Source: Conexibacter sp.
GTDB taxonomy: Bacteria > Actinomycetota > Thermoleophilia > Solirubrobacterales > Solirubrobacteraceae
Reading direction: 5' to 3'
Length of the DNA stretch: 37,575 nt
NCBI GenBank assembly: GCA_025964325.1
Contig: JAOPZA010000170.1
Span: forward strand, 1 to 37,575
In this document: positions 1 through 37,575 of the stretch, piece after piece
Layout: every line of letters begins with the position of its first letter
How positions within the stretch are numbered: position 1 is the first letter of the stretch
Made by a program: the position numbers and the translations under genes
Notes under the pieces: model-generated
What the model was told of the DNA's origin: nothing
The model's input: only the letters and a program-made list of their open reading frames with translations
Database searches by the model: none

Positions 1-562
1 GCTCCCGCGGCCGCGCGGACCGCTCGCGTTCCTGCGCCTGACCGCGCTCGCGGACGCCTACCCCGACGTGCTGCCCCTCGAGCGCCTCGCGCGGGCGATC
101 GTCGTGGCGTATCGCGAGCTCGGCGAGATCTCCGAGCAGGCGGCCGCCTCGCTCACGCTCGCGCCGCGCACCGGTGGCCTCGTCCGCTGCGCGCTCGCCG
201 ACGGCGACGCGGAGGAGAACCGCCGCTTCGCGAACGCGCTCGAGGAGGCGCTGAACCCGGCGGTCGGCCAGCGCTACGTCGTCAGCCGGCCGATCTGGCC
301 CGCCGGACGCGGGCGGCGAGCGGTCGCCTGGCGGGCGCTGACGTTCCGCGCGCCGCTCGACGTCGCCTGGCACCCGGTTCCGTCCGACCTCGGCTCGCAC
401 AAGCGCCGCGCGGACGTCTACCTTGCCGCGTACAGCGCCCACCTCGGCCCCGGCACGCTGCTGTTCGCGGGCCGCGAGGGAGCCGCCGGCCGCGACCCGC
501 TCGCCGCGGCCGCCGCCGCGGATCCCCAGTTCGTCACGAGCCGCCGTCAGCTCTGGCACTGA
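1..562 (+). CDS. C-terminal part of a large protein, possibly a superfamily II helicase
   Basis: The reading frame is open from base 2, so the gene begins before the window; about 186 residues are visible. I see no helicase motif in this fragment. The tail has a region starting YVVSRPIW and then WHPVPSDLG followed by a helix with SHKRRADVYLAAY. From memory, this arrangement (an arginine-rich start, a WHxVPxxLG segment, and an AxAYxxHxGPG tail) occurs at the C-terminus of long actinobacterial DEAD/DEAH-type helicases, where it is an accessory domain of unknown role. It could equally be an uncharacterised protein. It ends 64 bases before the next gene on the same strand. Confidence 0.45.
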   Translation, partial: LPRPRGPLAFLRLTALADAYPDVLPLERLARAIVVAYRELGEISEQAAASLTLAPRTGGLVRCALADGDAEENRRFANALEEALNPAVGQRYVVSRPIWPAGRGRRAVAWRALTFRAPLDVAWHPVPSDLGSHKRRADVYLAAYSAHLGPGTLLFAGREGAAGRDPLAAAAAADPQFVTSRRQLWH

Positions 563-612
563 CGCGGTCCGCCGCCGTCGGCGTGCGGCGCGCCCCGGGC
601 AGCGCAAGTCGA

Positions 613-618
613 TACCTT
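613..618 (+). promoter_or_regulatory. candidate -10 element, near-leaderless promoter
   Basis: TACCTT fits TANNNT and ends 8 nt before the ATG at 627, so transcription would start at or within a base or two of the start codon. No convincing -35 is seen. It matches the same spacing found at several other genes in the window. Confidence 0.3.
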
Positions 619-626
619 CTGCGCCG

Positions 627-1025
627 ATGGCGCAAGAGCTCTTCCGCATGGTCTGCGTTCCTGCCGCCCTCGAAGGCGCGCCCGACGGCTGGGCCCTCGA
701 GCTGCTGCGCAACGGCGATGTCGCGCTGCTCGCCGACGGCAGCGGCCTCGCGGGCGTCAACGCGGTTGCGCACGCGCTCGACCTCGTGACCGTCCCCGTC
801 GTGCGCGCGGAGGAGACGGCGGAGCGGCAGGACGAGACCGTGATCGCGCATGCCGGGTCGCTGCCGCTCGTCTGGCTCGGCGCGTCGTTCAGCGATCGCG
901 TTCGCGCCTGGGCCCGCGACCGCGGTCCGATGACGCTGCTCGTCGAGGTCGACGGCGCGCTGCCCGACGCCGAGCGCCGCCGGATCGAGCGATTCGTCGC
1001 GCTGCTCGGCCGCCAGACCGAATAG
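627..1025 (+). CDS. hypothetical protein, 132 aa
   Basis: A short acidic soluble protein with no family I recognise. It starts [17 protein letters not shown] and contains [15 protein letters not shown] and [14 protein letters not shown]. No signal peptide, membrane segment or metal motif is visible. I chose the ATG at 627 over upstream in-frame codons because the upstream extension has the arginine/serine/proline composition of an out-of-frame reading and overlaps the previous gene. A TANNNT -10 element lies 8 nt upstream. The gene is convergent with the phosphoesterase gene; a long imperfect inverted repeat sits between their 3' ends. Confidence 0.6.
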
Positions 1026-1051
1026 TCCGGCCGCGGCGCCGGTCGCGGGTG

Positions 1052-1106
1052 GCTGAGGACGACTGGTCTTCGCGCCTACAGGGCGTGGAAACCAGTGGTC
1101 ATCGGC
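1052..1106. terminator. long imperfect inverted repeat between convergent genes, probable bidirectional terminator
   Basis: Two 25-nt arms (1052-1076 and 1082-1106) are complementary at 19 of 25 positions around a 5-nt loop; some mismatches would be G-U pairs in RNA. The central ACTGGT/ACCAGT block and the loop-proximal CGCC/GGCG block are perfect. It lies between the stop codons of two convergent genes (1025 and 1148), where a hairpin could terminate both transcripts. There is no T-run. A second, better inverted repeat sits in the same context at 27630-27678. Confidence 0.5.
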
Positions 1107-1147
1107 GGGTGACAGGCATTTTCGCTCGCAACGACCCGCCGAACCGA

Positions 1148-2359
1148 TTACCTCGCGGCCAGCAGCCGCCGGACGTCGTCGTAGCGGGTGAGATCCGCGG
1201 GATCCGGCGGCGAGGCCGACGTCAGCAGGGCGCGCAGCGCGGCACGGTCGCCAGCCAGCAGCTCGAGCAACTGCGGCGCGCCGCCCTGCTCCTCGCTGTC
1301 GATGACGATCGCGCTGCCGGGCCAGCTGTGGTCGAGGTAGGCGACGTACTCGGCGACGGAGTCGGCCGGCGGCTCGTAGATCCAGCTGCCGGTGTTCCAA
1401 TAGCGGGCGTCGCCGGCCCCGCCGGCCCCGGCGTCGTCGTCCGGGCGGACGCCGGCGAGCGGCTGGTGGGTATGGGCGAAGACGAGCGACGTCGCCTCCC
1501 GGCTCCAACCGAGGTTACGGCAGACGCGCGCGAAGGCGCGCAGCGCCGGCATCGCCGGCGAGCCCGGCGCGATCGCGCTGCCGAGCGGGAAGTCGCCGGC
1601 GGGGACGGGCAGCGGACGCGCGCCACGCGCGCGTCGCAGCAGCGCGCGGCCCGCGCGGGCGAGCTCACGCTCGGGCGCGGTGATCGCAGCGACGATCTGG
1701 CCGAGCCGGCGCACGTCGGCCTGGATCCGCTGCTCGGCGGCGGCGCCCTTCGGCAGCTGCGCCTCGACGAACAGCAGCTCGGTCAGCGGGACCATCGAGG
1801 CCTCGTAGTCCTCGATCGTCGGGTTCGGCGTGCGGCCGCCGGCGATCCGCCAGAAGCCGCCCTGGAGCAGCCGGTTGGGGAGCGAGCCGCGCACCTCGCC
1901 GTCGAGGTAGTGGCCGTGGCTCAGGAGCACCTCGCCGACGCGGTGGGTCGGGTAGGAGATGACGAGCTCGGTGTCGGGCAGCCGGCGGCGCATGAACGCC
2001 TCGAAGTAGAAGCGCTCGCTCAACTCGTCGAGCAGCTCCGCGTCCGGCTTGCCGGTCGCGATCCGCAGCTCGACGAGGGCGGCGAGGCGCCGCACGAGGA
2101 TGTGGTGGTCGTGGTTGCCGGCGAGCCAGACGACGCGCTTGCCGGCGAGCGTCTCGGCCAGCAGCCCCATCAGCCCGTCGGCGCGCTCGAAGGCGTGCTC
2201 CATCGTCGAGAAGAGCAGGTCGAGCATGTCGCCGAGCAGCACGAGCTCGTCGGCGCGCTCGAGCTCGGGACGCAGCAGCTCGCGCGCCCAGTCGTACGCG
2301 AGCAGGTCGTCGCCGGTCCAGGCGCCGAGGTGCAGGTCGGAGATCACGAGCGTGCGCAC
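1148..2359 (-). CDS. calcineurin-like metallophosphoesterase
   Basis: This 403-aa protein has all the metal-binding blocks of the calcineurin-like phosphoesterase fold: SDLHLG (Asp8, His10), LLGDMLD (Asp44, Asp47), GNHDH (Asn82, His83), SHGH (His148, His150) and FAHTHQP (His296, His298). Such enzymes use two metal ions to hydrolyse phosphomono- or diesters; the substrate cannot be read from the sequence. It is longer than a minimal domain because of a helical insertion at about residues 155-285. No signal peptide is seen, so it is probably cytosolic. I chose the GTG at 2357-2359 because the fold begins at [12 protein letters not shown]; no clear Shine-Dalgarno precedes it. It is divergent from the LLM gene, with 87 nt between the starts. 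Confidence 0.85.
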
Positions 2360-2411
2360 GGCGTGGAAGGAGAGCAGATCGGCGGCCGAGCGGGCCGTGC
2401 CACGGACGGTT

Positions 2412-2440
2412 GTTGCGCGAGCAACTACTTGCGCTATGCT
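2412..2440 (+). promoter_or_regulatory. promoter with an inverted-repeat operator candidate
   Basis: A -35-like TTGCGC (2413-2418), a 16-nt spacer and a good -10, TATGCT (2435-2440), lie just before the ATG at 2447. The start point would fall on or next to the A of the ATG, so the mRNA is probably leaderless. The perfect inverted repeat GTTGC-GCGA-GCAAC (2412-2425) overlaps the -35 and could be an operator, perhaps of the MarR type; no regulator gene is adjacent. GGAGG at 2441-2445 is only 1 nt from the ATG, too close to act as a normal ribosome binding site. Confidence 0.55.
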
Positions 2441-2446
2441 GGAGGT

Positions 2447-3508
2447 ATGGAACTCGGACTCGCCACCTTCGCCGACCTCGCCTCCGGCATCAGCCCGCAG
2501 CAGCGCATGCGCAACCTGATCGAGGAGGCCGAGCTGGCCGACCAGCTCGGCCTCGACGTCTTCGCGATCGGTGAGCACCACCGCGAGGACTTCCTCGTCT
2601 CCTCGCCCGCCGTGGCGCTCGCGGCCGCCGCCGTCAGGACGGAGCGGATCCGCCTCTCGAGCGCGGTCACCGTCCTCAGCTCGGACGATCCGGTCCGCGT
2701 CTTCCAGCAGTTTGCGGAGGTCGACCTGCTCTCGGGCGGCCGCGCGGAGATCATGGCGGGGCGCGGGTCGTTCATCGAGTCCTTCCCGCTCTTCGGCTAC
2801 GACCTCGACGACTACGACGAGCTCTACGCGGAGAAGCTGGAGCTGCTGCTGAAGCTGCGCGACGCCACGCACGTCAGCTGGTCGGGCCGTCACCGCGCGC
2901 CGCTGCGCGACGCCGGCGTCTGGCCCCGGCCCGTGCAGGAGCAGCTGCCGATCTGGGTGGCCGTCGGCGGCTCGCCGCAGTCGGTCGTCCGCGCCGGCAC
3001 GCTCGGCCTGCCGCTGACGGTCGCGATCATCGGCGGCCAGCCCGAGCGCTTCGTCCCGCTCGTGGAGCTCTACCGGTCGGCCGCCGCAGAGGCCGGTCAC
3101 GGCCCCGAGCGCACGAAGGTCGCGATCAACACGCACGCGTTCGTCGGCGACACCTCCGAGCAGGCCGACGCCGCCTTCGCCCCCTCGTACCTCACGATGA
3201 TGAACCGGATCGGCCGCGAGCGCGGCTGGCCGCCGTCGGGCCGACACGACTACGACGCGCTGCGCTCGCCGCGCGGCGCCCTCGCGGTCGGCTCGGTCGA
3301 GCAGGTGGCCGAGAAGATCCTCTTCGAGCACGAGCTGTTCGCCCATCAGCGCTACATCGGGCAGATGAGCGTCGGCGCGGTCGAGCACCGCGACGTGCTC
3401 CGCTCGATGGAGCTGTTCGGGACCGAGGTCGCGCCGGTCGTGCGGGCCGAGGTGGCGCGTCGCGAAGCGCGCCCCGCGCCCGAGCCGTCCGCGTCGCAGC
3501 CGGCCTGA
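2447..3508 (+). CDS. LLM-class flavin-dependent monooxygenase
   Basis: This 353-aa luciferase-like monooxygenase is a soluble TIM-barrel enzyme that uses reduced FMN. It starts [11 protein letters not shown]; later signatures are [38 protein letters not shown] and [12 protein letters not shown]. From memory this pattern resembles the Atu2307/SP_0267 group of LLM enzymes, whose substrates are mostly unknown. The length suits a single-component LLM domain. The ATG at 2447 is set by the family start and by the TATGCT promoter 6 nt upstream. The promoter carries an inverted repeat, so induction by a small molecule is possible. No flavin reductase is adjacent. Confidence 0.85.
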
Positions 3509-3533
3509 GCGCGACGCGGCGGCGGCCGCTTCC

Positions 3534-3539
3534 TATAGT
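3534..3539 (+). promoter_or_regulatory. candidate -10 element
   Basis: TATAGT stands out in very GC-rich sequence 34 nt before the ATG at 3574. Unlike several other genes here, this one then has a leader with a Shine-Dalgarno (GAGGGAG at 3562-3568). No clear -35 is visible. Confidence 0.4.
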
Positions 3540-3573
3540 CACCCGGACCGGGCGCGCCGACGAGGGAGCCATC

Positions 3574-4902
3574 ATGCGGGAGTTCGACTGTGTCGTCATC
3601 GGAACGGGGCCGGGCGGCCGGGCGGTCGCTCCCGCGCTGGCGGCGGCCGGCCGGCGCATCGCCGCCGTCGAGGCCGAGCTCGTCGGCGGCGAGTGTCCGT
3701 TCTGGGCCTGCATCCCGTCGAAGACGCTGCTGCGCCCCGCGCAGCTGCGCGACGACGCGCGTCACGTCGCCGGCATCGCCGAGCCGACGCCGGACTGGCC
3801 GCAGGTGCGCGCGTATCGCGACTACATGAACTCCGGGCTCGACGACTCCCGCAACGCCGAGTCGCTCGAGCGCGCAGGCGTGACGTTGCTGCGCGGCGAG
3901 GCGCGGATCCCGCGCGCCGGTCGCGTCGTGGTCGGCGAGGAGGAGCTGAGCTGTGCCGAGATCGTGATCGCGAGCGGCTCGAGCGCGCTCGTCCCCGAGA
4001 TCCCGGGGCTGGAGCCGAGCAGGGTCTGGACCAACCGCGAGGCGACGACGCTGACGGAGGTCCCCGCCTCGGCGATCGTGCTCGGCGCCGGTCCGGTCGG
4101 CATCGAGGTCGGTCAGTACCTCGCCGAGTTCGGTTGCGCGGTGACGCTGCTCGAGCGGTCCGAGCGCGCGCTCGCGCGCGAGGATCCCGAGGTCGGCGAG
4201 CACGTCGCCCGCGTACTGGCCGCGCACCGCATCGAGCTGCGCACCGGCGTGACGGTCACCGCCGTCGAGCACGACGCGACCGGCGTGCTCGTGCGCACGG
4301 ACGACGGCGCCACGCACCGGGCCGAGCGCCTGGTCGCGGCGACGGGCCGCAGATCGCGCATCGAGGGCCTGACGCCGGACGGCGTCGAGCTGCGCCGCGG
4401 CAACGTCGTCGTCGACGAGCGCTGCCGCGCGGCCGAGGGGATCTGGGCGATCGGCGACGTCACCGGCGTCGCGCAGTTCACCCATGTCGCCGGCTACCAG
4501 GGCCGCGTCGTCGCCGAGAACCTGCTCGGTCGCGACGCGACCGCCGACTACCGCGCCGTGCCGCGCGTCGTCTTCTGCGAGCCGGAGGTCGCCGCCGTCG
4601 GGATGACGGCGTCCCAGGCGCGCGAGGCCGGCCTCGCCGTCGACCGCGCGACGGTCGCGCTCGCCGAGGTCGACCGCACCGAGACCTACGGGAGGGACCT
4701 CTTCGGGGGCGTCGGCGTGCTCGCGGATCGCGACCGCGGCGTGCTGGTCGGCGCCTGGGCCGTCGGGCCGGAGGCGGGGGAGTGGATCCACACCGCCGCG
4801 CTCGCCGTCAAGGCCGAGGTCCCGCTCGCGGTGCTGCGCGACTTCGTGCCGCAGTTCCCGACCTTCAACGAGCTCTGGAGCACCGTCGTGCGGAGGCTCT
4901 GA
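3574..4902 (+). CDS. pyridine nucleotide-disulfide oxidoreductase lacking the usual C-terminal His
   Basis: This 442-aa flavoprotein has the class I disulfide reductase layout. There is an N-terminal FAD site (GTGPGG, residues 10-15), a redox disulfide GGECPFWACIPSK (Cys41, Cys46), a NAD(P) site (VLGAGPVGIEVGQYLAEFG), a second FAD motif (IWAIGDVTG) and a C-terminal dimerisation domain. In lipoamide dehydrogenase, mercuric reductase and glutathione reductase the C-terminus carries HPT-x-x-E; here it reads FPTFNE (428-433), so the catalytic His is replaced by Phe. It is therefore probably not a standard lipoamide dehydrogenase. No E2 or pyruvate dehydrogenase genes are nearby. Shine-Dalgarno GAGGGAG precedes the ATG. 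Confidence 0.85.
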   Translation: MREFDCVVIGTGPGGRAVAPALAAAGRRIAAVEAELVGGECPFWACIPSKTLLRPAQLRDDARHVAGIAEPTPDWPQVRAYRDYMNSGLDDSRNAESLERAGVTLLRGEARIPRAGRVVVGEEELSCAEIVIASGSSALVPEIPGLEPSRVWTNREATTLTEVPASAIVLGAGPVGIEVGQYLAEFGCAVTLLERSERALAREDPEVGEHVARVLAAHRIELRTGVTVTAVEHDATGVLVRTDDGATHRAERLVAATGRRSRIEGLTPDGVELRRGNVVVDERCRAAEGIWAIGDVTGVAQFTHVAGYQGRVVAENLLGRDATADYRAVPRVVFCEPEVAAVGMTASQAREAGLAVDRATVALAEVDRTETYGRDLFGGVGVLADRDRGVLVGAWAVGPEAGEWIHTAALAVKAEVPLAVLRDFVPQFPTFNELWSTVVRRL

Positions 4903-4904
4903 GG

Positions 4905-4925
4905 GGCGGCGGAGGCCGGGCCGCC
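4905..4925. terminator. small hairpin between convergent genes
   Basis: GGCGGC (4905-4910) and GCCGCC (4920-4925) form a 6-bp stem with a 9-nt loop in the 30-nt gap between the oxidoreductase and LtrA genes. It may act as a terminator in either direction, but such short GC stems are common by chance in this base composition. Confidence 0.3.
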
Positions 4926-4932
4926 TGCGAGG

Positions 4933-6153
4933 TCAGCTCGCTCCCGTCTGCTCCTCGGCGGCTGCGTCGAGGCGCTCCAGCGGCGCCGGCTCGCCGCGAC
5001 GGGCGCGTCGCCGGCCGGAGATCCGCTCCGACACGATCACGGCGATCAGGATCGCGAGCAGCAGCGCGGCGACGACGAGCGCGGGAGCGAACGCGCCGAT
5101 CCCGCCCGTCGCGGCGCAGGCGACCGCGCCCGCGAGCCGCTTGCGGCTGAGCGAACCGGACATCCGCAGGCGGAAGAGGGCGTGCGCGAGGAGGTAGATC
5201 GCGGGACCGGCGACGAGCGCGGCGACCTCGCGGCCCGGCAGCACCTCGGTCGGGCGCGCGATCACGAGCTCGTCGCCGACCGCCGAGACGATCACCCCCG
5301 TGATCAGCACGACGTGCAGGTAGGTGTAGCCGTCGCGGGCCAGCTGCGTGCGGCGCAGGCCGGCCAGCTCCAGCCGCCGCTGCGCGATCTGGGCGACGTA
5401 GTTGAAGTAGAGCCACCAGAACGCGGCGGTCGAGAGGAACGCGACCGCGAACGCGACGACGCGCGCGAGGTCGAGCTGGAGCTCCGAGGTGGTCGCGCCG
5501 GTGACGACGATCGACTCGCCCAGCGCGATGATCACGAACAGCTGGAAGCGCTCGGCGAAGTGCGCGGTGCCGACGTCCCAGGCGGTGCTCGGGAACGGCC
5601 GACCGGGCAGCCAGAAGGTGACGAGCGGCGCGCCGTAGTCGATCACCAGCGCGACCAGCCAGAGGACCGTGCGCGCGGTCCCGTCGGCGAGCGCGCCGGC
5701 GATCCAGAAGGCGCCCGCGAACGCGAACCAGATCAGGATCCGCACGGCCCGCTGGCGCTCGATCGTGCCGCGGGCGCCCGCGCCGAAGGCCAGGAAGAGA
5801 TGGCGCCCGACCTGGATCGCGACGTAGGAGCCGGCGAACAGCAGCGCGCGAGCGCCGAACGCCTGCGGGATCGCGACCGCCATCAGCAGGCTCGCGAGCA
5901 TCGTCGCGATCAGCGCGAGGCGGACGACGGGCGACTCGGGATCGAGCTCGTTGGTGACCCAGGTCGTGTAGTTCCACGCCCACCAGACGACGAGCAGCAC
6001 GAGCATCGACTGCCCCGCGCCCTCCCACGTCAGGTGGCGCAGCAACAGGTGGGAGACCTGCGTGATCGCGAAGACGAAGACGAGGTCGTAGAACAGCTCC
6101 AGCGTCGTCGCGCGCTGCTCCTCGCCCTCGCGACGACGTTGGAAGCGACTCAT
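4933..6153 (-). CDS. ltrA: LtrA family membrane protein (low temperature requirement A)
   Basis: This 406-aa integral membrane protein carries the LtrA signature near its start, TTLELFYDLVFVFAITQVSH, followed by about ten hydrophobic helices. Mid-protein is the second family block, HFAERFQLFVIIALGESI. The last 30 residues are charged and probably cytoplasmic. LtrA was named from a Listeria cold-growth mutant; its biochemical role is unknown and a transport role is inferred. I prefer the ATG at 6153 (MSRFQRR) to the GTG four codons upstream, because a -10-like TAGTGT (6164-6169) sits 10 nt before it. It is the last of three minus-strand membrane-protein genes. Confidence 0.85.
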   Translation of the reverse strand: MSRFQRRREGEEQRATTLELFYDLVFVFAITQVSHLLLRHLTWEGAGQSMLVLLVVWWAWNYTTWVTNELDPESPVVRLALIATMLASLLMAVAIPQAFGARALLFAGSYVAIQVGRHLFLAFGAGARGTIERQRAVRILIWFAFAGAFWIAGALADGTARTVLWLVALVIDYGAPLVTFWLPGRPFPSTAWDVGTAHFAERFQLFVIIALGESIVVTGATTSELQLDLARVVAFAVAFLSTAAFWWLYFNYVAQIAQRRLELAGLRRTQLARDGYTYLHVVLITGVIVSAVGDELVIARPTEVLPGREVAALVAGPAIYLLAHALFRLRMSGSLSRKRLAGAVACAATGGIGAFAPALVVAALLLAILIAVIVSERISGRRRARRGEPAPLERLDAAAEEQTGAS

Positions 6154-6163
6154 CCGGAGCCCC

Positions 6164-6169
6164 ACACTA
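6164..6169 (-). promoter_or_regulatory. candidate -10 element upstream of ltrA
   Basis: On the minus strand TAGTGT lies 10 nt before the ATG at 6153, which would give a leader of only a few bases. No -35 is recognisable. It overlaps the alternative GTG at 6165-6163, which argues against that start. Confidence 0.3.
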
Positions 6170-6180
6170 CGCGCCCCGCG

Positions 6181-6921
6181 TCACGGCCCCGCGTCGGCCC
6201 AGTCCGCGGCCGCGGCCGCGGCCGAGCGGCGGTGGACGACGACGCCGGCGGCGGCGATCGTCGCGAACGCGAGGGCGAGCGGGACGACGAGCGCGACCCG
6301 CAGCGCGAGGACGGTGCCGGCGAGCGCGCCGAGGAGCATCGAGACGACCGCCAGCGCGCGGTGGTCGAGCGTGAGGCCGGAGCCGCCGGCGAGCCTCGCA
6401 TCGGCCGCGATGCCGGTGAGCGTCGAGGTCAGGACCGTCGTCGTCAGCCCCGGGACCCCGATGCTGCGCGCGACCGCCGTCTGGAGGCCCATCGCGAGCG
6501 CGAGCAGGACGATCAGCACGTCGCGCACGACGCGGCCGGTGTCGTCACCGGTCGCGAGCGCGACGACGACCGCGACGGCGAGCAGCGCGCCCTCGGTCGC
6601 CACCCCTGCGCGCAGCAGGTGCCCGCGGTGGGCGCCGATCCGGCGGCCCAGCCGCCCGCCGCCGGCCGCGCCGGCGAGGAACGCGACCAGCGCGAGCAGC
6701 GACGACACGACCGACAGGCCCGCGCCGCCGCCGAGCGCGAAGCCGAGCAGCACGACGTTGCCCGTCATGTTGCCGACGAACACGTGGCCGAGCATCAGGT
6801 AGCTGACCGCGTCGACGAGCCCGGTCGCGAACGTCAGCAGGACCAGCAGCCGCGGCAGCGGTCCGTGCCGCGCGTCCTCCGGCGGCCAGACGGTCCGAAT
6901 CGCTCGATCGAGGGCGCCCAC
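6181..6921 (-). CDS. DUF1275 (YoaK-like) family membrane protein
   Basis: This 246-aa membrane protein has the DUF1275 hallmark at residues 24-60: LLVLLTFATGLVDAVSYLMLGHVFVGNMTGN appears there as separate conserved blocks (ATGLVDAVSYL, LGHVFVGNMTGN). About six hydrophobic helices follow, with GLQTAVARSIGVPGLTTTVLTSTLTG in the middle, a second family block given here only to locate it. The function is unknown; the fold has been compared with transporters. The GTG at 6921 is used because the next in-frame start would remove the conserved first helix. It is 27 nt upstream of ltrA, so the two may be co-transcribed, and a hairpin separates it from the MFS gene. Confidence 0.85.
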   Translation of the reverse strand: MGALDRAIRTVWPPEDARHGPLPRLLVLLTFATGLVDAVSYLMLGHVFVGNMTGNVVLLGFALGGGAGLSVVSSLLALVAFLAGAAGGGRLGRRIGAHRGHLLRAGVATEGALLAVAVVVALATGDDTGRVVRDVLIVLLALAMGLQTAVARSIGVPGLTTTVLTSTLTGIAADARLAGGSGLTLDHRALAVVSMLLGALAGTVLALRVALVVPLALAFATIAAAGVVVHRRSAAAAAADWADAGP

Positions 6922-6936
6922 CTGGCGGGGATCAAA

Positions 6937-6960
6937 GCACGGCGCCGCGCCACGCCGTGC
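6937..6960 (-). terminator. intrinsic-type terminator after the MFS gene
   Basis: GCACGGCG (6937-6944) and CGCCGTGC (6953-6960) form a perfect 8-bp stem with an 8-nt loop. Read on the minus strand, the stem is followed by TTT. It lies between the MFS stop (7007) and the DUF1275 start (6921), so it could end the MFS transcript. The following TTTGAT (6931-6936) could double as a weak -10 for the DUF1275 gene. Confidence 0.5.
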
Positions 6961-7006
6961 AGGGCGGGCGGGCGCCGGCGCGCCGAGCGGCCATCCGGCC
7001 GGCGCG

Positions 7007-8509
7007 TCAGGGGCGCTCCTCGACCCGCTCGACCCCGACCAGCCCGGCAGCGCCGAGCTCGCCCTCCTCCTGCATCATCCGCGCCAGCTCGCCGTCCTGC
7101 GCGGCGCGCTCGGCCTCGGTGCGGCTGTCGCCGCCGCGCGGCAGGAGCCACGCGACGACCGCCGCGGCGGCGCAGATGCCGGCGGCGATCCAGAGCGTGT
7201 TGCGGTAGCCGGCGAGCGTCGGGAGGTGCTGACCGGGCGGCGTGTGGGCCGCCAGCAGCGCCGCCGAGACCGCGCTGCCGAGCGAGAAGCCGACGTAGCG
7301 GACGACCTGGTAGAAGCCCATCGCGCTGCCGGTCTCGTCCTCGGGCACCGCGCGCACGATCAGCCCCGGGATCGCGGCGAAGGTGTAGCCGAGCCCGATG
7401 CCGACGAGCCCCATCGTCACGAACGCCTGCCACAGCGAGCTGTGCACGAGCGCGAAGAAGGCGCCGGCGGCGGCGACCGCGAGCGCGCCGAGCGGGATGA
7501 TCGCGCGCGACCCGATGCGGCGCGAGAGCGCCGGCACGGATCGGCTCGCGGCCAGGCTGAGGATCGAGAAGGGGACGAGGCAGAGGCCGGCGACGAGCAC
7601 CGAGGCGCCGAAGCCGTACCCGGCGCGCGGCGAGGTCTGGACGAAGTCGGTCACCAGCGACAGGTACATGTACATCGCGATCCCGAGCACGAGCGCCGAG
7701 ACGTCGCCGGTCAGGACGGCGCGCCGGCGCAGCAGCCGCAGCTCGACCAGCGGGCGGCTCGAGCGCAGCTGCTGCACGACCCAGGCGGCGAGCACCACGA
7801 CCGCGGCGGCGAACAGCGCGAGGACGCGGGCGGACGCCCAGCCCCAGGCGTTGCCCTGCCCGATCGCGAGCAGCAGCGCGACCAGCCCGACGGAGACGAG
7901 CAGCGCGCCGACGGTGTCGAGACGGGCTCGCGGCGCGTCGCGGTTGGAGGGGACGACCGCGAGCGTCGCCAGCAGCGCGACGCCGCTGACGAGTCCGCCG
8001 AAGAGGAACGCGGCGTGCAGGCCGAGGTGCTGCGCGATCAGGCCGCTGATCGGATAGCCGGCGCCGACGCCGGCCGCGGCGGAGACCGACAGCAGCGCGA
8101 TCGCGGCCGGCGCGTCCTCTCGCGGCAGGTGATCGCGCGCGGCCGCCATCGTCAGCGGCGCGAGGCCCAGCCCGACGCCCTGCATCGCGCGGCCGACGAC
8201 CAGCACGGGCAGGTCGTTCGCAAGGCCGGCGATGATCCCGCCGAGGAAGACGATCCCGAGGCCGGCCGCGATCGTCTCGCGGCGGTAGGGCCCGTCGCCG
8301 AGCCGGCCCATGATCGGCGCGCTGATCGCGCCCGCCAGCAGGGCGGCGGTCAGCGACCACTGCGCCTCGCTGAGCGAGACGTGGAGGTGCTGGGAGACGA
8401 GCGGCACGAGCGGGGCGCCGAGGCTGCTGATGACGGCGGCGACGAGCGTCACGAAGACGAGCACCGGCGTGAGCGCCGCTGTGCGCGATCTGGTCGAGCC
8501 CGAAGTCAT
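7007..8509 (-). CDS. MFS drug/metabolite exporter, DHA2-like
   Basis: This 500-aa major facilitator protein, with about 14 hydrophobic helices, is typical of the DHA2 (EmrB/QacA-like) proton-coupled exporters. The loop 2-3 motif is MGRLGDGPYRRE. A motif-C-like glycine/proline-rich helix (SVSAAAGVGAGYPISG) is present in helix 5, as in antiporters. A C-terminal charged tail of about 40 residues is probably cytoplasmic. The ATG at 8509 (MTSGSTRS) begins just before the first helix; the upstream frame is antisense to GH15 coding sequence. A perfect palindrome covers the start codon, so a local or distant repressor (TetR- or MarR-type would be usual) probably controls it. The substrate is unknown. 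Confidence 0.85.
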   Translation of the reverse strand: MTSGSTRSRTAALTPVLVFVTLVAAVISSLGAPLVPLVSQHLHVSLSEAQWSLTAALLAGAISAPIMGRLGDGPYRRETIAAGLGIVFLGGIIAGLANDLPVLVVGRAMQGVGLGLAPLTMAAARDHLPREDAPAAIALLSVSAAAGVGAGYPISGLIAQHLGLHAAFLFGGLVSGVALLATLAVVPSNRDAPRARLDTVGALLVSVGLVALLLAIGQGNAWGWASARVLALFAAAVVVLAAWVVQQLRSSRPLVELRLLRRRAVLTGDVSALVLGIAMYMYLSLVTDFVQTSPRAGYGFGASVLVAGLCLVPFSILSLAASRSVPALSRRIGSRAIIPLGALAVAAAGAFFALVHSSLWQAFVTMGLVGIGLGYTFAAIPGLIVRAVPEDETGSAMGFYQVVRYVGFSLGSAVSAALLAAHTPPGQHLPTLAGYRNTLWIAAGICAAAAVVAWLLPRGGDSRTEAERAAQDGELARMMQEEGELGAAGLVGVERVEERP

Positions 8510-8526
8510 CACCTGATGACATTCTA
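8505..8526 (-). promoter_or_regulatory. palindromic operator over the MFS start, with -10 element
   Basis: GTCATCA-CC-TGATGAC (8505-8520) is a perfect inverted repeat with 7-bp arms and a 2-nt centre. It covers the ATG at 8509-8507. The -10-like TAGAAT (8526-8521 on the minus strand) abuts it, so a bound repressor would cover the start of transcription. The transcript leader would be about 5 nt or less. No regulator gene is adjacent. Confidence 0.6.
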
Positions 8527-8541
8527 CGAGCCGAGGCGGCT

Positions 8542-10452
8542 TCAGGCGGCGTCGTCGACGAGCGCCTCGTCGGCGCGGATGATGTGCATCACCGCGTTGA
8601 TCAGCGCGAGATGGGTGAAGGCCTGCGGAAAGTTGCCGAGGTGGCGCCCGTTGGTCGCGTCGATCTCCTCGGCGTAGAGCGCGAGCGGGCTGGCGAAGCC
8701 GAGCAGCTTGTCGCAGAGGTTGCGCGCACGCCCGACCTCGCCGATCTCGACCAGCGCCGAGACGAGCCAGAAGGAGCAGATCGTGAACGAGCCCTCGACG
8801 CCGTCGAGGCCGTCGTCGGTCAGCTCGGTGCGGTAGCGCAGCACGAGGTCGTTCTCGGTCAGCTCGTTCGCGATCGCGAGCACCGTCGCGACGACGCGCT
8901 CGTCGTTGCTCGGCAGGAACCCGAGCAGCGGCACCAGCAGCAGCGAGGCGTCGAGCGCGTCGGTGTCGTAGTGCTGGACGAAGACGCCGCGCGCGTCGAC
9001 GCCCCGCTCGCAGATCTCGGCGTGCATCTCGTCGGCGGCGGCGCGCCAGCGCTTCGCCGCGGCGCGATCGCCGCGCAGCCGGGCGAGTCGCGCGCCGCGG
9101 TCGACGGCGACCCAGCAGAAGACCTTCGAGGAGGTGAAGTGGCGCGGCTCGCCGCGCACCTCCCAGATCCCGCGATCGGGCTCGCGCCACTCCGCCACGG
9201 CGGCGTCGACCTGGCGCACGATCAGCGGCCACATGCGCTCGTCGAGGCGGTCGCCGGAGTTGAAGTGCAGCCGCATCGAGTCGAGCAGCACGCCCCAGAC
9301 GTCGTGCTGCCTCTGATCCCAGGCGCCGTTGCCGATGCGGACCGGCTTCGCCCCCTCGTAGCCGCTGAGGTGGTCGAGCGTCTCCTCGTCGAGCCGCTCG
9401 CGGCCGTCGATCCCGTACATGATCCCGAGTCGGTCGCTCGCCTCGAGACGGTCGGCGATGAAGTAGAAGAAGTCGTGCGCCTCGCGGTCGAAGCCGAGCG
9501 TGGAGAGGCCCCACAGCATGAAGGTCGAGTCGCGCAGCCAGCTGTAGCGGTAGTCCCAGTTGCGCTCCCCGCCGGGCGTCTCCGGCAGCGAGGTCGTGGC
9601 GGCCGCCATCATCGCGCCGGTGGGGGCGTACGTGAGGCCCTTCAGCGTCAGCGCCGAGCGTTGCAGGTGCACGCGCCAGGGATGGTCCGGGAAGCGCCCG
9701 CGGCTGATCCACTCGTGCCAGAAGGCGCCGGTGCGCGCGAGCCGCTCGTGCGCCTCCTCGAAGCTGTCGGGCGCGAGGTGCTCGCTCCAGCTGAGCGCGC
9801 AGAAGGCCGTGTCGCCGGAGCGCATGCGCGTCTCCGCCCGGGCGCGCGGGCCCTCGAAGCCGAGCCGCATGTCGGTCCTCAGCCGCAGCGGCAGCGTGAT
9901 CCCCGGGGCCTCGCAGATGCCGTCGCCGTAGCCCGCGCCCTCATAGCGCCAGGTGCCGCGCTGGCGCGCGTAGTCGAACGCCGGCTCGCAGTCCATCTCG
10001 ACGTCGACGAAGCCGTTGAGGCAGCGCATCGTGCGCAGCAGCACGTGCGACGCCTCGTGGTCGCGCGGCGAGCGCGCGTAGCGGTGCGAGCGCTCCTGGC
10101 CGTGGTGCCAGGGGCCGACGAGCAGCACGTCGCGGACGACGAGCCAGCCGGTCGACGTGCCCCACGTCGTCTCGAGGATCATCGTGCCCGGCAGGTACCG
10201 CCGGTCGGCCGGCACCGCGTGGTCGCGCGGCCCTACGCGGAAGCGGCCGGCATGCCGGTCGAGGATGCCGGCGAAGACGCTCGGCCCGTCCATCCGCGGC
10301 AGGCACAGCCACTCGACGTTGCCGCTCGGCGCCACCAGCGCGCAGACCTCGCAGTCCGACAGGAAGCCGTAGTCGGCGATCGGCGGGAAGGGGCTGCCGC
10401 CCAGCGGGATCTCCTGGCTGGCGGCCTCCGTCGATGCGACCTCGAACTCCAC
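8542..10452 (-). CDS. glycoside hydrolase family 15 enzyme (trehalase/glucoamylase type)
   Basis: This 636-aa protein has the two-part GH15 build of bacterial trehalases and glucoamylases: an N-terminal beta-sandwich (from IADYGFLSDCEVCALV and GNVEWLCLPRMD) and a C-terminal (alpha/alpha)6 barrel. Barrel signatures include NWDYRYSWLRDS, the first catalytic region DRGIWEVRGEP with the general acid Glu, FTSSKVFCWVAVDRG, and near the end EEID...GNFPQAFTHLALI with the second catalytic Glu. No signal peptide is seen, so it probably acts in the cytoplasm on trehalose or short alpha-glucans. I chose the GTG at 10452, 8 nt downstream of a TAGCAT -10. The upstream frame is compositionally unlike protein. 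The sugar operon at 12.8 kb may share its substrates. Confidence 0.88.
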   Translation of the reverse strand: MEFEVASTEAASQEIPLGGSPFPPIADYGFLSDCEVCALVAPSGNVEWLCLPRMDGPSVFAGILDRHAGRFRVGPRDHAVPADRRYLPGTMILETTWGTSTGWLVVRDVLLVGPWHHGQERSHRYARSPRDHEASHVLLRTMRCLNGFVDVEMDCEPAFDYARQRGTWRYEGAGYGDGICEAPGITLPLRLRTDMRLGFEGPRARAETRMRSGDTAFCALSWSEHLAPDSFEEAHERLARTGAFWHEWISRGRFPDHPWRVHLQRSALTLKGLTYAPTGAMMAAATTSLPETPGGERNWDYRYSWLRDSTFMLWGLSTLGFDREAHDFFYFIADRLEASDRLGIMYGIDGRERLDEETLDHLSGYEGAKPVRIGNGAWDQRQHDVWGVLLDSMRLHFNSGDRLDERMWPLIVRQVDAAVAEWREPDRGIWEVRGEPRHFTSSKVFCWVAVDRGARLARLRGDRAAAKRWRAAADEMHAEICERGVDARGVFVQHYDTDALDASLLLVPLLGFLPSNDERVVATVLAIANELTENDLVLRYRTELTDDGLDGVEGSFTICSFWLVSALVEIGEVGRARNLCDKLLGFASPLALYAEEIDATNGRHLGNFPQAFTHLALINAVMHIIRADEALVDDAA

Positions 10453-10460
10453 GGCGCGCG

Positions 10461-10466
10461 ATGCTA
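10461..10466 (-). promoter_or_regulatory. -10 element of the GH15 gene, near-leaderless
   Basis: TAGCAT on the minus strand ends 8 nt before the GTG at 10452-10450, predicting a transcript that starts within about two bases of the start codon. No clear -35 is seen at the usual distance. Confidence 0.4.
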
Positions 10467-10594
10467 CTGGCCCGTGGCCCACGCCCCACGTCCACGTGTC
10501 CAGCCCGGTGTGCGCGATCGATCGTGTCGATCCGCACGCGCCTTGTGACAAAAGTGCGCAGAATGCAGGCAATTCCTCGGATCGATCCGCCACC

Positions 10595-10608
10595 CGAACT
10601 AGTGTTCG
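10595..10608 (+). promoter_or_regulatory. LexA-type SOS box over a -10 element
   Basis: CGAAC-TAGT-GTTCG is a perfect match to the Gram-positive/actinobacterial LexA operator core CGAAC-N4-GTTCG. It overlaps a -10-like TAGTGT (10600-10605) pointing toward the XRE-type gene at 10785, which is how LexA represses: by covering the promoter. It also lies 143 nt upstream of the divergent GH15 gene, which already has its own -10. By composition alone a 10-base match is not negligible, but its promoter position raises confidence. Confidence 0.6.
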
Positions 10609-10624
10609 CATCACTGCAAAAGGT

Positions 10625-10656
10625 GGCCCGGGCGGTGCGACGAACACCCCCGGGCC
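10625..10656 (+). other. strong RNA hairpin in the leader of the XRE-type operon
   Basis: GGCCCGGG (10625-10632) pairs perfectly with CCCGGGCC (10649-10656). Inside, GGTG (10634-10637) pairs with CACC (10645-10648), with one bulged C and a 7-nt loop. It lies about 15-20 nt downstream of the predicted transcription start and could be an attenuator, a terminator or an mRNA-stabilising structure. No T-run follows. Confidence 0.45.
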
Positions 10657-10680
10657 CGGCACCCGAGGAAGGGACCTCGC

Positions 10681-10788
10681 ATGCATGGGCGATTCTGCCG
10701 CACCACGGCGCTGCGCGCGGCGGTGCGGCGCATCGCCCTGCAGCGAACGTCCCGGGCGCCGTACGAACCGAAGGGAGCGCGAAGATGA
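10681..10788 (+). CDS. possible 35-codon leader ORF ending on the next start codon
   Basis: An ATG at 10681 opens 35 codons starting MHGRFCRTTALRAAV and ending ...EPKGARR, very rich in arginine. A purine-rich GAGGAAGGGA lies 7-15 nt upstream. Its TGA (10786-10788) overlaps the ATG of the XRE-type gene as ATGA, the junction used for translational coupling throughout this window. An ORF of this length occurs easily by chance in such GC-rich DNA, and arginine richness is typical of false frames, so this is only a suggestion. Confidence 0.2.
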   Translation: MHGRFCRTTALRAAVRRIALQRTSRAPYEPKGARR

Positions 10789-11144
10789 ACGCCAGCGACG
10801 ATCCGGGGGACGAGATGAGGGCACGCAGGGAGCAGGAGGCGGCGATCGGCCACGAGCGCAGCGATCGCGACGACCGCGGCGGCGGTGGGTGGAGCCGCCA
10901 GGCGCCCCCGGAGCAGCTGGCGGCGCTCGGTCGCGCGATCGGCGGGCTGCGCCGCGAGCACGGTCTCGGCGAGGAGGCGCTGGCGCGCGCGGCCGAGCTG
11001 CGCCCCAGCTACGTCCTCGCGCTGGAGGCCGGCGAGCTGAGTCCGACCTTCCACGTGCTCGTCCGCCTCGCGACGGCGCTCGGCGTCTCGGTCGCCGAGC
11101 TCGCGGCCCGCTACGAGCGCGAGCGCGGGGAGGGACGTTCCTGA
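10785..11144 (+). CDS. XRE-type helix-turn-helix DNA-binding protein
   Basis: The protein has 119 aa. The first 45 residues are polar and probably disordered. Residues about 46-112 form an XRE/Cro-type HTH: LGRAIGGLRREHGLGEEALARAA, then SYVLALEAGELSPTFHVLVRLATALGVSVAEL, where the recognition helix is the SYVLALEAGE region. No second domain (protease, cupin or toxin) is present, so it probably binds DNA as a dimer and may regulate its own operon. The ATG at 10785 has a well-spaced Shine-Dalgarno (AAGGGAG, 10771-10777). Its TGA overlaps the next ATG by one base (TGATG). A LexA-type box lies upstream, suggesting DNA-damage control. Confidence 0.8.
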   Translation: MNASDDPGDEMRARREQEAAIGHERSDRDDRGGGGWSRQAPPEQLAALGRAIGGLRREHGLGEEALARAAELRPSYVLALEAGELSPTFHVLVRLATALGVSVAELAARYERERGEGRS

Positions 11145-11575
11145 TGCGCCTGCTGCTGACGGTTCCCGCCGCGCAGCAGGAGAACGTGACGCGCAGCCTG
11201 CTGGAGCTCCACGCCGCCACGGCGGTCGCGAGCGCGGCGGCGACGCGCGCGTACCTCGGCGGCGACGGTCCGGCGGCCGCGCTGCTGGAGGCGCGCGACG
11301 CGCTGAACGAGCTCGACGAGCTGGTCGATCAGCTCGGCTGGACGCCGCCGCCGCGCGCCGTCATCACCGAGATCTCGGCCGAGCGCGAGCTGCTGAGCGC
11401 GGCGGTCGGCGGAGCGCTGAGCGCCGCGCTCGAACGCGCCGCGCGCGCGTGCACCCGCTACGAGTGCGGCGTCTGCGACGTCGACGAGATCGCCGCGCGC
11501 GTGCGCGGCGCCGGCGAGCTGGTCGAGCTGTTCGCGCAGACCGAGCTGGTCGAGCGGCGGGGCCAGGCGCCGTAG
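11144..11575 (+). CDS. unknown 143-aa partner of the XRE-type regulator
   Basis: I do not recognise this protein. It starts MRLLLTVPAAQQENVTRSLLEL and appears largely alpha-helical and alanine/leucine-rich. Near residues 105-112 it has CTRYECGVCDVDEI, with three Cys within nine residues. No HTH, nuclease, kinase or membrane segment is visible. It begins on the last base of the upstream stop codon (TGATG), so the two proteins are probably made in fixed ratio and may interact. A toxin-antitoxin or anti-regulator role is possible but no toxin motif is seen. The gene ends 81 nt before the VOC gene. Confidence 0.7.
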   Translation: MRLLLTVPAAQQENVTRSLLELHAATAVASAAATRAYLGGDGPAAALLEARDALNELDELVDQLGWTPPPRAVITEISAERELLSAAVGGALSAALERAARACTRYECGVCDVDEIAARVRGAGELVELFAQTELVERRGQAP

Positions 11576-11656
11576 GCCCCTCGGGCCGGGCTCGACGGCG
11601 GCGCACGCGTCCGTTTCGTTCAAGCGGGGCGTCGACGGCCGCGCAAGACTGCGCGG

Positions 11657-12076
11657 ATGAGACAACGAGTCAACGTGATCACCCTCGGGGTACGCGACCT
11701 CGCACGCGCACGCCGTTTCTACGAGGCGCTTGGCTGGCAGACGGGCGCAGCCGCCGGCGACGACGTCGTCTTCTTCCAAGCCGGGGACCTCGTGCTGTCG
11801 CTGTGGGACCGGACGAAGCTCGCGGAGGACAGCTGCGTCGAGGACGCGCCAGGTTGGGGCGGCGTGACGCTCGCGCTGAACCTCGGCTCGCGCGAGGAGG
11901 TCGACGCCGCGACCGAGGAGGCGCGCGCGGGCGGGGCGACGATCGGCCGCGAGCCGGCGGAGACGTTCTGGGGCGGCTACAGCTCCGCCTTCGTCGACCC
12001 CGAGGGCCACCCCTGGGAGATCGCCCACAACCCGCACTGGACGCTCACGCCGGAGGGCGGTTCGCGGCTGCCGTGA
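11657..12076 (+). CDS. VOC (glyoxalase/bleomycin resistance fold) family protein
   Basis: This 139-aa protein has the paired beta-alpha-beta-beta-beta modules of the vicinal oxygen chelate fold: ITLGVRDLARARRFYEALGW at the start, VFFQAGDLVLSLWD in the middle and SSAFVDPEGHPWEIAHNPHW near the end. Such proteins can be glyoxalases, dioxygenases or small-molecule binding or resistance proteins. This one belongs to the short PhnB/glyoxalase-like type whose substrate cannot be inferred. The ATG at 11657 matches the family start (MRQRVNVITLGV). It is convergent with the DUF6166 gene. Confidence 0.85.
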   Translation: MRQRVNVITLGVRDLARARRFYEALGWQTGAAAGDDVVFFQAGDLVLSLWDRTKLAEDSCVEDAPGWGGVTLALNLGSREEVDAATEEARAGGATIGREPAETFWGGYSSAFVDPEGHPWEIAHNPHWTLTPEGGSRLP

Positions 12077-12119
12077 GAGGACGAGGGACTCCCGACGCGC
12101 CGCGTCCGGGCCGTTCGCC

Positions 12120-12500
12120 TCAGCCGTGCACGCCGGCCGCGTGCAGGCCGGCCGGGACGCGGTCGTACTCGATCCAGGCGACGACGTCGGCGCGGGGCAG
12201 GCGAAACGCGTCGGACGGCAGCTGCGCGACGACCTCGCGCGCGAAGTCACGACAGCGGACCTCCGCGAGCACCGGGCTGTCGGTGACCTCGTGGAGGATC
12301 GAACGGGCCAGCTCGCGCGAGGAGGAGCCGTAGTGGCCCCAGGCGAAGCCGTCGAGCAGCGTGTCGCCGCGGTAGGGGAGCGGGCGCTGCTCGTCCGCCT
12401 GCTCGATCCACACCTCTCGCCCCGACCAGTCGGAGAGGCCGACGAAGCACGCCTCGGTGGAGGCGTAGGAGCTGGGTTCGGGCGGCGCGAATGCAGTCAT
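12120..12500 (-). CDS. DUF6166-like protein, 126 aa
   Basis: The central part, YRGDTLLDGFAWGHYGSSSRELARSILHEVTDSP (described by its ends), resembles the DUF6166 pattern in which a G-F-x-W-G-Y/H-x-G motif is followed by xxLAxAILxD. The family is small and uncharacterised, often near mobile or plasmid genes. No signal peptide or membrane segment is seen. I chose the ATG at 12500 (MTAFAPPEPSS). The frame stays open 110 codons upstream, but that DNA has about 51% GC and a hairpin, unlike coding sequence here, so a longer protein is unlikely though not excluded. Confidence 0.6.
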   Translation of the reverse strand: MTAFAPPEPSSYASTEACFVGLSDWSGREVWIEQADEQRPLPYRGDTLLDGFAWGHYGSSSRELARSILHEVTDSPVLAEVRCRDFAREVVAQLPSDAFRLPRADVVAWIEYDRVPAGLHAAGVHG

Positions 12501-12548
12501 GACATCGATTCCAGCAGCTGAACGTGTGAGATCTTTGAGGATCTGCGA

Positions 12549-12582
12549 AGAGCCAGATGAATCTCTCCAAGCATCTGGCTTT
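12549..12582. repeat. hairpin-forming inverted repeat in the low-GC patch
   Basis: AGCCAGATG (12551-12559) and CATCTGGCT (12572-12580) are perfect complements around a 12-nt loop; two more pairs (one G-U) extend it to 12549-12582. On the plus strand the stem is followed by TT. It lies 49 nt upstream of the DUF6166 start on the opposite strand. A terminator, small-RNA stem or operator are all possible. Confidence 0.5.
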
Positions 12583-12805
12583 GCCTGATTCGACACAAGT
12601 AGCAGGGTCCTTGAGCGAACCTGGACGAATGACCGGATCATGGCGCCTCGCCACTGAGCGGGGTCACGCCGCTGACCGGGGGGCCTCGGCGAACCCGCGG
12701 CGTCGCCTGGCTCGTGGGCGGCCGTCGTTGCCCGCCCGGCCGGCCCACCCCGCAGCCGGCGAGCCGGGTCCGTCGAGACCGTGTGGACACGCGGCGGGAG
12801 GCGGC

Positions 12806-12811
12806 TAGGAT
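12806..12811 (+). promoter_or_regulatory. -10 element of the sugar operon, near-leaderless
   Basis: TAGGAT ends 8 nt before the ATG at 12820. GTGGAC (12783-12788) is 17 nt upstream of the -10 and could be a weak -35. The transcript would begin within about two bases of the start codon, and there is no Shine-Dalgarno before this first gene. Confidence 0.45.
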
Positions 12812-12819
12812 CACGGGCG

Positions 12820-13569
12820 ATGATCCACATGCCGGACGGGATCGAGGCCTACCTGTTCGACATGGACGGCGTGCTGACCGACAGCGCCAGCGTCCATGCG
12901 ACGGCCTGGAAGCAGATGTTCGACGCGTTCCTGAAGGCGCGCGAGGGCGACCGATTCGAGCCCTTCGACCGCGACGCCGACTACGACCGCTACGTCGACG
13001 GAAAGCCGCGCTACGACGGCGTCCGCTCGTTTCTCGCCGCACGCGGCGTCGAGCTGCCGCAGGGCTCGCCGCACGACGCGCCCGACGCCGAGACGATCGA
13101 CGGGCTCGGCAACCGCAAGAACGAGATCGTGCTGAAGCTGATCCACGACGACGGCGTGAGGGCGTATCCCGGCTCGGTCCGCCTGCTCGACGCGCTCCGC
13201 GCCGCGGGCCGCAAGATGGCGGTCGTCTCCTCGAGCGCGAACGCCCGCGACGTCCTGCAGGCGGCTGGGCTCGCCGGCCGCTTCGACACGCTGATCGACG
13301 GGCACGCCGTCGAGGACGAGGGGCTCGCCGGCAAGCCGGCGCCCGACACCTACCTCGCCGCCGCCAGGGCGCTCGGCGTCGCCCCGCACGCCGCCGCCGT
13401 CTTCGAGGACGCGCTCGCCGGCGTCGAGGCCGGCCGCGCGGGCGACTTCGGGCTCGTCGTCGGGGTCGACCGCGTCGGCCAGGCCGACGCCCTCGGAGCG
13501 CACGGCGCCGACGTCGTCGTGCAGGACCTCGCCGAGCTGCTCGACCGCGACGGCGCCGTCTCCTCGTGA
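12820..13569 (+). CDS. beta-phosphoglucomutase family HAD hydrolase
   Basis: This 249-aa HAD protein has the catalytic pair in YLFDMDGVLTDS (nucleophile Asp14, acid/base Asp16). Later come the Ser motif in MAVVSSSANARDVL, the Lys motif GLAGKPAPDTYLAAARALGV and the acidic motif VFEDALAGVEAG. Beta-phosphoglucomutase converts beta-glucose 1-phosphate to glucose 6-phosphate. That is the expected partner of an inverting GH65 phosphorylase, which is the next gene. Its stop and the GH65 GTG overlap as GTGA, so the two are translationally coupled. I chose the ATG at 12820 because of the TAGGAT promoter 8 nt upstream; a second ATG three codons later is possible. Confidence 0.85.
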   Translation: MIHMPDGIEAYLFDMDGVLTDSASVHATAWKQMFDAFLKAREGDRFEPFDRDADYDRYVDGKPRYDGVRSFLAARGVELPQGSPHDAPDAETIDGLGNRKNEIVLKLIHDDGVRAYPGSVRLLDALRAAGRKMAVVSSSANARDVLQAAGLAGRFDTLIDGHAVEDEGLAGKPAPDTYLAAARALGVAPHAAAVFEDALAGVEAGRAGDFGLVVGVDRVGQADALGAHGADVVVQDLAELLDRDGAVSS

Positions 13570-15956
13570 TCCAGCAGCCGAACTACCCGGCCGAGCCGTG
13601 GGTCGTGCGCGAGACCGCGCTGGACCTCGACCGGATGGCGCAGTCGGAATCGATCTTCGCGCTCGCCAACGGCCACCTCGGGCTGCGCGGCAATCTCGAC
13701 GAGGGCGAGCCGCGGGCGCTCAGCGGCACGTACCTGAACGGCTTCTACGAGTCGTTCCCGCTCGCCTACGGCGAGGGCGGCTACGGCTTTCCCGAGGACG
13801 GCCAGGCGGTCGTCAACGTCACCGACGGCAAGCTGATCCGGCTGCTCGTCGAGGACGAGCCGCTCGACGTCCACCGCGGCACGCTCGAGCACCACGAGCG
13901 CGTGCTCGACCTGCGCGCCGGGACGCTCACGCGCGACCTGCGCTGGACCTCCGCCGGCGGTCGCAGCGTGCGCGTGACGAGCCAGCGGCTCGTCTCCTTC
14001 CGCCAGCGCAGCGTCGCCGCGATCGCCTTCGAGGTCGAGGCGCTCGACGGGCCGATGCGGGTCGCGTTGCAGTCGAACCTGCTGGCGAACCAGGCGAGCG
14101 GACCCGGCAGCGGCGACCCGCGCGAGGGCAACCATCTGACGAACGTGCTCGAGTCGCAGCTGTGCGTCGACAACCGCCTGCGGGTCGTGCTCGCACACAC
14201 GACGCGCAACAGCGGGCTCGCGGTCGCGGCCGGGATGGAGCACGTCTTCGAGGGCGCCGACGGGCTCCTGACGCGGGTCGAGAGCGAGCGCGACCTCGGC
14301 CGCCTGACCGCCTCCGTCGAGCTGACGCCGGGCGAGCCGCTGCGGATGATCAAGCTGCTCGCCTACCACTGGTCCGGCCGCCAGTCGATCGAGTGGCTGC
14401 GCGACCAGGTCGACGCGAGCCTCGAGAACGCGCTCGCGGAGGGCTTCGACGAGCTGGTCGCCTCGCAGCGCGCCTACCTCGACGCCTACTGGGAGATGGC
14501 CGACGTCGAGCTCGACGGCGACCCCGAGATCCAGCAGGCGCTGCGCTACGCGCAGTTCCAGGTGCTGCAGGCGTCCGCTCGCGCGGAGACGCGCGCGATC
14601 CCGGCGAAGGGCCTGACCGGGCCCGGCTACGACGGCCACACCTTCTGGGACGGGGAGACGTTCGTCCTGCCGGTGCTGACCTACACCGCGCCGCAGCTCG
14701 CGCGCAGCGCGCTCGCCTGGCGCCACCGCACGCTCGACCTCGCGCGCGACCGCGCGCGCCAGCTGGGACTGCGCGGGGCCGCCTTCCCATGGCGCACGAT
14801 CCACGGCGAGGAGTGCTCGGGCTACTGGCCGGCCGGCACGGCCGCGTTCCACATCAACGCCGCCGTCGCCGACGCTGTGCGCCGCTACATGCTCGCAACC
14901 GAGGACGTCGCCTTCGAGCGGGAGATCGGAGGGGAGCTGGTGATCGAGACGGCGCGCCTGTGGGCGAGCCTCGGACACTTCGACGCCGACGGCAACTTCC
15001 GCATCGACGGCGTGACCGGCCCCGACGAGTACTCGGCGCTGGCCGACAACAACGTCTACACGAACCTGATGGCGCAGTCGAACCTGCGCGCCGCCGCGCG
15101 CGTCGCCGACCGCCATCCCGACGTCGCCGCCGGACTCGGCGTCGACGTCGCCGAGGTCGACGGCTGGAAGGCGGCGGCCGAGCACATGCACGTGCCCTAC
15201 GACGAGCGGCTGCGCGTCCATCCGCAGGACCAGGACTTCACCACGCACGAGCACTGGGACTTCGAGCACACGCGTCCGGACGAGTACCCGCTGCTGCTGC
15301 ACCGGCCGTATCTCGACCTCTATCGCAAGCAGGTCGTCAAGCAGGCGGACATCGTCCTCGCCCTGTTCCTGCGCGGGGACGCCTTCACGCTGGAGGAGAG
15401 ACGTCGCGACTTCGAGTACTACGAGCAGATGACGGTCCGCGACTCGTCGCTGTCGGCGTGCGTGCAGGCGGTCGTGGCGGCCGAGGTCGGCCACCTCGAG
15501 CTGGCGTACGCCTACGTCGGCGAGGCCGCGCTGATGGATCTCCACGACCTCGAGCACAACGTCGCCGACGGCGTCCACATCGCGTCGCTGGCCGGTGCCG
15601 TGATGGCCGCCGTCGCCGGCTTCGGCGGCGTCCGCGACCACGGCGACGAGCTCTCCTTCGCCCCGCGCCTGCCGCAGGCGCTGACGCGGCTCGCCTTCCC
15701 CGTCGCCTTCCGCGGCCGGCGGCTGCACGTCGAGGTGACGCCGCGACGGGTCCGCTACGCGCTCGGGCCGGAGGACGAGCCGCTCAGCTTCACGCACTGG
15801 GGCAAGGTCGTCCATCTCTCCGCGGGGACGCCGATCACGGCCGAGATCCCGGCGGCGGAGCCGCTCGCGCCGCCGCGCCAGCCGCCCGGCCGCGAGCCGC
15901 TGTCGCGCCGTGTGGTTCACGACGGCGACACGCGAGCGACCGACGAGGCCTCATGA
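13566..15956 (+). CDS. GH65 family glycoside phosphorylase/hydrolase (maltose/trehalose/kojibiose phosphorylase type)
   Basis: This 796-aa protein has the GH65 arrangement. An N-terminal beta-sandwich (FALANGHLGLRGNLDEGEP) is followed by the (alpha/alpha)6 catalytic barrel and a C-terminal beta domain. Barrel motifs include GYDGHTFWDGETFVLP, FPWRTIHGEECSGYW and VTGPDEYSALADNNVYTN, where Glu488 matches the catalytic acid of maltose phosphorylase. KQADIVLAL, in the phosphate-binding region of phosphorylases, is also present. GH65 phosphorylases cleave an alpha-glucosyl disaccharide with phosphate to give beta-glucose 1-phosphate and a sugar. The exact disaccharide cannot be read. Coupling with a beta-phosphoglucomutase favours phosphorylase over hydrolase activity. 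The protein is cytosolic; the start is GTG within GTGA. Confidence 0.88.
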   Translation: MIQQPNYPAEPWVVRETALDLDRMAQSESIFALANGHLGLRGNLDEGEPRALSGTYLNGFYESFPLAYGEGGYGFPEDGQAVVNVTDGKLIRLLVEDEPLDVHRGTLEHHERVLDLRAGTLTRDLRWTSAGGRSVRVTSQRLVSFRQRSVAAIAFEVEALDGPMRVALQSNLLANQASGPGSGDPREGNHLTNVLESQLCVDNRLRVVLAHTTRNSGLAVAAGMEHVFEGADGLLTRVESERDLGRLTASVELTPGEPLRMIKLLAYHWSGRQSIEWLRDQVDASLENALAEGFDELVASQRAYLDAYWEMADVELDGDPEIQQALRYAQFQVLQASARAETRAIPAKGLTGPGYDGHTFWDGETFVLPVLTYTAPQLARSALAWRHRTLDLARDRARQLGLRGAAFPWRTIHGEECSGYWPAGTAAFHINAAVADAVRRYMLATEDVAFEREIGGELVIETARLWASLGHFDADGNFRIDGVTGPDEYSALADNNVYTNLMAQSNLRAAARVADRHPDVAAGLGVDVAEVDGWKAAAEHMHVPYDERLRVHPQDQDFTTHEHWDFEHTRPDEYPLLLHRPYLDLYRKQVVKQADIVLALFLRGDAFTLEERRRDFEYYEQMTVRDSSLSACVQAVVAAEVGHLELAYAYVGEAALMDLHDLEHNVADGVHIASLAGAVMAAVAGFGGVRDHGDELSFAPRLPQALTRLAFPVAFRGRRLHVEVTPRRVRYALGPEDEPLSFTHWGKVVHLSAGTPITAEIPAAEPLAPPRQPPGREPLSRRVVHDGDTRATDEAS

Positions 15957-15993
15957 TGGGCGTCGACCAATTCGGAGCAAGGAGAACGGGCGT

Positions 15994-17007
15994 ATGCAGC
16001 TCGGCATGATCGGACTGGGGCGGATGGGCGCCAACATGGTGCGTCGCCTGATGAGAGACGGTCACACGACCGTCGCCTACGACCGCGACCCGAACGCCGT
16101 CGCGCAGCTCGCCGGCGAGGGCGCCACCGGCGGCGACTCGCTCGCCGACTTCGTCGCCAAGCTCGAGCAGCCGCGCGCGGTCTGGCTGATGGTGCCGGCC
16201 GGCGTCGTGGACGCGACGCTCGCGGAGCTCGTCCCGCTGCTCGACGCCGACGACGTCGTGATCGACGGCGGCAACTCCTACTACCGCGACGACCAGCGCC
16301 GCGCGGGCGAGCTGGCGCAGCGCAGCCTGCACTACCTCGACGTCGGCACGAGCGGCGGCGTCTACGGCCTCGAGCGCGGCTACTCGCTGATGATCGGCGG
16401 CGACGACGCCGCCTTCGCGCGGCTCGAGCCGGTCTTCAAGACACTCGCCCCGGGGGTCGAGGCGGCCGAGCGCACACCCGGTCGCGAGGGGCCGATCCAG
16501 CCCGGCGAAGACGGCTACCTGCACTGCGGCCCGGCCGGCGCCGGCCACTTCGTGAAGATGGTCCACAACGGGATCGAGTACGGGATGATGGCCTCCTACG
16601 CCGAGGGCCTCAACATCCTCAAGAACGCGAACATCGGAACGCGCGAGCACGAGACCGACGCGGAGACGGCGCCGCTCGAGAACCCCGAGGCCTACCGCTA
16701 CGACCTCGATCTGCCGGCGGTCGCCGAGGTCTGGCGCCGCGGCAGCGTGATCGCCTCGTGGCTGCTCGACCTGACCGCGCAGGCGCTCGCCGCCTCGCCC
16801 GACCTGGATGCCTACGCCGGCCGCGTGTCGGACTCGGGCGAGGGCCGCTGGACGGCGATCGCGGCGATCGAGGAGGGCGTCCCGGCGCCGGTCCTCAGCA
16901 CCGCGCTCTACTCCCGCTTCGCCTCGCGCGACCTCGACGAGTTCGCCAACAAGGCGCTCTCCGCGATGCGGGCCGGCTTCGGCGGCCACATCGAGAAGAG
17001 CGTGTAG
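15994..17007 (+). CDS. gnd: 6-phosphogluconate dehydrogenase, short form, probably NAD-preferring
   Basis: This 337-aa short-form enzyme oxidatively decarboxylates 6-phosphogluconate to ribulose 5-phosphate. The Rossmann motif GLGRMGANM is at residues 7-15. [24 protein letters not shown] and [21 protein letters not shown] follow, the last with catalytic Lys188 and Glu195. The second beta-strand ends YDRDPNAV, with Asp where NADP-dependent enzymes have NR-T/S; in this fold an acidic residue there favours NAD+. Short forms of about 300-340 aa are often NAD-dependent, unlike the 470-aa form. Shine-Dalgarno AAGGAG lies ahead of the ATG, 37 nt after GH65. The next gene starts 5 nt downstream. Confidence 0.92.
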
Positions 17008-17012
17008 CCGCG

Positions 17013-17744
17013 ATGGCGCGCGTGACGGTGCTCGACGACGCGGCCGGGGCCGCCGCGTACGTCGCCCAGAAGCTCGCGGGCACGATCGCGGCGGGCCAGC
17101 GCGCGGGCCGGACCGTGCACATCGCGCTGGCCGGCGGCTCGACTCCACGCGCCGCCTACGAGCGGCTCGCGGAGCTGATCGAGGACTGGAGCGGCGTCGA
17201 GCTGTGGTTCAGCGACGAGCGCGCGGTCGGGCCCGACGACCCCGACAGCAACGAGCGGATGGTCCGCGAGAGCCTGTTCCAGCGCGTCGGCACGGCGCAG
17301 CCGCGGATCAACCGCGTGCCGACACCCGGCACCGCCGAGGAGTTGGCGGCCGCCTACGCGCGCGAGCTGCGCGAGCGCGTTCCCGCCGGCCCCGACGGGA
17401 TGCCGGTGCTCGACGTCGCGCTGCTGGGGCTGGGGGAGGACGGCCACACGGCCTCGCTCTTCCCGCACGCCCCGACGCTCGACGTCCGCGGCGAGCTGGT
17501 GCTGCCCGTCCACGACGCGCCAAAGCCGCCGCCGGACCGCGTCACGCTGACGCTCGACGTGCTGCGCGCCGCGCGCTCGCTGATGATCCTGGCAACCGGC
17601 GCCGGCAAGGCGGAGCCCGCCGCCAAGCTGCTGGCCGGCCCCGACCGGGCGACCCCCGCGAGCCTGCTCGCCGACCTGCCGGCGCTGGAGCTCGTGCTCG
17701 ACGAGGCCGGTGCCGCCCGCATCCCGCCGGAGCAGCGCGCATGA
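17013..17744 (+). CDS. pgl: 6-phosphogluconolactonase
   Basis: This 243-aa protein belongs to the glucosamine-6-phosphate isomerase/6-phosphogluconolactonase family. Motifs are [15 protein letters not shown], the conserved [20 protein letters not shown], and [16 protein letters not shown], which holds the active-site His. It hydrolyses 6-phosphoglucono-lactone to 6-phosphogluconate, between Zwf and Gnd, which flank it in the operon. The size and the [11 protein letters not shown] motif are diagnostic of Pgl rather than NagB. It starts 5 nt after gnd and overlaps zwf as ATGA. Confidence 0.93.
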
Positions 17745-19132
17745 CGGCCACGCTGCCCCCCGCCGACGCGCTCGTCTTCTTCGGCGCGACCGGCGACCTC
17801 GCCTACAAGCAGATCTTCCCGGCGCTGCAGTCGATGATCGGACACGGCCACCTCGACGTGCCGATCATCGGCGTCGCGAAGGCCGGCTGGACGCTCGAGG
17901 ATCTGAAGCAGCGCGCGCACGACAGCCTCACCGAGCACGGAGGCGTCGACGACGCCGCCTTCGCTCGGCTGACCGACCAGCTCGAGTACATCGACGGCGA
18001 CTACTCCGACGCCGCGACCTTCAGAGCGCTGCGCGACAGACTCGGCGACGCGCAGCATCCGCTGCACTACCTCGCGATCCCGCCGACGCTCTTCGGCACC
18101 GTCGTCGAGGCGCTCGGCAGCTCCGGCTGCGCCGACGGGGCGCGCGTCGTGATCGAGAAGCCGTTCGGCCGCGACCTCGCCTCCGCGCAGGAGCTCAACC
18201 GCACGCTCGGCGCCGTCTTCCCCGAGTCGTGCATCTTCCGGATCGACCACTACCTCGGCAAGGAGCCGGTCGAGAACCTCCTCTACTTCCGCTTCGCGAA
18301 CGCGTTCCTCGAGCCGATCTGGAACCGCGACCATGTCCGCTCGATCCAGATCACGATGGCCGAGAGCTTCGGCGTCGCCGGCCGCGGCGCCTTCTACGAC
18401 GAGGCCGGCGCGATCCGCGACGTGATCCAGAACCACATGCTGCAGGTGCTGGCGCTGCTGGCGATGACGGCGCCGAGCGAGCACGCGCCGGACGGCATCC
18501 GCAGCGAGAAGGCGCGCCTCCTGAGCGCGATCAAGCCGCTGCGGCCCGAGGACGTCGTGCGCGGCCAGTTCGCCGGCTACCGCGACGAGCCCGGCGTCGC
18601 GCCCAACTCGACGGTCGAGACGTTCGCCGCGGTGCGGCTGCACATCGAGACCTGGCGATGGGCCGGCGTCCCGATCCTGATCCGGGCCGGCAAGTGCCTC
18701 CCGAGAACCGGCACGGAGGTGCTGGTCGAGCTGCGCCGGCCGCCGATCCCGGTCTTCGACCGCGAGCATCCGGCCGACCCCAACACGCTGCGCTTCACGC
18801 TCAGCCCGGAAGTCGAGCTGGCGCTCGGCGCGCGCGCCAAGGTGCCGGGCGAGACGATGGTCGGCGAGAACGTCGAGCTGGTCGCCCGCCACCACCACCC
18901 CGACGAGATGCCGCCCTACGAGCGGCTGCTCGGCGACGCGATGCGCGGCGACGCGACGCTGTTCGCGCGCGAGGACAGCGTCGAGGCCGCCTGGCGCGTC
19001 GTCGAGCCGATCCTCGGCGACGCGACGCCGCTGCACCCCTACGAGCCCGGCACGTGGGGCCCGTCCGAGGCCGACCGGCTGCTCGGCAGGAGAGACCGCT
19101 GGCACGAACCGAAGGGAACGAGAGCCACATGA
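17741..19132 (+). CDS. zwf: glucose-6-phosphate dehydrogenase
   Basis: This 463-aa enzyme oxidises glucose 6-phosphate to the lactone. The coenzyme motif is [17 protein letters not shown] near the N-terminus, the substrate motif [11 protein letters not shown], and the G6PDH signature RIDHYLGKE is at residues 167-175. The general base His is His232 in [10 protein letters not shown]. The residue after GDLA-Y is Lys, where many NADP-dependent enzymes have Arg, so cofactor choice is open. It is slightly shorter than typical Zwf (about 480-510 aa). It overlaps pgl and tal by ATGA junctions, so the three are translated together. Confidence 0.94.
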
Positions 19133-20217
19133 GCGTCACGCCGACGAGCACGCTGCACGAGCTGGGACAGAGCCTCTGGCTCGACAACATCACCCGCGAG
19201 CTGCTCCGGGGAGGCGGCCTCGCCGCGCACATCGCCGAGCGCGACGTGACGGGACTGACCTCGAACCCGACGATCTTCGAGCACGCGGTCGCCGGCGGAG
19301 ACGACTACGACGCCTCGATCCGCGCCTCCGCGGAGGCGGGCCGCAGCGGCGAGGAGGCGTTCTTCGACCTCGCGCTCGAGGACCTGACGGCCGCCGCCGA
19401 CCTCTTCCGGCCGATCCACGACCGCACGGGCGGCGTCGACGGCTGGGTCTCGCTCGAGGTCTCGCCGCTGCTGGCGCACGACGCGGCGACGACGCAGCGC
19501 GTCGCGCAGGAGCTGCACGGGCGCGCCGAGCGCCCCAACCTCTTCATCAAGATCCCGGGGACGCCGGAGGGCATCGACGCGATCGAGGCGTCGATCTTCG
19601 CCGGCGTCCCGGTCAACATCACGCTGCTGTTCTCGCGCGAGCAGTACCTCGCGGCCGCGGACGCCTACATGCGCGGGATCGAGCGGCGCATCGCGGCCGG
19701 GCTCGACCCCGCCGTCGGCTCGGTCGCCTCGGTCTTCGTCAGCCGCTGGGACAAGGCAGTCGCCGACCGCGTGCCCGACGCGCTGCACAACCGCCTCGGG
19801 ATCGCGGTGATGCAGCGCACGTACGTCGCCTACCTCGAGCTGCTCGCGTCCGACCGCTGGCGGCGGCTGGAGGCGGCGGGCGCGCGACCCCAGCGGGTGC
19901 TGTGGGCGAGCACGGGCACGAAGGACCCGAACGCGCCCGACACGCTCTACGTGCAGGCGCTGGCGGCCCCGGACACCGTCAACACGATGCCGGAGAACAC
20001 GCTCCTCGCGTTCGCCGACCACGGCGAGGTCGGCGCGCCGCTGCCGCGCGACGGCGGCGACGCCGAGGACGTGCTGGCGCAGTTCGCGGCCGCCGGCGTC
20101 GACGTCGACGCGCTGGCCGGGCAGCTGCAGCAGGAGGGCGCCGAGGCGTTCGTCGCCTCCTGGCAGGAGCTGCTCGAGCGGATCTCGGCCAAGAGCCAGG
20201 CGCTCGCGGCGAGCTGA
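19129..20217 (+). CDS. tal: transaldolase
   Basis: This 362-aa class I transaldolase transfers dihydroxyacetone between sedoheptulose 7-phosphate and glyceraldehyde 3-phosphate. Signatures are [38 protein letters not shown] and [11 protein letters not shown], where Lys141 forms the Schiff base. [19 protein letters not shown] and [10 protein letters not shown] follow. Its length suits the actinobacterial TalB-like class. It starts within the zwf stop (ATGA); pgi follows after 11 nt with its own Shine-Dalgarno (GAGGGGAG). Confidence 0.94.
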
Positions 20218-20228
20218 GGGGAGTCACG

Positions 20229-21860
<1,632 letters not shown>

Positions 21861-21869
<9 letters not shown>

Positions 21870-21906
21870 GCGCGCGCGCGCCGGGCGGCTGAGCGCGCGC
21901 GCGCCG
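21861..21906. repeat. perfect 23-bp tandem duplication spanning the pgi stop codon
   Basis: Bases 21861-21883 and 21884-21906 are identical. Each copy starts GGCGGCTGAG and ends with alternating CG ending in CCG. The first copy contains the last two codons and stop of pgi. The alternating purine-pyrimidine stretch could adopt Z-DNA. Replication slippage is the likely origin. Confidence 0.85.
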
Positions 21907-21909
21907 GGG

Positions 21910-21942
21910 CAGCCTCGCCGCCGGTGGCGACTGCAGAGGCTG
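21910..21942 (+). terminator. candidate terminator hairpin after pgi
   Basis: CAGCCTC (21910-21916) and GAGGCTG (21936-21942) pair perfectly, with inner GCC/GGC pairs. No T-run follows. It lies between the end of the sugar operon and the promoter of the molybdenum-hydroxylase operon. Confidence 0.35.
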
Positions 21943-21956
21943 TGCGATCGAATGCC

Positions 21957-21985
21957 TTGACATTTGATCACAAGCGTTGAAAGAT
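21957..21985 (+). promoter_or_regulatory. promoter of the molybdenum-hydroxylase operon with a shared 9-mer
   Basis: A consensus -35 TTGACA (21957-21962), a 17-nt spacer and a weak -10 AAAGAT (21980-21985) lie 39 nt before the GTG at 22024. Just inside is ACATTTGAT (21960-21968), the reverse complement of ATCAAATGT found upstream of the amidohydrolase at 35788-35796. The site overlaps the -35, so a bound protein would block RNA polymerase; the GntR protein at 27728 is the obvious candidate. Confidence 0.5.
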
Positions 21986-22023
21986 CCGCCTCCTGCTCCC
22001 GCCCCCCCGAGCGAAGGGACCAT

Positions 22024-22899
22024 GTGCTCGCCAGGCCTTTGAAGTACGCGCGACCCGCCTCCGTAGCCGAGGCGACCGCGTTGCTGCGCAGCCACCCGGG
22101 CGCTCGCCCGCTGGCCGGCGGGCAGAGCATCGTCAACGTGCTGAAGCTGCGCGCGGCCGAGGTCGACGCGCTGATCGACATCAGCCGCCTCGAGGAGCTG
22201 CGGACGATCGCGGCGACGCCGGACGGCGGGCTCGAGCTCGGCGCCGGCGTGCGCTACGTCGAGCTGGCCTCCGCTCCGCTCGTGCGCGAGCGGCTGCCGA
22301 TCGTCGCCGATGTCGCCGACGGCCTCGTCGACGTGCAGGTCCGCAACCGCGGCACGCTCGGCGGCAACATCTGCCTCAACGACCCGACGTCGAACTTCCC
22401 GCCGCTGCTGGTCGCCCTTGGCGCCACGATCCGGATCGCCGGCGCCGGCGCAGAGCGCCGCTCGGTGCCGGCCGGCGACTTCTTCGTCGGCCCCTACCGC
22501 TGCGCGCTCGAGCCCGGCGAGCTGGTCCACAGCGTCGTGCTCGCCCCGCTCGGCGGCGACGAGGGCGTCGGCTACCAGACGCTGCAGCTGGCGCGCGACT
22601 CGTGGGCGCTCGCCCGCGCCGCCGTCTGGCTGCGCCGCGACGGCGACGCGATCGCCGACGCGCGCGTCGTGCTCGGCTGCCTCGGCCCGCGCCCGGCGCG
22701 CCAGGGCGCGATCGAGGCGGCGCTGCTCGGCGGCGGCGGCGGCGAGGCGAGCGTGAGCGCGGCGGTCGCCGCCCCGCTCGAGGGCATCGACGCGGTCGGC
22801 GACTCGCACGCGTCGCCCGAGTACCGCGTCGAGATGGCGCGCGTCTACGCGAAGCGCGCGATCCACCAGGCATTGGCTCAGACGGAGGCTCCGGCATGA
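22024..22899 (+). CDS. FAD-binding subunit of a molybdenum hydroxylase (CoxM/XdhB-like)
   Basis: This 291-aa subunit carries FAD and passes electrons out of the complex. It has the PCMH-type FAD motifs: LAGGQSIVNVLKLR (binding loop), the conserved RNRGTLGGNICLNDPTSNFPP, then a CO-dehydrogenase flavoprotein C-terminal domain from about residue 170. Starts: the GTG at 22024 has a nearby AAGGGA; a TTG five codons later (before KYARPAS) fits the family start equally well. It is the first gene of a five-gene operon; its stop overlaps the 2Fe-2S gene as ATGA. Confidence 0.9.
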   Translation: MLARPLKYARPASVAEATALLRSHPGARPLAGGQSIVNVLKLRAAEVDALIDISRLEELRTIAATPDGGLELGAGVRYVELASAPLVRERLPIVADVADGLVDVQVRNRGTLGGNICLNDPTSNFPPLLVALGATIRIAGAGAERRSVPAGDFFVGPYRCALEPGELVHSVVLAPLGGDEGVGYQTLQLARDSWALARAAVWLRRDGDAIADARVVLGCLGPRPARQGAIEAALLGGGGGEASVSAAVAAPLEGIDAVGDSHASPEYRVEMARVYAKRAIHQALAQTEAPA

Positions 22900-23411
22900 A
22901 CGACCCCGAGACGACGCACCTCGTCGAGGTGCAGATCAACGGCGAGAGATACGAGCGTGCCGTGCAGGCGCGCGAGCTGCTGGTCCACTTCATCCGCGAC
23001 ACGCTCGCGCTGAAGGGCACCCACATCGGCTGCGACACCGGCAACTGCGGCGCCTGCACCGTCCTCGTCGACGGGCAGCCGATGAAGAGCTGCATGATGC
23101 TCGCGGTCCAGGCCGACGGGCTCTCGCTCGAGACGGTCGAGTCGCTCTCGCCCGCCGGCGAGGAGCTGAGCGACCTGCAGAAGGCCTTCAACGACCAGCA
23201 CGCCGTCCAATGCGGTTGGTGCACGCCGGGCATGCTGATGCAGGCGAAGGCACTGCTCGAGCGCGATCCCGACCCCGACGTCGAGACGATCCGCCGCACG
23301 CTGAAGGGCAACATCTGTCGCTGCACCGGCTACGTCAACATCGTCCGCGCGGTGCAGCAGGCGGCCGGCCAGGACGTCAGCGCCGGGATCCAGCAGGAGG
23401 CACGCGCATGA
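22896..23411 (+). CDS. 2Fe-2S subunit of a molybdenum hydroxylase (CoxS/XdhC-domain-like)
   Basis: This 171-aa protein has a plant-type [2Fe-2S] domain, IGCDTGNCGACTVLVDG plus a later Cys (MKSC). Its C-terminal helical [2Fe-2S] domain has CGWCTPGM and NICRCTGY. All eight cluster Cys are present. It carries electrons from the molybdenum centre to FAD. It sits between the FAD and molybdenum subunits with ATGA overlaps on both sides, so the three are made in equal amounts. Confidence 0.93.
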   Translation: MNDPETTHLVEVQINGERYERAVQARELLVHFIRDTLALKGTHIGCDTGNCGACTVLVDGQPMKSCMMLAVQADGLSLETVESLSPAGEELSDLQKAFNDQHAVQCGWCTPGMLMQAKALLERDPDPDVETIRRTLKGNICRCTGYVNIVRAVQQAAGQDVSAGIQQEARA

Positions 23412-25876
23412 GCGTCCAGGACGCCGCCGCACCGACCAAGGCGGCCAGCACGATCGGCACGCCGGTCCGCCGCGTCGAGGACAAGCGGCTGCTGCAGGGC
23501 CAGGGGACCTTCTCCGACGACGTCTGGATGAAGCGGATGGGCTATGTCCACTTCGTCCGCTCGCCCCACGCCCACGCGAGGATCGGCGACATCGACGTCG
23601 CCCGCGCCGAGGCGATGGAGGGCGTCTACGCGACGCTCACGGGCGCCGAGGTCGAGGCGATGACCGAGCCGTTCATGCAGATCGCGCCCGAGCCCGGCTC
23701 GCGCATGGAGGACTACGCCCTCGCGGTCGGCAAGGTCCGCTTCGTCGGCGAGCCGGTCGTCGCGGTGCTGGCCGAGACGCGCGCGCTGGCGCGCGACGCG
23801 GCCGAGGCGGTCGAGGTCGAGTACGAGCTGCTGGAGGCCGTCGTCGACAGCCTCGCGACGCTCTCGCCGACGGCACCGGTGCTGCACGAGACGATCGGCA
23901 AGAACATCGGCTACCAGGACACCTACGCCTGGGGCGACATCGACTGGGCGCTCGAGCACGCCGACCACGTCGTCTCGATCGACAAGCTGCACTTCCACCG
24001 CTTCTCCTCGACACCGCTGGAGTGCAACGCCGCGGTCGTCAACTGGGATCGCGGCACCGACGTGATCGAGGTCCGCTCGAACAACCAGATGCCGCAGTTC
24101 GCGGCGATGTTCATCTCGCCCGCGATCGGCATGCCGACCTCGAAGCTGCACTTCGTCTCGCAGGACATCGGCGGCGCCTTCGGCCTCAAGATCACGAGCT
24201 ATCCGACGATCGCCGCCTGCATGCTGCTCTCCCGCAAGGCGGGCCGGCCGGTCAAGTGGACCGAGTACCGGTCCGAGGCGGTCACCGCCAGCGCGCACGG
24301 CAACGAGCGCACCTTCACCGACATCAAGGTGCCGGTGATGGCCGACGGCACGATCCTCGGCTTCGACGTGAAGGCCTACGACGACGCCGGCGCCTTCATG
24401 CGCTACGAGCCGCTCGGCGGCGTGATCTGGTCGCAGGTCGCACCCGGCTGCTACAGACTCAAGCACCTCCGCGTCGAGTACACGCAGGTGCTGACGAACA
24501 AGTGCCCGTGCGGCCCCAACCGCGGCTACTCGCGCCTGCAGCACCTCTGGATGATCGAGCGGATCGTCGACATCGTCGCGCACGAGCTCGGCTTCGACCC
24601 GGTCGAGCTGCGCAAGAAGAACTACCCGCAGGCCGACGAGTACCCGTACGAGACGCCGAACGGCTGCTTCTACGACTCGGGCGACCTGCCGCGGATGCTC
24701 GACCTCGGGCTCGAGCTAGCCGACTACGACGGCTGGCGCACGCGCCAGGCGGAGCTGAAGGAGAGCGGCGGCGGCAAGCGGATCGGGATCGGGATCGGCT
24801 CGACGCTCGACTCGGGCACCAACAACTTCGGCCAGGCGCGGCTCGTCAACGAGCACCTGCCGTTCTCCGGCAACGGCGAGGCCGCGCACGTCAAGCTCGA
24901 CCTCTACGGCGAGATCGCCGTCAACCTCGGCTCCTCACCGCAGGGCCAGGGCCACGAGACGACGGCGGCGCAGACGGTCGGCGAGATCCTCGGCGTCGCG
25001 CCGACCGACATCCACGTGAAGGCCGGCTACGACACCGCCTCGCACGCCTACGTCGGCTTCTCCGGCACCTACGCCTCGCAGTTCGCCGTCACCGGCCTCG
25101 GCGCGGCGATCGGCGCGGCCGAGAAGCTGCGCGACGAGATCAGGCTCGTCGCGGCGACCGCGCTCGGCGCAACGCCGGACGAGATCGAGCTGGCCGACGG
25201 CGTCGCCGGCGTGCGCGGCGACGAGGAGCGCGCGATCCCGTTCATCGGCATCGCGAACCTCGTCTACACGAACGTGGCGGCCCTGCCGCCGGAGGTCGCC
25301 GACGCCGTCAGCCTCAACTGCCGCTACGTCTACCGGCCGCCGTTCGAGATCCCGGACATCGAGACGAAGACGGGCGAGCTGACGCTCACCTACGCCGCGC
25401 AGATCCACGTCGCGGTCGTCGAGATCGACGAGGAGACCGGGCACACCGAGATCCTCAAGTACGTCGCGATCGACGAGTGCGGGCGGCGCATCAACCCGCA
25501 GATCGTCGAGGGCCAGGTGCACGGCGCGGCCGCGCACGGCATCGGCGCCGCCCTGCACGAGTCGTTCGTCTACGACGAGGAGTCGGGTCAGCTGCTGAGC
25601 GGCAACTTCTACGACTACCACGCGGCCACGGCCGTCGACGTCCCGCTGCTGCTGACGGGCGAGATCGAGTGCCCGTCGCCGCGCTCGCCGAACGGCGCGA
25701 AGGGGATGGGGGAGGGCGGCGGCGCGCCGCTCTCGACGCTCTGCGCGGCCTTCCAGGACGCGCTCGGCGCCGGCGGCGCGGTCGTCACCGATACGCACAA
25801 CCCGTCCGAGCGGGTCTGGCGACTGCTGCGGGAGCGCTCGGACGCGCCGCGCCCAGTGGAGGTGGTGTCGCGATGA
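23408..25876 (+). CDS. molybdopterin-binding large subunit of a xanthine dehydrogenase-family hydroxylase
   Basis: This 822-aa catalytic subunit hydroxylates its substrate with water at a molybdenum-cytosine-dinucleotide-type centre. Key motifs are RRVEDKRLLQGQGTF at the N-terminus, GGAFGLK (255-261) at the molybdenum cofactor, RGYSRLQ in the substrate region, and the catalytic Glu769 in AKGMGEGGGAPL. It lacks the AYRCSFR loop with the active-site Cys of form I CO dehydrogenase, so it is not a CO dehydrogenase despite CoxMSL-like order. The substrate is unknown; members act on purines, pyrimidines, nicotinate, quinolines and aldehydes. No XdhC-type insertion factor is in the window. Confidence 0.9.
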   Translation: MSVQDAAAPTKAASTIGTPVRRVEDKRLLQGQGTFSDDVWMKRMGYVHFVRSPHAHARIGDIDVARAEAMEGVYATLTGAEVEAMTEPFMQIAPEPGSRMEDYALAVGKVRFVGEPVVAVLAETRALARDAAEAVEVEYELLEAVVDSLATLSPTAPVLHETIGKNIGYQDTYAWGDIDWALEHADHVVSIDKLHFHRFSSTPLECNAAVVNWDRGTDVIEVRSNNQMPQFAAMFISPAIGMPTSKLHFVSQDIGGAFGLKITSYPTIAACMLLSRKAGRPVKWTEYRSEAVTASAHGNERTFTDIKVPVMADGTILGFDVKAYDDAGAFMRYEPLGGVIWSQVAPGCYRLKHLRVEYTQVLTNKCPCGPNRGYSRLQHLWMIERIVDIVAHELGFDPVELRKKNYPQADEYPYETPNGCFYDSGDLPRMLDLGLELADYDGWRTRQAELKESGGGKRIGIGIGSTLDSGTNNFGQARLVNEHLPFSGNGEAAHVKLDLYGEIAVNLGSSPQGQGHETTAAQTVGEILGVAPTDIHVKAGYDTASHAYVGFSGTYASQFAVTGLGAAIGAAEKLRDEIRLVAATALGATPDEIELADGVAGVRGDEERAIPFIGIANLVYTNVAALPPEVADAVSLNCRYVYRPPFEIPDIETKTGELTLTYAAQIHVAVVEIDEETGHTEILKYVAIDECGRRINPQIVEGQVHGAAAHGIGAALHESFVYDEESGQLLSGNFYDYHAATAVDVPLLLTGEIECPSPRSPNGAKGMGEGGGAPLSTLCAAFQDALGAGGAVVTDTHNPSERVWRLLRERSDAPRPVEVVSR

Positions 25877-26322
25877 AGCAGATCGAGGGCAGCTACCGCT
25901 CCGGCGTCGGCCCGCAGGTGCTGTGGGCGGCGCTGAGCGATCCCGAGCGCCTCGGCGAGGCGTTGCCGGACGTCGGCCTCGTCGAGGTCCACGACGCCGA
26001 GCGCTTCAGCGCGAGCGTCCGTCCGAGCACGAACCTCGGCGTGACCGCGCTGGCGCTCGAGCTGCGAATCGCCGAGCGGACCGAGGGCGAGCGGGTGCGG
26101 ATCATCGGCGACGGCTCGGCCGGCGAGCATCGCGTCTCGTTCGACGTCGAGCTGCGCCTCGCGGCGAGCGCGGACGGCGGCTCCGACGTCGCGTGGAGCG
26201 CGGAGGTGCAGGCCTTCGGCGGCCTCGGCAGCCTCACGCAGCGGGTGCTGCCGATGCTCCTGCGCGACCAGGTCTCGATCGTGCTCGCGACGGCCGAGCG
26301 CCAGGCGGGAGCGCTCGCATGA
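25873..26322 (+). CDS. CoxG-like SRPBCC family protein
   Basis: This 149-aa protein resembles CoxG. It starts MKQIEGSYRSGVGPQVLWAALSDPERLGEALP, with the helix-grip fold features of SRPBCC proteins, and ends in an amphipathic helix near LLRDQVSIVLATAERQ. CoxG proteins accompany molybdenum hydroxylases and are thought to aid membrane attachment or assembly; some bind quinones. It overlaps the large-subunit stop and the next start as ATGA, so it belongs to the complex's operon. Confidence 0.85.
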   Translation: MKQIEGSYRSGVGPQVLWAALSDPERLGEALPDVGLVEVHDAERFSASVRPSTNLGVTALALELRIAERTEGERVRIIGDGSAGEHRVSFDVELRLAASADGGSDVAWSAEVQAFGGLGSLTQRVLPMLLRDQVSIVLATAERQAGALA

Positions 26323-27443
26323 GCAAGGCGATCCTCGACCGCGCCAGCGGCTTCAAGCTCGGCCTCTTCTCGCCCAACTGCTCCAGCGGGCTCGCCGTCA
26401 CGACGGTGGAGGAGCGCTGGTCGGGCAGCTGGGACGACAACCTCGCGCTCGCCAAGCTGTCGGACGAGGTGGGGCTCGACTTCCTGCTGCCGATCGCCCG
26501 CTGGATCGGCTACGGCGGCACGACGAACTTCCACGAGGGCGTCCTCGATCCCGTCACGTGGGCGGCCGGCCTGCTCGCCAACACCGAGCGGATCGCCGTC
26601 TTCGCGACGATCCACACCGCCTTCAACCACCCGATCGTCGTCGCGAAGCAGATGGCGACGCTCGACCAGATCGGCCACGGCCGCGCCGGCATCAACGTCG
26701 TGGCCGGCTGGAACAAGCCCGAGTACGACACCTTCGGCGTCGAGCTGCCGGAGTCCCACGACGACCGCTACGCGCTCGCGCAGGAGTGGCTCGACCTGGT
26801 GCAGAGAATCTGGTCGACGGAGGGCTCGTTCGACCACCACGGCCGCTTCTTCCACGTCAACCACGTGGAGGGCCTGCCGAAGCCGTTCGAGGGCTCGGTG
26901 CCGGTGCTGAACGCCGGCGCCTCGCCGCAGGGTCGCGACTACGCCGCCCGCAACGCCAACTACCTCTTCACGCCGTTCGCGGACGCCGCCACCGACGGCG
27001 CCGCGACCGTCGCCGACGTGACCGGCGCCGCGCGGGAGCGCTACGCGCGCGAGATCGGGGTGCTGACGCTCGGCTACTCCGTCTGCCGCCCGACGCACGC
27101 CGAGGCCGAGGAGTACCACCGCTGGTACGCGGACGAGAAGGCCGACTGGAACGCCGTCGACAACCTGATGGCGTTGCAGGGGATGCACGCGCAGTCGTTC
27201 TCGAAGGAGATGTTGGCGAGCTTCCGCGGCCGCTTCGCAGCCGGCCACGGGGCGTTCCCGCTCGTCGGCACGCCCGACGAGATCGCCGACGAGATCGAGC
27301 GGATCGCGGCGGCCGGCTTCGCCGGCATGACGCTCGCGTTCGTCGACTACCTCGGCGAGCTGCCCTACTTCGCGCAGGAAGTGATCCCGCGGCTCGAGCG
27401 CAAGGGCCTGCGCGCCCCGCGGAGCGCCGCGGCGGTGGCGTAG
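26319..27443 (+). CDS. RutA-like LLM flavin monooxygenase
   Basis: This 374-aa LLM enzyme shares, from memory, the block pattern of pyrimidine monooxygenase RutA: RWIGYGGTTNFHEGVLDPVTWAAGLLA, then TERIAVFATIHTAF, and GRAGINVVAGWNKPEYDTFG (cited as landmarks). RutA-type enzymes use an FMN-peroxide to open uracil by oxidative amide cleavage; relatives attack other heterocycles and sulfonates. A lactam made by the molybdenum hydroxylase would be a logical substrate. RutA needs a flavin reductase (RutF), which is not in the window. The gene is the last of the operon, joined by ATGA to the CoxG gene. Its 3' end is duplicated (see 27426-27481). Confidence 0.85.
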   Translation: MSKAILDRASGFKLGLFSPNCSSGLAVTTVEERWSGSWDDNLALAKLSDEVGLDFLLPIARWIGYGGTTNFHEGVLDPVTWAAGLLANTERIAVFATIHTAFNHPIVVAKQMATLDQIGHGRAGINVVAGWNKPEYDTFGVELPESHDDRYALAQEWLDLVQRIWSTEGSFDHHGRFFHVNHVEGLPKPFEGSVPVLNAGASPQGRDYAARNANYLFTPFADAATDGAATVADVTGAARERYAREIGVLTLGYSVCRPTHAEAEEYHRWYADEKADWNAVDNLMALQGMHAQSFSKEMLASFRGRFAAGHGAFPLVGTPDEIADEIERIAAAGFAGMTLAFVDYLGELPYFAQEVIPRLERKGLRAPRSAAAVA

Positions 27444-27481
27444 GCGGCGGCGGCGCAGCCGCGGCGGTGGCGTAGGCGGCG
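27426..27481. repeat. 24-bp direct repeat spanning the stop of the LLM gene
   Basis: Bases 27426-27449 and 27458-27481 are identical over 24 bp, starting GCCGCGGCGG and including GGCGTAGGCGGCG. The first copy holds the last five codons and TAG stop of the LLM gene; the second is a non-coding copy 8 nt downstream. The same kind of stop-spanning duplication occurs at pgi. Confidence 0.85.
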
Positions 27482-27494
27482 ATCTCGCGCCCAG

Positions 27495-27512
27495 GTTCGG
27501 GAGGTCCCGAAC
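27495..27512. promoter_or_regulatory. 18-bp palindrome in the convergent intergenic region
   Basis: GTTCGGGA-GG-TCCCGAAC is a perfect inverted repeat with 8-bp arms and a 2-nt centre. The centre is too small for a simple RNA loop, so it looks like a protein site. It lies 52 nt after the LLM stop, an odd place for an operator unless an unseen transcript starts nearby. Confidence 0.4.
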
Positions 27513-27572
27513 GCTCTCCGCGTCCGCTCAACGGCGGGCATCGAGGAGGAACGGTCCGCTGCGCGGGGTGCT

Positions 27573-27606
27573 GCTCCGCGGTTTCGCGACGAACCGCGTT
27601 CGGAGC
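27573..27606 (+). terminator. hairpin downstream of the molybdenum-hydroxylase operon
   Basis: GCTCCG (27573-27578) pairs with CGGAGC (27601-27606), and CGGTT (27579-27583) with AACCG (27592-27596); a 4-nt bulge separates the two helices. It could terminate the plus-strand operon. Confidence 0.35.
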
Positions 27607-27629
27607 CCGCGCTAGTCTCGCGCGTAGCC

Positions 27630-27678
27630 GATGAGCATTGACTTTCGGGTCCATAGGACCCAGAAGTCAACGCTCATC
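27630..27678. terminator. 49-nt near-perfect inverted repeat between convergent operons
   Basis: Two 23-nt arms (27630-27652 and 27656-27678) are complementary at 20 of 23 positions, with a 3-nt ATA loop; one mismatch would be a G-U pair in RNA. Outer GATGAGC/GCTCATC and inner GGTCC/GGACC blocks are perfect. It lies between the ends of two long convergent operons, so a bidirectional terminator is the simplest reading. The arm length also fits a dispersed palindromic repeat (REP-like) or a miniature inverted-repeat element. Confidence 0.6.
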
Positions 27679-27727
27679 TCCGGCGCGGCCGGCGCGGCGC
27701 CGCGGCTCGCGACGCCGCGCGACCTTG

Positions 27728-28465
27728 CTATCTGTGCGCGCCGTCGACGCGCGAGAAGCCGAGGATCTCCTCGACCGTCGGGAGCGTCATCGTCGGGCCG
27801 CCGTTGGTGGGCTCGACGCTCGTGGCGACAAGGTCGACGGAGCTGCGCAGGTGGGAGACGAGCAGCCCGACCGCGACCGCGCCCTCGTCGCGCTCGAGCG
27901 CCTCGAGCATCGCGATGTGCTCCGCCGCGCGCATCCGCACGTGGTCGGGGTGGCGCATCGACTCGACCCGGTAGCGCTCGCTGTTGCGCCACAGCGGCTG
28001 GATGCTGCGCACGAGCCAGTTCGAGCCGGAGGCCTCGTAGAGGGCGAAGTGGAAGCGCTCGTGCGCGTCGCGCGAGGCGATCAGGTCGCCGCGCTCGTCG
28101 GCCTCCTGCTTGTCCTCGAGCGCGGTCCGCGCGCGCTCCGCGTGCTGCGGCTGGACGCGGCCGGCGGCGGTCGCGAGGGCGAGGCCCTCGAGGTGCATGC
28201 GCGTGAAGTAGGTGTCGAACAGGTCCTCGAGCGTGAGCGGGCGGACCCACGCGCCCTTGTGGGCGACGATCTCGACGAGGCCGAGTCCCTGCAGCCGCCG
28301 CAGCGCCTCGCGGATCGGCATCATGCTCATGTCGAGCTGGTCGGCCAGGTCCTGCAGGCGCAGCGGCGCGCCCGGCGGGATCGCGCCCTCCATGATGCCC
28401 TGGAACAGGGCAAGCTCCGCCTCGTCGGCGGCGGTCTTCCTACGTGGTGGATTCAGCATCTTCAT
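27728..28465 (-). CDS. GntR family transcriptional regulator, FCD type
   Basis: This 245-aa regulator has an N-terminal winged HTH (residues about 20-77: LRLQDLADQLDMSMMPIREALRRLQGLGLVEI) and a helical FCD ligand domain. The domain's metal/ligand residues lie in SRDAHERFHFALYEAS and the later HIAMLEAL region. FCD-type GntR proteins usually repress catabolic operons and are released by a carboxylic-acid intermediate. It is the last gene of the minus-strand operon and overlaps the FAH gene by 26 nt. Start: ATG at 28465, or ATG at 28459, which has AGGGG at better spacing. Proposed sites: ATCAAATGT at both outer promoters. Confidence 0.9.
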   Translation of the reverse strand: MKMLNPPRRKTAADEAELALFQGIMEGAIPPGAPLRLQDLADQLDMSMMPIREALRRLQGLGLVEIVAHKGAWVRPLTLEDLFDTYFTRMHLEGLALATAAGRVQPQHAERARTALEDKQEADERGDLIASRDAHERFHFALYEASGSNWLVRSIQPLWRNSERYRVESMRHPDHVRMRAAEHIAMLEALERDEGAVAVGLLVSHLRSSVDLVATSVEPTNGGPTMTLPTVEEILGFSRVDGAHR

Positions 28466-29381
28466 CCCCTGTTCCCGGGACTGTAACTGGCGAGTCGGTG
28501 AGATTCGTCGCCGCCACCCGGTTGCGGAGCTCGCCGAGCCCGGAGACGCGCGTGACGACGAGGTCGCCGTCGGCCAGGAACACCTGCGGATCGCGTGCGT
28601 TGCCGATCCCGCTCGGGGTCCCGGTCAGCAGCACGTCGCCGGCGCGGAGCGTCATGCCGCGGCTCAGCTCCGCGATCAGCTGCTCGAACCTGAAGGCGAC
28701 GAGCGCCGTCGAGGCGTCCTGCAGGACGGTGCCGTTGAGCTCGCACTGGATCTGCAGCGCGTACGGGTCGGCGATCTCGTCGGCGGTCGTGATCCAGGGC
28801 CCGAGCGGCATCGTCTGGTCGATGCTCTTGCCCTTCAGCCACTGGCCGCCGTGCGCGCGCTGGAGGTCGCGCTGGGAGACGTCGTTGGCGATGCAGAAGC
28901 CGAAGACGTGCTCGAAGGCGCGCTCGGCCGGGATCGAGCGCCCGTCGCGGCCGATCACGATCACGACCTCGGCCTCGTAGTCCCATTTCGAGGAGAGCTC
29001 CGGGTCGAAGGCGATGTCGTCGCGCGGGCCGATCACGGTGTCCGGGCCCTTCGTGAAGAACGTCGGGTGCTCCGGGCGCTCTCTCGGGTCCTGCCCCTCG
29101 CGCTTGCCCTGGGACTCCTCGTAGTGGTCCCAGTAGTTCCAACCGGCGCACAGGACGTCGCGGTTGAAGCGCCGCAGCGGCGCGTCGAACTGCGCCGCGT
29201 CGAGCTGCACGCGGGGCGCGTCGGCGACCGCGTCGCGGACGGCCGCGAGCGCCTCGGGGCCGCCGCGGACGACGTCGTCGAGCGAGCCGAGCGCGGCCGG
29301 CGCGAGCGCCAGCGCGCGCTCGTCGTCGACGACCGCGACGAGGCGGCGGGCGCCGTCGAGACGGACGCTGGCGAGCTTCAC
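28440..29381 (-). CDS. fumarylacetoacetate hydrolase (FAH) family protein
   Basis: This 313-aa protein has an N-terminal domain of about 70 residues and the FAH catalytic domain. The domain begins VLCAGWNYWDHYEES; its metal ligands are Glu136 and Glu138 (DYEAEVVIVIG) and Asp167 (CIANDVSQRD). KGKSIDQTMPLGPW and LLTGTPSGIGNAR follow. The family covers acylpyruvate hydrolases, 2-hydroxyhepta-2,4-diene-1,7-dioate isomerases, and hydratases/decarboxylases of meta-cleavage pathways, all acting on 2-oxo/2-hydroxy dienoic acids. The last type fits the neighbours best. GTG start overlaps the RidA stop (GTGA). Confidence 0.88.
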   Translation of the reverse strand: MKLASVRLDGARRLVAVVDDERALALAPAALGSLDDVVRGGPEALAAVRDAVADAPRVQLDAAQFDAPLRRFNRDVLCAGWNYWDHYEESQGKREGQDPRERPEHPTFFTKGPDTVIGPRDDIAFDPELSSKWDYEAEVVIVIGRDGRSIPAERAFEHVFGFCIANDVSQRDLQRAHGGQWLKGKSIDQTMPLGPWITTADEIADPYALQIQCELNGTVLQDASTALVAFRFEQLIAELSRGMTLRAGDVLLTGTPSGIGNARDPQVFLADGDLVVTRVSGLGELRNRVAATNLTDSPVTVPGTGDEDAESTT

Positions 29382-29773
29382 GTCACCACCGCGATCGCGT
29401 TGATCTCGATCAGGTAGTCGTCTCTCACGAAGCGCGACACCTCGACCATCGTGGAAGCCGGCGCGACGCCGGTGAAGTACTGCCGCCGGACGGCGTGGAT
29501 CGCGTCGAACTGGCCGATGTCGAGCACGTAGACGTCGACGCGCGCGATGTCGTCGAGGGTGCCGCCGGCGGCCTCGACGGCGGCCTTCAGGTTCTGGCAG
29601 ACCTGGTGCGTCTGGGCCGTGATGTCGCCGACGCCGGTGATGCCGCCCTCGGCGTTGCGGGCGGTCATGCCCGAGATGAAGACGAAGCGGCCGTGCGCCT
29701 CCGCGCTCGTCGCCTGCGCGAAGTGGCCGTTGGGCTCGGCCAGCTCGGCCGAGACGATCTCCTGCTTGGGCAT
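29378..29773 (-). CDS. RidA family protein lacking the canonical Arg
   Basis: This 131-aa trimeric-type Rid protein has HGRFVFISGMTA, DITAQTHQVCQNLKAAVEAAGGTLDDI and LIEINAIAVV. RidA needs an Arg in a PARS/T-type motif to hydrolyse enamines and imines; here the motif reads PASTMVEV (from residue 105), so Ser107 replaces Arg. It is therefore unlikely to be the housekeeping deaminase and may act on a pathway intermediate. 2-Aminomuconate deaminases also belong to this superfamily (from memory). TGATG junction with the upstream cupin and GTGA with the downstream FAH gene. Confidence 0.88.
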   Translation of the reverse strand: MPKQEIVSAELAEPNGHFAQATSAEAHGRFVFISGMTARNAEGGITGVGDITAQTHQVCQNLKAAVEAAGGTLDDIARVDVYVLDIGQFDAIHAVRRQYFTGVAPASTMVEVSRFVRDDYLIEINAIAVVT

Positions 29774-30267
29774 CAGCGTGCATCCTCCGGACTGTCGTAC
29801 CAGTCGGGTTGGGTGGGGTAGTGGGGTCCGTCGTAGACCTCGAGCAGGATCGAGTCCTCCTCGGCGCGCGTCGGGCCGTGCAGGCAGCCCTTCGGGTTCC
29901 AGTAGAACGAGCCCGGGGTCAGCGTCAGGCCGGTGGCGGTGTACGTGTAGCGGCCCTGCAGGCAGAACATGAACTGGTTCGAGGCGTGCGCGTGGACCGA
30001 CGGCACGCCGGCGCCGGCGAGGAAGCGCACGAGCGCGATCGAGGCGCCCGAGTCGTCGTCGCGCCAGAGCATCTTCTGCGAGAGGCCGGCGAGCGTCTTG
30101 TCGAGCCACTTGAGGTCGCCCGTCTGCACGAGGATCTCGTGGAAGCGCGCCAGCGCGGCCGGTTCACCGCCCGCCGCGACCGCGGCCGGCGCGCCGACGC
30201 GCGCGCGCTCGGCCGCCTCGCCGGAGTAGGCCGAGGGCTCGGAGACGTTCTGCGGCTCAGCGCCCAT
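29773..30267 (-). CDS. cupin-domain protein, 164 aa
   Basis: After about 40 polar residues, one cupin domain carries plausible metal ligands His92, His94 and Gln98 (VHAHASNQFMF) and His130 (WNPKGCLHGP). FCLQGRYTYTATGLTLTPGSFYW lies between. Small cupins can be ring-cleaving dioxygenases, isomerases or binding proteins. In an operon with an aromatic hydroxylase and ACMSD/RidA/FAH-like proteins, a dioxygenase role is attractive, but the ligand set differs from 3-hydroxyanthranilate dioxygenase. It overlaps the previous cupin gene by 11 nt. Confidence 0.8.
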   Translation of the reverse strand: MGAEPQNVSEPSAYSGEAAERARVGAPAAVAAGGEPAALARFHEILVQTGDLKWLDKTLAGLSQKMLWRDDDSGASIALVRFLAGAGVPSVHAHASNQFMFCLQGRYTYTATGLTLTPGSFYWNPKGCLHGPTRAEEDSILLEVYDGPHYPTQPDWYDSPEDAR

Positions 30268-30631
30268 CGCCGTTGCCCCGCTGGCTGTTCTCGCCCAGGT
30301 CCTTCAGCTCGACCAGGCGGTTGACGTAGCGCGTCTCGCCCTCGTTCCTGAGGTTGTGGATCTTGCCGGCGTCGCGATAGACGACGCGGCCGACCGTCTC
30401 CTGCATCAGCCGCGACTCGTCGCCGTCGAGGAACTCCATGCGGTTCTCCGCGCCCTCGATCGCGATCACGAGATACGGGTTGTGGTGCAGGTGCCAGGGC
30501 TGCTCCCCGCCGGGCTCGAGCCGCACCTCCCAGACGCGGACGTGCTCGTTCTCGAAGACGACTTCGGTGCCGATGTCTCCGAGCACGACCTCCTCGCCGC
30601 TCGCGTCGGTGACTACGTCGCCTTTGGCCAT
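30257..30631 (-). CDS. small cupin protein, 124 aa
   Basis: A single cupin domain: first motif WHLHHNPYLVIAIEG (His47, His49, perhaps His50) and second motif DAGKIHNLRNEG (His92, Asn96). The Glu usual in the first motif is replaced by Tyr53, so metal binding may be altered. It may be an enzyme or may pair with the second cupin as an unequal heteromer. A strong Shine-Dalgarno (AGGAGG, at 30642-30647 on the complement) lies 10 nt before the ATG; it is one of the few junctions in the operon without overlap (23-nt gap after the monooxygenase). Confidence 0.8.
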   Translation of the reverse strand: MAKGDVVTDASGEEVVLGDIGTEVVFENEHVRVWEVRLEPGGEQPWHLHHNPYLVIAIEGAENRMEFLDGDESRLMQETVGRVVYRDAGKIHNLRNEGETRYVNRLVELKDLGENSQRGNGDGR

Positions 30632-30654
30632 GTCGCGTCTGCCTCCTGGTCTCT

Positions 30655-32253
30655 TCAGGCCCGCGGGGGCGCCTGGCCGGTGATCTGTTCGTAGAGCGCT
30701 GCGGCCCGGTCGCCCTGCGCGCCGGGGTCGTACTGCTCGATCGCCGCCACGTGCGCGTCCGGGCGCAGCAGGACGAGCGTGTCCGCCTCGACGCCGAAGC
30801 GCCGTCGGACCCGCTCGGCGGGATCGAAGAGGGCCCGGTCGCGCAGTCCGGAGTCGTGCGGCGCGTCCCAGCGGCTGACGGCGAAGTGCCGCAGCGCCGG
30901 GCTGTCCTGCGCCGGGATCGCCGGCCGGCGCCGGGTGTCGGTGAAGTAGAGCGCGACGAAGGCGTCGGCCGCGAGGTCGTGCAGGTGCACGGTCCCGTCG
31001 GGGCCGAAGAGCGGCAGGTCGGGCGCGCGGTCGCCGGTGCGGACGCGGTCGGGCTCGCTGCCGGAGCGGACCATCGACCAGTCGCCGCTGCCGTCGACGT
31101 CGAGGCTGACGCTCAGCAGCGCGCGGGTGAACGCATTGCCCCAGTTGCCGTCGCCCATCGCCGCGACGCCGCCGCTCTGGCGCGACATGTAGGCGCGCGC
31201 CGCCTCCGCCATCTCGCCCGACCCCTGGATCGCGACCGGCGCCTGCTCGCTCTCGTAGCCGTCGAGCAGCGCGGGCGCGGCCCAGCCGCGCAGCACCCAC
31301 GCGAGCCGCCACGGCAGGTTGGAGGCGTCGAGCACGCCGGTGTTGAGGCCGAGCGCCCACATCGGCGTGATCAGGTGGGCGGCGTCGCCCATCAGGAAGA
31401 CGCGCCCCTCGCGCCATCTGTTCGCGACGCGATGGTGGACGGTGTAGACGTTCGAGCCGAGCACCTCGACCTCGCCGACGTCCCCGATGAAGCGCTTCGC
31501 CTTCTCGGCCAGCTCATCGGCGCTCGGCACGTCGCGATCGCCGGCGAGCGGGAAGAGGAAGCGCCAGCAGTGCGGCTGGCGCACGAGGATCATCCACTCC
31601 GACGGGTCGCCGAAGTAGGCCAGGTACGGGTAGTCGCGCGGGTGCTCGACGTCCAGGTCGGCTCTCATGTCGACGAGCGAGTAGCGGTCGGGCAGCGTGT
31701 GGCCCTCGACCGTCACGCCGATCTCGTCGCGCACTCTCGAACGGCCGCCGTCGCAGCCCAGCAGGTAGCGCACGGCGACGGTCTCCGGCCCGCCGGGCCC
31801 GGCGACCTCGACCTCGACGCGGTCCTCGAACTGCGTGAAGCGCTCGACCCGGCGGGAGAGCCGCAGGGCGCCCGGCGCGAGCGCCTCGAGCGTGTCGCGC
31901 AGCACCGGCTCGAGGTCGTTCTGCGGGATGTTGATGACGAACGGGAAGCGCGTGTCCTCGGTCAGCGCGCCGGTCAGCACGCTGCGCGCCGCGCGGTTCG
32001 TCTCGCGGTCGATGTCGCCGATCTCGTCGATCCGCAGCGAGGCGTTCAGCACCGGCGTGAGCGCGCCGTAGCGGTGCAGCACCTCGAGCGTGCGGGTCAG
32101 GATCGTGCCCGCCTTGGTGTCGAGCGAGAGGCGGTCGTCCTCCTCGAAGATCACGACCGGGACGCCGTAGCGCACGAGCCCGAGCGCGGTGATCAGGCCG
32201 ATCGGCCCGGCGCCGGCGATCCCGACCGGCAGCTCCTCGGCGGCGGCGCTCAT
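30655..32253 (-). CDS. FAD-dependent aromatic-ring monooxygenase
   Basis: This 532-aa flavoprotein hydroxylase has three diagnostic motifs: GIAGAGPIGLITALGL for ADP binding, the DG motif YLLGCDGGRSRVR, and the GD motif GRVFLMGDAAHLITPMWALGLNTG. A C-terminal thioredoxin-like domain (about residues 400-532) is as in phenol hydroxylase/MhpA-type enzymes. Such proteins use NAD(P)H and oxygen to hydroxylate activated, often carboxylated or phenolic, aromatic or heteroaromatic rings. It probably prepares the ring for cleavage by a cupin. The start overlaps the SDR stop (ATGA). Confidence 0.88.
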   Translation of the reverse strand: MSAAAEELPVGIAGAGPIGLITALGLVRYGVPVVIFEEDDRLSLDTKAGTILTRTLEVLHRYGALTPVLNASLRIDEIGDIDRETNRAARSVLTGALTEDTRFPFVINIPQNDLEPVLRDTLEALAPGALRLSRRVERFTQFEDRVEVEVAGPGGPETVAVRYLLGCDGGRSRVRDEIGVTVEGHTLPDRYSLVDMRADLDVEHPRDYPYLAYFGDPSEWMILVRQPHCWRFLFPLAGDRDVPSADELAEKAKRFIGDVGEVEVLGSNVYTVHHRVANRWREGRVFLMGDAAHLITPMWALGLNTGVLDASNLPWRLAWVLRGWAAPALLDGYESEQAPVAIQGSGEMAEAARAYMSRQSGGVAAMGDGNWGNAFTRALLSVSLDVDGSGDWSMVRSGSEPDRVRTGDRAPDLPLFGPDGTVHLHDLAADAFVALYFTDTRRRPAIPAQDSPALRHFAVSRWDAPHDSGLRDRALFDPAERVRRRFGVEADTLVLLRPDAHVAAIEQYDPGAQGDRAAALYEQITGQAPPRA

Positions 32254-32996
32254 GCGTCGGCTCCGCGCGCCGTGTCGGTCGCCGAGAAGGCGCGGTCGCG
32301 GCTGAGCGTCGAGCCGGTCATCGAGGCCGCCTCGGAGAGCAGGAACAGCAGCGGGCCGACGACGTCGACGGGGTCGCCGATGCCGGTCGTGCCGGTCCAG
32401 TGGGCGCGCTCGCTGCCGGAGTTCGCGGCACGGAACTGGGGCGTGTCGATGACGCCGGGGAAGAGGACGTTGACGCGCACGCGATCCGCCGCGACCTCGG
32501 CCGCCAGCGACTTCGCGAACGCGATCAGCGCGCCCTTCGAGGCGGCGTAGGCGGACGCCTCTGCGCGCCCCATGTGGGCGAGCCCCGAGGCGAAGACGAC
32601 GATCGAGCCGCTCGCCTGCGCGCGCAGGTGCGGCAGCGCGGCCTGCACGGCCCAGACGACGCCGTCGAGGTTGACCGCGAGCGTGTGGCGCCACTCCTGC
32701 GGGTCCATCTCGGCGATCGGCGTGCGCGGCTGCACGGCGGCGCCGGCGATCAGGCCGTCGACGCGGCCGTGGCGCTCGACGACGGTCGCGACTGCGGCGA
32801 AGACGGCGTCGCGGTCGGCGACGTCGACCTCGTGCTGCTCGATGCCGGCCGCGGCGAGCTCGGCCGAGGGCGCGACGTCGAGCACGACCGGCGTGCCGCC
32901 GGCCTCCGCGTAGGCGCGTGCGGCGGCGGCGCCGATGCCGTTGGCGCCGCCGGTCACGACGAGCACCTCGCCGTCGGCGGTGAAGGTGGCTCTCAT
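32250..32996 (-). CDS. short-chain dehydrogenase/reductase
   Basis: This 248-aa classical SDR has the cofactor motif TGGANGIG, LDV in the second strand (Asp end, favouring NAD), the NLDGVVWAV helix, catalytic Ser in VFASGLAHMG and YAASK with catalytic Tyr and Lys, then LFPGVIDTP. It oxidises an alcohol or dihydrodiol, or reduces a ketone, in the pathway. ATGA junctions on both sides tie it to the flavoprotein and the monooxygenase. Confidence 0.88.
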   Translation of the reverse strand: MRATFTADGEVLVVTGGANGIGAAAARAYAEAGGTPVVLDVAPSAELAAAGIEQHEVDVADRDAVFAAVATVVERHGRVDGLIAGAAVQPRTPIAEMDPQEWRHTLAVNLDGVVWAVQAALPHLRAQASGSIVVFASGLAHMGRAEASAYAASKGALIAFAKSLAAEVAADRVRVNVLFPGVIDTPQFRAANSGSERAHWTGTTGIGDPVDVVGPLLFLLSEAASMTGSTLSRDRAFSATDTARGADA

Positions 32997-34648
32997 GGGG
33001 TCTGCTCCGGGTCGTTCTGGTGCGGGGCGAAGGGGAGGGCCGAGCGGACGGCGGCGGCGGCGCGGCGGCGCGCCGGCGGCGCCAGCAGCGTCTGCGCGAC
33101 GAGGTGGCCCGAGGCACCGCTGAGCCCCGGACCGGGATGGGTCGCGGCGCCGATCTGCCAGAGCCCGTCGACGGGCGTGCGGTGGCTGGCGGCGGCCGGG
33201 ACGGGACGCCACAGGAGCCGCTGGTCGAGGTCGGCGGCGCCGCCGTAGGGGTCGCCGCCGATCGCATTCGGGTTGTGCGCGGTGAGGTCGTCGGGCGTGA
33301 ACGCTCTGAGCCCGAGCACCTGCTCGCGGAGGCCGGGCGCGTGCGTCTCGATCCGCGCGAGGATCCGCTGCGCGTAGGCGTCGGCCAGCTCCCGCGTCCA
33401 GCGCCCGCCGGTCTCGAGCTCGCCGGCGGCGTCGCCGCGCGGGCGGGCCGGCACCTCCTGCAGTTGGATCCAGAGCGTCGCCGCGCCGTCGGGCGCGCGC
33501 GCCGGGTCGAGCACCGACTGCTGGCCGACGACGACCGTCGCCTCGCGCGGGAGCAGGCCGGCCTCCGCCTCGGCGCAGGCGATGCCGGTGCTCGCGGAGC
33601 CCTCGGTCAGGTGCAGCAGCGGCACCTCGGCGAGTCGCGCGTCGGACCACGCCGGCGGCTCCGACAGCGCCACGTGCAGCTGCATCGCGGCGCGGCCGGG
33701 GCGGTAGCGCGCGGCCTGCTCGCACAGCGCCGGCGGGACGACCCCCGCGGGCAGCAGCTCGCGGTAGAGCGCGCCCGGCGCGACCGAGGCGATCACTGCG
33801 CGGCGCGCTCGGAGCGTGCGCGAGGCGGTCGCAACGCCGACCGCGCGGCCGCCCTCGACGAGCACGCGCTCGACCGGCTCGCCGGTCAGAAGCTGCGCGC
33901 CGTACGCGCCCAGCAGCGCGCGGAAGGCGGCGAGGAAGCGCGCCTGGCCGCCCTCGACGATCGGCAGTCCGGCGGCGTGCAGCGTCGCCGCGAACAGCGG
34001 GATCATGACGGCGCCCGAGGCGTGGTCGGGCGAGAGCCCGGAATGCAGCAGCCACGGGACCCAGAGCGCGTCGACCTCGTCGCCGGCGAAGCTGCGCCGG
34101 CACCAGCCGCGACCGCTCGTGAGCGTGTCGCGCAGCCAGGCGTCGAGGCCGGCGCGTCCGCCGTCTCTCGCAAGCCTCGCGACGTGCCGCAGCGGGGCGC
34201 TCGAGTGCAGCTCGCTGCCGAGCAGGCCGCCGATCGACGGCAGCGCCGCGCCGATCCGTCCGAGCACGTCGAGGTAGGCGGCGCGGTCGCCGGCGTCGGC
34301 GAAGCCCTCGACCGTCCGTTCCGGGTCGCGGTGGGCGAGCACCGCGCTGCCGTCGCGGCGGACCGTGCCGGTCACGAGTCCCTCGGCGTTGCGGTACGTC
34401 AGGCCGTGGTCGTGCAGCTCCCCGCCGAGCTCGGCGTACGCGCCGCCGGTGACGAACTCCGGGTGCCAGGAGGAGAAGCTGTCGTGGACGTAGCCGGGCG
34501 CGGTCAGCTCGCCGGAGGCGATGAAGCCGCCCGGCTCGGCATTGCGCTCGACGAGCGCGACGGACCAGCCGCCGCGCGCGAGCTCGGCGGCCGCGACGAG
34601 GCCGTTGATGCCGGAGCCGATCACGATCGCGTCGAAGCTGTCGGTCAT
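32993..34648 (-). CDS. phytoene-desaturase-like NAD(P)/FAD-dependent oxidoreductase
   Basis: This 551-aa flavoprotein starts with the dinucleotide motif VIGSGINGLVAAAELARGGWSV and ends with a conserved FAD-closing motif, VDGLWQIGAATHPGPGLSGASG. The layout is that of the CrtI/phytoene desaturase-like and PYROXD2 group, many of which are not carotenoid enzymes. No carotenoid genes are nearby, so it probably oxidises a pathway intermediate. A paralogue starts near the right end of the window (36797-37575), sharing ARAPDG, PARP.GD.AGEL and the NPN..GGD region. Confidence 0.85.
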   Translation of the reverse strand: MTDSFDAIVIGSGINGLVAAAELARGGWSVALVERNAEPGGFIASGELTAPGYVHDSFSSWHPEFVTGGAYAELGGELHDHGLTYRNAEGLVTGTVRRDGSAVLAHRDPERTVEGFADAGDRAAYLDVLGRIGAALPSIGGLLGSELHSSAPLRHVARLARDGGRAGLDAWLRDTLTSGRGWCRRSFAGDEVDALWVPWLLHSGLSPDHASGAVMIPLFAATLHAAGLPIVEGGQARFLAAFRALLGAYGAQLLTGEPVERVLVEGGRAVGVATASRTLRARRAVIASVAPGALYRELLPAGVVPPALCEQAARYRPGRAAMQLHVALSEPPAWSDARLAEVPLLHLTEGSASTGIACAEAEAGLLPREATVVVGQQSVLDPARAPDGAATLWIQLQEVPARPRGDAAGELETGGRWTRELADAYAQRILARIETHAPGLREQVLGLRAFTPDDLTAHNPNAIGGDPYGGAADLDQRLLWRPVPAAASHRTPVDGLWQIGAATHPGPGLSGASGHLVAQTLLAPPARRRAAAAVRSALPFAPHQNDPEQTP

Positions 34649-35712
34649 GTCTGCACCGTTTCCGGCTGACCGAGTTGCACGCCCAGTGCCTCCGCCGTCT
34701 CGCGCAGTCTGCGCAGCGAGCTGTCGTCGAGTGCGACGCCGCCCTCGGCGCCGGCCGCGTGGCGCTCGGCCTCGAGCTGCCCCGGCAGCAGCACGCGCTC
34801 GACGCCGGGCGCGGTGGGGGAGGCGGCGACCTGCGCGGCCAGCTCGCCGACGCGCGCGAGGAACGCGTCGCGGTCGCCGAACGCCGCCGGATCGATCGCG
34901 ATGAAGAGATGGGCGCAGTCGTTCGGCGTCGCCGTGTCGGCGTAGAGGCCGTTGACGCCGGCGCCGAAGGCGCCGCCCGAGAGCACGCCGGTCAGCACGT
35001 CGACCATGAAGGCGAGCCCGTAGCCCTTCGGCCCGGCGGCCGGCAGCAGCAGCCCTCTGATCGCGGCCTCGGGGTCCGTCGTCGGCGCGCCGTCGGCGTC
35101 GGTGGCCCAGGTCGGCGGGATCGCGCGGCCCTCGGCGGCGGCGAGGCGCACCTTCCCGAGCGCGGCCTCCGAGAGCGCCATGTCGAGCACGATCGGGTCA
35201 TCCGACTCGCCCGCCGTCGGCACGCCGATCGCGAGCGGGTTGTTGCCGACGACGGCGCGCGCGCCGCCCGGGGCCGGCATCAGCGGGCGTGTGTTGGCGG
35301 CGGCGATCCCGACGCAGCCGGCGGCGGCCGCCGCCTGCACGAAGCGGAAGGCGCCGCCGAAATGGAAGGCGTGGCGCACGACGACGACGCCGACGCCGAA
35401 GGAGCGCGCCTTCTCGACGGCAAGCGCCATCGCCTGGTCGCCGGTGAGGATGCCGAGCGCGTTGCCGCCGTCGAGCACCGCGATCGGGCCCGCGTCGACC
35501 ACGGGCTCGGCGGCGACCGCGCGGCTGACCGAGCCGGCACGGAGGCGCTCGACGTACATCGGCACGAGCATCGCCCCGTGTGACGGGATCCCGCGCAGAT
35601 CGGCGTCGACGAGGCCCTCCGCGACCGCAGCCGCGCTCGCCGGCGGCAGCCCGGCGGCGACGAAGACGCGTTCGACGGCATCGAGCAGCCAAGAAGCATG
35701 GATCGGCGTCAT
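34645..35712 (-). CDS. LDH2/malate dehydrogenase (YlbC/ComC-like) family oxidoreductase
   Basis: This 355-aa enzyme belongs to the NAD(P)-dependent LDH2/MDH2 family. Family marks: RGIPSHGAMLVPMYVERL, VVVVRHAFHFGGAFRFV, VGNNPLAIGVPT, DMALSEAALGKV and AAGPKGYGLAFMVDVLTGVLSGG. Members reduce or oxidise 2-oxo/2-hydroxy acids (malate, lactate, ureidoglycolate) or cyclic imines such as piperideine-2-carboxylate. In this operon it probably handles a 2-oxo acid product. It is the first gene of the minus-strand operon; the leader is about 60-80 nt, and no strong Shine-Dalgarno is visible. Confidence 0.88.
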   Translation of the reverse strand: MTPIHASWLLDAVERVFVAAGLPPASAAAVAEGLVDADLRGIPSHGAMLVPMYVERLRAGSVSRAVAAEPVVDAGPIAVLDGGNALGILTGDQAMALAVEKARSFGVGVVVVRHAFHFGGAFRFVQAAAAAGCVGIAAANTRPLMPAPGGARAVVGNNPLAIGVPTAGESDDPIVLDMALSEAALGKVRLAAAEGRAIPPTWATDADGAPTTDPEAAIRGLLLPAAGPKGYGLAFMVDVLTGVLSGGAFGAGVNGLYADTATPNDCAHLFIAIDPAAFGDRDAFLARVGELAAQVAASPTAPGVERVLLPGQLEAERHAAGAEGGVALDDSSLRRLRETAEALGVQLGQPETVQT

Positions 35713-35772
35713 GAGGGTCTCGATTCGGCGTCGCGGAGGCAGGGAACACGTCGGCGGCGGCTCGGTGCCACT

Positions 35773-35800
35773 CGCTATATATCGTTTATCAAATGTTCGG
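35773..35800. promoter_or_regulatory. AT-rich divergent promoter/operator region
   Basis: The only strongly AT-rich patch in the region, CGCTATATATCGTTTATCAAATG by parts, lies between the divergent LDH2 (35712) and amidohydrolase (35875) genes. It contains TATATA for either direction and ATCAAATGT (35788-35796), shared with the molybdenum-hydroxylase promoter. CGTTT-ATC-AAATG is an imperfect palindrome of the kind GntR proteins bind. Confidence 0.5.
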
Positions 35801-35874
35801 TAGGCGCGCCAGTGCGCGGGCCTCCATCGGGACCTTTTCCCGCCCGTCTCGTCATCCCGCAGAAAGGCCGTCGC

Positions 35875-36837
35875 ATGTCCCGCATCGACTTCCACGTGCA
35901 CCTCGCGCCGCAGCTGACCGACGACGGGCTCGTCGCGTTCGCACCCGGCGTCACCCGCGGCGACGACGGGAAGCTCGTGATCGACGGCCACGCAGCCGGT
36001 CCGCCCTCGCTCTACGCTCCCGCCAAGCTGACCGCCTGGCTCGACGAGCGCGCGCTCGACGAGGCGGTCGTCTCGCCACCGCCGCCGTTCTTCCGCCAGG
36101 GCCTCGAGCCGGCGCAGGCGTCCGCCTGGGTGCGCGCGCTCAACGACGGCACGCTCGCCGCCGTCGCCGGCGCGCCGCGGCTGCTGCCGCTCGCCTACCT
36201 CCCGCTCGAGCATCCCGAGCTGGCGCTCGCCGAGTACGAGCGGCTGCGTCCCGAGCAGCGCTGGGCCGGCGTCTGCGCCTCCGCCGGGGGCGGCTCCCGC
36301 TCGCTCGCCGACGCGGCGCTCGCCCCCCTCTGGCAGGCGCTCGACGCCGACGCGCGGCTGCTGCTGCTGCACCCCGGCAGCTCGCCCGACGCGCGGTTGG
36401 CGGAGTTCTACCTCCACAACCTGCTCGGCAACCCGGTCGAGACGGCGATCGCTGCCGCCCAGCTGGTCTTCGGCGACGTGCTCCCGCGCCACCCGCGCAT
36501 GCGCGTGCTGCTGGTCCACTGCGGCGGCTGCGTGCCCGATCTCGTGCCGCGCTGGGAGCAGGGCGTCGCGACCTCCCGCCCGGGGCTCGCGCCGCTCACC
36601 GAGTCGCCCACGCAGGCGGTCCGGCGGCTCTGGGTCGACTGCCTCGTGCACGACCCCGGCGCCGTCGACCGTGGCGTCGAGGTCTTCGGCGCCGAGCATC
36701 TCGTGCTCGGCAGCGACTGGCCCTTCCCGATGGGGACGAGCGATCCGGCGGCGCTGGTCGCGCATCGCGGGGAGGCGTTCGCGGAGGCCGTCGCGGTCAC
36801 GAACGCCGCCGTCCTGCTCGGCCGCCGAGGCCGCTGA
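35875..36837 (+). CDS. ACMSD-like amidohydrolase (decarboxylase/hydratase family)
   Basis: This 320-aa protein has the amidohydrolase-2 fold with metal ligands His7 and His9 (FHVHL), His166 (LLLLHPG), His215 (LLVHCGG) and Asp281 (LGSDWPFPMG). From memory the region from LLGNPVETAIAAA through DCLVHDP to GSDWPFPMG matches 2-amino-3-carboxymuconate-6-semialdehyde decarboxylase (ACMSD) closely. Relatives decarboxylate resorcylates or hydrate oxalomesaconate. A weak Shine-Dalgarno (AGAAAGG) precedes the ATG. Its last 41 nt overlap, tail to tail, the next minus-strand gene. Confidence 0.87.
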   Translation: MSRIDFHVHLAPQLTDDGLVAFAPGVTRGDDGKLVIDGHAAGPPSLYAPAKLTAWLDERALDEAVVSPPPPFFRQGLEPAQASAWVRALNDGTLAAVAGAPRLLPLAYLPLEHPELALAEYERLRPEQRWAGVCASAGGGSRSLADAALAPLWQALDADARLLLLHPGSSPDARLAEFYLHNLLGNPVETAIAAAQLVFGDVLPRHPRMRVLLVHCGGCVPDLVPRWEQGVATSRPGLAPLTESPTQAVRRLWVDCLVHDPGAVDRGVEVFGAEHLVLGSDWPFPMGTSDPAALVAHRGEAFAEAVAVTNAAVLLGRRGR

Positions 36838-37575
36838 GGTCCCTGAGCGACGAGGGGAGCGCCGGCCGGCGCGGACCGCGCGCCTCGGCCAGCACCGCGC
36901 TCGCCGTGTGGTCGCCCGGCAGCGCGTTGATCCCCGCGCCCGGCCAGGTCGCCGTGCCGGTCAGCCACAGGCCGGGGACGGCGGTGCGCGTGCGCGGCCG
37001 CAGCACGAAGCTCTGCGCGAGGTGCATCGAGCCGCCGAGCGAGTCGCCGCCGACGAGGTTCGGGTTCGCGCGCTCGAGGTCGGCCGGCGTCAGCACCGCC
37101 CGGCCGCGGATCCGCGCGCGGAGGCCTGGGGCGTAGGACTCGAGCTTGTCGAGCACGCGGTCGGCGTAGCGCTCGCCGAGCGCGTCCCAGGAGCCGTCGC
37201 CGACGTCGAGCTCGCCGGCCTCGTCGCCGCTCGGGCGGGCCGGCAGCGCGCGCACCTGCACCCACAGCACGTGCCTGCCGTCCGGCGCACGCGTCGGATC
37301 GACCGACGAGGTCTGGCCGACGACGAGCAGCGGCTCGGCCGGCAGGCGACCGGTCATCGCTGCCGTGTACGTGCGGGCGAGGTCGTCGAGGTACGGCGCG
37401 ACGTGCACGTAGGCGAAGTCGGCGAGGTCGGCGCCGGCGCGCCACGGCACCGGCCCTTCGAGCGCGAGGTGGACCATCATCGTGCCCGGTCCGTTGCGGA
37501 AGCCGCGCGCCTGGGCGCGCAGCTGGGCCGGGGCCGCCGCCTCGCCGCCGCCGGCGCGCTGGTGACCGTCATCGA
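36797..37575 (-). CDS. phytoene-desaturase-like flavoprotein, 5' part cut by the window end
   Basis: The frame is open from the window edge and continues upstream, so about 258 C-terminal residues are visible. ATG codons at 37480-37475 are internal: the sequence before them, GFRNGPGTMMVHLAL, is typical of the middle of this family. The FAD-closing motif is VPGLWLTGTATWPGAGINALPGD. It is a paralogue of the flavoprotein at 32993-34648 and probably acts in the same or a related pathway. The stop lies inside the amidohydrolase coding sequence. Confidence 0.8.
   Translation of the reverse strand, partial: DDGHQRAGGGEAAAPAQLRAQARGFRNGPGTMMVHLALEGPVPWRAGADLADFAYVHVAPYLDDLARTYTAAMTGRLPAEPLLVVGQTSSVDPTRAPDGRHVLWVQVRALPARPSGDEAGELDVGDGSWDALGERYADRVLDKLESYAPGLRARIRGRAVLTPADLERANPNLVGGDSLGGSMHLAQSFVLRPRTRTAVPGLWLTGTATWPGAGINALPGDHTASAVLAEARGPRRPALPSSLRDLSGLGGRAGRRRS

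What the first reader, a model, noticed from the sequence alone, without database searches (positions are those of the whole stretch)
22024..37575. Uncharacterised two-operon oxidative pathway for an N-heterocycle or amino-aromatic compound
Seen: a plus-strand operon (Mo hydroxylase, CoxG, RutA-like LLM) converges on a nine-gene minus-strand operon (LDH2, flavoprotein, SDR, FAD hydroxylase, two cupins, RidA-like, FAH, GntR), with a divergent ACMSD-like gene. Known: Mo hydroxylases turn N-heterocycles into lactams; RutA opens a lactam-containing ring; the 2-nitrobenzoate/3-hydroxyanthranilate route uses a cupin dioxygenase, ACMSD, a RidA-superfamily deaminase and FAH-type enzymes. Inference: this cluster joins both chemistries in a route not known to me. 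Missing from the window: flavin reductase, Mo-insertion chaperone, transporter, aldehyde dehydrogenase.
Basis: partly seen in the sequence, partly recalled or inferred. Interest (0 to 1): 0.75.

Follow-up and report, generated by a model that had tools for sequence, protein, structure and literature searches.

The report
Gene cluster degrading an indole-derived aromatic
A soil bacterium carries a 15-gene oxidative pathway whose nine-gene core recurs in widely separated bacteria beside genes that turn tryptophan or the plant hormone auxin into anthranilate, so it is probably an undescribed route for breaking down anthranilate-type compounds, fed here by a molybdenum enzyme that attacks a nitrogen-containing ring.

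Summary
The gene content is confirmed: a five-gene plus-strand operon (coxM-coxS-coxL-coxG-LLM) converges on a nine-gene minus-strand operon, with a divergent ACMSD-like gene.

The two operons belong together. In Georgenia the same genes form one co-directional run (L029). All 12 Mo large subunits near the core form one clade with a shared active-site loop.

The core (LDH2, SDR, FMO, cupins, RidA, FAH, ACMSD-like amidohydrolase) recurs in Actinomycetota and Proteobacteria. Its neighbours point to its input. In Paraburkholderia it lies inside an auxin-degradation (iad) locus. In Crossiella it is one operon with PrnB (tryptophan-dioxygenase superfamily) and a kynureninase-like enzyme. Elsewhere it sits beside StyA-like oxygenase modules. 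The known end product shared by the auxin and kynurenine routes is anthranilate.

Best reading: the core is an undescribed anthranilate-level ring-cleavage pathway, fed in this genome by a Mo hydroxylase and a flavin-N5-type LLM acting on an indole- or quinoline-like ring.

It does not match the textbook 3-hydroxyanthranilate route: no 3-HAO was found, one ACMSD substrate arginine is missing, there is no aldehyde dehydrogenase. One cupin resembles a triazine-forming enzyme. Substrate and step order are unproven; nothing was tested at the bench.

The parts
22024..22899 (+). coxM, FAD subunit of Mo hydroxylase
   Evidence: PF00941 E 1.4e-47, PF03450
22896..23411 (+). coxS, 2x[2Fe-2S] subunit
   Evidence: PF01799 7e-30, PF00111
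23408..25876 (+). coxL, Mo-cofactor large subunit with active-site loop NRGYSR (about residue 369) and KGMGEGGG (about 768); same clade as all other core-associated coxL
   Evidence: PF20256/PF02738/PF01315; nearest solved: CoxL 386 bits, quinoline 2-oxidoreductase 362 bits; loop and tree
25873..26322 (+). coxG-like
   Evidence: PF06240 2.8e-10
26319..27443 (+). LLM flavin monooxygenase, SfnG/RutA-like, RutA O2-pocket residues kept
   Evidence: PF00296 1.8e-56
27728..28465 (-). GntR/FCD regulator
   Evidence: PF07729, PF00392
28440..29381 (-). FAH-family hydrolase/hydratase/decarboxylase
   Evidence: PF01557 2.7e-68
29378..29773 (-). RidA-family imine/enamine deaminase, about 60-90% identical across loci
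   Evidence: PF01042 6e-25
29773..30267 (-). cupB, ChrR/DAD/acetylacetone-dioxygenase-like cupin with three conserved His
   Evidence: PF12973 1.1e-13; alignment; fold search
30257..30631 (-). cupA, small three-His cupin; nearest fold AzcA
30655..32253 (-). FMO, group A FAD aromatic hydroxylase with C-terminal Rng_hyd_C region
   Evidence: PF01494 4.4e-65; PnpA 148 bits best solved
32250..32996 (-). SDR dehydrogenase
   Evidence: PF00106 8e-48
32993..34648 (-). FadOx, CrtO/CrtI-like FAD oxidoreductase (accessory; present in part of the loci)
34645..35712 (-). LDH2-family NAD(P)H oxidoreductase
   Evidence: PF02615 1.8e-111
35875..36837 (+). AH2, ACMSD-like metal-dependent decarboxylase
   Evidence: PF04909; family profile v ACMSD 227 bits; residues
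36797..37573 (-). second CrtO-like FAD oxidoreductase, cut by the contig end
   Evidence: relative L013 carries a fuller copy

Best explanation
It is a two-stage oxidative catabolic system. Stage 2 (the conserved core: FMO, cupA or an extradiol dioxygenase, cupB, ACMSD-like AH2, SDR, LDH2, RidA, FAH) degrades an ortho-amino aromatic acid at the level of anthranilate. The inferred steps are: ring hydroxylation by the FMO; ring cleavage by a metal dioxygenase (cupA here, a VOC extradiol enzyme in Burkholderiales); decarboxylation of the cleavage product by AH2; redox adjustment by SDR and LDH2; removal of nitrogen as ammonia by RidA; C-C cleavage or hydration by FAH to central metabolites. Stage 1 is an interchangeable funnel. 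In this genome it is a Mo hydroxylase (coxMSLG) that hydroxylates an N-heterocycle next to nitrogen, an LLM flavin monooxygenase that oxidises or opens the lactam, and a CrtO-like flavoprotein. The most likely substrate is a benzo-fused N-heterocycle (indole or quinoline type). Shown here: gene content, operon structure, one-run linkage of the two stages, clade specificity of the Mo subunit, and neighbours of the core. Inferred: the anthranilate node, every individual reaction, and the starting substrate.
For: Linkage: in Georgenia L029 coxM-coxS-coxL-coxG-AH2-LLM-FadOx-SDR-FMO-(ABC transporter)-LDH2-cupA-cupB-RidA-FAH is one co-directional run. 10 of 80 core loci carry coxMSL/coxMS within 10 kb. 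All 12 core-associated coxL share RGYSR/RGFSR, those reaching the C-terminus share GMGEGGG, and they form one 100/100 clade; other Mo hydroxylases of this genome that were compared lack the loop, apart from the C23 paralogue. XdhC (c51) sits beside the core in four loci. Anthranilate node: (a) in Paraburkholderia L083/L085 the core lies inside an iad-like locus whose RHD alpha scores 668-673 bits to solved Rieske chains that I identify as IadD of the auxin pathway (PMC10374108), with IadC/F/G/H-like genes; iad turns auxin into anthranilic acid (PMC9613470, PMC12633357). (b) In Crossiella L066 PrnB-MocR-AH2-LDH2-SDR-FMO-cupA-cupB-RidA-FAH-KynU-like is one run with a divergent amino-acid permease; PrnB, KynU-like and permease also flank the core in L023 and L036. 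PrnB occurs in 1 of 296 Actinomycetota genomes, so about 7e-4 such neighbours would be expected in 80 loci (assuming 20 kb of an 8 Mb genome each). (c) L047 has IadI-like cyclase (55%), IorA (65%) and a salicylyl/anthraniloyl-CoA monooxygenase-like gene. (d) StyA-like + SDR modules (some with flavin reductase) with cox genes resemble the iif route of indole to anthranilate (PMC6221969). Chemistry: the AH2 profile is nearest ACMSD, with metal and catalytic residues and one substrate Arg kept. cupA and the VOC dioxygenase c29 never occur together: 39 loci v 8, none with both.
Against: No known anthranilate-degradation enzyme is a direct match. AH2 lacks the ACMSD R47/R51 equivalent. cupB shows no 3-HAO match, and cupA folds like the triazine-forming AzcA. 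There is no aldehyde dehydrogenase or aldolase in the cluster. L083 lacks the IadI step, so iad there may stop at dioxindole and not anthranilate. The L047 locus also has an anthraniloyl-CoA-type enzyme, which would compete for anthranilate. Most core loci (NMT1-type ABC loci) carry no indole-related neighbour. Two loci (L060, L090) have AtzD/TrzD and amidase genes nearby. This genome itself has no TDO or kynureninase match and no anthraniloyl-CoA enzyme over cut-off, so its own upstream substrate is not indicated directly. The order of reactions is inferred, not tested.
Confidence: 0.45

Rival explanations
1. The core acts on a still bicyclic or otherwise intact N-heterocycle (dioxindole, isatin, hydroxyquinoline): FMO and dioxygenase open the benzene ring first and RidA/FAH process the rest, without a free anthranilate stage.
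For: L083 lacks IadI, so its iad branch may stop at the lactam. Mo hydroxylase and LLM fit lactam chemistry. Carbocyclic cleavage of indole is reported without genes (PMC6221969).
Against: KynU-like lyase in one run with the core in L066 implies a kynurenine-to-anthranilate-like step. An ACMSD-like decarboxylase needs a carboxylated cleavage product.
Confidence: 0.22
2. The core degrades an azaheterocycle of the purine/pyrimidine/triazine kind: FMO oxidises it, cupA rearranges it like AzcA, AH2 decarboxylates the triazine-like acid, and LDH2/RidA/amidases finish.
For: cupA model v AzcA 9u8n: 37% identity, rmsd 0.7 A, TMt 0.95. AtzD/TrzD and amidase beside or near the core in L060 and L090. LDH2 scores to ureidoglycolate dehydrogenase. 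LLM is RutA-like.
Against: AzcA is one solved member of a broad small-cupin family; 2fqp and 3lag of unknown function are nearly as close. iad and PrnB/KynU neighbours have nothing to do with purines. cupA is replaced by an extradiol dioxygenase in Burkholderiales, which suits a catechol or aminophenol.
Confidence: 0.15
3. The core handles a nitrogen-free aromatic acid; RidA acts as tautomerase or general protection, and the two window operons are neighbours by chance of assembly.
For: RHD/benzoate-like oxygenases near several cores. Extradiol plus decarboxylase logic resembles the protocatechuate 2,3-cleavage route (from memory).
Against: RidA is about 60-90% conserved and usually coupled with LDH2 or cupB and FAH. 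Amide hydrolases and amino-acid/indole modules recur. Operon linkage in Georgenia.
Confidence: 0.12

Closest known systems
3-hydroxyanthranilate route (nba of 2-nitrobenzoate, kyn of Burkholderia)
   Same: FAD hydroxylase, cupin, ACMSD-family decarboxylase, RidA-family deaminase, FAH-family enzyme in one cluster
   Different: no 3-HAO-like cupin, ACMSD R47 equivalent lost, SDR and LDH2 in place of an aldehyde dehydrogenase, extra ChrR-type cupin, coupled to Mo hydroxylase and LLM
iad auxin-degradation locus (Variovorax)
   Same: iad-like genes are contiguous with the core in Paraburkholderia; ends in anthranilate
   Different: none of the iad oxygenase genes is in the window; the passages of the iad papers read here end at anthranilic acid and do not describe the core
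iif/ind indole cluster (StyA-like IifC, IifD, SDR IifB)
   Same: StyA-like oxygenase, flavin reductase and SDR modules sit beside the core in several actinomycetes
   Different: the window has coxMSLG and LLM instead
Rut pyrimidine pathway
   Same: LLM keeps the RutA pocket; RidA/RutC fold
   Different: RutA and RutC models far below cut-off, no RutB/D/E/F set in the window
Quinoline 2-oxidoreductase / aerobic CO dehydrogenase
   Same: three-subunit Mo hydroxylase, QorL and CoxL nearest solved
   Different: active-site loop NRGYSR, not the CODH CSFR loop; all NCBIfam equivalogs far below cut-off
AzcA triazine-forming cupin (9u8n)
   Same: fold and 37% identity to cupA
   Different: function known to me only from the entry title; cluster otherwise lacks a nucleoside context

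Membership tests
3-hydroxyanthranilate pathway | 3-hydroxyanthranilate 3,4-dioxygenase | tested here: not met
   cupB profile hits ChrR, KdgF, DAD at E<=0.1, no 3-HAO; cupA fold search top AzcA, no 3-HAO in top 50
3-hydroxyanthranilate pathway | ACMSD with metal ligands, catalytic His and both substrate Arg | tested here: not met
   H7,H9,H166,H215,D281 and R226 invariant, but the R47/R51 position is not Arg (window GHAAGP)
3-hydroxyanthranilate pathway | 2-aminomuconate deaminase (RidA family) | tested here: inconclusive
   RidA family met, catalytic Arg/Glu visible in sequence; subfamily not resolved
3-hydroxyanthranilate pathway | aminomuconate-semialdehyde dehydrogenase (ALDH) in cluster | tested here: not met
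   none among the called genes; the contig ends at the cluster's edge
3-hydroxyanthranilate pathway | enzymatic turnover of anthranilate/3-HAA | not testable with these tools
   needs bench work
Rut pathway | RutA equivalog | tested here: not met
   153 bits v cut-off 498, though pocket residues kept
Rut pathway | RutC equivalog | tested here: not met
   68 v 169 bits
Aerobic CO dehydrogenase | active-site loop CSFR / equivalog score | tested here: not met
   loop NRGYSR; 440 v 991 bits
iad locus | IadCDE oxygenase | tested here: not met
   absent from the window; present next to the core in L083/L085
Conserved core described here | LDH2, SDR, FMO, cupB, RidA, FAH, AH2 co-localised | tested here: met
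   at least 5 of 7 in 65 of 80 loci; all 7 in the window

The most novel reading that the evidence does not exclude
A so far undescribed, widely distributed ring-cleavage pathway for anthranilate-level compounds (FMO, cupin or extradiol dioxygenase, ACMSD-like decarboxylase, RidA, LDH2), fed by interchangeable indole-type funnels. One funnel, seen in this window, uses a Mo hydroxylase with an RGYSR loop plus a RutA-type LLM to open an N-heterocycle.
Probability: 0.4. Interest if true: 0.78.

Novelty: new variant of a known kind. Interest (0 to 1): 0.62.

Why it matters
Anthranilate is the hub between tryptophan, auxin, indole and quinoline breakdown, and a 2018 review (PMC6221969) states that the genes for part of its metabolism are unknown. 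A conserved core seen beside auxin, tryptophan and N-heterocycle funnels in two phyla would give a testable answer, explain how soil actinomycetes and rhizobia mineralise indolic compounds, and give genome annotators a substrate for clusters now labelled only by family names.

Tried and rejected
CO dehydrogenase: wrong active-site loop and scores far below cut-off. Rut operon: RutA and RutC below cut-off, no RutB/D/E/F set in the window.

Picolinate/nicotinate-type route: considered because Mo hydroxylase + FMO + AH2 occur together in M. loti, but no 2,5-dihydroxypyridine dioxygenase was seen in the window; not tested further.

Co-occurrence statistics of core and iad in the family of Variovorax: only 3 of 251 genomes had cupB matches, and the two new ones carry a diverged cluster, so no statistic was possible.

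Literature searches for the gene set by family names found nothing relevant. No paper on AzcA was found.

The promoter/terminator scan of the convergent gap found nothing.
Full report
**Observation.** The window carries the genes reported. Codon-usage gene calling gave a plus-strand run coxM-coxS-coxL-coxG-LLM with four 4-bp overlaps. It converges across 284 bp on the minus-strand run LDH2-FadOx-SDR-FMO-cupA-cupB-RidA-FAH-GntR (junctions -26 to +23 bp), and an ACMSD-like gene diverges from LDH2. Pfam matches all of these proteins. No NCBIfam model reaches its curated cut-off, so none is a known equivalog. A second CrtO-like flavoprotein is cut by the contig end; the near relative L013 (80-91% identity) has the same gene order up to GntR, where its contig ends.

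**The core is conserved.** A search with the FMO found 80 loci in GTDB genomes. At least five of the seven genes LDH2, SDR, FMO, cupB, RidA, FAH, AH2 lie together in 65 of them, in Actinomycetota (Streptosporangium, Streptomyces, Micromonospora, Kribbella, Georgenia, Kutzneria) and Proteobacteria (Variovorax, Paraburkholderia, Rhodoplanes), and on an Agrobacterium plasmid. RidA is the best conserved, about 60-90% identical. Many loci also carry an ABC transporter with an NMT1/THI5-type binding protein. The small cupin cupA is present in 39 of the 65 and absent from eight that carry a VOC extradiol dioxygenase (c29) with the expected His, His and Glu ligands; none has both. Eighteen loci, nearly all Kribbella, have neither. 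Few evolutionary events underlie these counts, so the exclusion is suggestive only.

**The two operons belong together.** In Georgenia L029 the Mo hydroxylase, coxG, AH2, LLM, FadOx, SDR, FMO, an ABC transporter, LDH2, cupA, cupB, RidA and FAH form one co-directional run; L033 and L043 carry the same genes in part or rearranged, with LLM at 65-67% identity. Ten of 80 core loci carry coxMSL/coxMS within 10 kb, and M. loti pML2037 carries two coxL beside FMO and AH2. All 12 core-associated coxL share an RG(Y/F)SR loop, and those that reach the C-terminus share GMGEGGG. They form one 100/100 clade, unlike three other Mo hydroxylases of this genome whose loops were compared. The nearest solved proteins are CoxL and quinoline 2-oxidoreductase, both distant. 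The genome also has a closer coxL paralogue with the same loop on contig C23 (66%), away from the core, next to hydantoinase/oxoprolinase genes. The core does not need the funnel: the same-genus genome G212 and L116 have it without Mo hydroxylase, LLM or FadOx nearby.

**What feeds the core.** Four kinds of neighbour point the same way. (1) In Paraburkholderia L083 and L085 the core lies between the halves of an iad-like locus, all on one strand. The RHD alpha subunit scores 668-673 bits to chains 7yls/8h2t and 9o71, which I identify as IadD from the iad papers and the entry match, not from a stated accession; acyl-CoA ligase, thiolase, SDR and reductase match the Variovorax iad genes at about 50-55%. 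iad converts auxin into anthranilic acid (PMC9613470, PMC12633357). (2) In Crossiella L066 one run reads PrnB-MocR-AH2-LDH2-SDR-FMO-cupA-cupB-RidA-FAH-KynU-like, with a divergent amino-acid permease; PrnB, KynU-like and permease also flank the core in Kribbella sandramycini L023 and Kutzneria L036. PrnB belongs to the tryptophan-dioxygenase superfamily (established knowledge) and occurs in 1 of 296 Actinomycetota genomes. (3) L047 has an IadI-like cyclase, IorA and an anthraniloyl-CoA/salicylyl-CoA monooxygenase-like protein beside the core. (4) Seven actinomycete loci have StyA-like oxygenase and SDR, four of them a flavin reductase too, with coxM/coxS or coxMSL, which resembles the iif route of indole to anthranilate (PMC6221969). 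The known common end product of the auxin (iad), kynurenine and indole (iif) routes is anthranilate.

**Mechanism, shown and inferred.** Shown: gene content, linkage, clade membership, residue conservation. Inferred: FMO hydroxylates the o-amino acid, cupA (or c29) opens the ring, AH2 decarboxylates, SDR/LDH2 adjust oxidation state, RidA releases ammonia, FAH finishes. The AH2 family profile matches ACMSD at 227 bits, well above other decarboxylases. It keeps metal ligands, catalytic His and the R235 equivalent, but the R47/R51 position is not Arg. ACMS itself is therefore doubtful as its substrate. The LLM keeps all five RutA pocket residues that I recall from the RutA work (L65, T105, N134, W139, E143), which fits flavin-N5-peroxide chemistry on a lactam. 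In other Thermoleophilia, two LLM orthologues whose surroundings were read sit beside a flavin reductase and without the core. Missing chaperone and reductase functions exist elsewhere in this genome. It has no TDO or kynureninase match, and no anthraniloyl-CoA enzyme over cut-off, so its own input is probably the N-heterocycle and not tryptophan.

**What does not fit.** AlphaFold of cupA (pLDDT 92) is closest to AzcA, an entry described as forming a triazine, at 37% identity and 0.7 A. AtzD/TrzD and amidase genes lie near the core in L060 and L090. This keeps an azaheterocycle reading open. cupB resembles acetylacetone and dihydroxyacetophenone dioxygenases only in fold. L083 has no IadI, so its iad branch may hand over a lactam and not anthranilate.

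**Limits.** Gene calls outside annotated records come from a home-made caller. Loci extend at most 10 kb each side. The 80 loci were found by peptide patterns of one protein and are not a random sample. Locus counts include near relatives, so they are not independent events.

Noticed in passing
window 15994-21869 (+): An operon of 6-phosphogluconate dehydrogenase, 6-phosphogluconolactonase, glucose-6-phosphate dehydrogenase, transaldolase and glucose-6-phosphate isomerase (names from reading the translations) directly precedes coxM.
   Followed up: no
L009 (G000:C23): A paralogous coxMSLG (coxL 66%) sits with hydantoinase/oxoprolinase B (PF02538) and A-like genes, thiolase, DUF35-type protein, SDR and an ABC transporter: probably another lactam-degrading cluster.
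   Followed up: partly
L119, L120: Comamonadaceae carry a diverged cluster of cupB (52%), RidA (34%), FAH (36%), VOC dioxygenase (26%) and an RraA-like protein; L120 adds Mo hydroxylase and flavin reductase.
   Followed up: partly
L020, L022, L039, L045, L054, L058, L076: FMO and cupA alone, in most cases next to the NMT1-type ABC transporter, without the rest of the core: the FMO-cupA pair may be a functional unit of its own.
   Followed up: no
L029, L030, L032, L035, L038, L043, L048: In several cox/FadOx-type loci cupA is enlarged (219-229 aa) or matched twice side by side, suggesting a duplicated bicupin.
   Followed up: no
L099, L102, L103, L093: A recurrent Rieske oxygenase + isochorismatase-type hydrolase + SDR + branched-chain-type ABC module, 39-43% to IadD, next to the core in Variovorax and Agrobacterium; its substrate is unknown.
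   Followed up: partly
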